A DNA stretch of 56,696 nt from an uncultured Eubacteriales bacterium (lineage in GTDB: Bacteria; Bacillota; Clostridia; Christensenellales; Aristaeellaceae): positions 1 to 56,696 of the forward strand of contig OMYT01000021.1 in NCBI GenBank assembly GCA_900315315.1. The letters run 5' to 3'. Both the position numbers and the translations under genes were made by a program. This document shows positions 1 through 56,696 of the stretch, in pieces. Each line of letters starts with the position of its first letter. Positions within the stretch are counted from its first letter, which is position 1. The notes beneath the pieces were generated by a model. The model saw only the letters and a program-made list of their open reading frames with translations. It made no database searches and had not been told where the DNA came from.

Positions 1-275
1 TATTCGGCGATTTCCGGATAGCCTTCGCGGGCGGCGGCGCGGCCCATAGCCAGATACATACCGACCTCGCAGCATTCACCCTCAAAGTTGGAGCGGAGAC
101 CGGCCTTGATCTCTTCCGGAACATCCTTGGCGATGCCGATCACATGCTCGGCGGCCCAGGTCATTTCGCCGTCCTGCTTGATGAATTTGGAACCGGGAAC
201 CTTACACACCGGACACTTTTCCGGCGGTTCGGGTCCTTCATGTACGTAGCCGCATACGGGACATACCCACTTCAT
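1..275 (-). CDS. Rubrerythrin-like peroxidase with N-terminal rubredoxin domain (partial, C-terminus outside window)
   Basis: The visible 91 residues begin with a rubredoxin-type iron site, [10 protein letters not shown] then CPVC (Cys 5, 8, 21, 24). They continue into the start of a four-helix ferritin-like domain ([16 protein letters not shown], with [10 protein letters not shown] near residue 70). Rubredoxin placed before the diiron domain is the reverse-rubrerythrin arrangement, known as an NADH-dependent peroxide scavenger of anaerobes. The ATG at 275 follows a GGAGGT ribosome-binding site. The gene runs off the left edge, so the second half of the diiron ligand set cannot be checked. 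Divergent from ahcY. Confidence 0.85.
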
Positions 276-331
276 AATGTTTTACCTCCATAAAAATAAT
301 TATGTTTTCAGATCCGGCTTCTGCCGGAAAG

Positions 332-361
332 ATTATACCATTATTATTTATGAAAAGTAAA
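332..361 (-). promoter_or_regulatory. Probable promoter of the rubrerythrin gene
   Basis: On the minus strand a perfect TATAAT (337-332) lies 18 bases after TTTACT (361-356). The predicted leader of about 50 bases contains a small hairpin, CCGGC-AGAA-GCCGG (310-323), before the ribosome-binding site. No known riboswitch was recognised in it. Confidence 0.5.
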
Positions 362-420
362 GCATGAAAAAAGAGACAGAAAAGAAAAACTTTCCGCAGG
401 TGATCAGGATGTCGTTCTAC

Positions 421-448
421 TTGCAAACGGGGTGGAGTTGTTTATAAT
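421..448 (+). promoter_or_regulatory. Probable promoter of ahcY-mtaD
   Basis: TTGCAA (421-426), a 16-base spacer and TATAAT (443-448). The predicted start is only about 15 bases before the ATG at 470, so the leader is little more than the AAAGGAGGT ribosome-binding site. That leaves no room for an SAH or SAM riboswitch. Confidence 0.6.
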
Positions 449-469
449 ACATGAAAGGAGGTTAGAGAC

Positions 470-1714
470 ATGAGCATCATCAGAGATATCAACCTGGCCC
501 CATCGGGGGAGAACAAGATCGAATGGGTACGGCGGAACTGCCCACTGCTGCGCAGCCTGGAGGAAGACTTTTCCAAAGCCAAACCCTTTGCGGGAAAACG
601 GATCGCGCTTTCCATCCATCTGGAAGCGAAGACTGCTTACCTGTGCAAGGTCCTGGCAGCCGGCGGAGCGGAAATGTATGTGACCGGCTCCAACCCCCTG
701 TCCACGCAGGATGATGTGGCGGCGGCGCTGGCCAAGGCAGGCCTGAACGTATACGCCTGGCACGGAGCGACAGAGGAAGAGTACTTTGCCCATATTCGGG
801 AAACGCTGTCCCACCATGCGAACATCATTATTGATGACGGCGGGGATCTGGTTCATATGCTGCATACAACTCTGCAGGATGAACTGCCGTATGTGATCGG
901 AGGCTGTGAAGAAACCACCACCGGCATCGTCCGCCTGATTGCGATGAACAACGAAGGAAAGCTTCGCTTCCCGATGGTCAAGGTCAACAACGCAGACTGC
1001 AAGCATCTTTTCGACAACCGCTACGGGACCGGTCAGTCCGTCTGGGACGGCATCAACCGGACTACGAACCTGATTATTGCCGGCAAGAACGTTGTCGTTG
1101 CCGGATACGGCTGGTGCGGCAAGGGTGTCGCGATGCGCGCCAAGGGGCTCGGGGCGCAGGTTGTTGTCACCGAGATTGATCCGATCAAAGCCATCGAGGC
1201 ATATATGGACGGTTTTACCGTGCTGCCCATGAGGGAAGCGGCGAAGATCGGTGATTTCTTTGTCACCGTCACCGGCTGCGACGGAGTCATTACCGAACCC
1301 GACTTCCTGCAGATGAAAGAAGGCGCGATTCTCTGCAATGCGGGCCACTTCGATGTGGAAATCGACATGAAGCGTCTGCGTGAGATTGCCACGGAAGCCC
1401 AGGAAATGAGGACCAACATCATGGGCTATACCCTGCCCAACGGCAGGCATGTCTATGTGCTGGCGGAAGGGCGCCTGGTGAATCTGGCGGCCGGAGACGG
1501 CCACCCGGCTGAAATCATGGATATGAGTTTCGCGATTCAGGCACTGTCCGCGAAGTATCTGGTCGAGCACGAAGGAAAGCTGACACAGATGCTGATAGAC
1601 GTTCCGCGCGAGGTGGACCTTGAAGTGGCCAACCGGAAACTCAAATTCCTGGGAATTACCATTGACAAACTGACACCGGAGCAGGAAGCGTATCTTAATA
1701 AATCGGCGATTTAG
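470..1714 (+). CDS. ahcY: Adenosylhomocysteinase (S-adenosylhomocysteine hydrolase)
   Basis: Splits S-adenosylhomocysteine into adenosine and homocysteine, removing the inhibitory product of methyltransferases in the cytoplasm. The 414 residues match the short prokaryotic form. Visible signatures are DGGDL near 123, EETTTG near 147, the NAD-domain entry with NADCKHLFDNRYGTGQS near 174-190, the NAD-binding GYGWCGKG at 212-219 and a C-terminal segment rich in Lys and Pro as in the family. ATG at 470 follows AAAGGAGGT. It leads a two-gene unit with mtaD, 30 bases downstream, which acts on the same metabolite. Confidence 0.96.
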   Translation: MSIIRDINLAPSGENKIEWVRRNCPLLRSLEEDFSKAKPFAGKRIALSIHLEAKTAYLCKVLAAGGAEMYVTGSNPLSTQDDVAAALAKAGLNVYAWHGATEEEYFAHIRETLSHHANIIIDDGGDLVHMLHTTLQDELPYVIGGCEETTTGIVRLIAMNNEGKLRFPMVKVNNADCKHLFDNRYGTGQSVWDGINRTTNLIIAGKNVVVAGYGWCGKGVAMRAKGLGAQVVVTEIDPIKAIEAYMDGFTVLPMREAAKIGDFFVTVTGCDGVITEPDFLQMKEGAILCNAGHFDVEIDMKRLREIATEAQEMRTNIMGYTLPNGRHVYVLAEGRLVNLAAGDGHPAEIMDMSFAIQALSAKYLVEHEGKLTQMLIDVPREVDLEVANRKLKFLGITIDKLTPEQEAYLNKSAI

Positions 1715-1744
1715 TTTTATGCTTTGCATTGAAAGAAGGAAACA

Positions 1745-3067
1745 ATGAGAACATTAATCAAAAACGGTCTGGTTTTGCTGAGGGATGAATCGGGCTGGAA
1801 GACGGAAAAGAAAGATATCGTCATCAGGGATAACAGAATTGAAGCCGTTACAGCTTCTCCTTCGGTAGAAGGATGCAAGGTTATTGATGCAGCCGGCAAG
1901 CTGGTCATGCCCGGGCTGATCAACACCCATACCCATGCCTATATGACGATCCACCGGAATTATGCGGATGATCTGGCGTTCTTCGAGTGGCTGGACAAAG
2001 TCCAGAAGGTCGAGGACGATATGACCGAAGGGGACATCTACTGGACAACGCTCCTCGGGATTATCGAAATGATCAGGAGCGGGACGACCTGCTTTGTGGA
2101 TATGACAATCAAGTCCGCCCGGGAGATGAACGGGCCCGGATCGGCTGCGGCCGGAGCGGTAAAGGAATCCGGTATCCGGGCAGTCATTTCCAGGGGCCTT
2201 GCAGGTGTTTCCGATTCAGACGAATCCATTATGAAATACGGACAGGCTGTCCGCGAAATGGAGATGTTCGGGGATGAGAGCCGCCTCAGCTTCATCCACG
2301 GCCCACATGCGCCATACAGCTGTATGGCGGACTACCTGCAAAAACTGACCCGGTCCTGCAAAGACCGCGGAATCGGACAGACGATCCATCTGTCTGAAAG
2401 TCAGACGGAAATGGACGGAATCGCGAAGGAGCACGGAACGACGCCCATCCAATATGTGGATTCCCTGGGTGAGTTCGATGTTCCCTGTATCGCGGCCCAC
2501 TGCGTTTATGCCACGGATGAAGATATCCAGATTATGGGAAAAAAGAACGTCAGTGTTGCCCTCTGCCCCAAGAGCAATATGAAACTGGGCAACGGATTTG
2601 CACCGGCAAAGAAGATGCTGGATGCCGGCATCAATGTCTGCCTCGGCACAGACGGCTGCGGCAGCAACAACAGCCTGAACATGTTTTCCGAGATGAACGC
2701 GGCCGGTATGGTCTACAAGGGAGCCAGCCGGCAGGCCCAGTGTATTGATGCTGCAGACGTACTGAAGATGGCAACCCTGAACGGAGCCAAGGCAATCGGA
2801 AGAGAGGGCGAACTCGGCATAATCAAGGAAGGCGCCATCGCCGACCTGATCCTTATCAGCCTGAACGAGCCGCAATTCATTCCGGCGAACAGCATCATCT
2901 CCGGCCTGGTCTATTCTTCAACCGGCAGTGAAGTGGACACGGTCCTAGTCGACGGCAAAGTCCTCATGGAGAACAAAACGCTCATGACCATCGATGAGCA
3001 TAAAGTCTACAATGAGATCCGCAAAATCGCCGCAAGGCTGAACATGAAGGAAGCAACGAGGATCTGA
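1745..3067 (+). CDS. mtaD: 5-methylthioadenosine/S-adenosylhomocysteine deaminase
   Basis: Amidohydrolase-superfamily deaminase that converts the adenosine moiety of methylthioadenosine or S-adenosylhomocysteine to inosine. The 440 residues show metal ligands H62 and H64 (NTHTHAY), H215 (IHLSES), H252 (AAHCVY) and D303 (GTDGCGSNNS), which are the expected TIM-barrel positions. An N-terminal small beta domain precedes the barrel and the C-terminus returns to it (GAIADLILI). It follows ahcY with a 30-base gap and the RBS AGAAGGAAA. The pair suggests SAH removal by either hydrolysis or deamination. Substrate preference between MTA, SAH and 5'-deoxyadenosine cannot be told from sequence. Confidence 0.9.
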   Translation: MRTLIKNGLVLLRDESGWKTEKKDIVIRDNRIEAVTASPSVEGCKVIDAAGKLVMPGLINTHTHAYMTIHRNYADDLAFFEWLDKVQKVEDDMTEGDIYWTTLLGIIEMIRSGTTCFVDMTIKSAREMNGPGSAAAGAVKESGIRAVISRGLAGVSDSDESIMKYGQAVREMEMFGDESRLSFIHGPHAPYSCMADYLQKLTRSCKDRGIGQTIHLSESQTEMDGIAKEHGTTPIQYVDSLGEFDVPCIAAHCVYATDEDIQIMGKKNVSVALCPKSNMKLGNGFAPAKKMLDAGINVCLGTDGCGSNNSLNMFSEMNAAGMVYKGASRQAQCIDAADVLKMATLNGAKAIGREGELGIIKEGAIADLILISLNEPQFIPANSIISGLVYSSTGSEVDTVLVDGKVLMENKTLMTIDEHKVYNEIRKIAARLNMKEATRI

Positions 3068-3109
3068 TTCTGATTTGATCTGATTCTCCGTCAAAAGCAA
3101 AAAGAGCAC

Positions 3110-3138
3110 TTGATTTTGGGATAACGGTGTGATAAAAT
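3110..3138 (+). promoter_or_regulatory. Promoter of rpsB-tsf
   Basis: TTGATT (3110-3115), a 17-base spacer and TAAAAT (3133-3138) preceded by TGA, an extended -10. This is a strong arrangement, fitting a ribosomal-protein operon. Transcription would start near 3145, leaving a leader of about 95 bases. Confidence 0.7.
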
Positions 3139-3153
3139 CCATCCGATTACGCA

Positions 3154-3211
3154 CCTTTTCTCTGCGACTGCTTGTGCCGCTTGCGCGGTGGCCGGCCGCA
3201 TATGAGAAAGG
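3154..3211 (+). promoter_or_regulatory. Structured leader of rpsB (candidate S2 autoregulatory element)
   Basis: CCTTTTCTC (3154-3162) can pair with GAGAAAGG (3204-3211), one T bulging, closing a domain that holds further GC-rich helices such as GCCGC-TTGC-GCGGT. The closing stem ends a few bases before the AAGGAGG ribosome-binding site, as expected if S2 or another signal controls translation by binding this leader. Matching to a known S2-leader family was not possible by eye. Confidence 0.35.
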
Positions 3212-3238
3212 GGTGGAAAAAACAAGGAGGGAACCCCT

Positions 3239-3988
3239 ATGGCAGTCATTTCCATGAAACAGCTCCTGGAAGCCGGCGTTCATTTCGGTCATCAGACCCG
3301 CCGGTGGAACCCGAAGATGGCACAGTACATCTTCACCGAACGCAACGGAATCTACATCATTGACCTGCAGAAGACCGTGCGCAAGGTTGACGAAGCCTAC
3401 GCTTTTGTGCGTGATGTGGCGATGGAAGGCAAGAGCATTCTGTTCGTCGGCACCAAGAAGCAGGCTCAGGAAAGCATTGAGAGCGAAGCCAAGCGTTGCA
3501 ACATGTTCTATGTGAACAACCGCTGGCTGGGCGGCATGCTGACCAACTTCAAGACCATCCGCACCCGGATCGACCGGCTGAATCAGATTGACAAGATGGA
3601 ACAGAACGGCCAGTTTGACGTTCTGCCCAAGAAGGAAGTCATCAAGCTGATCCACGAGCGGGAAAAGCTGCAGACCAACCTGGGCGGCATCCGTGAGATG
3701 AAGAAGCTGCCTGGCGCCCTGTTCGTTGTGGACCCCCGCAAAGAGCACATCGCCGTGACCGAAGCCCGCATCCTGGGCATCCCGATCGTCGGTATTGTTG
3801 ACACCAACTGCGATCCTGACGAGATCGACTACGTGATCCCCGGCAACGACGACGCTATCCGCGCCGTGAAGCTGATCGCCGGCAAGATGGCTGACGCTGT
3901 GCTGGAAGGCAAACAGGGTGAGCAGACTGAAGAAGCTTCGGAGGAAGCTCCGACGGAAGCCTCGGAAGAAGCTCCTGCGGAAGCGTAA
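3239..3988 (+). CDS. rpsB: 30S ribosomal protein S2
   Basis: Small-subunit ribosomal protein, 249 residues, starting with the typical [20 protein letters not shown] and keeping [36 protein letters not shown] and [12 protein letters not shown]. The last 20 residues or so are a low-complexity acidic tail of Glu, Ala and Ser repeats ([19 protein letters not shown]), an extension seen in some Clostridia. ATG at 3239 has AAGGAGG eight bases before it. It is followed by tsf, the usual order, but with a hairpin repeat inserted between them. Confidence 0.98.
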
Positions 3989-3990
3989 GG

Positions 3991-4076
3991 AAGAGATTTC
4001 GCGGCTGCGGCCGCGACCAGGGCTTTCCTGCTCTTCCAACAAAGGCACCACTGGCGCCTTTGCCCTGGACCTTCGG
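3991..4076 (+). repeat. GCTTTCC hairpin repeat, long form with 5' extension (copy 1)
   Basis: Occupies most of the rpsB-tsf gap. The 5' extension AAGAGATTTCGC leads into a hairpin TCGCGGC-TGCG-GCCGCGA. Then comes an outer stem CCAGGGC (4017-4023) with GCCCTGG (4062-4068), and inside it the hairpin AAAGGCACC-ACT-GGCGCCTTT (4041-4061). The ACCTTCGG tail ends at 4076. The same 5' extension recurs at 45583. Confidence 0.8.
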
Positions 4077-4142
4077 CCCGAATGCGTTTGTCAAACTCCT
4101 TCGGGTTGAATGCTTATATTGATATGAAAGGATGAATTGAAT

Positions 4143-5069
4143 ATGGCAGCGATTACTTCCGCAATGGTTAAGGAACTGCGCGAGCGCACCAGCGCCGGCA
4201 TGATGGATTGCAAAAAGGCTCTGGTCGAGAGCGACGGAGATATGGAAAAAGCCATCGAATGGCTGCGTGAAAAGGGATTGAGCCAGGCGGCCAAGAAGGC
4301 CAGCCGCATCGCCGCTGAAGGCGTTGTCGCCCAGTACATCAGTGAAGACGGTACCATCGGCGCCATTGTCGAAGTCAACTGCGAGACCGACTTCGTGGCC
4401 AAGACCGACAACTTCATCGGCTTTGCCAACAAAGTTGCCAAGCAGGTGGCCCTGGCGAACCCCGCCGACGTGGATGCCCTGATGGCTCAGGCTTTCGTGG
4501 ACGACAGCAGCAAGACCATCAGCGACCTGGTCAGCGATGCGACCGTGGCGATCGGAGAGAAAATCTCCATCCGCCGGTTCAGCCGCTATGAGACCACGGG
4601 CGTTGTGAGCACCTATATCCATCTGGGCGGCAAGGTCGGCGTTATGGTCGAAGTGGCTGCAGACGCAGCCGGCCGCACCAACGATGCCGTGAAGACCTTT
4701 GCCCATGATCTGGCCCTGCAGATTGCCGCGGCCAAGCCCGAAGCTGTCCGCCGCGAAGAAGTGGACGCCAGCAAGCTGGAAAAGGAAAAGGAAATCTTGC
4801 GCGCCCAGGCCCTGAACGAAGGCAAGCCTGAGAAGATCGTCGAGCGCATGGTCGAAGGCCGGATCGAGAAGTACTACAAGGAAGTGTGCCTGCTTGAGCA
4901 GCCCTTCGTGAAGGATCCCGACAAGACCATCAAGGGCCTGATGGGTGAAATCGCCAAGGAAACCGGCGCGGAACTGGATATTGTGAAGTTTGCCCGCTTC
5001 GAGCGCGGTGAAGGCATTGAGAAGAGAAAGGACGATCTCGCAGCGGAGATCGCCGCAATGCAGAAATAA
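4143..5069 (+). CDS. tsf: Translation elongation factor Ts
   Basis: Guanine-nucleotide exchange factor for EF-Tu. The ATG at 4143 gives the canonical N-terminus [20 protein letters not shown] with [26 protein letters not shown], followed by [10 protein letters not shown] and the long dimerisation region; 308 residues, normal for the family. A TTG at 4137 (two residues longer) sits closer to the AAAGG ribosome-binding site and remains possible. Cotranscribed with rpsB; the operon ends at the terminator at 5095-5127. Confidence 0.97.
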
Positions 5070-5094
5070 AAACTGATTTGGTTCGAATACATTC

Positions 5095-5127
5095 AAACTG
5101 CTCTGAAAAGTCAGGGCAGTTTTTAAT
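5095..5127 (+). terminator. Rho-independent terminator of rpsB-tsf
   Basis: AAACTGCTCTG (5095-5105) pairs with CAGGGCAGTTT (5112-5122) with one G-U pair, loop AAAAGT, followed by a T-rich run. Confidence 0.85.
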
Positions 5128-5139
5128 TTAAATTTTCAG

Positions 5140-5169
5140 TTGTACAGGCATCCCCGGATATGATATACT
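5140..5169 (+). promoter_or_regulatory. Probable promoter of the NifU-like/GGGtGRT pair
   Basis: TTGTAC (5140-5145), an 18-base spacer and TATACT (5164-5169) with TGA before it as an extended -10. Confidence 0.5.
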
Positions 5170-5221
5170 AAATCGGTTACCAACACTAATCAACAACCTG
5201 AGACAGGAGGAACCGAGTCAC

Positions 5222-5923
5222 ATGCAATACACCAAAGAAGTGGAAGAAATGGTCTGTGTTGCGAAGGGCCCGAATCACGGCCCAGCGCCGATTCCCGAAG
5301 AGGGAAAGTGGATCCAGGCCAAGGAGATCAAGGACATTTCCGGTTACACCCATGGCATCGGCTGGTGTGCTCCCCAGCAGGGCACCTGCAAGCTGAGCCT
5401 GAACGTCAAGAACGGCGTCATCGAGGAAGCGCTGGTGGAGACCATCGGCTGCTCCGGCATGACTCACTCTGCCGCCATGGCCAGTGAAATCCTTCCGGGC
5501 AAGACGATCCTGGAAGCGCTGAACACCGACCTGGTGTGCGATGCCATCAACACCGCCATGCGTGAGCTGTTTCTGCAGATCGTATACGGCCGGACCCAGA
5601 GCGCCTTCTCCGATGACGGTCTGCGCATCGGCGCCGGTCTGGAAGACCTGGGCAAGGGCCTGCGGTCCATGGTCGGTACGATGTACGGCACCCGCGAAAA
5701 GGGCACCCGTTACCTGGAGATGACCGAGGGCTATGTTGTGAAGATGGCCCTGGACAAGGATGACCAGGTCTGCGGATACCAGTTTCTGAGCCTGGGCAAG
5801 ATGATGGACGCGATCAAGAAGGGCATGAGCCCCAACGAAGCGTACGAAAAGAACCTGGGTACCTACGGCCGGTTCAAGGCTGAAGACGGCGCGGTCAAGT
5901 GGATCGACCCGCGCAAGGAATAA
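5222..5923 (+). CDS. NifU/IscU-like iron-sulfur scaffold family protein, partner of GGGtGRT protein
   Basis: 233 residues related to the iron-sulfur scaffold (NifU N-terminal) fold. Conserved features are GIGWCAPQQGTCKLSL near residues 46-60 and ETIGCSGMTHSAAMASEIL near 75-95, followed by ALNTDLVCDAINTAMRELF. Three Cys in these blocks could bind a metal or a cluster, as in NifU-type scaffolds. No NifS/IscS desulfurase lies nearby, so a classical scaffold role is uncertain. It precedes the GGGtGRT gene by 17 bases, a pairing I recall as conserved in anaerobes. ATG at 5222 has AGGAGGAA eleven bases upstream. Confidence 0.8.
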   Translation: MQYTKEVEEMVCVAKGPNHGPAPIPEEGKWIQAKEIKDISGYTHGIGWCAPQQGTCKLSLNVKNGVIEEALVETIGCSGMTHSAAMASEILPGKTILEALNTDLVCDAINTAMRELFLQIVYGRTQSAFSDDGLRIGAGLEDLGKGLRSMVGTMYGTREKGTRYLEMTEGYVVKMALDKDDQVCGYQFLSLGKMMDAIKKGMSPNEAYEKNLGTYGRFKAEDGAVKWIDPRKE

Positions 5924-5940
5924 GGGGAGGTGCGACACGA

Positions 5941-6960
5941 ATGGCTTTGTTTGAAAACTATGAAGGCCGCATGCCTCAGCTGCAGCCTGTTCTGGACAAA
6001 TATGGATTCAAAAACTTTGACGAGGTGAAGGCATTCACCAACGGCAAGGGCGTCGACGCCTACTCTATCGTGGAGAGCACCCAGCCCATTTGTTTCGAGA
6101 ACGTGAAGTGGGCCTATGAACTGGGCGCTGCCATTGCCATCAAGGAAGGTGCGAAGAATGCTGCGGAAGCCGCCAAGTGGATCGGCACTGCACTGCAGGC
6201 CTTCTGCATCCCCGGCTCCGTCGCGGACCAGCGCCAGGTCGGTATCGGCCACGGCAACCTGGGCGCGATGCTGCTGGACGAAGAGACCGAATGCTTCGCG
6301 TTCCTGGCGGGCCATGAAAGCTTCGCTGCCGCGGAAGGCGCGATCAAAATCGCTCTGAACGCCAACAAAGTGCGGAAAAAGCCCCTGCGGGTCATCCTGA
6401 ACGGCCTGGGCAAGGACGCCGCGATGATTATCAGCCGGATCAACGGCTTCACCTACGTGCAGACGAAGTATGACTATCTGAGCGCAGACGTGAAGGAAGA
6501 CCACGCGCTGACCGTCGTGAAGAAGACCGCCTACTCCACCGGAGACCGGGCGAAGGTCAACTGCTACGGCGCGGACGATGTGCGCGAAGGCGTTGCCATC
6601 ATGTGGCATGAGGGTGCGGACATCTCCATCACCGGCAACAGCACGAACCCCACGCGGTTCCAGCATCCCGTTGCAGGCACGTACAAAAAGGAACGCTGGG
6701 AAGCCGGCAAGAAGTACTTCTCCGTGGCCAGCGGCGGCGGCACCGGCCGGACGCTGCATCCCGACAATATGGCTGCCGGTCCTGCCAGCTATGGCATGAC
6801 GGACACCATGGGACGGATGCACAGCGACGCGCAGTTTGCCGGAAGCTCCAGCGTGCCTGCGCACGTGGAGATGATGGGTTTCCTGGGCGCCGGAAACAAC
6901 CCGATGGTCGGTATGACCGTTGCGGTGGCTGTTGCGGTGCAGGAAGCGCTGAACAAGTAA
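5941..6960 (+). CDS. GGGtGRT protein (family of unknown function)
   Basis: 339 residues containing the family-defining ASGGGTGRTLHPDNMA near residue 262. Other conserved-looking blocks are GIGHGNLGAMLLDEETECFAF, ITGNSTNPTRFQHPVAGTYK and AHVEMMGFLGAGNNPMVG. It has no signal peptide or membrane segment, so it should be cytoplasmic. Function is unknown; the constant neighbour is the NifU-like protein just upstream, which points to a joint role in metal or cluster chemistry (inference). The ATG at 5941 is chosen because GGGGAGGTG lies nine bases before it. The unit ends at a perfect 20-bp hairpin at 6965. Confidence 0.88.
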   Translation: MALFENYEGRMPQLQPVLDKYGFKNFDEVKAFTNGKGVDAYSIVESTQPICFENVKWAYELGAAIAIKEGAKNAAEAAKWIGTALQAFCIPGSVADQRQVGIGHGNLGAMLLDEETECFAFLAGHESFAAAEGAIKIALNANKVRKKPLRVILNGLGKDAAMIISRINGFTYVQTKYDYLSADVKEDHALTVVKKTAYSTGDRAKVNCYGADDVREGVAIMWHEGADISITGNSTNPTRFQHPVAGTYKKERWEAGKKYFSVASGGGTGRTLHPDNMAAGPASYGMTDTMGRMHSDAQFAGSSSVPAHVEMMGFLGAGNNPMVGMTVAVAVAVQEALNK

Positions 6961-6964
6961 TAAC

Positions 6965-7008
6965 GGCAATTGAAAAAGACTCCCGCAAGGGAGTCTTTTT
7001 CAATTGCC
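6965..7008. terminator. Bidirectional terminator, perfect 20-bp hairpin
   Basis: Two perfectly complementary 20-base arms (6965-6984 and 6989-7008) with a GCAA tetraloop. Runs of five A and five T inside the arms give a U-tract in both directions. It serves the GGGtGRT gene (+) and the M4 protease (-), whose stops lie 4-5 bases outside. Confidence 0.92.
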
Positions 7009-7012
7009 CGAA

Positions 7013-9625
7013 TCACTCTTTGGGGCGGGACATACGGTTGTTGGTTTCGACCGGGGGAGTGAGATTAGGGGAGGCCATGCTGGCTTCGAGGTTGATGTTT
7101 GCAAGACCTTCGGTCGGCAGGGTGAAAACCTGACCGCCGGGCAGTTCACAGGTCAGGGATTTGAGGAAATCCCAGAAACTCCGGCCGGAGAGGAGGTCTT
7201 CCAGCAGATCGGGGATGAGGCCGGTTTTCATGAACTCCTTCAAGGCCGTGAAAACGTTCGCGTTTTCAGGGTCCATGATGGGGGCGGCAATGGGTGTAAT
7301 ATCAATCCAGCGGCCGCGGAGGAAAACAGCGACATTCATTTTGCTGATCTGGTCCGAGTTCGGCACAAGGTCCACATACATCAGAGACGGGATCGCGCGG
7401 CCGGAGAGGGCCATCATTTTGACGGTATGGCCATCCTGCCCGGCGGAACCGTTGCCGTAATAGAAGATATCCCCGACATGATCCCGAATCCATGTACCGA
7501 GTTCTTCCAGTTCAGCGTCTTCCTGCGCCTGCTCTTCCGGCGTTTCCGGCGGGAGTTCGGCAAGGGAATCCTGCGACAGTTCTCCGCTCAGGAACATATC
7601 CAGAAGTAGATCCAGGATGGAGGGCATTTCGGTTTGTTCCGGAGTTTCGGTCTGCTCCGGGGTGTTTTCAAACTGCAGCATGGAGAAGAGATCGAGCAGC
7701 ATTGCCGGATAGCTTTCGGTATTCCCGTTCTGCAGGTCTTCGCTGACAGTGTCGAAGAGTTTTTTGATGGCATCCGTATTCAGACTGATGACGGAGAGGG
7801 CCCATTTGCCGTCGTTGAAGGACTCATTGTCCGGGAGATCCAGGGTCAGGAGCGTATGGTTATCCGGCGGGACGGCAGGCATTTCATTGTCGCCCAGGCG
7901 GGTTTCACGGAGCGCGTCCGCCAGAACATCCTGCAGGCGGTCAAGCCCGGTGATCTTCAGCACCCAGGGGAGCAGGAACTTCAGCTGGGCGTAATCGGAA
8001 CCGGGAACCATGGCGCAGTCCACGGCGAACCAGTAGGCGCGGCCCTCCTCAAGAGTCATGCCGCTGTCTGAATCATTCCCCTTCCATAACAGGTAAGCTA
8101 TGCGGTTGAGCAGGGAAGAGTTGGAATGAACGCCGCCATGGTCGTTGATATCCGTAGGATCCTTGACGGGAGAATGGTAATACAGATCCCAGGTATAATC
8201 GGGCTGCTGGCCCCTGTGCGGTTCACTCATGTTGCGGACGGATTCCGTGCTGTGTTCGCCGAGGATCCAGGTCTGATCCTCGGTATCCCCGAGGAGCATC
8301 TCGCAGGTATTACCCTGGATATCGCTGATGGCTTCATTGATGGCGCCGAAGTCATTCATATAGGCGTTGTAGGTCATGGCCGAGCCTGTGACGCAATGGG
8401 TGAACTCGTGGGCGATAATATCCAGACACTGGGCAAAGTCATTGGCGGAGGAGGACAGGAAGCACTGCCAGCCGTAGAACTTGCCGGCGTAGGCCGCGTT
8501 GTTTACGGGCTTGTGATCCTGGTCGCAAAAATCCTTGAGGATGATAATGGGCGTGTCTTCGCCGTCGCCGCCGTGCCAGCCGAGGGCTTTGTAATAGTCA
8601 TAGGCGCGGCAGTAGTTATACAGGGAGAGGAGGCTGACCTGGTCCCATTCCCGGTTGTCCTGACTGGTTTCAGGTACGACATTCCCGTGGTTATAGAGGA
8701 ACTCCCAGCAGTCCGCCACGAGGATTTTATGCTCGGGGTTGCCAAGATAGTAGGTTCCGGTGGTCTTGTCCCGCATGACGTTGACGGTGATTTCCTTCTC
8801 TGTGCCGTCGGAGAGATCCACGTAGCCGGTGTAGGGGACCGATTCCATGTTCTCAAAGAAGTATTCTGCGTCATACCCTGCGTTCGCGGCGCTGTCGCCG
8901 GGCAGGAGGGTGGGAAGACTGTAGAGATAATCGCCGGAAAGCGTGACATAATGCGCGAGGTAGGGCATGTCCGAAGAACCATTACCCGAGGGGTTGGGCG
9001 TACAGACGACCCAGACGAAGCGGGTGGGGATGTCATCGGCTTCGAGGTCTAATTCCCGGTCCACCGGCAAGACGATTTTTTTTGTGACACCTTTGATGAG
9101 GATGGGATCAGCGATCCCACGGCCCTTTTCATGAATCAGGACCAGCTGTTCCGCGTCTTCCGCGGAGATGCCGCCGGAGGTTTCTTTATCAGGCAGGTCG
9201 GAGAGAACGCTGCAGGTGAGACCCAGCATGTTTCCCTCCAGGTCGGTGATAACCTTCGCGGCGCCGCCCTGGACGATGGTGTCTGCGTAAACCTGCTGGA
9301 AGACGTAATACGTATTCCCGAAGGAATCATATAGCGTACGCCAGGGTTCAAAGGCGGTACGGCTGTCGCCGCCCATGAGGGGGATCATGTTCTCCACTAC
9401 TTTGGCGGCGGCGTCGGAGTTTTGCACTTTTTCGGAGGTGCAGGTCCCGCCTACGAAGGTCACGCATCCTTCACGGGCATCGATGACGGCGCTGCCGCCG
9501 TTCATAGCCTGAATCTCGTCGATGGTCAGAGTTATTTTGGCGGGGGACTCCGCGAGGGCGGCCGCGCCGAAGCAGCAGGTCATCAGCATGACCAGAATGG
9601 TCAGGATTCCTAACAATCTTTTCAT
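7013..9625 (-). CDS. Secreted M4-family (thermolysin-like) neutral metalloprotease
   Basis: Zinc endopeptidase, 870 residues from the ATG at 9625 (RBS AGGAAAGG). A signal peptide (MKRLLGILTILVMLMTCCFG, then Ala-rich) precedes an FTP/PepSY-type propeptide. The catalytic core has HEFTH at 406-410, the third ligand E431 in GAINEAISDIQG and the active-site His 500 in GGVHSNSSLLNRIAYL, all expected for family M4. After the core comes an unusual region with PEQTETPEQTEMP and acidic PPETPEEQAQ stretches, then about 150 residues I do not recognise. At 870 residues it is far longer than thermolysin precursors (about 550). Two hairpin repeats lie in its upstream region. Confidence 0.9.
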   Translation of the reverse strand: MKRLLGILTILVMLMTCCFGAAALAESPAKITLTIDEIQAMNGGSAVIDAREGCVTFVGGTCTSEKVQNSDAAAKVVENMIPLMGGDSRTAFEPWRTLYDSFGNTYYVFQQVYADTIVQGGAAKVITDLEGNMLGLTCSVLSDLPDKETSGGISAEDAEQLVLIHEKGRGIADPILIKGVTKKIVLPVDRELDLEADDIPTRFVWVVCTPNPSGNGSSDMPYLAHYVTLSGDYLYSLPTLLPGDSAANAGYDAEYFFENMESVPYTGYVDLSDGTEKEITVNVMRDKTTGTYYLGNPEHKILVADCWEFLYNHGNVVPETSQDNREWDQVSLLSLYNYCRAYDYYKALGWHGGDGEDTPIIILKDFCDQDHKPVNNAAYAGKFYGWQCFLSSSANDFAQCLDIIAHEFTHCVTGSAMTYNAYMNDFGAINEAISDIQGNTCEMLLGDTEDQTWILGEHSTESVRNMSEPHRGQQPDYTWDLYYHSPVKDPTDINDHGGVHSNSSLLNRIAYLLWKGNDSDSGMTLEEGRAYWFAVDCAMVPGSDYAQLKFLLPWVLKITGLDRLQDVLADALRETRLGDNEMPAVPPDNHTLLTLDLPDNESFNDGKWALSVISLNTDAIKKLFDTVSEDLQNGNTESYPAMLLDLFSMLQFENTPEQTETPEQTEMPSILDLLLDMFLSGELSQDSLAELPPETPEEQAQEDAELEELGTWIRDHVGDIFYYGNGSAGQDGHTVKMMALSGRAIPSLMYVDLVPNSDQISKMNVAVFLRGRWIDITPIAAPIMDPENANVFTALKEFMKTGLIPDLLEDLLSGRSFWDFLKSLTCELPGGQVFTLPTEGLANINLEASMASPNLTPPVETNNRMSRPKE

Positions 9626-9642
9626 TTGCGTTTTCCTTTCCT

Positions 9643-9675
9643 GGGGGCTTTCCGATCGCCCCCAAACCCCTTCGG
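9643..9675 (+). repeat. GCTTTCC hairpin repeat, short form (copy 2)
   Basis: GGGGGC (9643-9648), loop TTTCCGATC, GCCCCC (9658-9663), then AAACCCCTTCGG. It lies in the 5' untranslated region of the M4 protease gene, which is transcribed on the opposite strand. Confidence 0.85.
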
Positions 9676-9712
9676 TTTTCATATTTGTTGGGAACATTTT
9701 CAGTGAGAATGT

Positions 9713-9776
9713 GGGGGCTTTCCGAGTGCCCTGGGCTTCCGCCCGTTTCTTGTTAATGAATACTTTTGGGCTGGTT
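9713..9776 (+). repeat. GCTTTCC hairpin repeat, decayed long form (copy 3)
   Basis: Starts GGGGGCTTTCCGAGTGCCC and continues with GGGCTTCCGCCCG, matching the first third of the long form. The inner CCACTGG hairpin and CCTTCGG tail are lost. Together with copy 2 it fills much of the 309-base gap between the protease and the SDR gene; the rest holds the SDR promoter region. Confidence 0.6.
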
Positions 9777-9853
9777 TGTGGGAGGGATCCAGTACAAACA
9801 GACGGATCTCATGAGTTCATACGAATGAAACGGCGGATGTGGCAGAGTGTGGT

Positions 9854-9903
9854 TTGTGAAAAGCTTGTGAAAACTTGCGAAAAGGCGTTGGGTATATTAA
9901 AAT
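9854..9903 (+). promoter_or_regulatory. Promoter region of the SDR gene with three phased TTGTGAAAA repeats
   Basis: TTGTGAAAA (9854-9862), TTGTGAAAA (9865-9873) and TTGCGAAAA (9875-9883) follow each other at 11- and 10-base steps. The third overlaps a -35 box TTGCGA (9875-9880), with TAAAAT (9898-9903) 17 bases on. Helically phased copies could be an operator or A-tract bending; no regulator is assigned. Confidence 0.45.
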
Positions 9904-9934
9904 ACAGAGGGGAAGACTTAATGCCGGAGGAAGT

Positions 9935-10744
9935 ATGAGCGGACAGAAAACGGTCTGGGTGACCGGTGCGTCAAGCGGGCTCGGACTGCACACGGCTATG
10001 GCTTTGCGGGACGACGGCTGGCGTGTGATTGCAGGCGCGAGGAGTTTTGACGACAGCGAGGCGGATGGCATGATCCGGCTGAAGCTGGATGTGACGGACG
10101 AGGAGATCATTGCCCGCTTCTGCCAAAAAGCCACGGAGATTGCTATGCCGGACGCGCTGGTCCAGTGCGCCGGGATGCTAGTGCTCGGCAGCTGTGAGGA
10201 GACCTCGGTTGAAGAGTTCCGGCGGGTGATCGACACAAACTATCTGGGGATGGTCCGAGTGAACCGCGCGGTGCTGCCCCTGATGCGGGAGCAGGGCGGT
10301 GGAAAGATCGTTCTGTTTTCTTCGATCAACGGGCTGCTCGGGATTCCGTTTCAGAGTGCCTACACCGCCAGCAAACACGCAATCGAGGGTTATGCGGAAT
10401 GTCTTCAAATGGAAGTGAGACCTTTCGGTATCCAGGTGATGCTGGTCGAGCCGGGAGATCACCGCAGCGGTAGCGATCAATACCGCCCTCATGCAGCCGC
10501 AATGAATCCGGATTCCCCCTATGCGGCGGAGTATGAGAGCGGTATTGCGGTGATTCACCACGACGAGCAGAATGGATCGGATCCGGATGTGCTGGGCCGG
10601 AAAATTGCCCGGACGCTGGACAGGAAGAGGATCCCTTTCCGAAAGCGGATTGCGAGTCCGGATCAGCATCTGGCGGTGTATATTCATAAACTGCTGCCGG
10701 CGAAGATGAATGAAAGGATTTTGAGGAAGTATTATATAAAGTGA
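9935..10744 (+). CDS. Short-chain dehydrogenase/reductase (SDR)
   Basis: Classical SDR of 269 residues with the NAD(P)-binding TGASSGLG near 10-17, catalytic Ser in FSSINGLLG and the YxxxK pair in SAYTASKHAIEGYAE. The segment after the active site (PGDHRSGSDQYRP) fits families that act on sugars, lipids or hydroxyketones, so the substrate is open. The ATG at 9935 follows GGAGG by four bases; an upstream in-frame start at 9875 overlaps the -35 box and is rejected. The next gene starts within nine bases of its stop. Confidence 0.85.
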   Translation: MSGQKTVWVTGASSGLGLHTAMALRDDGWRVIAGARSFDDSEADGMIRLKLDVTDEEIIARFCQKATEIAMPDALVQCAGMLVLGSCEETSVEEFRRVIDTNYLGMVRVNRAVLPLMREQGGGKIVLFSSINGLLGIPFQSAYTASKHAIEGYAECLQMEVRPFGIQVMLVEPGDHRSGSDQYRPHAAAMNPDSPYAAEYESGIAVIHHDEQNGSDPDVLGRKIARTLDRKRIPFRKRIASPDQHLAVYIHKLLPAKMNERILRKYYIK

Positions 10745-10752
10745 GAGTGAAG

Positions 10753-11808
10753 ATGAACAGATTTAAGCGGTTTGGCGCGCTGATACTCGCGCTGGTTCTG
10801 ATGATCCCTTTTGCGGGAATGGCAGAAGAAGACTATGAAGAGAGCTATGACGAGAGTACAGAGGAAAGCATCGGGGAAGAGACGGATGCCGGGGAGACTG
10901 TGACCGAAAAGGACGGCTGGCATTTCGACAGCAAAGGATTCCTGACCGGAGATCATAATCCCGGGGATGAGTATCTGCTTGAGGACGAGGAAAACGGCGT
11001 ATGGCAGTACGCGAGCAAGGATCTGTCCGTGAAAATCATTCGTGTACGGGAAAAATATAACAAGCAGAAGATGCGGGAATACTGCGTGGCGGAGATCTGG
11101 GCGTCCCCGGAATCTCCAATGCAGGCGATTCTTTCCACGGAAAAAGGAAAGCTTCCGGAAGGAGTGAACCAGGTCAGCCCGCAATTGCTGGTGGACAAGC
11201 ATCCGTGTGTGTTCGCAATGTCGGATGATTTTTATGGCTCCCGGCAGCAGAACATTATCAAGAAAAAGTCTGCCCGGCAACCAGGCATCATCATTCGCAA
11301 CGGCGTGACCCGCTGGGACAAGACGAAAGCACAGACTGCCAAGACCGCACGGCAACGGCCTTGTCTTGACACGCTGGCGGTCTATGACGACGGCAGCATG
11401 AAGACCTATCTGTCCGACGCAATGACAGCGGAGGAATATCTGGAGAAGGGCGCGATCCAGGTGTTCGCTTTCGGCCCCTGGCTGATCAGCGAGGGAAAGA
11501 TCAACGAGAAGGAAGCGGTGGAAGGCTGCGGATATTATGAGCAGATGGAACCGCTGACCGGGCTGGGAATGATCGAGCCTTATCACTATATTGCGATTGT
11601 GCTGAAGGGGCGGCCGAAGAACAAGTATGCCGGCGCACATCTGAGCTGGCTGGCGGATAAACTACTGGAATATGGCTGCACAGAGGCACTGAACCTGGAC
11701 GGCGGCGGCACAGCCTGCATGTTTTTTAACGGAAAGCCTGTGATTACCGGACAGGAGAATCTGCGCTCGATGGGCGGGATGATTGCCTTCGGGCTGAAGA
11801 ATGAATGA
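10753..11808 (+). CDS. Secreted phosphodiester glycosidase (NAGPA) domain protein
   Basis: 351 residues with a signal peptide (FGALILALVLMIPFAGMAEE) and an acidic low-complexity linker of Glu, Tyr and Asp up to about residue 50. The C-terminal two thirds carry the NAGPA/phosphodiester-glycosidase signature, notably LNLDGGGTACMFFNG near 320 and AFGPWLISEG. Family members cleave or bind phosphodiester-linked sugars of cell-wall polymers or glycolipids. The ATG at 10753 has only a weak ribosome-binding site, and a GTG at 10741 overlaps the upstream stop. It overlaps the next gene by ATGA, implying coupling. A paralogue lies at 53852-54835. Confidence 0.8.
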   Translation: MNRFKRFGALILALVLMIPFAGMAEEDYEESYDESTEESIGEETDAGETVTEKDGWHFDSKGFLTGDHNPGDEYLLEDEENGVWQYASKDLSVKIIRVREKYNKQKMREYCVAEIWASPESPMQAILSTEKGKLPEGVNQVSPQLLVDKHPCVFAMSDDFYGSRQQNIIKKKSARQPGIIIRNGVTRWDKTKAQTAKTARQRPCLDTLAVYDDGSMKTYLSDAMTAEEYLEKGAIQVFAFGPWLISEGKINEKEAVEGCGYYEQMEPLTGLGMIEPYHYIAIVLKGRPKNKYAGAHLSWLADKLLEYGCTEALNLDGGGTACMFFNGKPVITGQENLRSMGGMIAFGLKNE

Positions 11809-12614
11809 GGATGAGACGGATCACGGCAATACTGCTGATGCTTCTGCTGATGAATAAAGTAAGTAATGCGAGGGCTTTTTTCGGATACGACTTCAGCGGG
11901 CAGAATCAGGAAGACAGAAGCAGCGCGATGCAGTTTCGCTTTGAGATTGAAAACCAATACCATGTTTCGGTCCTGATGGGGGAGGAATGCCTGGAGGTGC
12001 CGACGAGCGGCTTTGAGCTGCAGATCATTCCGCAAGGCTCCTCCCTGTTCCATTGGCTGTATGTTGGCGAAGATCAGTATACAGAGGCTCTGAAGAGCCT
12101 GAACAGCGCCCTGTCGGCTTATCCGGAGGGCTTCTTCCGGAACTTCAAATCAGCGGCAGGGGACACCAGACTGCAATTCCTGGTCGGGGACCGGATTATC
12201 CGCAACGGACAAAGTTACGGCGCAATGACCGCCTCCGATACCGCCGGCCATTCTTCGGTCTTCCTGGCTGCAAACGCGACGAATCCGGAAGCTTCCGTAC
12301 ACCACGCCCTCTGGCATGTGATCGAGGCCCGGATTCTTTTCAAGGCGCCGATGGCCCTGAAAGAATGGACGAACCTGAACCCGGAAGGGTTTGCCTACGA
12401 AGAGGAGGAGTCGGTCCTGCCGGGGACGGATGAGGATCCGGCCGGATGGTTTGTCAATGAGGAGGCAAAGCAAAACGAAAAAGAAGACCGGGCAGCGGTC
12501 TTTGAAGCATATATGACAAAAGACGATGCCTGGTGGGACGAGCGGCCGCATCTGCAGGCCAAGCTGAAGTTTCTTCTGCTGAGAATCCAAGGCGCGTTCA
12601 AAGCATGCCCGTAG
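11805..12614 (+). CDS. Secreted zincin-like protein, probable inactive paralogue (HALWH)
   Basis: 269 residues with a hydrophobic N-terminal signal. It is clearly paralogous to the protein at 13774: both share LNPxGF, a paired WW motif (DDAWWDERPHLQ here) and EDRA-x2-FEA-x-M at 227-236. Where the paralogue has a zincin HExxH, this one reads H167-A-L-W-H171, so the catalytic glutamate is Ala. Both zinc His and the downstream acidic EDRA motif remain, suggesting a metal-binding but non-catalytic protein (inference). The start overlaps the NAGPA gene by four bases. It converges on the CDF gene with nine bases between stops. Confidence 0.6.
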   Translation: MRMRRITAILLMLLLMNKVSNARAFFGYDFSGQNQEDRSSAMQFRFEIENQYHVSVLMGEECLEVPTSGFELQIIPQGSSLFHWLYVGEDQYTEALKSLNSALSAYPEGFFRNFKSAAGDTRLQFLVGDRIIRNGQSYGAMTASDTAGHSSVFLAANATNPEASVHHALWHVIEARILFKAPMALKEWTNLNPEGFAYEEEESVLPGTDEDPAGWFVNEEAKQNEKEDRAAVFEAYMTKDDAWWDERPHLQAKLKFLLLRIQGAFKACP

Positions 12615-12623
12615 GGCGGAGGG

Positions 12624-13514
12624 TTATTTTTCTTTGCTGTTTACGGTTTCCGCCGGGTTGACATGGATCATGATGTGCTTGACGCGGGGGAACTGCCGCT
12701 CAATTTCACTGTGAACACCTTCTGCAATGGCATGGGCCGCTGTGAGGGTCATCGAGCCGTCTACGGAGATTTCCATTTCCACATACATCCGACTGCCGAA
12801 CTTTCGGGTCATAAGCCGGTCGATTCCGATGACGCCGGGATAGGCAAGCGCACAGGCGCGCAGGGCGGCTTCCGTTTCCTCATCCGCGCTCTGGTCCACC
12901 ATTTTATTGACTGCGTCCCGGAAGATCATGTAAGCGGCGCGGGCGATAAACAGGCAGATGACCAGGCTGGCAATCGGATCGAGAACAGGGAGGCCGAGAC
13001 GGGCCCCGGCGATACCGATGAGCGCGCCAACGGAACTCAGTGCGTCGGAACGATGATGCCAGGCATCGGCCATCAGGGCATCGGAGTCAATCTGCTTTGC
13101 AGCTTTCCGGGTATACTGATACATGATTTCCTTCACGATGATCGACAGCACAGCCGCGGCCAGTGCCAGCACGCCGGGGATCTGCAGGTCCTCCGGATGC
13201 AGGATTTTCTGAATGCCCTGATATCCGATGATCAGACCGGTGGCCAGGAGAATGCCGGACAGAATGATGGCTGCCACGCATTCCATCCGTTCGTGGCCGT
13301 AAGGATGTTCTTTATCCGATTCCTTTCCGGCCAGACGGACGCCGATCATTACGATGAAGGTACTGAATACGTCCGAAACGGAATGGACCGCGTCGGACAC
13401 CATGGCTCCGGAATGCGCAATCAGGCCGGCTGCGAGTTTGGCCGCCGACAGGGCGGCATTGATCAAAATGGAAATCCGCGAGACGCGGAAGGCGATTTTC
13501 GTTGTATTTTCCAT
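12624..13514 (-). CDS. Cation diffusion facilitator (CDF) metal exporter
   Basis: 296 residues. Six membrane segments are followed by a cytosolic ferredoxin-like domain ending near HIMIHVNPAE. The metal site is given by DAVHSVSD in TM2 and DAWHHRSD in TM5. Proton-driven exporters of this class remove excess divalent metals. Specificity among Zn, Mn, Fe, Co and Ni cannot be read from these motifs, but the czcD/NiCo-like leader upstream suggests Co/Ni or Fe(II). ATG at 13514 follows GGGGAGAGAGG. The gene lies between, and on the opposite strand to, the two zincin-like paralogues. Confidence 0.9.
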   Translation of the reverse strand: MENTTKIAFRVSRISILINAALSAAKLAAGLIAHSGAMVSDAVHSVSDVFSTFIVMIGVRLAGKESDKEHPYGHERMECVAAIILSGILLATGLIIGYQGIQKILHPEDLQIPGVLALAAAVLSIIVKEIMYQYTRKAAKQIDSDALMADAWHHRSDALSSVGALIGIAGARLGLPVLDPIASLVICLFIARAAYMIFRDAVNKMVDQSADEETEAALRACALAYPGVIGIDRLMTRKFGSRMYVEMEISVDGSMTLTAAHAIAEGVHSEIERQFPRVKHIMIHVNPAETVNSKEK

Positions 13515-13541
13515 GGAACCTCTCTCCCCGCTGCCGGAAAT

Positions 13542-13634
13542 AAAAAACGGATCCCGGCAGAGAATTGCCTGTCCCGCAGAAACGATATATCTGCTGCCGC
13601 CGAGGCGGCCCGGCTTCCGAAAGCCTGATCATAC
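13542..13634 (-). promoter_or_regulatory. Probable NiCo (czcD-motif) riboswitch with overlapping terminator
   Basis: Reading 5' to 3' on the minus strand: TGATCAGGC (13631-13623); a short hairpin GGCTT-TCGG-AAGCC; GGGC opening a second hairpin GCCGC-CTCG-GCGGC; AGCAGA pairing with TCTGC; then GGGACAG (13575-13569). Order and conserved segments match the four-way-junction czcD/NiCo aptamer as I recall it. The P1 closing stem is weak or absent, the main doubt. GGGACAGGCA can instead pair imperfectly with TGCCGGGATCC (13559-13549), followed by six T (13547-13542). That terminator would compete with the metal-bound aptamer, an ON switch fitting a metal exporter. Confidence 0.65.
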
Positions 13635-13640
13635 CAAAGG

Positions 13641-13669
13641 ATTATAAAGGACAAAAGCACATCTGGCAA
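13641..13669 (-). promoter_or_regulatory. Promoter of the CDF gene
   Basis: Minus strand: TTGCCA (13669-13664), a 17-base spacer and a perfect TATAAT (13646-13641). Transcription would begin near 13634, at the 5' edge of the riboswitch-like leader. Confidence 0.65.
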
Positions 13670-13697
13670 GGGGAGAAGAATCCCGGCAATATTCATC

Positions 13698-13726
13698 TTG
13701 TCATGCGGAGCGATATCGGTCATAAT
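13698..13726 (+). promoter_or_regulatory. Promoter of the zincin-like gene at 13774
   Basis: TTGTCA (13698-13703), a 17-base spacer and CATAAT (13721-13726). Divergent from the CDF promoter. Confidence 0.55.
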
Positions 13727-13773
13727 AAGGATCGGGAAACAGCGGAGAAACCGGCAGAAAGGAGAGCAGGCAG

Positions 13774-14580
13774 ATGAAACGGATGCTGACACTTTTTCTC
13801 GCGCTGATGTTCGTTTGTCTCGCTCTGTCCGTGCCGGCAGCTGCGGAAGCCGCCGGGGATGAGATGGATGCCGATTTGCTGCGTGATTTCCTGCAGGAAC
13901 AGTTCGGGGTGACTATCCGGATGGGAAAGGAATGCTCCGGCTGTTCAACGAAGGAATATGAGTTCGTCATTGAACCAGAAGGAAGCACTCCTTTTCAGCG
14001 GCTGGTGATCGGAAACAGACGCTTTACCGACCTGCTGCTGATCCTGTTCAATGCGCTCAGGGTGTATCCGGCGGGATTCTTTCCGGGATTTATGTCCGGG
14101 AAGTATCCGGAGGGCCTTCAGTTTCTGCTGGTGGACGGTATTTCAGCCAGAGGGGTCCCCTATGGAGGCGTTCAGACCGTCGGGGACGGGGCTCTCGATA
14201 TCATGCTTTCCCGGACGGGCGTCGCAGAGAGCTCGATTCACCATGAGCTCTGGCATGCGATGGAACTCAGGATTCTCGAAGCCGACAAGCATGCTTTTGA
14301 CAAATGGAGAACCCTGAATCCGAAAGGCTTCCGATACTCACAACAGGACTCGGTGCTGGCGGCAGGCGGGCAGTATGACGAGCCGGAAGACTGGTTTGCC
14401 CGGGAGTATTCGAAAACCTTCGAATATGAAGACCGGGCTACGACCTTTGAGGCCATCATGACGAAAAGCGCAGACTGGTGGAGCACCAGACCGAATTTAC
14501 AGAAAAAGGCGCAGTTTCTGCTGGAAAAGGCCAAACCGGTCTTCGGGGAAATAATGAACGCGGAGGGAGAGATACAGTGA
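13774..14580 (+). CDS. Secreted zincin-like metallopeptidase (HHELWH)
   Basis: 268 residues: signal peptide (MKRMLTLFLALMFVCLALSV, then PAAAEA), then a domain with the zinc motif H157-E-L-W-H161 inside SIHHELWHAMELRIL and a downstream acidic motif EDRATTFEAIM at 219-229 that may give the third ligand. It resembles small bacterial proteins annotated as putative zinc-binding metallopeptidases; no closer family is named with confidence. RBS AAAGGAG precedes the ATG at 13774. Its stop overlaps the start of the next gene by one base. The paralogue at 11805 keeps both zinc His but lacks the glutamate. Confidence 0.65.
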   Translation: MKRMLTLFLALMFVCLALSVPAAAEAAGDEMDADLLRDFLQEQFGVTIRMGKECSGCSTKEYEFVIEPEGSTPFQRLVIGNRRFTDLLLILFNALRVYPAGFFPGFMSGKYPEGLQFLLVDGISARGVPYGGVQTVGDGALDIMLSRTGVAESSIHHELWHAMELRILEADKHAFDKWRTLNPKGFRYSQQDSVLAAGGQYDEPEDWFAREYSKTFEYEDRATTFEAIMTKSADWWSTRPNLQKKAQFLLEKAKPVFGEIMNAEGEIQ

Positions 14581-15089
14581 TGACAGTGGAGAAGATCTAT
14601 TTCGATATGGACGGTGTGCTGGCGGATTTTGACAAGGGCGTGAACGAACTGTGCCACATGAGTGCCTCTTCCCAGAATGAGAAGTATGACGAGGGATACG
14701 ATGACCTGATGTGGAAGAGAATCCAGGAGATTGACCATTTCTATGACCGCCTTGATCTAATGCCCGGCGCGAAGGAGATGTTTGATCTTCTGTACGGAAA
14801 GTACGGGGACAGGTGCGAAATCCTGACGGGCATTCCGCGGCCGGAACGGGGAATCGTTACGTCGGCGGAAGACAAGGTCGCTTGGACCCGCCGGAAGCTT
14901 TCGGATAAGGTGAAGATCCATACTGTGAGCCGGAAGGACAAGAAACAGTATTGTATCGGGCCGGAAACCATCCTCATAGACGATCAGGAGAGGACCATCA
15001 GGGAATGGCAGGAAACGGGCGGAACCGGGATCCTGCACAGGAACCCGGAGCAGACGCTGGCGGAGCTGAAACAGATGGGGGTGCTGTAA
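14580..15089 (+). CDS. HAD-superfamily 5'-nucleotidase (NT5C type)
   Basis: 169 residues with the HAD nucleophile motif FDMDGVLADFDKGVNE at the N-terminus, a Thr in motif II (EILTGIP) and the acidic motif ILIDDQE near 135. This layout fits the NT5C deoxyribonucleotidase-like group, which dephosphorylates nucleoside monophosphates; the true substrate is open. The ATG at 14580 overlaps the upstream stop (TGATG) behind GGAGGGAG, and the stop overlaps the next start (TAATG), so translation is probably coupled across three genes. Confidence 0.8.
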   Translation: MTVEKIYFDMDGVLADFDKGVNELCHMSASSQNEKYDEGYDDLMWKRIQEIDHFYDRLDLMPGAKEMFDLLYGKYGDRCEILTGIPRPERGIVTSAEDKVAWTRRKLSDKVKIHTVSRKDKKQYCIGPETILIDDQERTIREWQETGGTGILHRNPEQTLAELKQMGVL

Positions 15090-15298
15090 TGAACACTGAA
15101 ATCAAAGAACAATGTCCTTGCTGCGGCAGCAGGAGAATTGCAAAGATTCTCTGGGGCCTGCCGGATTTCACAGAAGACCTTTTGAAAAAATTGGACGAGG
15201 GAAAGATCGTCCTCGGCGGTTGTATGCCGGGCGGTGCTGACTTTGAATGCAAAGACTGCGGAAAAAGATTCAGAGGAGAGCTTTCCCGCATGGACTGA
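15089..15298 (+). CDS. Small zinc-ribbon protein
   Basis: 69 residues with two Cys pairs, CPCCGSRRIAK near residue 9 and CKDCGKRF near 54, the spacing of a rubredoxin-like zinc ribbon. No catalytic residues or membrane segments. Start overlaps the upstream stop by one base. Function unknown; the coupling places it in the same unit as the NT5C-like phosphatase. Confidence 0.7.
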   Translation: MNTEIKEQCPCCGSRRIAKILWGLPDFTEDLLKKLDEGKIVLGGCMPGGADFECKDCGKRFRGELSRMD

Positions 15299-15334
15299 GC
15301 CCGGTGAAAGTAAGACGGAAAGCGGGGAGAATGG

Positions 15335-15784
15335 GTGTTCTACAACAGGATTCTGCTGATCGCGCTGATCGCCTGGGCCGCAGCGCAGACGGCGAAGGTG
15401 ATTATCTACTGGATCATTAACAAAAAGTTCGTCCTTGAACGGTTTTTCGGAGACGGCGGAATGCCGAGCAGCCATTCAGCAGTCGTAGCGGCGCTGGCAA
15501 CGGCGACCGGCCTGCAATGCGGATGGAATTCGTCGCTGTTTGCCATTGCCGCTATTCTCGCGATTATTGTGATGCATGACGCGACAGGAGTCCGACAGGA
15601 AACCGGAAAACAGGCCAAGGTCATCAACGACATCGTGAAAACCCTGGAGGCGAGAGGGCGGGGAGAACTGACCCCGGCCGAAACGCTGAAGGAGTTTGTG
15701 GGGCATACAGGCCCGCAGGTATTGGTCGGAGCACTCGGGGGAATTGCGGTGGCGGTTATTATGGATATGATATTACGAAAATAA
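15335..15784 (+). CDS. Divergent PAP2 family membrane protein (DUF212, YuiD-like)
   Basis: 149 residues with about four membrane segments and the family signature GDGGMPSSHSAVV near residue 38, plus MHDATGVRQETGKQA near 80. DUF212 resembles acid phosphatase/vanadium haloperoxidase enzymes, so a lipid-phosphate phosphatase role is likely but unproven. A GTG start at 15335 is chosen: it gives the typical N-terminus FYNRILLIALIAW and has GGGGAG six bases upstream. Confidence 0.88.
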   Translation: MFYNRILLIALIAWAAAQTAKVIIYWIINKKFVLERFFGDGGMPSSHSAVVAALATATGLQCGWNSSLFAIAAILAIIVMHDATGVRQETGKQAKVINDIVKTLEARGRGELTPAETLKEFVGHTGPQVLVGALGGIAVAVIMDMILRK

Positions 15785-15801
15785 GCAGACGCTTTTCCGG
15801 C

Positions 15802-15829
15802 TTGCGCCGACTGGTATTCATGATATAAT
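15802..15829 (+). promoter_or_regulatory. Promoter of def
   Basis: TTGCGC (15802-15807), a 16-base spacer and TATAAT (15824-15829) preceded by TGA, an extended -10. Confidence 0.55.
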
Positions 15830-15860
15830 AAGGGAAAACTTTGGGGAGGTCAGAAGTCAG

Positions 15861-16271
15861 ATGGTCCGGGAGATCGTTCATGACCCGGTGTTTTTGAGCC
15901 AGAAATGCACCGAAGCAACTGCGGAGGATATTCCGATTGCCCAGGACCTGATCGACACCCTGAAGGCGAATATGGACCGCTGTGTCGGAATGGCTGCCAA
16001 CATGATCGGAAAACGCAAGCGGATCATTGCCGTGGCGAAGGGACCGATGATCATAGCGATGCTGAATCCGGAGATTATCGGGATATTTGAAGAATACGAA
16101 GCAGAGGAAGGCTGCCTGTCCCTGGAAGGGATCAGGAAGGTAAAACGCTATCGGAGCATCCGCCTGAAGTGGACCGACGTGCAGATGAAGGAGCATATCG
16201 GGATTCTGGACGGGTTCCAAGCGCAGATTGTGCAGCATGAGGTGGATCATTGTAACGGGATACTGGTTTGA
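15861..16271 (+). CDS. def: Peptide deformylase (short form)
   Basis: Removes the N-formyl group from new proteins. 136 residues with motif II EGCLSL and motif III QHEVDH, giving the Cys and two His metal ligands and the catalytic Glu. Motif I, usually GxGxAAxQ, reads CVGMAANMIG: Met replaces the conserved Gln that stabilises the transition state. Similar AANMIG-type short deformylases occur in Clostridia, so it may be a second, specialised copy. RBS GGGGAGGT, start 15861. The last seven sense codons and the stop lie inside a terminator-like hairpin. Confidence 0.85.
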   Translation: MVREIVHDPVFLSQKCTEATAEDIPIAQDLIDTLKANMDRCVGMAANMIGKRKRIIAVAKGPMIIAMLNPEIIGIFEEYEAEEGCLSLEGIRKVKRYRSIRLKWTDVQMKEHIGILDGFQAQIVQHEVDHCNGILV

Positions 16272-16287
16272 TCAGTATCCCGTTACA
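16251..16287. terminator. Hairpin overlapping the end of def
   Basis: Perfect 15-bp arms 16251-16265 and 16273-16287. The loop 16266-16272 contains the def stop codon TGA (16269-16271). The following T-run is weak. It lies between convergent def (+) and the helicase gene (-, stop at 16297) and can act on both. Confidence 0.65.
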
Positions 16288-16296
16288 ATTCAATTA

Positions 16297-17706
16297 TTAC
16301 GGATGATGCTTCCGCCGGTTGACCCGGCGGACCGGACGGCCAGTGCCCGCGCTGCGGGGCCGGCTGCTTTGCTGTCCGGGTGAGGTGCTGCGTTTCGGCT
16401 GTGTGCGGGTTTGCTGTGGGCTGCGCGGCTGCGGACTGCGGGCCGGCTGTGAACGCGTTGGGGACGCAGCCGGGCTTGACCGCGGAGCGCGAACAGGAAC
16501 TGCTTCCCCGCTGCGTGTGAGTTTTGCGGGCCGTGGTTCACGGACCTTCGGAGGCGTGGGGGTGGTGATCTCCATGGGCCAGTCGCTCTGCTCTTCCCGC
16601 AGACGTTTGCCGATGAGCTTTTCCACCTGGTTGAGCTGTTTGACCTCATCGATGCAGCAGAACGAAATTGCTTTGCCCTCCCGGCCGGCACGGCCGGTGC
16701 GGCCGATGCGGTGGATATAGGCCTCAGGTTCCATGGGCATATCGTAATTGAAGACGTGGGAAAGGCCTGCCACGTCGATGCCGCGGGCGGCGATATCTGT
16801 TGCCACCAGCACCCGGCATTCACCGGATTTGAATCGATTGAGTGCTGTCTGGCGGGCGTTCTGGGACTTATCCCCGTGGATGCCGGCGGCCTCGATGCTC
16901 TTGCGCTTCAGGTCACGGACGATACGGTCCACGCCGTGCTTCGTGCGGGAAAAGACCAGGGCGCTTTCAACCTCCGGATCGGACAGCAGCTGCGCGAGCA
17001 GGTGCTTTTTATTGACCTTATCCACATAATAGAGACATTGGTCAATGGCTTCGACGGTGGAAGTGACAGGATCGACTTTGACGTTTTCCGGATCCACAAG
17101 CAGGTCGAGGGCCAGTTTTTCCACTTCCGGCGGCATGGTTGCGGAAAAGAGGAGGGTCTGGCGTTCGTCCGGCAGGCAGCGGACGATCTTTCGTACATCG
17201 TGGATGAAACCCATGTCAAGCATGCGGTCGGCTTCGTCCAGGACGAAGATCTCGACCCAGTCCAGACGCACGAGACCCTGACCCATCAGGTCCAGCAGGC
17301 GACCCGGGCAGGCGACGACAATGTCCGCGCCGCGGTGCAGGGCTTCCACCTGGCCGCCCTGGCCGACGCCGCCGAAGATGACGGCGGTTTCCAGACCGAG
17401 GCCTTTGCCGTAAAGCTGAAAGTTCTCATATGTCTGCATGGCGAGCTCCCGGGTCGGGGAGAGGATCAGGGAGCGAATAACTTTTGCGTTTACCCGGGGA
17501 GCATGTTCATGCAGCAGCTGCAGGATCGGCAGGGCGAAGGCAGCAGTCTTGCCGGTGCCTGTCTGGGCGCAGCCCAGGACATCCTTTCCCGAAAGGACCA
17601 AAGGGATCGTGGCAGATTGAATCGGGGTAGGCGTTTCGTACCCCGATTCATGAATGTTCTTTAAGATTGGCGGGATTAAACCAAGAGAATCAAAATTCAT
17701 ATTCAT
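16297..17706 (-). CDS. DEAD-box RNA helicase (RhlE/CshA type)
   Basis: 469 residues with motifs in order: Q motif (TPTPIQ), AQTGTGKT (I), PTRELA (Ia), DEAD in VLDEADRMLDMGF (II), SAT (III), ATDIAARGID (V) and HRIGRTGRAGR (VI). The last 85 residues are a basic, disordered Ser/Pro/Arg/Gln-rich tail ending NRRKHHP, typical of RhlE-like RNA-binding extensions. ATP-dependent RNA unwinding in ribosome assembly or mRNA decay is expected. Starts at 17706 or 17700 (MNMNFDS); neither has a good ribosome-binding site, and hairpin repeat copy 4 lies directly upstream. Confidence 0.93.
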   Translation of the reverse strand: MNMNFDSLGLIPPILKNIHESGYETPTPIQSATIPLVLSGKDVLGCAQTGTGKTAAFALPILQLLHEHAPRVNAKVIRSLILSPTRELAMQTYENFQLYGKGLGLETAVIFGGVGQGGQVEALHRGADIVVACPGRLLDLMGQGLVRLDWVEIFVLDEADRMLDMGFIHDVRKIVRCLPDERQTLLFSATMPPEVEKLALDLLVDPENVKVDPVTSTVEAIDQCLYYVDKVNKKHLLAQLLSDPEVESALVFSRTKHGVDRIVRDLKRKSIEAAGIHGDKSQNARQTALNRFKSGECRVLVATDIAARGIDVAGLSHVFNYDMPMEPEAYIHRIGRTGRAGREGKAISFCCIDEVKQLNQVEKLIGKRLREEQSDWPMEITTPTPPKVREPRPAKLTRSGEAVPVRAPRSSPAASPTRSQPARSPQPRSPQQTRTQPKRSTSPGQQSSRPRSAGTGRPVRRVNRRKHHP

Positions 17707-17713
17707 GAAATAA

Positions 17714-17747
17714 GGGGGCTTTCCGATCGCCCCCTTAACCCCTTCGG
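17714..17747 (+). repeat. GCTTTCC hairpin repeat, short form (copy 4)
   Basis: GGGGGC (17714-17719), TTTCCGATC loop, GCCCCC (17729-17734), TTAACCCCTTCGG tail. It lies between two minus-strand genes (ald and the helicase) yet reads on the + strand. Confidence 0.9.
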
Positions 17748-17764
17748 TGAAATCTTCTGCGAAA

Positions 17765-18880
17765 TTATTTGATTAATTCCAAAACATCAGTGTATTCGTA
17801 GTTGTGGGCCAGGGCGACGTTTTTGTTTGTCAGCATGCCGCCGTAGGTGTTGACGCCGGAACGGATGACTTCGCTCTTTTTGCAGGCTTCTTCGAGGCCG
17901 GCGGCAGCAATTTCCAGACCGTATCTGACGGTTGCATTGGTCAGGGCAATGGTGCTGGTGCGCGGCACGGCGCCGGGCATATTGCCGACACAGTAGTGAA
18001 CAACTCCACCCTCGGTATAGACCGGATCGTCATGGGTGGTGACATGGGAAGATTCGCCGCAGCCGCCCTGGTCGATGGCGACATCCACGAAGACGGCGCC
18101 GGGCTTCATTTCGGGCAGGTATTTTTTCTTGAAGAGCTTCGGGGTGGAACCGCCGGGAATCAGCACGGAGCCGATCACCAGGTCCGCGTCCTTCAGCACG
18201 CGCTCGACATTGGAGTCATTGGAGACAAGCGTCTGGATGTGGGCGCCGAACATGTTGTCCAGTTCTTCCAGACGCTTCAGACTGATATCCAGGATGGTGA
18301 CATTCGCACCCATGCCGACGGCGATCTTGCAGGCATTCATGCCGACGGTGCCGCCGCCGAGGATGACAACGTTCGCCTTCGGCGTTCCGGGGACACCGGC
18401 CAGCAGGATGCCTTCACCGCCGAACTTTTTCTCCAGATATTTGGCGCCTTCCTGGATGGAGAGACGGCCTGCGATCTGGCTCATCGGAGCGAGAAGGGGA
18501 AGGGAACGATCCTTCTGCTGCAGGGTTTCATACGCAACGGCGTGGACCTTGCCTTCGAGGAGGGCATCCATCTGCTGTTTGTCGGCGGCGAGATGCAGAT
18601 AGGTGTAAAGGATCAGACCCGGGCGGAACAGCGGATACTCGCTCTCCAGCGGCTCTTTGACCTTGACCATCATGTCCACCAGATGCCATACGTCCGCGGC
18701 GTTATCGATCAGGGAGGCACCGGCGGCCATATACTCGTTGTCGCTGAAGCCGGAACCGATGCCGGCGCCCATTTCGATGTAAACATGGTGGCCCGCAGCA
18801 ACATAGGCCCTCACGTTATCCGGGGTAAGGCCTACGCGGTATTCGTTGTTTTTGATTTCCTTTACGCAACCGATCTTCAT
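17765..18880 (-). CDS. ald: Alanine dehydrogenase
   Basis: NAD-dependent, reversible deamination of L-alanine to pyruvate and ammonia. 371 residues, full length. Motifs include KEIKNNEYRVGLTP at the start, AGVPGTPKANVVILGGGTVG (pyruvate site and Rossmann fold, near 160-180), DQGGCGESS and the C-terminal YGGMLTNKNVALAH. The family start MKIGCVKEIK is at 18880. It lies 23 bases after the NUDIX gene on the same strand, probably as one transcript. No glycine or other riboswitch leader is visible in the gap. Confidence 0.96.
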   Translation of the reverse strand: MKIGCVKEIKNNEYRVGLTPDNVRAYVAAGHHVYIEMGAGIGSGFSDNEYMAAGASLIDNAADVWHLVDMMVKVKEPLESEYPLFRPGLILYTYLHLAADKQQMDALLEGKVHAVAYETLQQKDRSLPLLAPMSQIAGRLSIQEGAKYLEKKFGGEGILLAGVPGTPKANVVILGGGTVGMNACKIAVGMGANVTILDISLKRLEELDNMFGAHIQTLVSNDSNVERVLKDADLVIGSVLIPGGSTPKLFKKKYLPEMKPGAVFVDVAIDQGGCGESSHVTTHDDPVYTEGGVVHYCVGNMPGAVPRTSTIALTNATVRYGLEIAAAGLEEACKKSEVIRSGVNTYGGMLTNKNVALAHNYEYTDVLELIK

Positions 18881-18903
18881 TTTTCCAGTTCCTTTCTTTA
18901 TTC

Positions 18904-19470
18904 TTAAATTTCCAGGATTCTTGCGGCTTTCAGGATGGCGACCTGGGTTTTAGCGTCGGAGATTTTGCCGTTCATGACGTCATTGACCAGGTCCCTCAAA
19001 GGGACGGTATAGACATTCAGGAACTCATCCGCATCCAGGTCCTGAGTTCCTTTATGCAGTCCGCGGGCGAGGTACATAGTGATGTACTCATCGGAATAGG
19101 CGGGGGCGGGATGGAAGTCACCGATATTCGTCCATTCATCGGCAGAGTAGCCGGTTTCCTCACGCAGCTCGCGCTGAATCGCGGAGAGCCGGTCTTCATC
19201 GGGAGCCTCCAGCTTGCCGGCGGGGATCTCGAGGATCACACGGTCGAGGGGATAGCGGTATTGCCGCTCGACGATGACTTCGTTGTTTTCGGTGACGGGG
19301 ATGACACAAACCGCACCGATATGACGGATGACTTCCCGGACGGATGTATGCCCGTTGGGGAGTTCAACAGCGTCGCGGATGACATGGAGGATGACGCCGT
19401 CGAAGATCTCTTCGGAAGAGATCTTCTTTTCAGAGAGCGTTTTCAGTTCCTGCTCATGATTGAATTCCAT
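18904..19470 (-). CDS. NUDIX hydrolase, ADP-ribose pyrophosphatase type
   Basis: 188 residues with a NUDIX box from GKLEAPDEDRLSAIQREL to REETGY, keeping REL-REE-TG, and the upstream IPAGKLE typical of NudF/ADP-ribose pyrophosphatases. It should hydrolyse ADP-ribose to AMP and ribose 5-phosphate, a clean-up of NAD breakdown products. ATG at 19470. Two hairpin repeats lie upstream, in the gap after alaS. Confidence 0.87.
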   Translation of the reverse strand: MEFNHEQELKTLSEKKISSEEIFDGVILHVIRDAVELPNGHTSVREVIRHIGAVCVIPVTENNEVIVERQYRYPLDRVILEIPAGKLEAPDEDRLSAIQRELREETGYSADEWTNIGDFHPAPAYSDEYITMYLARGLHKGTQDLDADEFLNVYTVPLRDLVNDVMNGKISDAKTQVAILKAARILEI

Positions 19471-19486
19471 AAATGCTCCTGACTAA

Positions 19487-19521
19487 GGGGACTTTCCGAT
19501 CGCCCCCTTAAACCCCTTCGG
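19487..19521 (+). repeat. GCTTTCC hairpin repeat, short form (copy 5)
   Basis: GGGGACTTTCC variant; GATCGCCCCC follows and the TTAAACCCCTTCGG tail ends at 19521. It precedes copy 6 in the 205-base gap between alaS and the NUDIX gene; both are followed by a similar TTTCGGGTGTA. Confidence 0.85.
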
Positions 19522-19545
19522 CTTTCGGGTGTAATGAGGATGATT

Positions 19546-19637
19546 GGGGGCTTTCCTGCCCGGGACTGCTGCCCGTTCTTCGCTGAGAAAGAGCCACTGG
19601 CTCTTTCTCCGGGCGCTCAGACCCCCTGGACCTTCGG
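19546..19637 (+). repeat. GCTTTCC hairpin repeat, long form (copy 6)
   Basis: Best-preserved long copy, with three nested stems: outer GGGGG (19546-19550) with CCCCC (19622-19626); middle GCCCG (19571-19575) with CGGGC (19610-19614); inner AGAAAGAGCC (19586-19595) with GGCTCTTTCT (19599-19608) around ACT. A TGGACCTTCGG tail follows. Confidence 0.9.
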
Positions 19638-19675
19638 CCTTTCGGGTGTATTAGGGTGTAATAAGGGAAATTGAA

Positions 19676-21511
19676 TCAGCTTTTCGGCGCGATGGTTGCC
19701 TTGATGCGTCTTACGCCGGCGGAGGAGGATTCTTCCTTGCGGATTTTGAAGGAACCCAGGTCTCCGGTATTGCTTGCGTGGGGGCCGCCGCAGATTTCGA
19801 AGGAATAGTCACCCATCTTGTAGGTGCGAACGGTCTCGCCGTACTTGCTTTCGAACAGGCCGATGGCGCCCTTTTCCTTGGCTTCGGGGACGGTCATCTC
19901 TTCCATGACAACGGGTACCTTTGCGTCAATGGCGACGTTCACGAGGCGTTCGACTTCCGCGATTTCCTCGGGCGTCATTTTCCGGCCGAAGGAGAAGTCG
20001 AAGCGCAGACGCTCGGTGGTGATGTTGGAACCCTTCTGGGCAACCTCATCCCCCAGGACTTTCCGCAGGGCGGCGTGGAGCAGGTGGGTGGCAGTGTGCA
20101 GTTTGGCAGTTTCTTCATTCTGCTCCGCCAGACCGCCTTTGAAGGTGCCTTCCTGCTTACTGATTGCCTGATGCTCCTTAAAGGCTTCGGCGAAGCCGTT
20201 CGCGTCCACGGTCAGACCTTCTTCGGCCGCCAGTTCCTCCGTCAGCTCCAGCGGGAAGCCGTAGGTATCGTAAAGGCGGAAAGCCTGTTTGCCGCTGATT
20301 TCGGTTTCGGGCTTCCAGGAGGGATCCTTCTGGGCCATGAACTCATTCTTGCGGCGGATGCCGGTAATGCACTTATTGAATTCTTTCATGCCGGTCACGA
20401 GGGTTGCCTCGAAACGGGCGGCTTCCTTCATGATCTCGTCGAGGATGTAATCCTTCTTCTCCACGAGGAGCGGATAGGCTTCGTCGTAGATCTGCTCGAT
20501 GAAAATCCGGCTGACGTCGGCCAGGACGGAGGATTCCAGACCCAGCTTTCTGGTGTAGCGCATGGCACGGCGGAGCAGACGGCGCAGGATGTAGCCGGCG
20601 CCTACGTTGGAGGGCAGGATGCCGTTGACGTCACCGATGAGCATGGTGGAGGTGCGGATATGGTCCGCGACAATGCGCATTGCTTTCTGAGCATCGGCAT
20701 CTTCGTCATATTTAAACCCGGATTTCTCCTCCAGGTACTGAATGACGGGGAGGAAAAGGTCGGTCTTGTACCCGTCGGTCAGGCCGTTCAGGAAGGCAAG
20801 CATGCGGTCCAGACCGAAGCCGGTATCCACGTTCTTGTTGGCCAGGGGAGCATAGCCGTCGGCATTTTTAACGTACTGCATATAGACGTCGTTGCCGATT
20901 TCAACGTACCGTCCGCAGCCGCAGGCGGGGCCGCAGTTCGGGCCGCAGGCCTTGTTATGACGGGGATAGAACCATTCGTTGTCCGGGCCGCAGGGGGTGC
21001 CGGTGGTGCCTTCCAGCTCCCACCAGTTGTCGGACTTGGGCAGGTAGAAGATATGCTCGGGTTTGATGCCGACAGCCTTGAGCAGGTCCGCGGTTTCATC
21101 ATCCCGGGGTGCGGCGTCATTGCCCTCGAACACGGTGGAGCAGATCTCACTGCCGTCCAGGCCGAAAACCTTGGTCAGCAGGTCATAGCTCCACTGGGTC
21201 TTTTCTTTCTTGAAATAATCGCCCAGGGACCAGTTGCCCATCATCTCGAAGAAAGTGAAATGGGTCGGGTCGCCGACGCTTTCGATGTCCACGGTACGGA
21301 CGCAGCCCTGTACGTTGCACAGGCGCTTTTTTCCGGAAGGATGATCCTTGCCCAGAAGGTAGGGCATCAGGGGCTGCATGCCGGCGACATTGAACATGAC
21401 GCCGGTAGAGCCGTCGCCGATCAGCGAGACGGCACCGATATTGACATGACCACGCTCTTCATAGAAGCGGATCCAGGCGTTCCGAAGTTCCTTGGAGGTG
21501 ATTCCTTTCAT
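19676..21511 (-). CDS. alaS: Alanyl-tRNA synthetase, short form lacking the C-terminal (DHHA1/C-Ala) domain
   Basis: 611 residues against about 870 for the usual enzyme. The class II catalytic core is present (NVAGMQPLMPYLLG, RCVRT-like CVRTVD, FFEMMGNWSLGDYFK, NVDTGFGLDRM), then the tRNA-recognition region (LPSNVGAGYILRRLLRRAMRY). The editing domain has HTATHLLHAALRKVLG and CGGPHASNTGDLG, so the zinc ligands HxxxH and CxxxH are kept. It stops at GVRRIKATIAPKS, just where the C-terminal domain normally starts. ATG at 21511 follows AAAGGAG. No T-box is seen in the roughly 50-base leader. It may be a second, specialised synthetase or editing enzyme. Confidence 0.85.
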   Translation of the reverse strand: MKGITSKELRNAWIRFYEERGHVNIGAVSLIGDGSTGVMFNVAGMQPLMPYLLGKDHPSGKKRLCNVQGCVRTVDIESVGDPTHFTFFEMMGNWSLGDYFKKEKTQWSYDLLTKVFGLDGSEICSTVFEGNDAAPRDDETADLLKAVGIKPEHIFYLPKSDNWWELEGTTGTPCGPDNEWFYPRHNKACGPNCGPACGCGRYVEIGNDVYMQYVKNADGYAPLANKNVDTGFGLDRMLAFLNGLTDGYKTDLFLPVIQYLEEKSGFKYDEDADAQKAMRIVADHIRTSTMLIGDVNGILPSNVGAGYILRRLLRRAMRYTRKLGLESSVLADVSRIFIEQIYDEAYPLLVEKKDYILDEIMKEAARFEATLVTGMKEFNKCITGIRRKNEFMAQKDPSWKPETEISGKQAFRLYDTYGFPLELTEELAAEEGLTVDANGFAEAFKEHQAISKQEGTFKGGLAEQNEETAKLHTATHLLHAALRKVLGDEVAQKGSNITTERLRFDFSFGRKMTPEEIAEVERLVNVAIDAKVPVVMEEMTVPEAKEKGAIGLFESKYGETVRTYKMGDYSFEICGGPHASNTGDLGSFKIRKEESSSAGVRRIKATIAPKS

Positions 21512-21566
21512 GGTTAGACTCCTTTCAGGGGAGGGGGATCGCTCCCGTGTGTGCGTTAACTTCGAT

Positions 21567-21595
21567 ATTATATCAAAGGGGGAAAGGCTTTGCAA
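21567..21595 (-). promoter_or_regulatory. Promoter of the short alaS
   Basis: Minus strand TTGCAA (21595-21590), 17-base spacer, TATAAT (21572-21567) with TGA before it, an extended -10. Confidence 0.7.
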
Positions 21596-21640
21596 GGACG
21601 GATTGTCTGGATTTCCTGTGTTCTTTCGGGACGGAGGGCG

Positions 21641-21668
21641 TTGACTTTCGCGGAATGAGGTTCATAAT
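21641..21668 (+). promoter_or_regulatory. Probable promoter of the aconitase gene
   Basis: TTGACT (21641-21646), a 16-base spacer and CATAAT (21663-21668). It lies back to back with the alaS promoter. Confidence 0.45.
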
Positions 21669-21727
21669 TGTATACAGAATACAGAGCGGTAATTTTATGA
21701 GACCGCCATTTTTTTCGGAGGCAGAAC

Positions 21728-23656
21728 ATGAACCTTACACAGAAGATTCTGAACGCACACCTGGTCAGCGGGATTCCGAAGGCCGGCGAAGAGGTATCTA
21801 TCCGGATCGACCAGACCCTGACACAGGACTCCACCGGCACGATGGCCTACCTGCAGTTCGAGGCGATGGGCATCGGCCGTGTGCGGACAATGAAGAGCGT
21901 TGCCTATATCGATCACAACACCCTGCAGACGGGATTTGAAAACGCGGATGATCACCAGTATATTCAGAGCGTGACAAAGAAGCACGGGATTTTCTGCTCC
22001 AAACCGGGAAACGGTATCTGCCATCAGGTGCAGCTGGAGCGCTTCGGCGTGCCGGGATTGACGCTGCTGGGCAGCGACAGCCATACGCCCACCGGAGGCG
22101 GGATCGGCATGCTGGCCATCGGGGCCGGCGGCCTGGATGTGGCTGTGGCTATGGGCGGCGGCGCTTATTACCTGACCTACCCGAAGGTTGTCGGGATCCG
22201 GCTGAGCGGGAAACTTCCGTACGGCGTGGCTGCAAAGGACATTATTCTTGAAGTGCTGCGGCGGCTGAGCGTCAAGGGCGGCGTCGGCAAGGTCATGGAA
22301 TACATCGGCGAGGGCGTAAAAACGCTGACCGTACCGGAGCGGGCGACGATTGCGAACATGGGTGCGGAGCTCGGTGCGACCACCAGCGTCTTTCCCAGCG
22401 ACGAGGTGACCCGTGCTTTCCTGAAAGCCCAGGGCCGGGAAGAAGACTTTACCGAGCTGAGCGCGGACGCGGACGCAGCATATGATGAAATCGTGGATAT
22501 CGACCTGGATACTCTGGAGCCGCTGGTGGCCCGGCCTCATATGCCCGATAACGTGGATACAGTCAAAAATGTCGGCCCGATCAAGGTTGACCAGGTGTTT
22601 ATCGGCAGCTGCACAAACTCCAGCTATCAGGATATGATGCGGGTCGCGCGGATCCTGAAGGGGAAGACCGTGCATCCGGATGTGAGCCTGGTCATCGGGC
22701 CTGGATCGAAGCAGGTCCTGACGATGCTTGCCCGCAACGGTGCGCTGGCTGACATGCTCGGCGCCGGCGCCCGGATTCTCGAGAGCGCGTGCGGCCCCTG
22801 TATCGGCATGGGGCAGAGCCCGAAGACGAATGCAGTCTCCGTACGCACGAACAACCGGAACTTCTATGCACGCAGCGGGACGGCCTCCGCGGGCATCTAT
22901 CTGACCAGCTGCGAGACGGCGGCCGTGACGGCACTGACGGGTGTGCTGACGGATCCCCGGACGCTGGACATTGACCTGACGGTGGAACAGCCGGCGCAGT
23001 TTGAGGTGAACGATAATCTGGTGATCCCGCCGGCGGCGGAGGGAGAGGAAGATACGGTCGAGGTCGTTCGCGGCCCGAATATTAAGCCTTTCCCGCTAGG
23101 CCACGAACTCGAGGATTCCGTCAGCGGCAAGGTTCTGCTGAAGATGGAGGATAACATCACGACGGACCATATCATGCCCAGCAATGCAAAACTGCTGCCA
23201 TACCGCAGCAATATTCCGCATCTTGCGGATTTCTGCCTGACACCGGTGGATGAGAGCTTCCCTGCCCGCGCAAAGGCGGAGAAAGGCGGTATCCTTGTCG
23301 CCGGGGCAAATTACGGCCAGGGGTCCAGCCGGGAGCACGCGGCGCTCGTACCCCTGTACCTCGGGATTCGTGCGGTGGCGGCGAAGAGCTTTGCCCGCAT
23401 TCACCAGGCGAACCTGATCAATAACGGGATCCTGCCGTTGACCTTCGTCAATGAGGCGGATTACGACAGGATCGATCAGATGGATGTGCTGAGTCTGCCG
23501 GGCGTGCGGGCAAAGATCGAGGCCCAGGAAGAGATCCTGACGCTTCAAAACGAGACGAAGAACGAGACCTATGAGGTGAAGCTGCCGCTGACTGAAAGAC
23601 AGCGCGGGATGATCCTGGCGGGCGGACTGATCAATTTCATCCGCACCAAGGGATAA
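21728..23656 (+). CDS. Aconitate hydratase
   Basis: Isomerises citrate and isocitrate through cis-aconitate. 642 residues, the size of the compact Aquifex-type aconitase. The [4Fe-4S] Cys ligands are in GSCTNSS and CGPCIGMGQS; substrate and swivel-domain motifs include LLGSDSHTPTGGGIGMLAIG, DNITTDHIMPS and ANYGQGSSREHAA. These signatures are shared with isopropylmalate and homoaconitate hydratases, but a single fused polypeptide of this length supports aconitase. No citrate synthase or isocitrate dehydrogenase is in the window. Confidence 0.9.
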   Translation: MNLTQKILNAHLVSGIPKAGEEVSIRIDQTLTQDSTGTMAYLQFEAMGIGRVRTMKSVAYIDHNTLQTGFENADDHQYIQSVTKKHGIFCSKPGNGICHQVQLERFGVPGLTLLGSDSHTPTGGGIGMLAIGAGGLDVAVAMGGGAYYLTYPKVVGIRLSGKLPYGVAAKDIILEVLRRLSVKGGVGKVMEYIGEGVKTLTVPERATIANMGAELGATTSVFPSDEVTRAFLKAQGREEDFTELSADADAAYDEIVDIDLDTLEPLVARPHMPDNVDTVKNVGPIKVDQVFIGSCTNSSYQDMMRVARILKGKTVHPDVSLVIGPGSKQVLTMLARNGALADMLGAGARILESACGPCIGMGQSPKTNAVSVRTNNRNFYARSGTASAGIYLTSCETAAVTALTGVLTDPRTLDIDLTVEQPAQFEVNDNLVIPPAAEGEEDTVEVVRGPNIKPFPLGHELEDSVSGKVLLKMEDNITTDHIMPSNAKLLPYRSNIPHLADFCLTPVDESFPARAKAEKGGILVAGANYGQGSSREHAALVPLYLGIRAVAAKSFARIHQANLINNGILPLTFVNEADYDRIDQMDVLSLPGVRAKIEAQEEILTLQNETKNETYEVKLPLTERQRGMILAGGLINFIRTKG

Positions 23657-23669
23657 GTAGTATATTTGT

Positions 23670-23698
23670 TTGCATATCACCACAAAATCTTGTATAAT
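23670..23698 (+). promoter_or_regulatory. Promoter of the membrane protein gene at 23729
   Basis: TTGCAT (23670-23675), 17-base spacer, perfect TATAAT (23693-23698). It begins 13 bases after the aconitase stop. Confidence 0.65.
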
Positions 23699-23728
23699 AG
23701 TCCGGATTAAGATGGTGGAGGCATGGAA

Positions 23729-24547
23729 ATGAAGATCTCTGATGCTTTTAAGAATGCCGGTCAGGTATATTTCGGGCACTTAGGCGCAGCGATGAAGTTC
23801 CTGGTGATTGAACTGTGCATGACGCTGGCAGCCCTTTCTCCGCTGCTGTTTCTGACGGCGGACGGGTGGATGAAATGGCTGGCGCTTCTGGTTATTCCGT
23901 TCTGGCTGATCCTGATGCTTTGGGCACGGGTGAATGCCGCGGGCGCCATGCGGGACGCGCTGAACGGCGGAAGCCTCTTCAGCGTGAAACTGGCGGATAC
24001 GACAGCGTATAAGGAAAAGTTCATTTACGGACTGAAACGCTGCATCATGCTGCTGCTGTGGGCGGCACCGCTGATTGCCAGCGTTGTGATTGCGCGGATC
24101 AATATGGCCGGGAAGACGGACGGATTGACCGTCCTTCGCGCGATCAAAAAATTCGGCGGCGGAGACCTGTCGACGGGTATGCTGTATCTGATCATTATCC
24201 TGATTGTATCAATTCTGATCTTTGCCTTTGGGTGTGCGTTCCACAGCGGAGACCGCCATGCCTTTGTGCGGGAAAACCCGAAGATGCTGAAAGGACACCG
24301 CGGAGGGGTCCTGCTGAGCTGGCTGTGCGCTTTGGTATCCATTATCCCGATGCTTATAGCGATCGCGGTGCTGGTGGTGCTCTTTATGCCGATCATTAAG
24401 GACCCATCCGGCTTTGTGACCGGGAAGATTGAAAAGCCCCCGATGAGCAAGTGCGCTATCATCGCGGGGATCGGGGGAGTGCTGACGCTTCCGTTCCTGC
24501 CGCTGCGGTCGCTGATTATCGCGGCATATGTGGATGGGATAAAATAA
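23729..24547 (+). CDS. Integral membrane protein of unknown function
   Basis: 272 residues with about six hydrophobic segments (for example LVIELCMTLAALSPLLFL, WLALLVIPFWLILMLW, LYLIIILIVSILIFAFGCAF and LIAIAVLVVLFMP). The cytosolic N-terminus ISDAFKNAGQVYFGHL resembles the start of proteins that modulate secretion or membrane lipid content, but I do not recognise the family. Start 23729 is preferred over 23723 because GGAGG lies eight bases before it and only two before 23723. A hairpin repeat begins at the first base after its stop. Confidence 0.75.
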   Translation: MKISDAFKNAGQVYFGHLGAAMKFLVIELCMTLAALSPLLFLTADGWMKWLALLVIPFWLILMLWARVNAAGAMRDALNGGSLFSVKLADTTAYKEKFIYGLKRCIMLLLWAAPLIASVVIARINMAGKTDGLTVLRAIKKFGGGDLSTGMLYLIIILIVSILIFAFGCAFHSGDRHAFVRENPKMLKGHRGGVLLSWLCALVSIIPMLIAIAVLVVLFMPIIKDPSGFVTGKIEKPPMSKCAIIAGIGGVLTLPFLPLRSLIIAAYVDGIK

Positions 24548-24582
24548 GGGGGCTTTCCGATCGCCCCCTTAGACCCCTTCGG
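24548..24582 (+). repeat. GCTTTCC hairpin repeat, short form (copy 7)
   Basis: GGGGGC, TTTCCGATC, GCCCCC, then TTAGACCCCTTCGG. It abuts the TAA of the membrane protein gene, so it may act as that gene's 3' structure. Confidence 0.9.
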
Positions 24583-24615
24583 CGCGACTTTTTAGTGAAG
24601 GGGTTGGAAGGAAAA

Positions 24616-24645
24616 GGAGACTTTCCGATCGCCCTGGATCTTCGG
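24616..24645 (+). repeat. GCTTTCC hairpin repeat, degenerate (copy 8)
   Basis: GGAGACTTTCCGATC, GCCCTGGATC, TTCGG. The outer stem is largely lost but loop and tail remain. Copies 7 and 8 fill the 137-base gap before the pseudouridine synthase gene. Confidence 0.75.
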
Positions 24646-24684
24646 ACTTCAGGTGTAAGAGGAAAAAAGGGGAGAAAAAAAGAA

Positions 24685-25398
24685 ATGAAGATGCGGCTGG
24701 ACCGGTGGCTAGCGACTTTGTCCCTTGGCAGCCGCAGCGAGGTCAAGGAATGGATCCGCGGCGGAAAGGCCGCGGTGAACGGGCGGATCATCTGGGATCC
24801 CGCCCTTTCTTTTGAAACAGAGGAAGACAGTCTCAGCCTGAACGGGAAAGACATTGACGGGCGGATGATGCGCCATGTGATGATGTACAAACCCGGAGGT
24901 CTGCTGACCGCCGCGCGGGACGCGAAGCAGCCGACTGTAATGGACTTGCTGCCGCCGGTATACCGGAGTATTGGGTGCATGCCGGTAGGCCGGCTGGATA
25001 AGGACACGACTGGCCTGCTGTTGCTGACCTGCGACGGGGAGTTGAACCATCGTCTGCTGAGTCCCGGGAGGCATGTGACAAAACGGTACCGGGCGCTGGT
25101 GAAGGGTGAGATGGGTGAAAAGGAAATCGAAGCTTTCAGGAGCGGCCTGGATCTCGGGGACTTCACCGCACAGCCGGCGGAACTGAAACTGCTTGGGCCT
25201 TCGCTTGCGGAGACAGTGATCACGGAAGGCAAGTTTCACCAGGTAAAGCGGATGTTCGCCGCGGTCGGGCATGAGGTGATTGCGCTGCACCGGAGCGCCT
25301 TCGGGCAGCTTGAATTGGATCCGGGGATGCAGGAAGGGCAGTGGAGAGAGCTGAGTGACGAAGAGGTTGGGCTTCTTCGTCGCTCAGTTGGGCTATAA
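24685..25398 (+). CDS. Pseudouridine synthase, RsuA family
   Basis: 237 residues: an N-terminal S4 RNA-binding domain (RLDRWLATLSLGSRSEVKEW) followed by the RsuA/RluE catalytic domain with the active-site Asp in GRLDKDTTGLLLLT, plus KRYRALVKGEM and EGKFHQVKRMFAAVGH. It should convert one uridine of 16S rRNA (U516 for RsuA) or 23S rRNA to pseudouridine. The ATG at 24685 gives a normal S4 N-terminus and follows GGGGAG; the frame stays open upstream through the repeats, but no start there is credible. Confidence 0.9.
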   Translation: MKMRLDRWLATLSLGSRSEVKEWIRGGKAAVNGRIIWDPALSFETEEDSLSLNGKDIDGRMMRHVMMYKPGGLLTAARDAKQPTVMDLLPPVYRSIGCMPVGRLDKDTTGLLLLTCDGELNHRLLSPGRHVTKRYRALVKGEMGEKEIEAFRSGLDLGDFTAQPAELKLLGPSLAETVITEGKFHQVKRMFAAVGHEVIALHRSAFGQLELDPGMQEGQWRELSDEEVGLLRRSVGL

Positions 25399-25400
25399 CC

Positions 25401-25433
25401 GGGGGCTTTCCGATTGTCCCCAGACCCCTTCGG
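25401..25433 (+). repeat. GCTTTCC hairpin repeat, short form (copy 9)
   Basis: GGGGGC with GTCCCC (one G-U pair), TTTCCGATT loop, CAGACCCCTTCGG tail. Starts two bases after the stop of the pseudouridine synthase. Confidence 0.85.
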
Positions 25434-25441
25434 TGAATGAT

Positions 25442-25476
25442 GCGAGGGCTTTCCGATCGCCCTCGCGCTCCTTCGG
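25442..25476 (+). repeat. GCTTTCC hairpin repeat, short form with a covarying stem (copy 10)
   Basis: GCGAGGGC (25442-25449), TTTCCGATC, GCCCTCGC (25459-25466), then GCTCCTTCGG. The stem has different sequence from most copies but eight perfect pairs. Confidence 0.9.
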
Positions 25477-25512
25477 ATTCGACAAGAAGAAAAGGAAAGC
25501 GGAGAACGATCA

Positions 25513-26112
25513 ATGAACGATCATTATTATACCCGGGAGCCGCAGAGTGAGAGCCGGCCGGTGGAATGCGAATACGTCTACCGGGGGGAACGGCTGCGCT
25601 TTATGACAGATGCGGGAGTTTTCTCAAAGGGAGAAGTGGATACCGGGACACAGCTTTTACTGGAAGCCCTGCCGGAGGAGATGAGCGGGGAGATCCTCGA
25701 TCTTGGCTGCGGCTGGGGCGTGATTGGCATTTCGATCGCAAAAAAGTGGCCGGAATGCCGCGTTACGATGGCGGACGTGAATCTGCGGGCATTGGAATTG
25801 AGCCGGGAGAACGCGAAAAAGAACCATGCGGAGGTTGAATGCGTCGAGAGCGACGGGATGGCGGCGCTTGCTGGCAGGACTTTTGATGCGGTGGTCACGA
25901 ATCCGCCGATCCGGGCCGGGAAACAGGTGATCTATCAGATGTTTACGGACGCCGCGAAGAGCCTGAAGCCCGGTGGTGTACTGTATCTGGTGATTCGCAA
26001 GCAGCAGGGCGCGGAAAGCTGTATGAAATATCTGAAAACGATCTATGGAGAAGTGGAGAAACTCGATAAGAGCGGAGGGTTCTGGGTGCTGCGGGCAGCT
26101 AAATCATTCTGA
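25513..26112 (+). CDS. RsmC-like class I methyltransferase
   Basis: 199 residues, S-adenosylmethionine-dependent. The AdoMet loop is LDLGCGWGVIG near 61-71, and the catalytic NPPIRAGK near 131 is the NPPFH-like motif of the RsmC/RlmG family that makes m2G in rRNA. Length matches the single-domain Firmicutes form, about half of E. coli RsmC. ATG at 25513. The stop is one base away from the convergent birA stop, with no terminator between. Confidence 0.87.
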   Translation: MNDHYYTREPQSESRPVECEYVYRGERLRFMTDAGVFSKGEVDTGTQLLLEALPEEMSGEILDLGCGWGVIGISIAKKWPECRVTMADVNLRALELSRENAKKNHAEVECVESDGMAALAGRTFDAVVTNPPIRAGKQVIYQMFTDAAKSLKPGGVLYLVIRKQQGAESCMKYLKTIYGEVEKLDKSGGFWVLRAAKSF

Positions 26113-26113
26113 A

Positions 26114-27082
26114 TTAAACCCGAATGCTGACTTCGCCGGAGGAGAGGTTTTTTTCGGTGCTGTCCGAGAAGCGGACCCGGAGGGAATAGTCCCGGTTCAG
26201 GCACAGGGCTTCGGCAGGTATGGGCTCCTTTCCGGGAGCGAGGACGGTGATCTTCTTTCCCGGGACAAAGGAGCGTTTTTTATATGCTTCAAAGAGAGCG
26301 TCCGAGAAGGGATCTTCCGCATAGTCCGAAAGCCTGTCCAGAACGAGGGCGGCAAGTCGGCTGCGCAGGTCCGGCAAGGACAGGCCATCGAAGGCGGCAC
26401 CGGCAATGTTCCGGATCTCCTCCGGGAAACCGCCTTCAGGGGTCCGCAGGTTGATCCCGATACCGACCACGACATAGCTTACCCGACCGGTTTCCAGATC
26501 CATGCCGGCCTCGGTCAGGATACCGCAGATCTTTTTCCTTTCCATGTATACATCGTTTACCCATTTGATGCCGGTCTCCCGGCCGGAGAGTTCCTCAACG
26601 GCTTCAGCGACCGCGACCGCCGCGCAGGAAGTCAGCCGCGGGGCATCCGCGGGGGACAGGTCCGGACGGAGCAGCAGGCTCAGATACAGGCCGCCGGCGG
26701 GAGGGGAGAAAAAACTGCGGCCGAGACGGCCGCGCCCGTCCGACTGCTCCACGGCGAGAACGGCGGAGCCCGCCGGGGCGTCCTCCGCGGCCATGGATTT
26801 CAGGATGGTGTTCGTGGAGGAAAGGACCGGGAAAACCTGCGGCCGGATATCCGGATGCCGTAAATACCGGCAGATTTCCTCTGCAGAGAGCACGTCGCTG
26901 CCGGAGAAAAGGCGGTAGCCCTGATTCGTGACTGCTTCGATTTCATACCCGTCCGCTTTCAGCTGCCGGATAGCTTTCCAGACGGCAGTGCGGCTGATGT
27001 GCAGATGCTCCGCCACAGAAGCACCGGAGACAAAATCATCCGGATGTGCCTGCAGGATCTGCAGAACCTGTTCTTTCGTCAT
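26114..27082 (-). CDS. birA: Bifunctional biotin-protein ligase and biotin operon repressor
   Basis: 322 residues. The N-terminal winged helix (MTKEQVLQILQAHPDDFVSG, then HISRTAVWKAIRQLKADGYEIE) binds DNA. The ligase domain keeps STNTILK, the biotinyl-AMP loop GRGRLGRSFFSP and KWVNDVY, followed by the C-terminal SH3-like domain. It attaches biotin to carboxylase subunits and represses biotin genes when biotin is sufficient. The start at 27082 overlaps the bioY stop by ATGA, so it is coupled to bioY. Its likely target lies directly upstream of bioY. Confidence 0.95.
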   Translation of the reverse strand: MTKEQVLQILQAHPDDFVSGASVAEHLHISRTAVWKAIRQLKADGYEIEAVTNQGYRLFSGSDVLSAEEICRYLRHPDIRPQVFPVLSSTNTILKSMAAEDAPAGSAVLAVEQSDGRGRLGRSFFSPPAGGLYLSLLLRPDLSPADAPRLTSCAAVAVAEAVEELSGRETGIKWVNDVYMERKKICGILTEAGMDLETGRVSYVVVGIGINLRTPEGGFPEEIRNIAGAAFDGLSLPDLRSRLAALVLDRLSDYAEDPFSDALFEAYKKRSFVPGKKITVLAPGKEPIPAEALCLNRDYSLRVRFSDSTEKNLSSGEVSIRV

Positions 27083-27630
27083 GCCGGGATCAGCTCCTTT
27101 GACACCGCGGGCCACAGGCGCCTGACTAGCGCCGCGGCGAGGACAATCTTAATTCCGTCCGGGATCAGGTAGGGAACGACGCACATGCCCAGCGCGCTGC
27201 CCAAGGTGACGGCATTGCCGCCCCGGGTATAGATAATCATGAACCAGGCTGTCCCGAAAGCATAGCACAGGAGGATGCCGAGGACCATGGAAAGAATCAG
27301 GACGGGGAAGGAGCGGCCGAAGCGTTTCACCGCCAGACCTACGGTAAGAGCGGTGAAGAGGAAGCCGACGATATAACCGCCGGTCACCCCCAGCAGGACC
27401 CCGACGCCGCCCCGGAAACCGGAGAAAACCGGAATCCCGACAGCACCCAGCAGAATAAAGCCGATTACGGACCACAGGCCCATTTTCAGGCCCAGCAGGG
27501 CCGTGACGAGACAGACGGCAAAGGTCTGCAGGGTGACGGGGATCGTCAGCGGAACTGAGATCCAGGAGCAGATGGTAATGAGAGCGATGCCGATGGCGAT
27601 GAGGGTGAGTTCTCTGACAGAGAGTTTCAT
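27079..27630 (-). CDS. bioY: Biotin transporter BioY (ECF S component)
   Basis: 183 residues, about six membrane segments, with the family features ISVPLTIPVTLQTFAV and GGVGVLLGVTGGYIVGF. It captures biotin for an energy-coupling-factor transporter; no EcfA/EcfT genes are in the window, so a shared module is probably used. ATG at 27630 has a GAGGAGG ribosome-binding site. Promoter and BirA operator are at 27664-27718. Confidence 0.96.
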   Translation of the reverse strand: MKLSVRELTLIAIGIALITICSWISVPLTIPVTLQTFAVCLVTALLGLKMGLWSVIGFILLGAVGIPVFSGFRGGVGVLLGVTGGYIVGFLFTALTVGLAVKRFGRSFPVLILSMVLGILLCYAFGTAWFMIIYTRGGNAVTLGSALGMCVVPYLIPDGIKIVLAAALVRRLWPAVSKELIPA

Positions 27631-27663
27631 GAAAATGAGCCTCCTCGTGTTTCAAACACAAGG

Positions 27664-27718
27664 AGAATAGCATTGTGAGAGTGAATTGTCAACCATAACA
27701 AGTGATTGTGGTTAACAA
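27664..27718 (-). promoter_or_regulatory. bioY-birA promoter overlapped by a BirA operator
   Basis: On the minus strand TTGACA (27692-27687), a 17-base spacer and TATTCT (27669-27664) form the promoter. TTGTCAACC (27686-27694) and GGTTAACAA (27710-27718) are inverted half-sites separated by exactly 15 bases, fitting the BirA consensus TTGTnAACC-N15-GGTTnACAA. One half-site covers the whole -35 box, so bound BirA would block RNA polymerase. Confidence 0.9.
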
Positions 27719-27724
27719 CAAAAA

Positions 27725-27822
27725 GGGGGCTTTCCGATCTTCCTAGGCTGCCGCCTGTTCTTCGCTGAAAACTGTCCACTGGACAATTTTCCGGGCGCTA
27801 CGAACCCCTTAAACCCCTTCGG
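27725..27822 (+). repeat. GCTTTCC hairpin repeat, long form (copy 11, tandem with copy 12)
   Basis: GGGGGCTTTCCGATC start. Middle stem GCCTG with CGGGC (one G-U pair). Inner hairpin AAAACTGTCC (27768-27777), ACT, GGACAATTTT (27781-27790). The tail is AAACCCCTTCGG. The inner stem sequence is almost wholly different from copy 6 but still pairs. Confidence 0.9.
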
Positions 27823-27840
27823 CAACAATACTTTTTTGAG

Positions 27841-27935
27841 AAGGGCTTTCCTGCCCTGGGCTGCTGCCCGTTCTTTGCGGAGAAAGAGCCACTGGCTCTT
27901 TCTCCGGGTGCTACGAACCTCTTAAACCTCTTCGG
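27841..27935 (+). repeat. GCTTTCC hairpin repeat, long form (copy 12)
   Basis: AAGGGCTTTCCTGCCC start, middle stem GCCCG with CGGGT (G-U), inner hairpin AGAAAGAGCC (27881-27890), ACT, GGCTCTTTCT (27894-27903), and the tail AAACCTCTTCGG. With copy 11 it makes up most of the 394-base gap between bioY and the esterase; both copies are followed by GCAACAATnCTTTTT. Confidence 0.9.
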
Positions 27936-27982
27936 CAACAATGCTTTTTATGAGAAGGCTTTTATTTCAGAGATGGTGCCTG

Positions 27983-27988
27983 TATAAT
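27983..27988 (+). promoter_or_regulatory. -10 box of the esterase gene
   Basis: TATAAT with TG directly before it, 37 bases before the start codon. The -35 (TTTTAT, 27960-27965) is poor, so this would rely on the -10 region. Confidence 0.4.
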
Positions 27989-28024
27989 GAACACACAGAA
28001 AACAGAAAAAGGACGGGAGAAAAA

Positions 28025-28993
28025 ATGGAAAAGACGCTGGGACAATGGCTGACGGATGAGCGGATTGCGAAAATCGCACCGGACGCGATCCGGGAATGGG
28101 ACCTGAGCAAGGAAGAAATGTGGAACAAGACCCTTACGCAGCTGCGGGAGGAGCACTTCGGCGGGGAGATCCGGGAAGGACTCGAACGACTGTATGCCGC
28201 GGCGGACAGCGGGGAGTGGTACTATCCGCTGTACAGCGAGGAAGAGTGCGCGACGGACGCGGCGAGGCAGGGCGTGAATCTGGTGTGGTTCCCGTCGGCG
28301 GAGGCGGGGGCGGATGAGCGACCCTTTATCCTGCTGGTGCCGGGCGGCGGGTTTGTGAACGTATGGAACCTGACGGAAGGCTGGCCGGTAGCGAACCAGT
28401 TCAACCGCCTGGGGTACCATGTATTCATCCTGACCTATCAGGTGGAGGGTGAAAAGGATCTGCTTGAGCATATCATGGAAGACTTTGCCCGGGGTCTTCG
28501 GCTGATCCGGGAAAACGCCAGGCGCTTCCATGTTCGCGCGGATGAATATATGACTTGCGGATTCTCCGCGGGAGGGTATCTGATCTGCCTGTGGAACACG
28601 GAAATGGGCTATCGGGCTTACGGTTTGCCAAAGCCGCGGGCGGCCTTCCCGGTCTATCCCGTGGTGACGCTGAAGCCGCCGGTTGCCTATGAAGGGATGA
28701 GCCCGGAGGAAGCGATGTGCCTGTACGGCTGCAGCCTTCAGGAGGCGATGAACTCTGCTTTCGAGATCCCGGAGCATGCGGAGGGGTTCCCGCCCACGGC
28801 GCTGTTTCTTGCAGCGGGGGATGACCTGGTGAATCCGGAAAACTCGAAGATGCTGGCCCGGACACTGGAAGGCCTGGGGATTCCGTGCCGGCTGGAGATC
28901 GGCCCGACAGGCGGGCACGGATTTGCAGACGGAACGGGGATGTGTATGGAAGGGTGGACAGAAAGAGCTGTTCGGTGGTTCGAACAGCTGTAA
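28025..28993 (+). CDS. Alpha/beta-hydrolase, esterase (BD-FAE/acetyl-esterase type)
   Basis: 322 residues, no signal peptide. The oxyanion-hole motif LLVPGGGFVNVWN near 103, the nucleophile elbow GFSAGGYL (Ser 181), an Asp in AAGDDLVNPENS and a His in GGHGFADG complete a catalytic triad. The architecture matches cytoplasmic carbohydrate esterases that remove acetyl or feruloyl groups from xylo-oligosaccharides, and the GH51 gene next to it (opposite strand) supports hemicellulose use. Exact substrate not determined. ATG at 28025 follows GGGAG. Confidence 0.82.
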   Translation: MEKTLGQWLTDERIAKIAPDAIREWDLSKEEMWNKTLTQLREEHFGGEIREGLERLYAAADSGEWYYPLYSEEECATDAARQGVNLVWFPSAEAGADERPFILLVPGGGFVNVWNLTEGWPVANQFNRLGYHVFILTYQVEGEKDLLEHIMEDFARGLRLIRENARRFHVRADEYMTCGFSAGGYLICLWNTEMGYRAYGLPKPRAAFPVYPVVTLKPPVAYEGMSPEEAMCLYGCSLQEAMNSAFEIPEHAEGFPPTALFLAAGDDLVNPENSKMLARTLEGLGIPCRLEIGPTGGHGFADGTGMCMEGWTERAVRWFEQL

Positions 28994-28997
28994 AAAA

Positions 28998-29034
28998 CCA
29001 GGAGGCTTTCCGGTCGCCCCCTGGATCCCTTCGG
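28998..29034 (+). repeat. GCTTTCC hairpin repeat, short form (copy 13)
   Basis: CCAGGAGGC, TTTCCGGTC, GCCCCCTGG (one mismatch), ATCCCTTCGG tail. It begins five bases after the esterase stop. Confidence 0.8.
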
Positions 29035-29053
29035 CGAAATTGCTTTTTTACAA

Positions 29054-29178
29054 CCAGGGGGGTTCCTGACCTTCCAACAAACCAGGGCTGCCGCCCGTTC
29101 TTCACTGAGAAAGAACCACTGGCTCTTTTTCCGAGCGTTACGAACCCACTGGCGCCTTTGCCCCCTGGACCTCTTCGG
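29054..29178 (+). repeat. GCTTTCC hairpin repeat, longest form with two CCACTGG elements (copy 14)
   Basis: Outer stem CCAGGGGG (29054-29061) with CCCCCTGG (29161-29168). Inside are AGAAAGAACC-ACT-GGCTCTTTTT and a second CCCACTGGCGCCTTTG half-element like the one in copy 1, so it looks like a composite of both inner types. Tail ACCTCTTCGG. It fills the gap before the GH51 stop. Confidence 0.8.
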
Positions 29179-29199
29179 TCTGCTCTTTTTATAAAGGGT

Positions 29200-30723
<1,524 letters not shown>

Positions 30724-30731
30724 CTATATTC

Positions 30732-30744
30732 ATTCAGAATTCAG
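30732..30744. repeat. AATTCAGAATT short repeat (copy A)
   Basis: ATTCAGAATTCAG, overlapping the stop codon of pncB (minus strand AAC TGA then ATTCTGAAT). Confidence 0.6.
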
Positions 30745-31949
30745 TTTATACCGACGTTTTTTTCGCGCTCGAGGCGGAAGGCGACGGAGTGTTTCAGGTA
30801 TTTGAGGTATTGCTCGTCCCGGCACATGGCTTTGTCGGGCGTGTCGGAGAGCTTGGCCACGGCGCGGCCGTTGACCGTCTGCAGCTTGATGACGATATTC
30901 AGGGGCTCCACGCAGGTATCATTTGAGCAGAAAGTGCCGATGCCGAAGGTGACCTTGATCCGGTCTTTAAAATGTTCATAGAGTTTCTGGGCCTTGTCAA
31001 AGTTCAGGCTGTCGGAGAAGAGCAGCGTCTTGCCTTTAACATAGGCGCCGTATTTTTCATAGTGGGCGATCATTTTTTCGCCCCATTCGAAGGGGTCTCC
31101 GCTGTCGTGGCGCACGCCGGAGAAGTTGTTCACCATAGCGCGGTTAAAGTCCAGAAGGAAGAGATCTGTCGTCACGGTATCGGTGAGAGCCGTTCCGTTA
31201 TCGCCGCGGTATTCATCGTACCAGTCTTCCATGGCGTAGTGGTTGGTATAGGCCAGTGGAATGGAGTCGATTCCCTGGTACATCTGGACAAATTCATGGG
31301 CATAGGTGCCGATGGGGATCAGATGGTACTTCATGGCCAGATACACGTTGGAGGTGCCGACGCAGCAGCCGGTTTCCTCGGCGAGACGGCGGACGACCAC
31401 ATCCTGCCATTCCCGGCTGAGGCGGCGGCGGCAACCAAACTCGGCAAATTTAAAGGTGTATTTGCCGGCCTGGAAGTCCCGTATTTTCTGATCAAGCTTT
31501 TCTTCCGCGGAGCGGCGCAGCTCCGTGTAGTCATATTTCATGCGGAAGTAGACCTCGTTTACGATCTCCAGGAGGTAGATCTCGAACTGCATGGCGGAGA
31601 AGAGCGGCCCGTGAACGACTATGATCAGCTCTCCATTGTCTTTCAGCTCGGTGGAGACATAATCCCGGATCGGGTGCCAGAGACGAAGAAACTCCACATA
31701 GTCATCCTTGATGAAGCGGATGGAGCGGAGATAGTCCAGTTCTTCCTTTCTGAACGTCAGGGTACAGAGATGGTCGATCTGCGCATTGATTTCCTCAAAC
31801 ATCTCCGGGGTGAAGACGATTCCCTCATTCCGGCAGCGGAAATAGTATTCTCCGCTCAGGTCCGTGTGCTTATGGAAGATGACCTGGTCCATGTTAAACT
31901 TGTACAGATCGGTATCCAGGAGGGAGAGAATGATGGGGTTCAGGATCAT
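30741..31949 (-). CDS. pncB: Nicotinate phosphoribosyltransferase
   Basis: Converts nicotinate and PRPP to nicotinate mononucleotide, first step of the Preiss-Handler route. 402 residues, close to the E. coli-type enzyme. Characteristic segments are LLDTDLYKFNMDQVIF at the N-terminus, GTSNVYLA, SGVRHDSGDPFEWG and GIGTFCSND. It lies 15 bases after nadD in an operon holding all three steps to NAD. ATG at 31949 follows GGAGG. Its stop lies in an AATTCAGAATT repeat. Confidence 0.93.
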   Translation of the reverse strand: MILNPIILSLLDTDLYKFNMDQVIFHKHTDLSGEYYFRCRNEGIVFTPEMFEEINAQIDHLCTLTFRKEELDYLRSIRFIKDDYVEFLRLWHPIRDYVSTELKDNGELIIVVHGPLFSAMQFEIYLLEIVNEVYFRMKYDYTELRRSAEEKLDQKIRDFQAGKYTFKFAEFGCRRRLSREWQDVVVRRLAEETGCCVGTSNVYLAMKYHLIPIGTYAHEFVQMYQGIDSIPLAYTNHYAMEDWYDEYRGDNGTALTDTVTTDLFLLDFNRAMVNNFSGVRHDSGDPFEWGEKMIAHYEKYGAYVKGKTLLFSDSLNFDKAQKLYEHFKDRIKVTFGIGTFCSNDTCVEPLNIVIKLQTVNGRAVAKLSDTPDKAMCRDEQYLKYLKHSVAFRLEREKNVGIN

Positions 31950-31964
31950 GGGGGCCTCCTTTTT

Positions 31965-32558
31965 TTACAGCATATTGAGGATTTCTTCGGGGACCATGCG
32001 GGCAAGGTCATCTCTCCGGCCTTCCCGCAGCGCTTTGCGGACTGCCGAGGAGGAGATGTTTTTCCAGTCGTCCGGGGTTTTGAGTACGGTGATACAATCT
32101 TTCAGATCCTTCAGGAACGGGTCTTCCTCTATGATCCGGCCGCAGGAATCTGTTCCGCGGGCAAGGCAGACGATGCCGAATTCCAGGATCAGATCAGGCA
32201 TGTATTTCCAGGTCGAAAGCTCCGGCAGCTTGTCAGAGCCCAGCAGCAGGGTGGGCGAGTATCCTTCCTCCCGCAGCGAGCAGAGGGTTACATAGGTCCG
32301 GGGCTGGGCCGGCTGAAGGAGTTCCCGGTTGGTGACATGCATCCAGGGACGCGTTTCTGCAAGCTTCCGCAGGAGAGCAAGCCGCTTTTCGCTGCTGAGG
32401 ACGCCGTCCTTCTGCTGATCATTCCGGATATAGTCAGAGCGGGAGGGGACGAAGATGACCCCTTCGCGGCCGGTTTCCCGGCATGCAAAGTCTGCCAGTT
32501 CCAGGTGCGCACAGGTCGGAGGATTGAAGGCGCCGAAGAAACTGAGGACATTTCTCAT
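31965..32558 (-). CDS. nadD: Nicotinate-nucleotide adenylyltransferase
   Basis: Adenylates nicotinate mononucleotide to deamido-NAD. 197 residues of the nucleotidyltransferase fold. The usual GxFNPPHxGH appears as GAFNPPTCAH: the first His of HxGH is Thr, the last His is kept. ISSSAVRKAL near 170 matches the ISSTxxR signature. The Thr variant is seen in some bacterial families, so activity is likely but the substitution deserves note. The start overlaps the nadE stop by four bases (ATGA). Confidence 0.85.
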   Translation of the reverse strand: MRNVLSFFGAFNPPTCAHLELADFACRETGREGVIFVPSRSDYIRNDQQKDGVLSSEKRLALLRKLAETRPWMHVTNRELLQPAQPRTYVTLCSLREEGYSPTLLLGSDKLPELSTWKYMPDLILEFGIVCLARGTDSCGRIIEEDPFLKDLKDCITVLKTPDDWKNISSSAVRKALREGRRDDLARMVPEEILNML

Positions 32559-33340
32559 CTGTCCTCTCCTTTGCCGAAGGGGTCAAGGATGACCGGCATA
32601 CGCCGCTTGTGCAGGTTGGCCTGCTCCTTTTTCCGGATCTTTTCATCCGTTTCCGGATCTCCGCAGGTACCCTCCCGGATCCAGCGGTGAATGTCTGCGT
32701 AACGGATGCCGAGACGTTCTTCATCGCTGTGGCCGGAGAGACCGTCCGTTGGTGTTTTTTCAACGAGATCCCGGGGAAGCTCCGGCATCGTCAGGCCGAC
32801 CTCGACAACTTCAACGCTGGTCAGCCCCAGAAGGGTCGCAAAGTCGCAGGAGGTGTCTCCGTCCTTGGTGCAGTAGCCTACGGTAGCCTCGGAAAGGTTG
32901 CCGGTGCCGGCCAGATGGGCGCCGATGGCTTGGGCAATGTAGCGCAGCACGGTCATCCGCAGGCGCGGGCCGACATTGATGTCGCTCTCCCGGTGCGGGG
33001 GAACGGAAAATTCGCCCTCTCCGGCAACGGGACCGAGCTGGTCCGTTGCCTCCCGAAGGGCTGTATGGATTTTTCCGATATTCACGGTCCGGGCGTGGAT
33101 CCCAAGCGCCTCGCAGACACGGCGGCTGTCGGAGATATCCTTCTGCTCCCCGTCCGGCAGCATGACGCCATAGACGTTTTCCGCCCCGAGGGCGCGGGCG
33201 CAGAGAGCGGCGGTCACGGATGAATCCTTGCCGCCGGAGATCCCGAGGACCACACGGGTGAAGCCCCGGGCTTCTGCCAGTTTCCGGATTTCATTGACCA
33301 GATTGTCGCGGGCCTTGGATGGGTTAAAAGTATAGTTCAT
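32555..33340 (-). CDS. nadE: NAD synthetase (ammonia-dependent)
   Basis: Final amidation of deamido-NAD to NAD. 261 residues, single domain without the glutaminase part, so it uses ammonia. The PP-loop is LGISGGKDSSVTAAL near 32-46; GTGNLSEATVGYCTKDGDTSCDF near 145-167 is the diagnostic active-site loop. First gene of nadE-nadD-pncB(-abfA), with a promoter at 33376-33403. Confidence 0.95.
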   Translation of the reverse strand: MNYTFNPSKARDNLVNEIRKLAEARGFTRVVLGISGGKDSSVTAALCARALGAENVYGVMLPDGEQKDISDSRRVCEALGIHARTVNIGKIHTALREATDQLGPVAGEGEFSVPPHRESDINVGPRLRMTVLRYIAQAIGAHLAGTGNLSEATVGYCTKDGDTSCDFATLLGLTSVEVVEVGLTMPELPRDLVEKTPTDGLSGHSDEERLGIRYADIHRWIREGTCGDPETDEKIRKKEQANLHKRRMPVILDPFGKGEDR

Positions 33341-33375
33341 AGTAACTCCTTCCTAAGGGGGCTTTTACTTCATTT

Positions 33376-33403
33376 GATATATTCAGTATACAGGATCTGT
33401 CAA
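33376..33403 (-). promoter_or_regulatory. Promoter of the NAD operon
   Basis: Minus strand TTGACA (33403-33398), a 16-base spacer and TATATC (33381-33376). It is back to back with the promoter at 33412. GTATAC lies in the spacer, a possible operator core, but no NiaR- or NrtR-type site is recognised. Confidence 0.55.
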
Positions 33404-33411
33404 GAAGGGAA

Positions 33412-33440
33412 TTGCCGTATGACTGCAGAGATGATACAAT
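33412..33440 (+). promoter_or_regulatory. Promoter of the radical SAM gene
   Basis: TTGCCG (33412-33417), a 17-base spacer and TACAAT (33435-33440) with TGA before it as an extended -10. Confidence 0.6.
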
Positions 33441-33488
33441 GGGGCTATAAATACAGAGACAGACAAAAAATGACGGGGGATTTCTTTT

Positions 33489-34838
33489 ATGGCAGAGGAA
33501 GAGAAGAAAGGTGCGCGTACAGCGGGGGAGGCCGGATGGCACATTTCACGGTACAATCTGAGTGCGCCTGTGCCCGGGACGGATAATCTGGCGATTGCCA
33601 ATCTGTACAAAGGCACGTGCGCGGGATATTCTCCGCTGGAGCTTTATTTGCTGAGCGTGCTGGAAACGTTGCGGGAGGATCATCCGATCATCGATCGGTT
33701 TGCGAAGCGCGGCCTCATTACCAGGATCGATGAGCGTGCGGCACTGGAGACGATGGGACGGGCAGCCTGCGCCATGCCCTACGGCGTGGGGCTGACCATC
33801 TGCCCGACGATGAACTGCAACTTCGACTGTCCCTACTGTTTTGAACGTCACCGTCCCGGGAAAATGACCAAAGAGGTGCAGGATGACGTGGTTGCCCTGG
33901 CAAAGCGGATGATGGACGCTGCCGGCGGAAAGAATCTGAGCGTGACCTGGTTCGGCGGTGAGCCGCTGCTGGCAGCTGATGTGATCGAAAGCCTTTCTGA
34001 GCGGCTGATGGTACTGGCGAAGGAGAAGGGCGCCGAGTACTCCGCGGGAATCATTACCAACGGCTACCTGCTGACACAGAAAAACGCTGATATGCTCGGA
34101 CGCTGCGAAGTGAAGAACTGCCAGGTTACGATTGATGGCCTGGGCGCTACGCATGACGCTACCCGGCATCTTGTCGGCGGCGGGGCAACGTTTGACCGGA
34201 TCATCGAGAACCTGCGGACCGTGAAAATCCCCTTCAGGGTCAATATCCGCCAGAACGTGCAGGAAAGCAACATGAACGAGGTGGAAACGGTTCGGGAGCT
34301 GATCAGGAAACTGGCTGAGGAGTCCGGAAACGATATTACTTACGCACCGGCACCGGTTTCCTCCAACGAGGCAACCCGGGAACGCGGCGGGCAGGTAGGG
34401 TTGCTGTGTGCTTCCGATCTGAGCGAGATCGGCCTGATCCAGGAAGCGGGACGTTTTGCAGTCGGGCGCGGACATTACTGCGGTGCGAATGTGCTCTTTT
34501 CCGCAGTAATCGATGAGAATGGGGGCCTGTCAAAGTGCTGGGAAGCCGCCGGTGATCCGGAACTGAACTACGGGAACGCGCACGACTGGGATCCGAAGGA
34601 TCCGCTGAATACGGCGTCTGAGCCGGACAGGCTGACGATGTATCTGAACACGGCTATGCCGACCGGGGACGAAGAATGCCGCGAATGCGTGTGGCTGCCA
34701 ATGTGCGTCGGCGGCTGTCCGCACAGGAGACTGTTTTTCGGGAAAAGCTGCGTGGCATTCCGGGAACAGCCGGAACGATATGTGTTGGCGCTGCATGCGA
34801 GGATCGGGAAAGAAAAGAAGGAAAAGGACTGTGAGTAA
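33489..34838 (+). CDS. Radical SAM/SPASM protein, probable peptide- or protein-modifying enzyme
   Basis: 449 residues. After about 95 N-terminal residues (HISRYNLSAPVPGTDNLAIA and a helical segment), the radical SAM cluster motif is CNFDCPYCFE near 116-125. A SPASM/twitch domain follows with Cys at HYCGANVLFSA, SKCWEA, CRECVWLPMCVGGCPHRR and FFGKSCVAF. This layout belongs to RiPP maturases and anaerobic sulfatase-maturase relatives. No precursor peptide or sulfatase is adjacent, so the target is unknown. The downstream rsmA start (GTG 34831) overlaps its end by eight bases. Confidence 0.88.
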   Translation: MAEEEKKGARTAGEAGWHISRYNLSAPVPGTDNLAIANLYKGTCAGYSPLELYLLSVLETLREDHPIIDRFAKRGLITRIDERAALETMGRAACAMPYGVGLTICPTMNCNFDCPYCFERHRPGKMTKEVQDDVVALAKRMMDAAGGKNLSVTWFGGEPLLAADVIESLSERLMVLAKEKGAEYSAGIITNGYLLTQKNADMLGRCEVKNCQVTIDGLGATHDATRHLVGGGATFDRIIENLRTVKIPFRVNIRQNVQESNMNEVETVRELIRKLAEESGNDITYAPAPVSSNEATRERGGQVGLLCASDLSEIGLIQEAGRFAVGRGHYCGANVLFSAVIDENGGLSKCWEAAGDPELNYGNAHDWDPKDPLNTASEPDRLTMYLNTAMPTGDEECRECVWLPMCVGGCPHRRLFFGKSCVAFREQPERYVLALHARIGKEKKEKDCE

Positions 34839-35682
34839 AGGAAAGGAACGGATCCGTGACAGCGCACTGCGGTATAAGCAGTCGCTGGGGCAGAATTTTC
34901 TGTACGACGAGGCACTGCTTGCGGAACTGACGGCGGAGGCCGGGATCACGAAGGACGAGGATGTGCTGGAGATCGGCCCGGGATGCGGCAGCCTGACGAA
35001 GCATCTTTGTGATAAGGCGGGGCAGGTGACCGCAGTTGAACTGGACGAGCGGCTGATTCCGCTGCTACAGGCCTTCCTTGCGGAGAAAAAGAATCTGACC
35101 GTCGTGCAGGGAGATGTGATGACACTTGACCTGAAGCAGGTGACGGCGGGACTGCGCAAGCCCTTTGCCGTGGTGGCAAACATTCCGTACTATATTACGA
35201 CCCCGCTGATCCGGCTGCTGCTGGAAAGTGGGCTTGAGGTCAGCCGCCTGGCCCTGATGGTTCAGCAGGAGGTGGCAGACAAGATTCTTGCGGAGCCGGG
35301 GGACGATGCCTGGTGTCCGCTGTCCATTCTGTGTCAGTATCTGTGCGAACCGCGGCTGGCAGTGAAGGTGCCGGCGAAGATGTTTACACCCCCGCCGAAG
35401 GTGGACAGCGCATTTGTGGTATTACCTCTCCGGGAGAAACCGGCTGTGGAGGTCAGAAGCCGGGAAATGTTCTTCAGGGTGGCGGCTGCGGCTTTTGCCC
35501 TGCGGCGAAAGACGATGCTGAACAACCTGTGCGCCACCTTCCGGGTGGAGCGGGCGCAGGCGGCGGCATGGATGAAGCAAGCCGGATTGGATGAGAAGAT
35601 TCGCGGAGAGAAGCTTTCTCTTGAAGAGATAGCTTCTCTCGCAGATGAGATTGATAAGGGGGCTTTCCGATCGCCCCCCTGA
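34831..35682 (+). CDS. rsmA: 16S rRNA dimethyladenosine transferase
   Basis: Dimethylates two adjacent adenines near the 3' end of 16S rRNA (the KsgA reaction). 283 residues with KQSLGQNFL, the AdoMet loop EIGPGCGSLT, the catalytic NIPYYITTP and PPPKVDSAFV. A GTG at 34831 (RBS AAGGA) starts the protein inside the end of the radical SAM gene. The last residues, KGAFRSPP, and the stop are encoded by hairpin repeat copy 15, so the natural C-terminus has been replaced or extended by the repeat. Confidence 0.93.
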   Translation: MSKGKERIRDSALRYKQSLGQNFLYDEALLAELTAEAGITKDEDVLEIGPGCGSLTKHLCDKAGQVTAVELDERLIPLLQAFLAEKKNLTVVQGDVMTLDLKQVTAGLRKPFAVVANIPYYITTPLIRLLLESGLEVSRLALMVQQEVADKILAEPGDDAWCPLSILCQYLCEPRLAVKVPAKMFTPPPKVDSAFVVLPLREKPAVEVRSREMFFRVAAAAFALRRKTMLNNLCATFRVERAQAAAWMKQAGLDEKIRGEKLSLEEIASLADEIDKGAFRSPP

Positions 35683-35692
35683 CCCCCTTCGG
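35658..35692 (+). repeat. GCTTTCC hairpin repeat, short form, inside the rsmA coding end (copy 15)
   Basis: GGGGGC (35658-35663), TTTCCGATC, GCCCCC, CTGACCCCCTTCGG. The rsmA stop TGA (35680-35682) lies just after the second arm, and the tail merges with the GGGAGG ribosome-binding site of dut. Confidence 0.92.
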
Positions 35693-35706
35693 GAGGAAGA
35701 TTGTTT

Positions 35707-36186
35707 ATGAGCATCGCTAAATTCACGAAGGTTTCCGAAGCCCAGTATGCTGAGGCGATGGGAGACAGGGAGCGAATGCCGCTCAGTGAGATCCCGCTGC
35801 CGAGACGGGCTACGGCGGGGAGTGCGGGATATGACTTTGTGAGCCCGACAGAGGTGACTATACCGGCAGGCGGGAGTGTACTGATTCCCACGGGGATCCG
35901 GGCGGAAATGGAGCCCGGCTGGGTGCTGATGCTTTTCCCCCGCAGTTCGCTGGGGTTTAAGCATGCGCTCCGCCTGAGCAACACGGTTGGGGTGATTGAC
36001 AGCGATTATGCCTTCGCGAAGAACGAAGGGCATATTATGGTAAAACTGCGCAATCCGCTGGACGAACCGGTGGTGATCAGCCGCGGGGAGCGGTTCTGTC
36101 AGGGCGTGTTCCTGCCGTACGGAACGGCGGAAGAGGACGAAGCGTTTGCCGCCAGAACCGGCGGAATGGGGTCTACGGGGAAATGA
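35707..36186 (+). CDS. dut: Deoxyuridine 5'-triphosphate nucleotidohydrolase (dUTPase)
   Basis: Hydrolyses dUTP to dUMP, keeping uracil out of DNA and feeding dTMP synthesis. 159 residues of the trimeric family with motif 1 AGSAGYDF, motif 2 PRSSLGFK, motif 3 NTVGVIDSDY and motif 5 RTGGMGSTGK, where Met replaces the usual Phe in GGFGSTG. A short N-terminal extension (SIAKFTKVSEAQYAEAM) precedes motif 1. The ATG at 35707 is preferred to TTG 35701. Confidence 0.93.
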   Translation: MSIAKFTKVSEAQYAEAMGDRERMPLSEIPLPRRATAGSAGYDFVSPTEVTIPAGGSVLIPTGIRAEMEPGWVLMLFPRSSLGFKHALRLSNTVGVIDSDYAFAKNEGHIMVKLRNPLDEPVVISRGERFCQGVFLPYGTAEEDEAFAARTGGMGSTGK

Positions 36187-36187
36187 T

Positions 36188-36210
36188 GCGAGGGTCTCGC
36201 GCTTCTTCGG
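36188..36210 (+). repeat. GCTTTCC hairpin repeat, remnant without loop (copy 16)
   Basis: GCGAGGGTCTCGC followed by GCTTCTTCGG, best read as a copy-10-like element that lost the TTTCCGATC loop. It lies between dut and the GNAT-ManA gene. Confidence 0.5.
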
Positions 36211-36243
36211 TCAGAATGCTTTTTTGAAAACGGGTGAGAATGT

Positions 36244-37698
36244 ATGGAAATGATTCAGGCGACGGAGAAAGAACTGAACGAGCTGATCTCGTTTTATCAG
36301 GTCGTTACGGACAACATGGAAGAGAATGCCCTGACCCAGTGGCACTGGGGACGATATCCCAATGAGGATATGATCCGCGGGGACGTGGAAGCCGGACGGC
36401 TGTATTACCTGCGGGAGGATGACGAGATTGCCGCGGCCGCGGTCGTCATCATCGGGCAGGAACCGGAATACGTGGGGCTGTCCTGGACCTGCGGCATCCA
36501 TCCGGGTTCGTTTCAGCGGCTGGCGGTGCATCCTTCCATGCAGGGCGCAGGGCTCGGCGGGCTGGTGCTCGATGATGTGCAGCAGCTGCTGCGGCGCAGC
36601 GGGTGTGACTGCGTTCGCTGCGATACGAGTACAAAGAACAAGGCTGCCCGCCGGCTGTATGAAAAGATGGGTTTCCGTCTGTGCGGCGGCATGCGGTGGG
36701 AAGGCGCACCGGACGACTTTATCACTTTTGACAAGCCGCTGAAACGGGAGACGCCGATCTGGCCGATCCGAATGATACCGGCTTTCCGCGACGGGGAGAT
36801 GACACCCTGGGGCGGAAAACGGCTTGCGGAGCTCTACGGAAAGGAAACAAAGGACAATCATACGGGCGAAAGCCTGGAGGTCAGCTGTATTCCGGGACTG
36901 GAAAGTACGGACACGGCAGGCCGAAAACTGCCGGACCTGATCCGCGAGTTCGGGGAAAAACTGATCGGCCGATGTGTGGACAGGCCCTTTCCGCTGCTGC
37001 TGAAGCTGATCGATGCGAAGGAACAGCTCAGCGTGCAGGTGCATCCGGACGACGCCTATGCCGCTGCCCGGGAGAACGGGAAAGTCGGAAAGAATGAGGC
37101 CTGGCTGATTTTGGATACGCCGGAGGAAGGCGGGGAGCTGATTTACGGTATCCGCCCGGGAACAGGCAAACAGGAACTGCGGGACGCCTGCCGGAAGGGC
37201 GAGCCGGAACCGCTGCTGAACCGCGTACGGCTCAGACCGGGCGACGTATGCTATATTCCTGCCGGAACCGTTCACTCGATCGGGCCGGGAGTTGTACTTT
37301 ATGAACTGGGAGATACCTCAGAGGTAACCTATCGCTTCTATGACTGGGACCGGACAGACGAGCACGGAAAAAAACGCGAGCTGCAGCTGGATAAGGCGCT
37401 GGACGTAACGAATCTGAAACGGCAGCTTTTACCGGTGCGGGTGGAGAAGTCCTACGGAGTGAAACGGGTGCTGACAGAGGACAGTTTCACGCTGGATCTG
37501 CTGCGCGTCAGCGGGATTGAGACGCTGCCGGAAATCCAGGCGTTCGGCCTGCTGACGGTGACGGAAGGAGAACTGCTCTTGCGGTGGGCAGGGTCATCGA
37601 TGAAGATGAAGGCGGGAGAGACCTGCCTGCTGGCAAAGAATTCGCCTGAGCTGGCGGTTGAAGGGGTCGGTGTTGCGGCATTGGCGATGCCGGGGTGA
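36244..37698 (+). CDS. Fusion of a GNAT acetyltransferase with a class I phosphomannose isomerase
   Basis: 484 residues in one uninterrupted frame. Residues 1 to about 165 are a GNAT domain: YVGLSWTCGIHPGSFQRLAV, the acetyl-CoA loop HPSMQGAGLGGLVLDDV and the typical NKAARRLYEKMGFRLCG. From about 170 to the end is a type I phosphomannose isomerase: TPWGGKRL, metal ligands in LSVQVHPDDAYA and GKNEAWLIL, and IPAGTVHSIGPG. The isomerase interconverts mannose 6-phosphate and fructose 6-phosphate; the acetyltransferase substrate is unknown. Each half is close to full length, so this is a true two-domain fusion. Confidence 0.85.
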   Translation: MEMIQATEKELNELISFYQVVTDNMEENALTQWHWGRYPNEDMIRGDVEAGRLYYLREDDEIAAAAVVIIGQEPEYVGLSWTCGIHPGSFQRLAVHPSMQGAGLGGLVLDDVQQLLRRSGCDCVRCDTSTKNKAARRLYEKMGFRLCGGMRWEGAPDDFITFDKPLKRETPIWPIRMIPAFRDGEMTPWGGKRLAELYGKETKDNHTGESLEVSCIPGLESTDTAGRKLPDLIREFGEKLIGRCVDRPFPLLLKLIDAKEQLSVQVHPDDAYAAARENGKVGKNEAWLILDTPEEGGELIYGIRPGTGKQELRDACRKGEPEPLLNRVRLRPGDVCYIPAGTVHSIGPGVVLYELGDTSEVTYRFYDWDRTDEHGKKRELQLDKALDVTNLKRQLLPVRVEKSYGVKRVLTEDSFTLDLLRVSGIETLPEIQAFGLLTVTEGELLLRWAGSSMKMKAGETCLLAKNSPELAVEGVGVAALAMPG

Positions 37699-37707
37699 TG
37701 CGGGTCT

Positions 37708-39480
37708 ATGAAGTACAACGTAAACGGAAATACTGATGGGGTGCGCGAGGCTATGCTGGCGCGTCTGGACGCCCTGTACAGCTGTGAACTGGAAGAAGAT
37801 GAATTTCTGCCCCGGGAACTGATGAAGCTGCTGGCGGAGTGTTCGTGCGCCCTGAACCGGGAGATTGCGGTCTACATCACCCGGGACGGGGAGATCGTGA
37901 ACGTGGCAATCGGTACGGACTGCGATGTGGAACTGACCGATTACCGGCTTCGCCGGAATGCGAACCGGCTGAGCCGGGTGAGATGTGTACATACGCACCC
38001 GGATGGCAACGGGCTTCTGAGCGACGTTGACCTGAGCGCGCTGAAGATTTTCCGCTATGATGCGATGACCGCCGTGGGCGTGAAGGACGGAGAACCCGTG
38101 AATGTCCAGACGGCGTTTCTGACCGAAGGTGCGGAGGTACTGCTCTCTCCGCCGGCGAGGTGGTACCGGCTGCCGGAAAAGGAATGGCTGGACCAGATCC
38201 TTGAGAGCGACCGGCTGGTCGGCCGGGAAGCAGTGGAGGAAGTGGAAGACAGCCGGGAACGCGCGGTTCTCATGGGCATCGAGAGCAAAGAGAGCCTGGA
38301 AGAACTGGCGCGCCTGGCGGAGACTGCCGGGGCCGAGGTTGTCGGCAGCTTTCTGCAGAAGCGGGACAAGCCGGACGGGGCACTGTTTATTGGGACGGGC
38401 CGGGCGGAGGAACTCGCCCGGGACTGTCAGGCCCTGGAAGCGGATGTATGTATCTTTGACGAGGAACTGACGGGCGTACAGGTCCGGAACTTGGAGGAGA
38501 TTCTGCGGGTCAAGGTCATTGACCGGACAGCCCTGATTCTGGATATCTTTGCCCAGCGCGCGTCCAGTGCTGAGGGCAAGCTGCAGGTTGAACTGGCACA
38601 GCTGCAATACCGCAGTGCCCGCCTGATCGGCCAGGGAACGGCGCTGAGCCGCCTGGCCGGCGGTATCGGTACGCGGGGCCCCGGGGAGAGCCGGCTGGAG
38701 ATGAACCGGCGGCGTATCCGGGAACGGATGACGGACCTGAGACGGCGGCTGGATGAGCTGGAGAAACAGCGGAGCCTGCGGCGGAAAAGCCGGGAGAAAA
38801 ATGAGATACCGGTGGTCGCGCTGGTGGGTTATACCAATGCCGGAAAGTCGACTCTGCTGAACGCGCTGACCGGTTCCGACGTTTACGCGCAGGATCAGCT
38901 TTTTGCCACGCTGGACGCGGTGAGCCGCCGGATGGAGACACCGGAGCATACGGAATATCTGCTGACGGATACCGTCGGGTTTATCCGCAAGCTGCCTCAT
39001 ACGCTGGTGAGCGCTTTTCGCTCCACGCTGGAGGAAGCGGCGCTGGCGGACGTGCTTGTCATCGTGAACGACGGAGCGAGCCCGGACATGATGAAGCAGC
39101 ACGACACGGTGGAAGAAGTGCTTGCGGAGCTCGGCGCGACGGAACAAAAGCGGATTGAGGTGATCAACAAGTGCGACGCGGGGAATCCGGATCCGGTGTT
39201 CCCCGGTGCGGTGCTGATTTCCGCGAAGACAGGGGAAGGCCTTGACGAACTGCAGGAAAAGATCGCGGAAACCCTGCAGGCGACCCATCAGCCGGTGACT
39301 TTTGTGGTGCCCTTCAGCCGCTACGGAATCCTTGCGGAGGTCCGGCCGCTGGGACGGGTGATTTCCGAGGAACATACGGATACCGGAACGGAGATCACGC
39401 TCTATATCGCGAAGGAGGACGCGGAGAAGATGATCCGGAAGTACGGGACGGAAATCAAAAAAATTAAGAATTCAGAATAA
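37708..39480 (+). CDS. hflX: GTPase HflX with N-terminal JAMM/MPN-like domain
   Basis: 590 residues. Residues 190-590 are HflX: the ATP/substrate region (GGIGTRGPGESRLEMNRR), then the G domain with GYTNAGKST (G1), DTVGF (G3) and NKCD (G4). HflX splits stalled ribosomes. Residues 1-185 are an extra domain whose H95-x-H97-x7-S105-x2-D108 (VHTHPDGNGLLSDVDLSAL), with E52 upstream, fits the full JAMM metalloprotease motif. I believe clostridial HflX proteins share this extension. The C-terminal NSE and stop come from an AATTCAGAATT repeat. The start at 37708 has a weak ribosome-binding site. Confidence 0.92.
   Translation: MKYNVNGNTDGVREAMLARLDALYSCELEEDEFLPRELMKLLAECSCALNREIAVYITRDGEIVNVAIGTDCDVELTDYRLRRNANRLSRVRCVHTHPDGNGLLSDVDLSALKIFRYDAMTAVGVKDGEPVNVQTAFLTEGAEVLLSPPARWYRLPEKEWLDQILESDRLVGREAVEEVEDSRERAVLMGIESKESLEELARLAETAGAEVVGSFLQKRDKPDGALFIGTGRAEELARDCQALEADVCIFDEELTGVQVRNLEEILRVKVIDRTALILDIFAQRASSAEGKLQVELAQLQYRSARLIGQGTALSRLAGGIGTRGPGESRLEMNRRRIRERMTDLRRRLDELEKQRSLRRKSREKNEIPVVALVGYTNAGKSTLLNALTGSDVYAQDQLFATLDAVSRRMETPEHTEYLLTDTVGFIRKLPHTLVSAFRSTLEEAALADVLVIVNDGASPDMMKQHDTVEEVLAELGATEQKRIEVINKCDAGNPDPVFPGAVLISAKTGEGLDELQEKIAETLQATHQPVTFVVPFSRYGILAEVRPLGRVISEEHTDTGTEITLYIAKEDAEKMIRKYGTEIKKIKNSE
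39466..39480. repeat. AATTCAGAATT short repeat (copy B)
   Basis: AAGAATTCAGAATAA encodes the last residues and stop of hflX; AGTGCAGAGTGCAGAG follows just downstream. Confidence 0.55.
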
Positions 39481-39543
39481 AAAGTGCAGAGTGCAGAGTT
39501 CAGGATTGCAAAAGGCGGGAAGCATTTCAGCACGGAGGGGTAT

Positions 39544-40422
39544 ATGCTGGATTTTGATGTGGTCGACAGCAAGAAGATTCGGGTGATCATCGATTCGGAT
39601 ACGGCCTGCGAGGCGGATGATCCTTTCGCCATCGCCTATGCCCTGATGAGCCCGAAACTGATCGTGAAAGCGATTGTCGCGGAACATTTTGCACAGCCCG
39701 GATCCATGGAGAAAAGCCGGGAAGCCGCCCTGCGCGTTACCCGGTCGATGGGTTCGGACGTGCCTGTTCTCCCGGGAGAGGAAGGCCCGGGAGCAACCGG
39801 AGCCCCTTCGGAAGGAGTCCGGTTTATCATCGATGAAGGCCGGCGGCAGGATGAGCACCCGCTGTATCTGCTGTGCATGGGTGCGCTGACCAATGCCGCA
39901 CGGGCTCTCCGGGAAGCGCCGGATCTTGCGGACAGGCTGACCATTGTTACCATCGGCGGACATCCGTATGATACAGAAACGATTCCTTTCAAAGAGTTCA
40001 ATTTCGGAAACGATCCGGACGCCGCCAATCAGGTGCTGCAGTCAGAGGCGGCAGTCTGGCAGATTCCGTCCAACGTTTACGGCAGCATCCGGGTCGGATT
40101 GGCTGAATTGCAGGAGCAGGTCAGGCCCTACGGCACCATCGGGCGGTATCTCTTTGACCAGATGATTGCCTACAATGTGACGCCTGCCGCTTTCTGGACA
40201 CAGGGAGAAAGCTGGTCTTTGGGGGATTCGCCTTCCGTAGCCGCGGTCCTGCACCCGACCTGCGGCCGTACTGTGATGCAGACCATCCGCCAAGTCAATG
40301 AGGATACGAGTTATTCGTCGCTCCCGGGCGGCCGGGAGATTCTCGTGTACCTGGATCTGGACAGCCGGTATCTGCTCGGTGATTTTTATGCCAAGCTGCA
40401 TCTGTGCTTTCCGGCGGAATAA
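39544..40422 (+). CDS. Nucleoside hydrolase-like protein
   Basis: 292 residues related to inosine-uridine nucleoside hydrolases. The calcium-binding Asp cluster appears as DSDTACEADDPFAIAYAL near 17-34, a known variant of DTDPGxDDA. Middle motifs include LCMGALTNAARAL and EFNFGNDPDAANQVL, matching the NxGxDPxA site. N-ribosyl hydrolysis of nucleosides or a related sugar conjugate is expected. ATG at 39544 follows GGAGGGG. The 63 bases before it contain the tail of repeat copy B and AGTGCAG repeats. Confidence 0.83.
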   Translation: MLDFDVVDSKKIRVIIDSDTACEADDPFAIAYALMSPKLIVKAIVAEHFAQPGSMEKSREAALRVTRSMGSDVPVLPGEEGPGATGAPSEGVRFIIDEGRRQDEHPLYLLCMGALTNAARALREAPDLADRLTIVTIGGHPYDTETIPFKEFNFGNDPDAANQVLQSEAAVWQIPSNVYGSIRVGLAELQEQVRPYGTIGRYLFDQMIAYNVTPAAFWTQGESWSLGDSPSVAAVLHPTCGRTVMQTIRQVNEDTSYSSLPGGREILVYLDLDSRYLLGDFYAKLHLCFPAE

Positions 40423-40429
40423 ACAGAAC

Positions 40430-40460
40430 AAGGGAGCGGTCCGGCATGGACTGCTCCCTT
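40430..40460. terminator. Bidirectional terminator
   Basis: AAGGGAGCGGTCC (40430-40442) pairs with GGACTGCTCCCTT (40448-40460), one G-U pair, loop GGCAT. It lies between convergent stops of the nucleoside hydrolase (+) and metY (-). Confidence 0.8.
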
Positions 40461-40483
40461 TGAAAGTTTGAAAACAGGAAAAA

Positions 40484-41755
40484 TCAGCTCAGCGCCTGAG
40501 CGATATCCTCAATCAGGTCATCGGCGGACTCAAGGCCGACGCTGAGGCGGACCAGGTCCGGAGAAACACCGGCAGCCAGGAGTTCCTCATCGTTCATCTG
40601 ACGGTGGGTGGCGGAGGCGGGATGCAGGCAGCAGGTGCGCGCGTCGGCCACATGCGTTTCAATGGCGGCAACCCTCAGCTTTTTCATAAAGGCTTCGGCA
40701 GCCTTGCGTCCGCCTTTCACGCCGAAGGAGACCACGCCGCAGGAACCCTCCGGCAGATATTTCTTTGCCCGTTCATGATATTTGTCGCCCGGGAGGCCGC
40801 AGTAGCTGACCCAGGCGATTTTTTCATGCCCGGAAAGGAACTCCGCAACCTTCTGCGCGTTTTCGCAGTGGCGCCGCATACGCACGTGCAGGCTTTCGAG
40901 GCCCAGGCCCAGAATGAAAGCGTTCTGGGGGCTCTGGATGGAACCGAAATCACGCATGAGCTGGCTGGTGGCCTTGGTGATGAAGGCGCCGCCCAGGCCG
41001 AACTGCTTTGTGTAGATCACGCCGTGATAGCTCTCGTCCGGGGTGGTGAGGCCTGGATATTTATCCGCGTACCTGTCCCAGTCAAAATGTCCGCTGTCCA
41101 CAATGCAGCCGCCCACGGCTGAACCGTGGCCGTCCATGTATTTGGTGGTGGAATGGGTCACGATGTCCGCGCCCCACTCGATGGGCCGGCAGTTGACCGG
41201 GGTGGCGAAGGTATTGTCCACGATCAGGGGCACGCCGTGGCGGTGGGCAGCCTTCGCGAACTGTTCGATATCCAGTACGCTCAGGGCCGGGTTGGCGATG
41301 GTTTCACCGAAAAGGGCCTTCGTGTTCGGCCGGAAGGCAGCGTCAAGTTCCTCGTCCGTGCAGTCCGGGGAGACGAAGGTGAAGTCAATGCCCATTTTCT
41401 TCATGGTAACGGCAAAGAGGTTGTAGGTGCCCCCGTAGATCGCGGAGCAGGCGACCACATGGTCCCCGCAGTTGGCAATGTTGAAGACGGCATAGAAGTT
41501 TGCCGCCTGGCCGGAAGAAGTGAGCATGGCGGCGGAACCGCCCTCCAGGGCGCAGATGCGGGCCGCAACAGTATCGTTGGTCGGATTCTGCAGGCGGGTA
41601 TAGAAATAGCCGGAGGCTTCGAGATCGAACAGTTTTCCCATGTCTTCACTGGTATCGTACTTGAAGGTCGTTGACTGAATGATCGGGATCTGGCGGGGCT
41701 CGCCGTTCTTCGGGCTGTAACCGCCCTGCACGCAAAGGGTTTCAATCTTGGCCAT
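40484..41755 (-). CDS. metY: O-acetylhomoserine aminocarboxypropyltransferase (sulfhydrylase)
   Basis: Pyridoxal-phosphate enzyme that joins O-acetylhomoserine with sulfide (homocysteine) or methanethiol (methionine). 423 residues of the Cys/Met metabolism family: SSGQAANFYAVFN, IVDNTFATPVNCRP, the PLP lysine in THSTTKYMDGHG and RLSVGLESADDLIEDI. It links with ahcY and mtaD through homocysteine. Start 41755 gives MAKIETLCVQGGY; ATG 41761, two residues longer, is also possible behind GGAAGGA. No SAM riboswitch is seen upstream. Confidence 0.94.
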   Translation of the reverse strand: MAKIETLCVQGGYSPKNGEPRQIPIIQSTTFKYDTSEDMGKLFDLEASGYFYTRLQNPTNDTVAARICALEGGSAAMLTSSGQAANFYAVFNIANCGDHVVACSAIYGGTYNLFAVTMKKMGIDFTFVSPDCTDEELDAAFRPNTKALFGETIANPALSVLDIEQFAKAAHRHGVPLIVDNTFATPVNCRPIEWGADIVTHSTTKYMDGHGSAVGGCIVDSGHFDWDRYADKYPGLTTPDESYHGVIYTKQFGLGGAFITKATSQLMRDFGSIQSPQNAFILGLGLESLHVRMRRHCENAQKVAEFLSGHEKIAWVSYCGLPGDKYHERAKKYLPEGSCGVVSFGVKGGRKAAEAFMKKLRVAAIETHVADARTCCLHPASATHRQMNDEELLAAGVSPDLVRLSVGLESADDLIEDIAQALS

Positions 41756-41835
41756 GGTCATGCTTCCTTCCTTATCATTAACGGGATTCATTATTATCAT
41801 ATCAGCTTTTTTGAGGGCGTGCCGTTTTTTATCTG

Positions 41836-41864
41836 TTTTCATGGAAAGAGATCTGTGCTATAAT
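41836..41864 (+). promoter_or_regulatory. Extended -10 promoter of the SH3-like gene
   Basis: TATAAT (41859-41864) with TGC before it; weak -35 TTTTCA (41836-41841) 17 bases upstream. Confidence 0.5.
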
Positions 41865-41907
41865 CAAATAAATTAACAGACCTATATCAGGAAGGAGAAA
41901 CACGCAC

Positions 41908-42519
41908 ATGAAAAACAACAAACGGACCAAAGCAATTATCGCGGTACTGATCATGGTATTGTCCACTCTGATGCTGGCAACGGCCTTTGCGGGCTCATCC
42001 ACGGAGAGAAGCGGCGGAAGTTCATCTATTTATGATCTTCCTCCCTTCAAGTTCGAGAAACATCAGTACGGGATCTATTGCGGAAAATGCCCCGTTTACA
42101 CGGCTCCGTCGGAGTCTTCTTACCGTGCGAACAACGGAAAGGCAAGCGTTCAGACCGACGGGTATCAGGTGGACGATGCCGGTTATGTCGACGGATGGCT
42201 GCTGGTGCGCTATGAGGTTAAAGGCGGATGGCGCGTGGGCTATATCCCGCCGAAATATGTCAGGGGCTTCGTTTCCAGCATGGCACCGCATTTCGGCTAT
42301 GTCCCGTGCACGGCGAACGAGACCATTTATGTGACGGATAATGTATACAGCCACAATGATTCCATCGGTGTGCTGGATCCCGGCGAGGAGTTTGCGATCC
42401 TCAGCCAGTACAACTATTATGCAAAAAAAGGCTATGACTGGTGGTATATTGAGTGCGAAATCGACGGGCAGACCGCAAGAGGGTTTATTGAGAAATCCGC
42501 TGATTTCACAATCAATTAA
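41908..42519 (+). CDS. Secreted SH3-like domain protein
   Basis: 203 residues: signal peptide (AIIAVLIMVLSTLMLATAFA), a Ser/Gly-rich linker, then two bacterial SH3-like units (near 55-110 with CPVYTAPSESSYRANNGKAS and WLLVRYEVKGGWRVGYIP; near 120-200 with IYVTDNVYSHNDSIGVLDPG and YIECEIDGQTARGFIE). Such units often bind peptidoglycan or host glycans. No catalytic domain is present. Divergent from metY. Confidence 0.75.
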   Translation: MKNNKRTKAIIAVLIMVLSTLMLATAFAGSSTERSGGSSSIYDLPPFKFEKHQYGIYCGKCPVYTAPSESSYRANNGKASVQTDGYQVDDAGYVDGWLLVRYEVKGGWRVGYIPPKYVRGFVSSMAPHFGYVPCTANETIYVTDNVYSHNDSIGVLDPGEEFAILSQYNYYAKKGYDWWYIECEIDGQTARGFIEKSADFTIN

Positions 42520-42525
42520 AAGAAA

Positions 42526-42565
42526 GGGGACTTCCAGGCGCGACGAGCACCTTAAACCCCTTCGG
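42526..42565 (+). repeat. GCTTTCC hairpin repeat, degenerate (copy 17)
   Basis: GGGGACTTCCAGGCGCGACGAGCA with the tail CCTTAAACCCCTTCGG; the second stem arm is lost. It starts seven bases after the SH3 gene stop. Confidence 0.55.
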
Positions 42566-42598
42566 TTTCAGGTTGTAATAGAATTCGGGAGCATATCA

Positions 42599-42624
42599 GG
42601 CAGAGGGAATTTCCTCTGCCTTTT
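42599..42624 (+). terminator. Terminator of the SH3-like gene
   Basis: GGCAGAGG (42599-42606), loop GAATTT, CCTCTGCC (42613-42620), then TTTT. It also lies just after the convergent AraC-family gene. Confidence 0.75.
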
Positions 42625-42634
42625 GCTGTTCGAT

Positions 42635-43447
42635 TCAAGGTGTATCCGTACCGGATACGCGGGTGCGGAGAATCTGCATATGTTCGGAGGGGAGACAGCC
42701 GACTTCTTTCAGGAAGGCACGGCGGAAGGTGCGCATGTTGGAATAGCCGCAGGCGTCGGAGATCTCGGTGAGAGTCATGTTCGGGTCCCGCATGAGGAGA
42801 CGGGCCCGGGCGATACGGCTGGCATTGATGAAATGGCGGAAATTGATGTGCAGTTTCTCCGCGAAGAAATGGGACAGGTGCGATGAACTGATGCCCAGGG
42901 CATGGGAAACGGTTTCGAGGGTGATTTCCTCGCAGGCGTGGTCGGACACATAGCGCATGATCCGGTTGGCGAGGTCCTGCTCGGAATAATCGTACACCGG
43001 ATGGTAACTCAGGCTGTGCAGGATGCCGGCGAGCAGCACATGCAGATAAGCCACGCACAGGGGCAGGTCATCGTCCATATTCAATTCGCCGAGACGGCTG
43101 ACGGCATGGCGGGTATCCGGGCCGATCCGGTCTGCCCGGAGGACCGGGCTTTCCGGCGCGAGGCCGTGGAATGTGCCGGCGTATTCCGGGATCACGTCCG
43201 GCGGGAAGATGGCGGCGATGCCGCCGACATCAGCGCTGACCTCCTCATAGCTGTGGGGGACGAGCGGAAAGACGACGGCAGCGTCACCGGGAGACAGGAG
43301 ATAGTTGATGCCGTCAATATTGATCTTTGCGCTTCCGGAGGTGAGGATGACCATTTCCGCGACTTCATGCACATGGGGCGGGAAGGGGAAATGGGTCATT
43401 TCTCCGATAAAGAGCTTTTCCTCGCGGTGTTCATAAAAAGTGATCAT
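42635..43447 (-). CDS. AraC-family transcriptional regulator with cupin sensor domain
   Basis: 270 residues. The N-terminal cupin (FPFPPHVHEVAEMVILTSGS, then LLSPGDAAVVFPLVPHSYEE) should bind a sugar; the C-terminal double helix-turn-helix spans ITLETVSHALGISSSHLSHFF and MTLTEISDACGYSNMRTFRR. Divergent from the permease genes, so it probably activates that operon when the oligosaccharide is present. Start 43447 is preferred over 43453 because the GAGGG ribosome-binding site is eight bases from it and only two from the other. Confidence 0.92.
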   Translation of the reverse strand: MITFYEHREEKLFIGEMTHFPFPPHVHEVAEMVILTSGSAKINIDGINYLLSPGDAAVVFPLVPHSYEEVSADVGGIAAIFPPDVIPEYAGTFHGLAPESPVLRADRIGPDTRHAVSRLGELNMDDDLPLCVAYLHVLLAGILHSLSYHPVYDYSEQDLANRIMRYVSDHACEEITLETVSHALGISSSHLSHFFAEKLHINFRHFINASRIARARLLMRDPNMTLTEISDACGYSNMRTFRRAFLKEVGCLPSEHMQILRTRVSGTDTP

Positions 43448-43468
43448 ATACATAACCCTCTGAAATGG

Positions 43469-43575
43469 TTTTGTCCCTTCCGGGAGAAAAAAGATGAAGG
43501 TTCTTACTGATTATATTCCATTTTCTCCAAAAAAGGAATCGTTTGCAGTGGGGTTACGGATATTTTTGTCCCTTC
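43469..43575 (+). promoter_or_regulatory. Two direct TTTTGTCCCTTC repeats, candidate AraC-regulator sites
   Basis: Identical 12-mers at 43469-43480 and 43564-43575, 95 bases apart, close to nine helical turns. The second ends 17 bases before the -35 box of the permease operon, the first lies just upstream of the regulator gene. This geometry suits an AraC-type dimer that loops or activates. Confidence 0.55.
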
Positions 43576-43592
43576 AAAACAGGAAAAAAGCA

Positions 43593-43621
43593 TTGTTGAA
43601 GTTCGTACAACCTGCTATAAA
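43593..43621 (+). promoter_or_regulatory. Promoter of the carbohydrate transport operon
   Basis: TTGTTG (43593-43598), 17-base spacer, TATAAA (43616-43621) with TGC before it. Confidence 0.55.
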
Positions 43622-43677
43622 TAAAAACGGAACGAAACGTTACGCACAGAAAAACAAATGCGGAAGGGTGTGAGTCA

Positions 43678-44586
43678 GTGAGCAAAAAAAGGCGCTCGTA
43701 TATTGAATTCCTGTATATCCTTCCGCTGCTGGTCCTGGTAGCGCTTGTTTCCTATTATCCGCTGTACGGATGGATTTACGCGTTCCATGACTATCAGCCG
43801 CCCAAGCCGATCTCGGCGGAAACCTTTGTCGGCCTGAAGTGGTTTGAGTATATCTGGTCCAACCCGGTCCGCCTGGCGGACGTCGGCCGGGTGCTGATCA
43901 ACACCTTCGCAATGAGCGGGATTTCGCTGGCGTTCAGCTGGTTCCCGATGATTTTCGCGGTGTTTCTCAACGAAATCCGGTGCAAGCCGTACCGCAAATT
44001 TGTGCAGACGGTGACGACCCTGCCGAATTTCATCAGCTGGGTGCTGGTGTTCTCGGTGGCGTTCAACGTGCTGAGTTCAACCGGCGCGGTAAACAGCATA
44101 CTGGTGAGCCTCGGGTGGATTGATAAGCCAATCGCGTTCCTGAGTTCGAAGGAGCATGTCTGGTTCCGGATGTGGCTGTGGCTGACGTGGAAGAACGCCG
44201 GATGGGCCGCCATCATGTATCTGGCTGCGATCAGTGCGATCGACGAGCAGATGATCGAGGCGGCGAAGGTGGACGGCGCGACCCGGATGCAGATCATCTG
44301 GCGGATTACGATTCCCTGCCTACTGCCGACCTATTTCGTCATCGTCATGCTGAACCTGGCGAACTTCCTGTCCAACGGCATGGAACAGTACTATGTGTTC
44401 ATGAACAACTTCAACAAGAAGTCGATTGAAGTGCTGGACCTGTACGTATACAACATCGCCACCACCGGCCGCGGCAACTATCCGCTGTCCACCGCGATCA
44501 GCATGCTCAAGAGTATTGTGAGCGTAGTGCTGCTGTTCATCACGAACGGCTTCTCCAAACTGGTCCGCGGCGAAGGCTTCGTGTAA
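43678..44586 (+). CDS. Carbohydrate ABC transporter permease (LplB type)
   Basis: 302 residues, six membrane segments, with the permease-ATPase contact loop EAAKVDGATRMQIIWRITIP. The N-terminus FLYILPLLVLVALVSYYPLYG and the phrase WIYAFHDYQPPK are typical of the LplB group. GTG start at 43678 (SKKRRSYIEF). No ATPase gene is nearby, so a shared MsmK-type ATPase probably powers the system. Fifteen bases separate it from the second permease. Confidence 0.94.
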   Translation: MSKKRRSYIEFLYILPLLVLVALVSYYPLYGWIYAFHDYQPPKPISAETFVGLKWFEYIWSNPVRLADVGRVLINTFAMSGISLAFSWFPMIFAVFLNEIRCKPYRKFVQTVTTLPNFISWVLVFSVAFNVLSSTGAVNSILVSLGWIDKPIAFLSSKEHVWFRMWLWLTWKNAGWAAIMYLAAISAIDEQMIEAAKVDGATRMQIIWRITIPCLLPTYFVIVMLNLANFLSNGMEQYYVFMNNFNKKSIEVLDLYVYNIATTGRGNYPLSTAISMLKSIVSVVLLFITNGFSKLVRGEGFV

Positions 44587-44600
44587 GGAGGACGACGGAA

Positions 44601-45563
44601 ATGACGACAAAAACCATTTCGGAGAAGTCCGTCCTTCACCAGGGCAAACACGTGAATCCCATGGACCGCCAGAGCATAGGCGACCGGATTATCAGCGTGC
44701 TCACGTATTTCGTGTATGCCATTTTTGCCTTCGTGTGTGCCTACCCGTTTTACTACATCATTATTAACTCCATCAGTTCGAATACGCTGAGTGAACGGGG
44801 CAAGGTCCTGTTCTGGCCGATGGAGATCCACTTCAAGAACTACGAGCGGATGGCCAACATCCCAGGCCTGCTGGACGCGGCGAAGATCTCGGTGCTGCGT
44901 ACGATCATCGGCACGATCCTGACAGTAATGATCGCGGCCTTCCTGGGCTACATGTTCACCCGGGAAACCATGTGGAAGCGCAAGCTGTGGTTCCGCTTTG
45001 TGGCCGTGACGATGTATTTCAACGCCGGGATCATCCCATGGGTCCTGTGCATGCGGAACTTGGGACTGGCGAATAATTTCTGGGGCTATATTTTCCCGAT
45101 GATTGTCCAGCCGTTCTACATTATCCTGTGCAAGACCTACTGCGAGTCTGTGCCGAGGGAACTGCAGGAGGCCGCCGAGATCGACGGGGCCGGGACGCTG
45201 AGGGTTTTCTGGCAGATTATGCTACCGGTTATTAAACCGATTCTGGCCACGATCGCGATCTTCGCGGCAGTGAACCAGTGGAACTCCTTCCAGGACAACC
45301 TGTTGCTGATGACCAACCGGCCTGACCTGAACACCCTGCAGTACGTGCTGTGGCAGTACATTACGCAGGCGAACAGCCTGAAGGCGCTGATCAGCAACAC
45401 AACGAACTCCAGCGCGATTATCGCGGGTCTGCAGACGGCGGCGACGGCGACCTCGATCCGCATGAGCGTGACAGTGATTGTTGTGCTTCCGGTTATGCTG
45501 ATCTATCCGTTCTTCCAGCGGTACTTTACCAAGGGCATTATGATCGGTGCTGTCAAAGGCTAA
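44601..45563 (+). CDS. Carbohydrate ABC transporter permease (LplC type)
   Basis: 320 residues, six membrane segments, EAA loop ELQEAAEIDGAGTLRVFWQI. Partner of the upstream permease. RBS AAGGAGG before ATG 44601. It ends KGIMIGAVKG; a second coding fragment MIGAVKPI with different codons occurs 113 bases downstream, after hairpin repeat copy 18. Confidence 0.94.
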   Translation: MTTKTISEKSVLHQGKHVNPMDRQSIGDRIISVLTYFVYAIFAFVCAYPFYYIIINSISSNTLSERGKVLFWPMEIHFKNYERMANIPGLLDAAKISVLRTIIGTILTVMIAAFLGYMFTRETMWKRKLWFRFVAVTMYFNAGIIPWVLCMRNLGLANNFWGYIFPMIVQPFYIILCKTYCESVPRELQEAAEIDGAGTLRVFWQIMLPVIKPILATIAIFAAVNQWNSFQDNLLLMTNRPDLNTLQYVLWQYITQANSLKALISNTTNSSAIIAGLQTAATATSIRMSVTVIVVLPVMLIYPFFQRYFTKGIMIGAVKG

Positions 45564-45582
45564 AGCCTTTAACAAATCAGGC

Positions 45583-45639
45583 AAGAGATTTCGCACCTGC
45601 GGGCGCGACCAGGGCTTTCCGATCGCCCTGGACCTTCGG
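45583..45639 (+). repeat. GCTTTCC hairpin repeat, short form with 5' extension (copy 18)
   Basis: The 5' extension AAGAGATTTCGC leads into the hairpin TCGCACC-TGCG-GGCGCGA (45591-45608), matching copy 1 with a swapped C-G pair. Then CCAGGGC (45609-45615), TTTCCGATC, GCCCTGG (45625-45631), ACCTTCGG. It lies between the permease and binding-protein genes. Confidence 0.88.
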
Positions 45640-45652
45640 CAAATGGGATGGC

Positions 45653-45679
45653 ATGATCGGAGCAGTAAAACCTATTTAG
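45653..45679 (+). pseudogene. Duplicated 3' end of the LplC-type permease gene
   Basis: Encodes MIGAVKPI and a stop in one frame, matching the permease end at 45540-45563 (MIGAVKG and stop) but with different third bases (GGA, GCA, GTA against GGT, GCT, GTC). Both are followed by an AAAGCCTTA-like stretch. It has no start or ribosome-binding site, so it is a remnant. Confidence 0.6.
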
Positions 45680-45731
45680 CGATGAAGGCGCGAAAGCCTT
45701 ACATCATATATTTAAAGGAGGGTACCACAGT

Positions 45732-47417
45732 ATGAAAAAGATCCTGTCTGTCCTGCTGATTCTGGCCATGCTCCTGAGCCTGGTCTCCGTCAGCGCGGTG
45801 GCCGAGGGAGAAAAAGAACTCCTGACCATCGATGTGTACGATGATGCCGCGAACTACAACGGCATCCAGAGCGGCTGGTTTGCCAAGATCCTGAAGGACA
45901 AGTTCAACATTGAGCTGAACATCATCGCGTCCCAGGTTGTCGGCAACACCATCTATGCCACCCGCTCCGAAGAAGGCAACCTGGGTGACATCCTGATCGT
46001 TGACAAGGCCAAGTTCCCGGAAATCGTGGAAGCCGGACTCGCCAAGGACATCAGCGACAAGCTGCCCGGCTGTGAGAACATCATGAAGTTCAAGACCCAG
46101 ATCGACGTGTACAACAAGGGCCTGACCGGTGAAGACGGTAAGTACTACGGCATCCCCACCGAGATGACCGACACCGCTCCCGACACCCTGACCGACGACG
46201 TCATCTATTCCAGCCCGATGCTCCGTTGGGATCTGTATAAGCAGATCGGTTCGCCGAAGCTGGAGAACCTGGACGACCTGCTGGCCGCTCTGGAAAAGAT
46301 CCATGAAATTCATCCCACCAACGATGACGGCGATCCCGCCTATCCCTTCTCCCTGTGGCCCGATTGGGACGGCAATGACAACATGGTCGGCCCGGCCAAC
46401 GTTGTGCAGCTGACCACCTGGTACGGCCAGAAGCTGAAGGGCTCCGCCCTGATGCAGCCCGATTACACCTTCAAGAATCTGTATGACCGCGACGGCGCCT
46501 ACTACAAGATCACCAAGTTCCTGAACCAGGCCAATCAGAAGGGTCTGGTGGATCCGGACAGCGGCACCCAGAACTGGGACAATGCCTGCGCCAAGATGTC
46601 CAGCGGCCGCGTTGACGTGATGTGGTACAGCTGGCAGGTCGGTTTCTGGAACAGTCTGGACCGCCTGGCCGCCGGCACTGCCTTCCGCTTCATCCCCGTG
46701 GGCGATCAGTACTACTATGCTGACGCTGACCGGTACTACGGTTCCGACCGTATGTTCGGCGTCGGTGCGGGTGTCGAAGGCGAGAAGTACGACCGCATCA
46801 TGGAATTCCTTGACTGGTATGCCAGCCCCGAAGGAGCCACGATCGAGCACGTCGGCCTGAAAGACTTCAACTACACCGTGAACGAAGACGGCACCTTCAC
46901 GCCCAAGAACGACAACGCGCTGATGGACAACCTGCCCGTGCCGGAAGAGTACGGCGGCGGCGGATACAACGACGGCTACAATGCCATCAACCAGTGGATC
47001 GTTTCCTCCATCTGCGTGAATCCGCTGACCGGCGAGCGCTTTGCCCAGAAGTTCTGGAAGAGCTACAAAGAGCAGACCATGACCGAGATGAAGAAGGAAT
47101 GGACTGAAATGTTCGGCGCCGCGGACGACGTTGAATGGATGAAGAACAACAATAAGCTGTTCGCCACCCCGAGCGTTGACTTCACGCCTGCTGCGGACAA
47201 CAACGATATCGCTTCCCTGCGCGCGGAAATCAACAGCAAACTGTGCGAATATACCTGGAACCTGATCATGACCTGCGGCACGGACGAAGAGTTCGAAGCG
47301 ATGTGGGATGACATGGTTGCAGAACTGGACGGCCTTGGCTACAAGGATCTGTACGAGTATGACTGCCAGCTGTGGCAGCCCGAAATCGACGCCAAGAAAG
47401 CGGCGGCCGGCCTGTAA
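45732..47417 (+). CDS. Extracellular solute-binding protein of the carbohydrate ABC transporter
   Basis: 561 residues, an LplA-size sugar-binding protein with signal peptide MKKILSVLLILAMLLSLVSV and a cut near AVAEGEKE. There is no lipobox Cys, unusual for a Gram-positive binding protein, so its attachment to the membrane is unclear. It contains many aromatic residues (YYYADADRYYG, NMVGPANVVQLTTWYG) suited to stacking on sugars. RBS AAAGGAGGG before ATG 45732. A strong terminator follows, separating it from the GH120 gene and allowing higher expression. Confidence 0.92.
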   Translation: MKKILSVLLILAMLLSLVSVSAVAEGEKELLTIDVYDDAANYNGIQSGWFAKILKDKFNIELNIIASQVVGNTIYATRSEEGNLGDILIVDKAKFPEIVEAGLAKDISDKLPGCENIMKFKTQIDVYNKGLTGEDGKYYGIPTEMTDTAPDTLTDDVIYSSPMLRWDLYKQIGSPKLENLDDLLAALEKIHEIHPTNDDGDPAYPFSLWPDWDGNDNMVGPANVVQLTTWYGQKLKGSALMQPDYTFKNLYDRDGAYYKITKFLNQANQKGLVDPDSGTQNWDNACAKMSSGRVDVMWYSWQVGFWNSLDRLAAGTAFRFIPVGDQYYYADADRYYGSDRMFGVGAGVEGEKYDRIMEFLDWYASPEGATIEHVGLKDFNYTVNEDGTFTPKNDNALMDNLPVPEEYGGGGYNDGYNAINQWIVSSICVNPLTGERFAQKFWKSYKEQTMTEMKKEWTEMFGAADDVEWMKNNNKLFATPSVDFTPAADNNDIASLRAEINSKLCEYTWNLIMTCGTDEEFEAMWDDMVAELDGLGYKDLYEYDCQLWQPEIDAKKAAAGL

Positions 47418-47457
47418 TTCGGACTGAGCAATCTATCAAAGGACCAGTAACCCTTAC

Positions 47458-47490
47458 GGGGGGCGCTCCTCACGGGGCGCCTCCCTTTTT
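47458..47490 (+). terminator. Terminator after the solute-binding protein gene
   Basis: GGGGGGCGCTCC (47458-47469) pairs with GGGGCGCCTCCC (47474-47485) with two G-U pairs, loop TCAC, then TTTTT. Confidence 0.88.
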
Positions 47491-47505
47491 AAGAATTCAG
47501 AATTA
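47491..47505. repeat. AATTCAGAATT short repeat (copy C)
   Basis: AAGAATTCAGAATTA directly after the terminator's T-run. Confidence 0.55.
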
Positions 47506-47557
47506 CGAAATGCCCAATCCAATCAATTCATGTTTTTCTTAACCGGGAGGTTTTATT

Positions 47558-49474
47558 GTGAAACAGTACGATTCTTCTTCCATCCTGCCGGACGGCAGAA
47601 GCTACGAGTTCTGGGAAACCGACCCGGTATGGGAACGGGAGCTGTTTGTGGACGGTTCCGATCCGGCTGCGTCGGACGACAACGACGGCAGTGAGAGCGC
47701 GCCGTTCAGGACTATCAGCCGGGCGGCACAGTGTGCTGAGCCGGGGACCCGGGTGCGTATCCATGCGGGGACCTACCGTGAATGCGTCAGCCCCGCCGTG
47801 GGCGGGACAGATCCGGATCATATGATCTCCTATGAGGCTTTTGGGGACGGGAAGGTCATCGTGAGCGCTGCGGAGATTGTGACGGTCTTCAAACCCAGCG
47901 AAGGCTGGATGGTCTTCCGCAGCTGGGGCGCTCCCCAGCCGGAGAATGTGCATATCTGGGAGTATGACCTGGATCCGGACGTGTTCCGGGGCTACAACCC
48001 CTTCTGCGCGGTGAATATCCTGCATGACAGGCTGTTCATTGAGTATGACAAAACGGATATGACCACTTATCTTAACCGGCGGGGCTGCGTCTTCTGCGAC
48101 GGGGAACCGCTGAAGCAAGTGCCCCTGTATAACGGTCTGGGTCAGGAGGAGAACACCTACTGGGTGGAAGCCAACGGCATGAAAGTCCACTTCCGCCTGA
48201 AGGGAGACGCGGACCCGAAGGATCACCTCATCGAGGTTACGGTGCGGGAGCAGTGCTTCGCGCCGGAAAAAGAATTTCTGAACTATATCCGGGTGAAAGG
48301 ACTCACCTGTGAAAAGGCGGCGACCGGCGCACCGGTGCCGCAGCGGGGCGCAATCTCCGCGCACCGGGGACACCACTGGATCATTGAGGACTGCGAAGTG
48401 AACTGGTCCAACGGCGTGGCGATTGACGTGGGCAACGAATGCTGGCACCACACGCATACCGAGCATGAAGTGATCGGATACAGCGTGATCCGGCGGTGCA
48501 GGATCCGGGACGTGGGCGTATGCGGCATTGCCGGGATGTTCGCGGAACGGCTGCTGATCGAGGACAATGTGATCGAAGGCACCGGATGGCAGAAGATGGA
48601 ACTGAGCTGGGAGGCCGGGGCAATTAAGCTGCACAACAGTGTGAACGGGCTGATCCGGCGGAATATCTTCCGGAACACGTTCCGGGCGGACCATCTGTGG
48701 CTAGACTGCGGAAATGAGAACAACCGGATTACCGGCAATCTGTTCCTGAACGGGATTGAGCAGCGGGAAGCGATCTTCATCGAATGCACACGGGACGGGA
48801 TTAACCTGATCGACAACAATATCATCTGGAAGGTGGAAGGACGGTTTGACCCGGCAAAGATTCCGCAGGAACCCGGCTCTTCAGGATGGTACAAGCTGCG
48901 GGAGAATGATGTGGTAAACGGCTACGGGATTTACGGCGAGGGGACGGACCGGCTGCATATTTCCCATAACCTGATCGGGAAATGCCGTCACAGCGGGTAT
49001 TACATGAAGCCGGTGCCATTCCGGATGCACGGGATGGACCGGGGCGGTACGGGCCGGGATGCGAAGGTCATCAACAATATCTTTTACGACTGCGGGGAGG
49101 CGGCGATTGACTTCCCCACGCGGGACAATACGGCGGAGGGAAACCTCTACGTACGCATAACCGGCGGTTACCTTCGGGTGATGTATCCGGAACCGGAGGT
49201 TTGCCTGAACCTGCCGGCGTGGAAGGAATTCTGCGATTTCGACCGGGAAGGACAGAATGCCTGGTTTGATATCGATGTTGATGAAAAGACCGGAAAGATC
49301 ACCGTCCGGAAGGCGGATGACGGGCCGGCCGGGCTGCCGGTTCAGCTGCGGCGCCTGAACATGATCCGGGATCCGGAAGAAATCAAAAAAGTCAAGGCGG
49401 ATGAGGAACTGCCGGGCGGAGACGGGACGGATGTGATTCCGGGCCCCCTGTATGAATTCAGAATTCAGAATTAA
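47558..49474 (+). CDS. Cytoplasmic beta-helix glycosidase, GH120-like (beta-xylosidase)
   Basis: 638 residues without signal peptide, a right-handed parallel beta-helix. From memory of Thermoanaerobacterium GH120 XylC, the similarity includes FRGYNPF, IEVTVREQCFAPEKEFLNYI with VKGLTCEKAAT, and HHWIIEDCE. The catalytic Asp in LWLD aligns with D383 (HLWLDCG) and the acid/base Glu in FVEV with E409 (IFIECT). GH120 hydrolyses xylo-oligosaccharides. GTG start at 47558 with GGGAGG seven bases upstream. The last codons (FRIQN) and stop lie in an AATTCAGAATT repeat. Confidence 0.75.
   Translation: MKQYDSSSILPDGRSYEFWETDPVWERELFVDGSDPAASDDNDGSESAPFRTISRAAQCAEPGTRVRIHAGTYRECVSPAVGGTDPDHMISYEAFGDGKVIVSAAEIVTVFKPSEGWMVFRSWGAPQPENVHIWEYDLDPDVFRGYNPFCAVNILHDRLFIEYDKTDMTTYLNRRGCVFCDGEPLKQVPLYNGLGQEENTYWVEANGMKVHFRLKGDADPKDHLIEVTVREQCFAPEKEFLNYIRVKGLTCEKAATGAPVPQRGAISAHRGHHWIIEDCEVNWSNGVAIDVGNECWHHTHTEHEVIGYSVIRRCRIRDVGVCGIAGMFAERLLIEDNVIEGTGWQKMELSWEAGAIKLHNSVNGLIRRNIFRNTFRADHLWLDCGNENNRITGNLFLNGIEQREAIFIECTRDGINLIDNNIIWKVEGRFDPAKIPQEPGSSGWYKLRENDVVNGYGIYGEGTDRLHISHNLIGKCRHSGYYMKPVPFRMHGMDRGGTGRDAKVINNIFYDCGEAAIDFPTRDNTAEGNLYVRITGGYLRVMYPEPEVCLNLPAWKEFCDFDREGQNAWFDIDVDEKTGKITVRKADDGPAGLPVQLRRLNMIRDPEEIKKVKADEELPGGDGTDVIPGPLYEFRIQN
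49454..49474. repeat. AATTCAGAATT short repeat (copy D)
   Basis: Tandem GAATTCAGAATTCAGAATTA(A) giving the last residues and stop of the GH120-like gene. Confidence 0.6.
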
Positions 49475-49555
49475 ACAGAGATCAGAATCAGCGGAAATTC
49501 AGCGTTCGGGATTGTTTTTCAGAGAGGCGTTTAACAGGCGGAGGGAGAGATCATC

Positions 49556-51085
49556 ATGCTGAGACAGGTTAAGACGGAAAACGGCTGGGTCCGGGGCATT
49601 GAGGCGGCGGATCCGCGGATTACATCTTTCAAGGGGATTCCCTTTGCCGCGCCGCCGGTAGGGAAAAACCGGTGGAAGGCGCCGCAGCCCTGCGAAAACT
49701 GGGCCGGCATCCGGGACGCGAGCCGTTTTGCGCCGATCTCCATGCAATGGATCCCCGGCCTGGGAGACGATATTTACTGCCGCGAATGGCATGTGGATCC
49801 CGAGATTCCGATGGGGGAGGACTGCCTTTATCTGAATGTCTGGACCCCGGCAAAAAAGGCGGGGGAGAAGCTGCCGGTGCTGGTGTGGTTCTTCGGCGGC
49901 GGGCTGCAGTGCGGCTATCCCGCGGAAATGGAGTTTGACGGGGAACGGATTGCCCGCCGCGGCATCGTTGTGGTTACGGTGAATTACCGGGTGGGCGTTC
50001 TTGGATTCCTGACGCATCCGGAGCTGTCAAAGGAGCAGCCGGAGGCCCCGGCAAACTTCGGGAATCTTGACCAGCAGGCCGGCCTGAGATGGGTGCAGCG
50101 GAATATCGCGGCCTTCGGCGGAGATCCGGCAAAAGTTACGATTGCCGGGCAGAGCGCCGGCGGCGGCAGCGTCATGAGCCAGGTGGCCTGCCCGGACAAT
50201 GCGAGACTGTTCCGGAATGCCGTGGTGATGAGCGCGATGATTTTCGATCCCTACCTCCGGCGGGAGGTCGGGCGGCCGGAGAAGCTGAAAGACGCGGAAA
50301 AGAAGGGCGAGGAGTTCTTTGATTTCCTGGGCGTGAAGAGCCTGAAGGAAGCCCGGGCCATGGACGCGGTAACCCTGCAGCGCAGCTATGAGAAGTACAT
50401 GGAGAACCATATTCCGTTCTTCACCGTACAGGACGACCTTTTCTGCGTCGGTGACCCGATTGCCCTGTACCGGGAAGGAAAATGCGTTGATGTTGACATG
50501 ATGGCCGGGAACACCGGCGGCGAGTTCCTGAACGCCATCGACGCGAAGGATGAGAAGGAACTGGAAGCGGAAGCCCGCCGCCTCTTCGGGGAGAAGGCGG
50601 AGAGTTTCCTTGCGATTCCGGAAAGCCGGGAGAAGAAGGACGGACTCGGCTTTGCCCCGGTCAGCGGGATCGAGTGCACGGTCAAAGGCCTGCTGAAGGA
50701 TGTCGCGAAGAGCGGCCGCAGGGGCTGGTGCTACCTTTTCGATCCGGATATGCCCGGCTGGGACAATCCGGGCACCTTCCATTCTTCGGACCTGTGGTTC
50801 TGGTTCGAGACGCTTGCCAAGTGCTGGCGCCCCTTTGTCGGGAGGCATTATGACCTGGCGCGGCAGATGTGTGATTATTTCTGCAACTTTATCAAAGCAG
50901 GTGATCCGAACGGGAAGGATCTGAACGGGGAGAATCTCCCCCGGTGGGAATCCTGGACGGAGGAGACGCCGTGCACGATGCATTTTCTGAGGGACGGCGC
51001 GAAGCCGGTTACGGAGTTGCTGCCGCCGCTGAAGGCGTTTTTGTCGGACCGGATTATGGAGCGAATGAAAGGAATTCAGAATTAA
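49556..51085 (+). CDS. Type B carboxylesterase, probably acting on imported acyl-sugars
   Basis: 509 residues without signal peptide. Family features: FKGIPFAAPPVGKNRW, EDCLYLNVWTP, the oxyanion loop WFFGGGLQCGY, NYRVGVLGFL, FGNLDQQAGLRWVQRNI and the nucleophile elbow AGQSAGGGS (Ser 200); Glu in NTGGEFLN and His in TFHSSDLWFWF complete the triad. In this locus it probably removes acetyl or feruloyl groups from xylo-oligosaccharides (inference). RBS GGAGGGAG, ATG at 49556. Its C-terminal GIQN and stop come from a short repeat. Confidence 0.88.
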   Translation: MLRQVKTENGWVRGIEAADPRITSFKGIPFAAPPVGKNRWKAPQPCENWAGIRDASRFAPISMQWIPGLGDDIYCREWHVDPEIPMGEDCLYLNVWTPAKKAGEKLPVLVWFFGGGLQCGYPAEMEFDGERIARRGIVVVTVNYRVGVLGFLTHPELSKEQPEAPANFGNLDQQAGLRWVQRNIAAFGGDPAKVTIAGQSAGGGSVMSQVACPDNARLFRNAVVMSAMIFDPYLRREVGRPEKLKDAEKKGEEFFDFLGVKSLKEARAMDAVTLQRSYEKYMENHIPFFTVQDDLFCVGDPIALYREGKCVDVDMMAGNTGGEFLNAIDAKDEKELEAEARRLFGEKAESFLAIPESREKKDGLGFAPVSGIECTVKGLLKDVAKSGRRGWCYLFDPDMPGWDNPGTFHSSDLWFWFETLAKCWRPFVGRHYDLARQMCDYFCNFIKAGDPNGKDLNGENLPRWESWTEETPCTMHFLRDGAKPVTELLPPLKAFLSDRIMERMKGIQN

Positions 51086-51095
51086 GAATTCAGAA
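51072..51095. repeat. AATTCAGAATT short repeat (copy E)
   Basis: GAATTCAGAATTAA followed by GAATTCAGAA; the first unit holds the stop of the carboxylesterase gene. Confidence 0.6.
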
Positions 51096-51148
51096 CGAAG
51101 ATGCAGATGCAGGGGTACCGGATGTTCCAAAATGGAACGTCACAGTAT

Positions 51149-51213
51149 TGTAAGGAATATGTAACAATTAGTTCACAGGTTTCGTTGACAGAATGTTAGA
51201 TGACAGATATATT
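51149..51213 (+). promoter_or_regulatory. Promoter of the SH3 gene with a WalR/PhoP-like box
   Basis: TTGACA (51185-51190), 17-base spacer, TATATT (51208-51213). Nineteen bases before the -35, TGTAAG (51149-51154), five bases, then TGTAAC (51160-51165) form a direct repeat like the WalR/PhoP consensus TGTWAH-N5-TGTWAH (one mismatch). TGTAACAATTA at 51160-51170 recurs at 51242-51252 in the leader. Confidence 0.55.
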
Positions 51214-51314
51214 ACAAGTATGAGAAGAATCGGTCGGAAGGTGTAACAATTAAGCGAATGCCTTACTGAGCACCGGATGACGGACAGACTTCCCCGAAAA
51301 GGAGTGAATGCTGC

Positions 51315-51830
51315 GTGACTTCCAGAACCTGGATGCGTTTTCTGTGTCTGCTGCTGTGCCTGACGGTACTGCTCCCCTGTGTTTCGGCGATGGCGGAGAC
51401 AGCCAAGGTGAAGGTGAATCTGCTGCGCCTGCGGGCTGCGGCTTCCGATAAATCCAGGGTGCTTGACGCCTATGCCAAAGGAACCGAGGTCACGGTCCTG
51501 AAGAAGGGACCGGAGTGGACGAAGGTCAGGGTGCGTAACAAGACCGGATATATGATGACCAAAATGCTCACTTTCAAAAATTCTTCTTCCTCGAATTCCG
51601 GCAGCAGCAGCGGTTCAACGATGTACGTGGCGAAGGACTGCAGACTGTATCTCCGGGCAGAGCCGGATTCAAATTCCGAGATTCTCGGTACTTTCCGCGG
51701 CGGAACAGCCGTGACGGTCCTGAAAAAGGGCAAATACTGGTACAGGGTTTCCGTGAAGGGCCTGGAAGGTTACATGGGTAAGGAGTACCTGGTGGAGCAA
51801 AAGGGACAGACTGTTGAAGAGAACCTCTGA
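51315..51830 (+). CDS. Secreted protein with two SH3b domains
   Basis: 171 residues: signal peptide (FLCLLLCLTVLLPCVSAMA), then two SH3b units (KVNLLRLRAAASDKSRVLDA and DCRLYLRAEPDSNSEILGTF, each ending in GY-M and followed by VTVLKKG) joined by a Ser-rich linker. SH3b units bind cell-wall peptides; without a catalytic domain it may be a wall-anchored or sensing protein. The GTG at 51315 is chosen for its AAAAGGAG ribosome-binding site. Confidence 0.82.
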   Translation: MTSRTWMRFLCLLLCLTVLLPCVSAMAETAKVKVNLLRLRAAASDKSRVLDAYAKGTEVTVLKKGPEWTKVRVRNKTGYMMTKMLTFKNSSSSNSGSSSGSTMYVAKDCRLYLRAEPDSNSEILGTFRGGTAVTVLKKGKYWYRVSVKGLEGYMGKEYLVEQKGQTVEENL

Positions 51831-51862
51831 TACCTTTTCAGCCGGAAAGGAAATGACGCAAA

Positions 51863-51900
51863 AACAGCCGCTCACGATGTGGGCGGCTGTTGATTTTACA
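51863..51900 (+). terminator. Terminator of the SH3b gene
   Basis: AACAGCCGC (51863-51871) pairs with GCGGCTGTT (51883-51891), followed by GATTTTA. The T-rich tail overlaps the -35 of the next promoter. Confidence 0.75.
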
Positions 51901-51923
51901 ACCGTGGACTGCGGTGATATAAT
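51895..51923 (+). promoter_or_regulatory. Promoter of the LRR protein gene
   Basis: TTTACA (51895-51900), 17-base spacer, TATAAT (51918-51923) with TGA before it. Confidence 0.65.
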
Positions 51924-51958
51924 GATCCGGTTAAGAAATTGTTTTACCGGAGGTTCCG

Positions 51959-52933
51959 ATGAGAAACAGACTGATCACCGCTTTGATGATTCTGACGGGC
52001 ATCCTGCTGATCTGCACCGGCGCGCTCGGCGAGGATGTGACCCTGACCGTGAACGGGCAGACGTTTACCTGCGCTGCCGACGTGACACAGATTGACCTGG
52101 GGGATGTGACCATCCCGGATACGGATGAGGACTACGCTGCCCTGCGGGCGTTCCTGGACAAGCTGCCCGGCCTGACGAAGGTGGACATGTTCTCCACGGA
52201 CATCTCCCCGGAGCGGCTGCTGGCGCTGGCTCCGGACTATCCGCAGATCAAGTTCGGCTGCACCATCATCATTCCCTGCCGCAACACCCTGCGCAAGGAC
52301 CGGCCGCCGCACCGCCTGCGGACGGATGATACCGCTTTTTCCACCCAGCACAACCTTTCCTCCTCTTCGCACGACGAGAGCGTATGGGAAGTACTGAAGT
52401 ACTGCCCGGACCTGCTGGCGCTGGATATCGGCCACAACAATACCATCAAGGATTATTCCTTCCTGAACTACGTGCCCAACCTGCGCGTGCTGATCATGTC
52501 CTTTAACCGGAACCAGCGGGGCGAGGAGGGACCGCCGATCGATATCTCACCGATCGGAAACATGAAGGATCTGGAATATCTGGAGATCTGCAAGAGCAAT
52601 ATCGCCGACATTTCGCCGCTGGCCAACTGCACGAAGCTGATGGACCTGAACATCGGGACCAACCATATCAAGGACCTGACCCCGCTTTACGGGCTCAAGT
52701 CCCTTCGCAAGCTTTTCCTGTTCAGCTGCCACAACTATTCGGGAAAAGCGATTCCCAAGGAGGAAGTCAAGGAACTGCAGGAGCACATTCCGGACTGCGT
52801 CATCAACAATACGCACCTCAACTGCGGCGGGCCCTGGAGACAGGGATCGCATTACCAGACGCTGGCATCCATGTTCAGTTATCAGATGCTTGACAAGCCC
52901 CAGGCTTACGAGCCTTTTGAAGACGAAGACTGA
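51959..52933 (+). CDS. Secreted leucine-rich repeat protein
   Basis: 324 residues: signal peptide (LITALMILTGILLICTGALG), an N-terminal domain of about 110 residues (LTVNGQTFTCAADVTQIDLG), then about five leucine-rich repeats of internalin-like pattern (LEYLEICKSNIADISPLANC, LMDLNIGTNHIKDLTPLYGL). Such domains mediate protein binding. No sortase motif or membrane anchor is present; it ends in an acidic YEPFEDED. Its last 28 bases overlap the end of the convergent Lgt-like gene. Confidence 0.82.
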   Translation: MRNRLITALMILTGILLICTGALGEDVTLTVNGQTFTCAADVTQIDLGDVTIPDTDEDYAALRAFLDKLPGLTKVDMFSTDISPERLLALAPDYPQIKFGCTIIIPCRNTLRKDRPPHRLRTDDTAFSTQHNLSSSSHDESVWEVLKYCPDLLALDIGHNNTIKDYSFLNYVPNLRVLIMSFNRNQRGEEGPPIDISPIGNMKDLEYLEICKSNIADISPLANCTKLMDLNIGTNHIKDLTPLYGLKSLRKLFLFSCHNYSGKAIPKEEVKELQEHIPDCVINNTHLNCGGPWRQGSHYQTLASMFSYQMLDKPQAYEPFEDED

Positions 52934-53847
52934 GTTTTCCCGGCCCACAGCCAGGCGGCAATCAGCCCGGCGGTGGTCAGCGCGAACACGATGACCGCGA
53001 GCAGGGCGATATCCGTATTCTCAGGCAGGGGAAAGAGATAAGGTTTATCCTGCACGAACTGCATCAGGGCATTCAGCCCCAGCAGCAGGACCGTAACAAT
53101 GAGCGGTCCTGCTTTTTTGATCTGCACCGTCCGGCGGATCATCAGGATCAGGAGAATCACGGCGCAGAGCACCTGCTCCAGATGAATGAAGCTGATGATA
53201 AACGGGATCCAGGAGGAAGTGGTGCAGAGCATCTCCAGGAAAATCATGACAGCGCACAGGATAAAGGCCGCGCTTTCGAAACGGTATCCGGGCGCTGCCG
53301 GCTTCTTTGAAAGCGTCAGCCACAGGGCGCACAGCAAAGCGGCCAGCGCCATGAACGTTGAGATGGACAGATCGGGAAGCCCCCAGCCGTTAAGGATTGC
53401 GAAAGGCCAGACAGCGGGCAGAAAAGCGGGCATCTCGCCCAGGTTGATAAAGCCGAATCCCGTCTCGGCCAACCGGGCAAAGGCGATGAGGATACAGCCG
53501 GGAACGGCCATCGCGTCCAGGGCGGGCTTTGCCTCCGCCCGGCTGACTTTCGCGGCGATGAAGGTGCCCAGGGCAAAACCGACGCAGCCGCCGGTAAAGG
53601 ACATTTCATCCGGCCGGAGGGAAAAGACCGTCTCCCCGTCAAGGCTTCCGCCGTTGAAGATCAGGTTCGGCACAAGGAAAAAGAACCTGGCGCCGACGAC
53701 GGCCAGGATCGTGCCGAAGACAACCGAGAGCGGCGCGCACAGCAGCTTCAGGCCGGCTTTTTTCAGAGAAAAGGCATAAAGGAGGCCGAACACAAGCAGC
53801 CCGGCCGCATACAGGCCCCAGACCAGGCCCGGATTCTGAAAGTCCAT
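52906..53847 (-). CDS. Lgt-like multi-pass membrane protein, probably not a standard diacylglyceryl transferase
   Basis: 313 residues with about eight membrane segments. The block EMSFTGGCVGFALGTFIAAK, then ARLAETGFGFINLGEMPAFL, matches the pattern of prolipoprotein diacylglyceryl transferase (SFHGGxxG then GRxGNFxNxE). The essential His of HGG is Thr, and the GRxGNF loop is changed. It may act on another lipid-linked substrate or be inactive. Four bases after the NAGPA-type gene on the same strand, so they are probably made together. ATG at 53847. Confidence 0.6.
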   Translation of the reverse strand: MDFQNPGLVWGLYAAGLLVFGLLYAFSLKKAGLKLLCAPLSVVFGTILAVVGARFFFLVPNLIFNGGSLDGETVFSLRPDEMSFTGGCVGFALGTFIAAKVSRAEAKPALDAMAVPGCILIAFARLAETGFGFINLGEMPAFLPAVWPFAILNGWGLPDLSISTFMALAALLCALWLTLSKKPAAPGYRFESAAFILCAVMIFLEMLCTTSSWIPFIISFIHLEQVLCAVILLILMIRRTVQIKKAGPLIVTVLLLGLNALMQFVQDKPYLFPLPENTDIALLAVIVFALTTAGLIAAWLWAGKTQSSSSKGS

Positions 53848-53851
53848 TGTT

Positions 53852-54835
53852 TTACAGTCCCTCCGCGGAAACGAAATAGATCACATCCTGCAGCTTCCGG
53901 ACGGATTTGTTCGGCCTTCCGTTGATCCGGTCACCGTGGAAGAAGAGCATCGCGGAATCGCCGCCGTCGAGATTGTAGGCGGTCTGTACGTCTTCCTGGG
54001 CGCAAAGGCGGGCGAAATCCAGCAGGGTCAGGCCGGTGTTCTGCCTGAGATCGTAACCGGTTCCGCTTCTGTAGGGCCCGCTGCAGCAGATGATTTTGTA
54101 ATGCAGGGGACCGGCCTGGCAGATGGCGATGCGGGAGCGCTCGTTCTCAAAGGCCATGTTCAGCCACCAGTCGGCATGTTCAAAGTCATCCACGCCCTTC
54201 CCGTCCCTGACCAGGGCAGGCCCGAAGCACAGGGAGTTCAGGATGCGCTTGCCGTTCCAGCGCATGTTTTCGATGTCTCCCTTTTTGGCCAGGTGGACAA
54301 TATGGAAGTCACCGTCTTCGTCAATAATCAGGATATCCATGAGTTTGGCGTGCCAATGGTCGTCTGTATCCAGGTTATCCTTATACAGGGCGCCCTGGCG
54401 AACATAGTACCCGAAGCCTTTTTTCTCCACGCCGAAGGTGAAATCGCCGTTCAGGCCGACCACGGCATTCAGCAGGGTGCACAGCGCCACGCCGTCCATC
54501 TCGGCGCTGCGCAGGAAATTGCCGGAGGCGGAGGCGGTCCGCAGCTGGGAGGGATCCGCGATGACAATGTCGGCCACCCAGTAGTCGCACTGGTCCTCAA
54601 ACCGCTTGGTTTCAATATTTACACGGATGGTGCTGTCCTCATAGGAGGTTTCGGTATAGGCAGACTCGACTGCATGGGGATCGATCACGGACAGATCGAT
54701 CGGCAGCTTATAGTCCGTCCGGTCGGAAAAGTCCAGACTGTCCAGCTCCTTATCCCCCCAGGTAGCCGCGCTCAGAAGAGGCAGCAGAACCGCCAGACCC
54801 AGCGCCGCAAGCCGTTTTCCAACAGAGTTTCTCAT
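53852..54835 (-). CDS. Secreted phosphodiester glycosidase (NAGPA) domain protein
   Basis: 327 residues with signal peptide (RLAALGLAVLLPLLSAATWG) and the NAGPA domain: LNAVVGLNGDFTFG, FGPALVRDGKG and the diagnostic AYNLDGGDSAMLFFHGDRIN near 283-302. It resembles the protein at 10753, but with little sequence identity outside these blocks. A role in trimming or binding phosphodiester-linked wall glycans is likely (inference). Followed at four bases by the Lgt-like gene. Confidence 0.82.
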   Translation of the reverse strand: MRNSVGKRLAALGLAVLLPLLSAATWGDKELDSLDFSDRTDYKLPIDLSVIDPHAVESAYTETSYEDSTIRVNIETKRFEDQCDYWVADIVIADPSQLRTASASGNFLRSAEMDGVALCTLLNAVVGLNGDFTFGVEKKGFGYYVRQGALYKDNLDTDDHWHAKLMDILIIDEDGDFHIVHLAKKGDIENMRWNGKRILNSLCFGPALVRDGKGVDDFEHADWWLNMAFENERSRIAICQAGPLHYKIICCSGPYRSGTGYDLRQNTGLTLLDFARLCAQEDVQTAYNLDGGDSAMLFFHGDRINGRPNKSVRKLQDVIYFVSAEGL

Positions 54836-54874
54836 GCCTCGAACACCATTCCTTCGTCATATTGCGTATCTAAT

Positions 54875-54903
54875 ATCCTATCATATCCGGGAACCCTTCG
54901 CAA
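54875..54903 (-). promoter_or_regulatory. Possible promoter of the NAGPA/Lgt-like pair
   Basis: Minus strand TTGCGA (54903-54898), 17-base spacer, TAGGAT (54880-54875). Confidence 0.4.
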
Positions 54904-55038
54904 GGGGAAGAAAGCCGGGGGTGTGACATTCCGGAACCCGTCTTGAATATCCTGATGAATTATGGTAACCTCTGATTAACAGATCCGACCCGATCGGATC
55001 AGATGTGTTCCCCATCCTCCGCATGGGAGGTGCGGGGG

Positions 55039-55050
55039 CTGAATTCTGAA
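55039..55050. repeat. AATTCAGAATT short repeat (copy F, inverted)
   Basis: CTGAATTCTGAA, opposite orientation to copies C-E, just before the ribosome-binding site of the small protein gene. Confidence 0.45.
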
Positions 55051-55072
55051 AAAGGAAAAGGAGAAAACGGAG

Positions 55073-55267
55073 ATGAAAACGATCGAGGAACTGTTCAATG
55101 AAGTAAAGGCGAACGAGAAACTGAAGGAAGAAGGGATTGCGGCGATCCAGGAAGGGAAGCTGGGGGCTTTTATGAAGGCCCACGGCTGTGATGCCTCGGA
55201 GAAAGACGCGATCGCGTATGTGAAGGCGAGGGCGGAAAAAGCAGGCATTCCCCTGTTCTTCCTGTGA
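55073..55267 (+). CDS. Small helical protein, possibly Nif11-like
   Basis: 64 residues, MKTIEELFNEVKANEKLKEE at the start and ARAEKAGIPLFFL at the end. The pattern of an N-terminal helix with L-x(2)-L-x(3)-N/D-x-x-L, then LGAFMKAHGCDASEKDAIAY, resembles Nif11-type leader domains, but there is no GG cleavage motif or core peptide, so a RiPP precursor is doubtful. A GGAG ribosome-binding site precedes ATG 55073. The leader holds two small hairpins (GATCCGA-TCGGATC near 54982 and CCTCC-GGAGG near 55016). A terminator follows at 55301. Confidence 0.6.
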   Translation: MKTIEELFNEVKANEKLKEEGIAAIQEGKLGAFMKAHGCDASEKDAIAYVKARAEKAGIPLFFL

Positions 55268-55300
55268 TCTTTAAGATCCGGGGTTTTTGAACGGCACAAA

Positions 55301-55339
55301 ATGAAAAAGGGGCTGTCATAAGCGGCAGCTCCTCTTCAT
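55301..55339. terminator. Bidirectional terminator between the small gene and murG
   Basis: ATGAAAAAGGGGCTG (55301-55315) pairs with CAGCTCCTCTTCAT (55326-55339) with G-U pairs. On the minus strand CCCCTTTTTCATTTT gives a U-run for murG. Confidence 0.65.
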
Positions 55340-55388
55340 TTGGTCAAAAACCGACAATCTCACAGGATTCCGGCGTACAGCCTTTGCT

Positions 55389-56456
55389 TTATTTCTGCTG
55401 GATTTCTTCAATCATCTCGAGCACGCGCTTCGTTCCGTCCGCGGGCGGAGCGTTTTTCAGCGCTTCAGTGAGGGTTTCGCGGTCGGCCCAGGTGGCATGG
55501 ACTGCTTCCGCGAGGGAGGCAGGGTTCATATCCTCCTGAAAGAGCACGCGGCATAGACCGCGTTTTTCCAGGCTCTTCGCATTGAGAATTTGGTCGCCGC
55601 GGCTGGCCCCCTTCGGATAGGGAATCAGGAGCATCGGCCGGCCCAGGGCCTGGAACTCGCACAGCGCATTTGCCCCGGCGCGGGACAGGACCAGGTCCGC
55701 GCATGCCAGCGCGTCCGGCAGTTCGGCGTCGAGGAATTCGATCTGACAGTAACCGGGGGTGCCGTCCAGCCCGGGATCCAGATTCCCCTTGCCGCAGATA
55801 TGCGCGATATCAAAGTCGTCCGTCAGGCGGGGAAGGGCTTTGCGCAGGCATTCGTTGACGCTCTGGGCGCCGGAGGATCCGCCCATCATGAGCAGGACGG
55901 GCTTGCTGCCGTCAAAGCCGAAAAGCTTCAGGCCCGCTTCCCGCGAACCGGTGAACAGCTCGGGCCGCAGCGGGGTGCCCGTCATTTCCGCTTTTTTGCC
56001 GAGGGCCTCGGCGCACTCCGGGAAGGTCGTGGCAAAGCGCTTCGCGAAGGGGCGGCACAGCTTGTTGGCGAGACCGGGGGTCAGGTCACTCTCATGGCAG
56101 AGGACCGGGATCCGGTGCAGCCAGGCGCCGAAAACCACCGGGACCGCCACGAAGCCGCCCTTGGAGAAGACGACGTTCGGCCGGATTTTTCCCATCAGGC
56201 GGGCGGACTGGAACGCGCCCGCAATGACCCGGAAGGGATCGGTGAAATTCTGCCAGGAGTGATACCGGCGGAGCTTGCCGCTCTTGACTGCGTGATAGGT
56301 CACGCCCGGCACGGCGCGCATTCTCGGCGCTTCCATGCCGTTCTCGGTGCCGATGTAATGGATTTCATATCCGGCTTCCTGCAGGTGGGGGATCAGGGCA
56401 AGGTGGGGCGTCACATGACCTAATGTGCCGCCGCCGGTAAGGACGATCTTTTTCAT
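55389..56456 (-). CDS. murG: UDP-GlcNAc:lipid II precursor GlcNAc transferase
   Basis: Adds N-acetylglucosamine to lipid I, making lipid II on the inner membrane face. 355 residues, GT28 fold. The N-terminal loop TGGGTLGHVTPHLAL is the GGTGGH-like acceptor site; SKGGFVAVPVV, CHESDLTPGLANK and MGGSSGAQSVNE follow, and the donor site SRAGANALCEFQALGRPMLL with GDQILNAKSLEK is intact. It stands apart from other mur genes here. ATG at 56456, preceded by repeat copy 19, which supplies a GGAGG-like stretch on the opposite strand only. Confidence 0.93.
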   Translation of the reverse strand: MKKIVLTGGGTLGHVTPHLALIPHLQEAGYEIHYIGTENGMEAPRMRAVPGVTYHAVKSGKLRRYHSWQNFTDPFRVIAGAFQSARLMGKIRPNVVFSKGGFVAVPVVFGAWLHRIPVLCHESDLTPGLANKLCRPFAKRFATTFPECAEALGKKAEMTGTPLRPELFTGSREAGLKLFGFDGSKPVLLMMGGSSGAQSVNECLRKALPRLTDDFDIAHICGKGNLDPGLDGTPGYCQIEFLDAELPDALACADLVLSRAGANALCEFQALGRPMLLIPYPKGASRGDQILNAKSLEKRGLCRVLFQEDMNPASLAEAVHATWADRETLTEALKNAPPADGTKRVLEMIEEIQQK

Positions 56457-56464
56457 TCAATATT

Positions 56465-56502
56465 CCGGAGGGCTTTCCGATCGCCCTCCGGACCTCCTTC
56501 GG
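56465..56502 (+). repeat. GCTTTCC hairpin repeat, short form with a 9-bp covarying stem (copy 19)
   Basis: CCGGAGGGC (56465-56473), TTTCCGATC, GCCCTCCGG (56483-56491), ACCTCCTTCGG. It lies in the 5' region of murG, which is on the minus strand. Confidence 0.92.
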
Positions 56503-56538
56503 TCTGCGTGCTTAGTTTAGGGCAATTTTGTGAATGAT

Positions 56539-56568
56539 AAATCGGAATCCGTGGGCGGATTCCGATTT
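56539..56568 (-). terminator. Terminator of the partial gene at the right edge
   Basis: AAATCGGAATCC (56539-56550) pairs perfectly with GGATTCCGATTT (56557-56568), loop GTGGGC. It lies four bases beyond the stop of the minus-strand gene; the U-run is weak. Confidence 0.65.
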
Positions 56569-56572
56569 GATT

Positions 56573-56696
56573 TTATTTGCTCTTGTGGAAGAGGAGATGC
56601 TCGTAGCGGTCCTGGTCGCAGCGGCGGACCATGATCTCCAGCTCCTCGTCGCCCATGACGGTATTGCGGCCCTGGGCATACAGTTCGTCCACGCGC
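56573..56696 (-). CDS. C-terminal end of an unidentified protein (partial)
   Basis: The visible 40 residues run from VDELYAQGRNTVMGDEELEI to DRYEHLLFHKSK and a TAA at 56575-56573. They are charged and helical, with no motif I can name. The start is outside the window. Called coding because the frame is open to the edge, ends just before a hairpin and has normal codon use. Confidence 0.6.
   Translation of the reverse strand, partial: RVDELYAQGRNTVMGDEELEIMVRRCDQDRYEHLLFHKSK

Follow-up and report, generated by a model that had tools for sequence, protein, structure and literature searches.

A dispersed repeat with a predicted pseudoknot fold and skew-following orientation in an uncultured Eubacteriales bacterium

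What kind of element is present 19 times, always on the + strand, between positions 4017 and 56502 of contig OMYT01000021.1? The copies (by-eye reading of motif matches, Table 1) lie in a window of 56,696 nt, the whole stretch of DNA analysed here. A sequence-only reading had described them as a hairpin family, and its count of 19 copies in 57 kb was borne out. Our detector recovered 10 of the 19; the remaining nine are long, diverged or broken. We counted 14 occurrences of TTTCCGATC in the window against 0.9 expected, 10 of them within copies and four outside (14007, 16004, 30659, 52552); CCTTCGG occurs 41 times (13 expected). Copies also lie elsewhere in the genome: a 17-nt core (≤ 2 mismatches) gave 256 matches in the 4.26 Mb of the source bacterium, a relative of rumen Clostridia, and none in a reversed control. 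The repeated unit is ∼ 37 nt long with sharp ends and flanks that are unrelated between copies, the downstream flank being common to only two of 5460 copy pairs. In genome G000, the 19 copies of CCAGGGC type are preceded by a conserved extra hairpin, H0, which at least one of them lacks.

Table 1. Repeat copies and accessory H0 hairpins in the window
Feature	Positions	Strand	Remarks
H0 extra hairpin	3995..4016	+	GATTTCGC-GGCTGCGGCC-GCGA, 5' of CCAGGGC-type copy
Long copy	4017..4076	+	stem CCAGGGC, inner CCACTGG hairpin in loop; flanked by ribosomal protein S2 and elongation factor Ts genes
Short pseudoknot copy	9642..9675	+	
Truncated long copy	9711..9749	+	GTGGGGGCTTTCCGAGTGCCC...
Short copy	17711..17747	+	flanked by two minus-strand genes (DEAD helicase, alanine dehydrogenase)
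Short copy	19484..19521	+	both neighbour genes antisense
Long copy	19544..19637	+	inner hairpin AGAAAGAGC-CACTG-GCTCTTTCT
Short copy	24545..24582	+	begins with the upstream gene's stop codon, TAA
Diverged short copy	24616..24645	+	GGAGAC/GCCCTGG
Diverged short copy	25400..25433	+	
Short copy	25442..25476	+	stem GCGAGGGC, linker GCTCC
Long copy	27723..27822	+	inner AAAACTGTC hairpin
Long copy	27841..27935	+	inner AGAAAGAGC hairpin
Short copy	28998..29034	+	single A.C stem mismatch; stop codon 4 nt upstream
Diverged nested copy	29054..29178	+	inner module within apical loop of another; read by eye
Short copy	35658..35692	+	upstream ORF (34780-35682) runs in and terminates within linker
Loop-less remnant	36188..36210	+	GCGAGGGTCTCGCGCTTCTTCGG
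Diverged remnant	42523..42565	+	
H0 hairpin	45587..45608	+	precedes copy 45609..45639
Short copy	45609..45639	+	stem CCAGGGC
Short copy	56464..56502	+	stem TCCGGAGGGC, linker CCTCC; directly upstream of minus-strand glycosyltransferase-28 gene

Comparison of the copies indicates, with good support from covariation, that the unit folds as an H-type pseudoknot rather than as a plain hairpin. Written on the G-rich strand, it consists of one arm of a 9-bp stem (S1), the loop TTT-CCG-ATC, the other S1 arm, a linker and TT-CGG; the commonest form, with the 9-nt loop, accounts for 256 of 282 detected copies. The CCG of the loop pairs with the CGG of the tail (S2) and covaries with it as GCG/CGC, so that 245 of 253 distinct sequences match (227 C/G, 18 G/C, 8 mismatched). 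The earlier description of a CCTTCGG tail was incomplete, since this tail forms the 3' half of the pseudoknot, in which the loop is its partner. The stem was assessed in a loop-anchored set of 212 distinct sequences with tail, in which no stem was required past one C-G pair. Pairs 2-7 were Watson-Crick in 185-205 of the 212. Pairs 5-9 were paired at frequencies of 0.93, 0.95, 0.88, 0.84 and 0.74, compared with 0.54, 0.62, 0.35, 0.29 and 0.31 after shuffling (189 loop-anchored sequences); pairs 10-11 sit at background, and we therefore set S1 at 9 bp. Pairs 1-4 vary too little for covariation to be judged. Among 58 distinct detector-selected copies we counted 128 double-change cells in S1 against 37 (sd 5.5) in shuffled sets, none of 500 shuffles reaching 128, although the counts of further pair types (18) and of pairs showing any double change (6) did not exceed those of the shuffles. 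The proposal of compensatory stem changes therefore holds, with covariation above both shuffles and slides, as does that of paired inner hairpins in the long copies (CCAC[TC]GG; pairing above the shuffled mean in 46 distinct candidates, chance matches included). Secondary-structure prediction for two copies and their complements returned the S1 hairpin only (-7.1 to -9.3 kcal/mol), a triplex being outside the model of the tool.

The linker tracks the stem in register. Among 91 perfect-stem types, linker C faces G in 333 of 338 positions (211 of 213 for internal G). The G-to-C match was 0.983, compared with a shuffled mean of 0.864 and a shuffled maximum of 0.892. The linker base facing A (n = 89) is A in 62 cases, T in 19, G in 6 and C in 2; facing internal A (n = 22) it is T in 14, A in 8 and nothing else. 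A pyrimidine-motif triplex on the written strand was rejected, as it is compatible with only 19 of the 89 A positions. On the complementary strand, the linker and the purine arm of S1 would run in opposite directions, with G facing G and either A or T facing A, the triplets of the purine motif; we therefore infer that the complementary strand is the folded one, and predict a purine-motif triplex there. These regularities bear on a neutral alternative, in which template-switch (quasipalindrome) correction at the fork keeps the inverted repeats perfect and the fold is not under selection. Template switching brings imperfect inverted repeats closer to perfection (PMC7202029) and would account for stems that are variable yet perfect. 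However, arm-to-arm copying explains neither the loop-tail covariation nor a linker in parallel stem register, and the dispersal of copies without common flanks is also left unexplained. Template switching is contradicted for S2 and the linker and may contribute to the stems; as a full account we regard it as very unlikely.

The orientation of the copies provides a second line of evidence. In G000 it follows GC skew and not gene strand, a conclusion that is well supported by the counts: orientation equals the sign of the skew in 114 of 117 copies, and the other three lie within a stretch of near-zero skew. Of the 256 core places, 100 were listed; these include 21 contigs with at least two listed places, none of mixed orientation. 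The same agreement was found in relatives (G038, 17/18; G004, 12/13; G040, 4/4; G044, 6/8 detector matches), and both discordant detector matches in G044 have unrelated stems. A diverged minus copy at 1718.66 kb of G044 is discordant with its 20-kb stretch (skew 0.074), while adjacent skew is still negative (-0.03). The rule is not universal, because in G022, of the same genus, four of 19 listed cores are discordant with local skew, and because copies in other genera (G058, G052, G068, G275) face either way and form convergent pairs, tandem arrays or single sites. The term 'leading strand' is based here on the skew rule together with the overall strand bias of genes: in G044 the skew switches near 1.72 Mb, a long way from dnaA (0.458 Mb) and less far from rpmH (1.437 Mb). 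Coding bases fall on the strand of the copies to 74% in the G000 stretches, and in the three stretches of G040 only 41% lie on the skew-positive strand.

Such polarity could reflect a signal useful to the host in replication or segregation, similar to Chi, KOPS or a primosome assembly site, where a protein would read the folded or duplex site and selection would hold it on one strand. KOPS and Chi are polar chromosomal 8-mers without a fold; they share with the repeat a polarity along replichores, whereas the repeat is a 37-nt structured unit. In several species of the genus the polarity agrees almost perfectly with skew, which would suit a signal of this kind, as would the density of cores in the 4.26-Mb genome. 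The distribution of the repeat does not: core matches range from 0 to 256 among genomes of one genus, with none in the near-complete members G001 and G023, both orientations are found in other genera of the family, and the unit occurs in only 7 of 297 genomes of the order. We therefore consider a host signal unlikely. The repeat is patchy within one family, and a phylum-wide model search was positive in one of 398 genomes, the window's own. Among the genomes searched, G068 has the most core matches. Viral contigs carry units too; a plasmid search with one copy as query gave no match. At the level of sequence, occupancy of some orthologous sites differs between relatives. The copy at 17711 has a counterpart at the same place in L038 and is absent from L033 and L034, and in the AlaDH/NUDIX gap L034 carries a copy where the window has none; none of the genome pairs compared is near enough to yield exact insertion junctions.

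Position relative to genes could instead point to an RNA element acting after stop codons in mRNA stability, termination or intercistronic regulation. Among the 84 copies whose upstream gene is in sense, 40 begin ≤ 15 nt from its stop codon, in a sharp peak, and in viral contigs both neighbours are sense for 42 of 68 units. Against this, 22 of the 117 G000 copies and 12 of the viral-contig units are antisense to both neighbours; the other G000 copies are sense to both (68), mixed (13 and 4), or inside a gene or at the end of a stretch (10). Four of the 117 lie inside genes by a simple gene caller, at a coding share of 0.89. A terminator T-run after TTCGG is not conserved in 105 copies, where only single weak T columns are seen. 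At gathering score, Rfam returned only a NiCo riboswitch in the window and no match to the copies; a permissive scan of one copy-bearing piece gave only two matches, both far below threshold. Wobble pairs are scarce, G-U making up 7 of 501 standard pairs in the 58 detector-selected copies. At isolated unpaired stem positions of the written strand (n = 59), A.C (23) exceeds G.T/T.G (10), a gap that is smaller in the loop-anchored set (50 A.C + C.A against 40 G.T + T.G in 1696 cells). This asymmetry could be of mutational origin, and RNA from the other strand would fit it too. The earlier suggestion of an RNA-processing or stability element is nevertheless disfavoured by the scarcity of wobble pairs and by an orientation independent of gene strand, and we judge it quite improbable. 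An origin of the outer stem by fold-back copying of the target was unsupported, TAAGGGGGC being present at stop codons and elsewhere.

No mobile element or RNA family that we checked accounts for the repeat and we found no publication naming such a family, in line with the sequence-only reading, which knew of none. The familiar REP-like repeats are simple hairpins linked to a Y1 transposase. Like REP, BIME and REPIN elements mobilized by RAYT (TnpA_REP, a Y1 HUH transposase), the present repeat is short, high-copy, intergenic, hairpin-based and patchy among relatives, sometimes with inverted pairs. For REP/RAYT, PMC6006769 describes a GT[AG]G tetranucleotide immediately 5' of the hairpin (0-2 nt away) and a search rule of a 2-5 nt loop or a bulged long hairpin; in PMC2817692 the repeats flank a cognate Y1 transposase gene of the same genome. 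By contrast, the GT[AG]G foot was found in 0 of 105 short G000 copies, the 9-nt loop lies within a pseudoknot, and orientation is replication-locked in five genomes of the genus. Y1 genes are present in many genomes of the genus, as a RAYT system would have it, yet none was found in the multi-copy genomes G068, G058, G052, G031 and G040 (some drafts incomplete), PF01797 had no match in G068, G058 or G052 (92-97% complete), and Y1 is present in the zero-match genomes G001, G013, G023 and G042. No copy was found at any of eight Y1 loci read. A Y1 transposase as mobilizer is thus disfavoured by co-occurrence and gene neighbourhood, and we hold RAYT mobilization to be very improbable. The repeat is REP-like in style, genome-wide and in relatives, with many intergenic copies per genome, but formal REP/RAYT membership fails.

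The ends of IS200/IS605 (TnpA; PMC6006769) resemble the repeat in folded single-stranded DNA, short pairing between separate parts of a site and coupling to the lagging strand; they differ in that the pairing partner here lies within the loop and not 5' of the hairpin foot. An orientation fixed to replication, as in mobile elements that use single-stranded lagging DNA, is seen here by GC skew in five genomes, more weakly in G022 and not in other genera. Bacterial stem-loop repeat families (BOX, RUP, NEMIS, Bcr1; Cozzuto et al., 2008, PMC2267715) are likewise dispersed, structured and in many cases intergenic; a term search of that paper returned neither 'pseudoknot' nor 'orientation', and its table includes the Clostridium families Clop-1 and Clot-1.

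The search for a mobilizing gene, which covered Y1 transposases and reverse transcriptases, found none. PF00078 reverse transcriptase was found in the carriers G000, G004, G029, G038, G052 and G058 and not found in the carriers G068, G022, G024, G031, G021 and G040 (several incomplete); six such loci held one detector match (L201), with an unrelated stem. An autonomous long version with a gene in its loop was rejected: inspected by eye, the 57 half-elements listed looked like long modules without coding sequence, copies that are broken, or chance coding matches. By-eye inspection of the ORF lists of L149 and L146 suggested no ORF between the inverted arrays of G058. An origin from single-stranded DNA phage was also rejected, as eight proteins on three small viral contigs are portal, terminase, protease and capsid of tailed phages.

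We tentatively favour, at somewhat less than even probability, a non-autonomous single-stranded-DNA repeat, a folded unit of ∼ 37 nt that would enter DNA at the replication fork via a putative joining enzyme. The pseudoknot covariation, in-register linker, sharp unit ends and skew-following orientation in five genomes can be read directly from the sequences; from these we infer DNA rather than RNA, the choice of strand, the triplex, fork-coupled insertion and the enzyme. Copies would multiply as the folded strand becomes incorporated into single-stranded gaps on the lagging side of the fork, which would give a fixed orientation along each chromosome arm, and selection against broken genes would leave copies intergenic, often directly after stop codons. 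Longer copies would be the product of hairpin modules nesting in the loop. The joining enzyme is probably neither a Y1 (RAYT/IS200) transposase nor a reverse transcriptase. A stronger form of this proposal, which we think rather doubtful, holds that the unit of mobility would be the fold itself, a natural, selected DNA pseudoknot that carries a purine-motif triplex and is formed by the complement of the lagging-strand template. An enzyme beyond the known HUH and reverse-transcriptase classes would join it into nascent lagging DNA in hosts and their phages, and it would grow by hairpin nesting.

Three features go beyond the sequence-only reading: the pairing of loop and tail in a pseudoknot, a linker in register with the stem, and an orientation locked to replication. 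The covariation suggests a tertiary fold in DNA, and the orientation links the spread of the repeat to the fork, though neither a Y1 transposase nor a reverse transcriptase was found in the genome richest in core matches. If the proposal is true, the repeat would represent a natural, selected DNA pseudoknot and a new mode of mobility for small elements, and its copies would be a sequence record of single-stranded DNA at replication forks.

All 19 copies that the sequence-only reading had counted in the window are present, on the plus strand, and the family extends beyond it. The core, a 17-nt piece of the unit searched as GGGCTTTCCGATCGCCC with ≤ 2 mismatches, occurs at 256 places (171 forward, 85 reverse; reversed-pattern control 0) in the genome containing the window (G000, a 4.26-Mb draft of 197 contigs, 89% complete, window included). 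A structural detector that overlooks most long, nested or broken copies found 117 copies (3 on reversed sequence) in 775 kb of G000, comprising the window and 40 stretches picked largely for holding copies. A further 57 half-elements in the G000 listing, some of them chance coding matches, were excluded from copy counts. The closest relatives listed for the window's alanine dehydrogenase, in a listing that may omit very near records, are Clostridia MAGs, many rumen-derived (best identity 94%).

Written on the G-rich strand, the ∼ 37-nt unit runs 5′ arm, loop TTT-CCG-ATC, 3′ arm, linker, TT-CGG. Alignment of 58 distinct copies shows 96.0% of cells paired and 128 cells changed on both sides (vs 37 shuffled); sliding the partner by one column lowers pairing to 51–60%. 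Because these copies came from a stem-requiring detector, the fair test of the stem is a set selected by its loop alone, with no stem required beyond one C-G pair. Among 189 distinct tailed sequences of this set, pairs 5–9 are above shuffles and pairs 10 and 11 are not; pairs 1–4 vary too little to judge. Pairing in 40 loop anchors without the tail is close to that of their own shuffles. Loop and tail also correspond (S2, loop CCG with tail CGG). The related genome G022 combines TTTGCG loops with TTCGC ends and TTTCCG loops with TTCGG ends, both kinds are present in G052 and in viral contigs, and the fourth loop base matches the base after CTTCG in 245 of all 253 distinct loop-anchored sequences with CTTCG. 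The tool count for the varying S2 pair in 36 copies is 26 C-G, 9 G-C and 1 unpaired; the remaining two pairs are invariant in these copies, hence uninformative. A third loop form, TTTCCGCTC, occurs in G058 with the tail unchanged. The repeat family is real and well defined, with covariation evidence for a predicted pseudoknot.

When sequences are aligned at the tail, the linker tracks the purine arm. Across 91 distinct types with perfect stems, C lies opposite G at 333/338 linker positions and A or T opposite A at 81/89, and a register shift or linker permutation lowers the match. Part of the A-opposite-A signal may merely be an A-rich linker start, and register is better judged from internal positions: with G on both sides, G faces C in 211/213 cases, and A faces T in 14 and A in 8 of 22. 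Template-switch correction (PMC7202029) can maintain perfect stem arms but cannot generate the loop–tail or linker relations. On the complementary strand, the linker would run antiparallel to the purine arm and set G against G and either A or T against A, as in purine-motif triplets. A pyrimidine motif on the written strand was rejected, as it requires T at A, seen in only 19/89. Isolated non-Watson–Crick stem positions are A.C in 23/59 and G.T or T.G in 10/59; over all stem cells the two kinds are nearer each other (50 vs 40 of 1696). We put forward as hypotheses that a purine-motif triplex forms and that the complementary strand is the folded one.

Outside the pseudoknot there is almost no conservation in TAAGGGGGC-type copies or in the remaining, mixed group; the CCAGGGC type of G000, named by its outer stem, has an additional hairpin upstream. 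Since the flanks are unconserved and only 2 of 5460 copy pairs have 30 of 40 downstream bases in common, the dispersing piece is the ∼ 37-nt unit (∼ 60 nt with the extra hairpin) rather than a larger duplicated segment. Copies are intergenic and sharply concentrated at the stop codons of upstream genes read in the same sense (40/84 within 15 nt), and their presence and type vary in orthologous gaps of relatives at roughly 76–88% DNA identity. One ORF takes its stop codon from a copy's linker (Table), so insertion may have replaced its C-terminus. Modules are nested within one another. The inner module of long copies, a CCACTGG hairpin, recurs in both orientations in larger ornate repeats of the relatives G002 and G023; 18 stretches read from these genomes gave two detector matches, both with unrelated stems, and an Rfam scan of one ornate piece gave sub-threshold matches only.

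Table. Located features of the window, its genome and related genomes (L, stretches read from them).
Feature	Location	Description
NiCo (nickel/cobalt) riboswitch aptamer	window 13567-13642, minus strand	44.6 bits vs gathering score 37
Nested modules	window 29054-29178	example found by eye
ORF and copy	window 34780-35692	ORF runs into the copy
Y1 transposase match	G000:C49:1484-1767	split over two open frames; best of only three in G000
Ornate repeats, G002/G023	L311 7700-8700, L312, L313, L308, L304, L307	several hundred nt; nested hairpins, CCACTGG apices, modules such as CCGCAAYCTCAAT
Tandem arrays, G058	L144-L149	110-nt; hairpin, pseudoknot and terminator-like hairpin; face an inverted copy at a distance of ~600-750 nt; the sequence in between is similar and apparently non-coding
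Composite units, G068	L153-L155, L272, L273	~120-440 nt; many are bounded by two inward-pointing copies, one of the CCAGGGGGC type and one of the CCAAAGGGC type
Skew turns, G044	near 1.72 Mb and near 0.1-0.3 Mb	main contig, 3.26 Mb
Diverged copy, G044	1718.66 kb, minus	just before skew switch
dnaA, G044	G044:C1:458394 (0.458 Mb)	far from skew-defined origin near 1.72 Mb
rpmH, G044	1.437 Mb	

At least one core match was found in 77 of 120 relatives, mostly one to three; the reversed control gave 0–3 per genome, so most counts barely exceed it. Clear multi-copy genomes are fewer, e.g. G004, G022, G024, G029 and G038 in the genus and G052, G058 and G068 in the family; G068 has 322 core matches in 2.1 Mb. 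Of 297 genomes sampled from the order, seven gave matches to a covariance model of the unit: six belong to the window's family (one, G305, with a single match not confirmed by the structural detector), and the seventh, G266, has four matches on one 8-kb contig. Among matches scored, a phylum-level search (398 genomes, strict filters) returned only the window's own genome, and a plasmid search with one copy as query gave no match. Viral-contig stretches with the exact core hold the full unit in 46 of 49 cases (68 units in total). Eight proteins encoded on three unit-carrying viral contigs gave matches to head and packaging families of tailed phages. A perfect copy of the query is also present in each of four human-faecal scaffolds that lack annotation and are filed as phage.

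The open-access papers searched yielded no description of the family. REP/RAYT membership fails: none of 105 copies has the GT[AG]G foot, a Y1 transposase gene was not found in G068, G058, G052, G031 or G040 yet is present in zero-hit relatives, and the eight Y1 loci read held no copies. A Y1 mobiliser is disfavoured. Reverse transcriptase domains were found in six carriers and not in G068 and five further carriers.

Among the 100 of 256 matches listed, none of the 21 G000 contigs with at least two copies is mixed in orientation. In G000, 114/117 copies agree with the GC skew measured on the stretch that holds them, the three others all lying on one stretch of skew 0.0035; agreement is 17/18 in G038, 12/13 in G004 and 4/4 in G040. 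In G044, where the positions of dnaA and rpmH leave skew as the sole guide to the origin, 6/8 detector matches agree (the other two have unrelated stems), and all five short copies in 30 stretches read follow the chromosome arms. Copy orientation does not follow genes. With a simple gene caller, neighbours of the 117 G000 copies are sense/sense for 68, anti/anti for 22 and mixed for 17, the remaining 10 copies lying within a gene or at a stretch end; 74% of coding bases in the G000 stretches are on the skew-positive strand. Nearest genes in G044 are same-strand for 5 and opposite for 11. Counting against the skew rule, 4/19 cores among the matches listed for G022, of the same genus, disagree with it. 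Both orientations occur in G058, G052, G068 and G275, where copies form convergent pairs or 110-nt tandem arrays or stand singly. Orientation is replication-locked in most closely read genomes of the genus.

Because orientation is fixed on chromosome arms regardless of genes, the copies would arise via an event on one DNA strand at the replication fork. IS200/IS605 elements, with their single-strand transposition on the lagging strand (PMC6006769), are the known precedent for such an event. We tentatively regard DNA-level single-strand mobility as the most likely reading of the family, at slightly less than an even chance.
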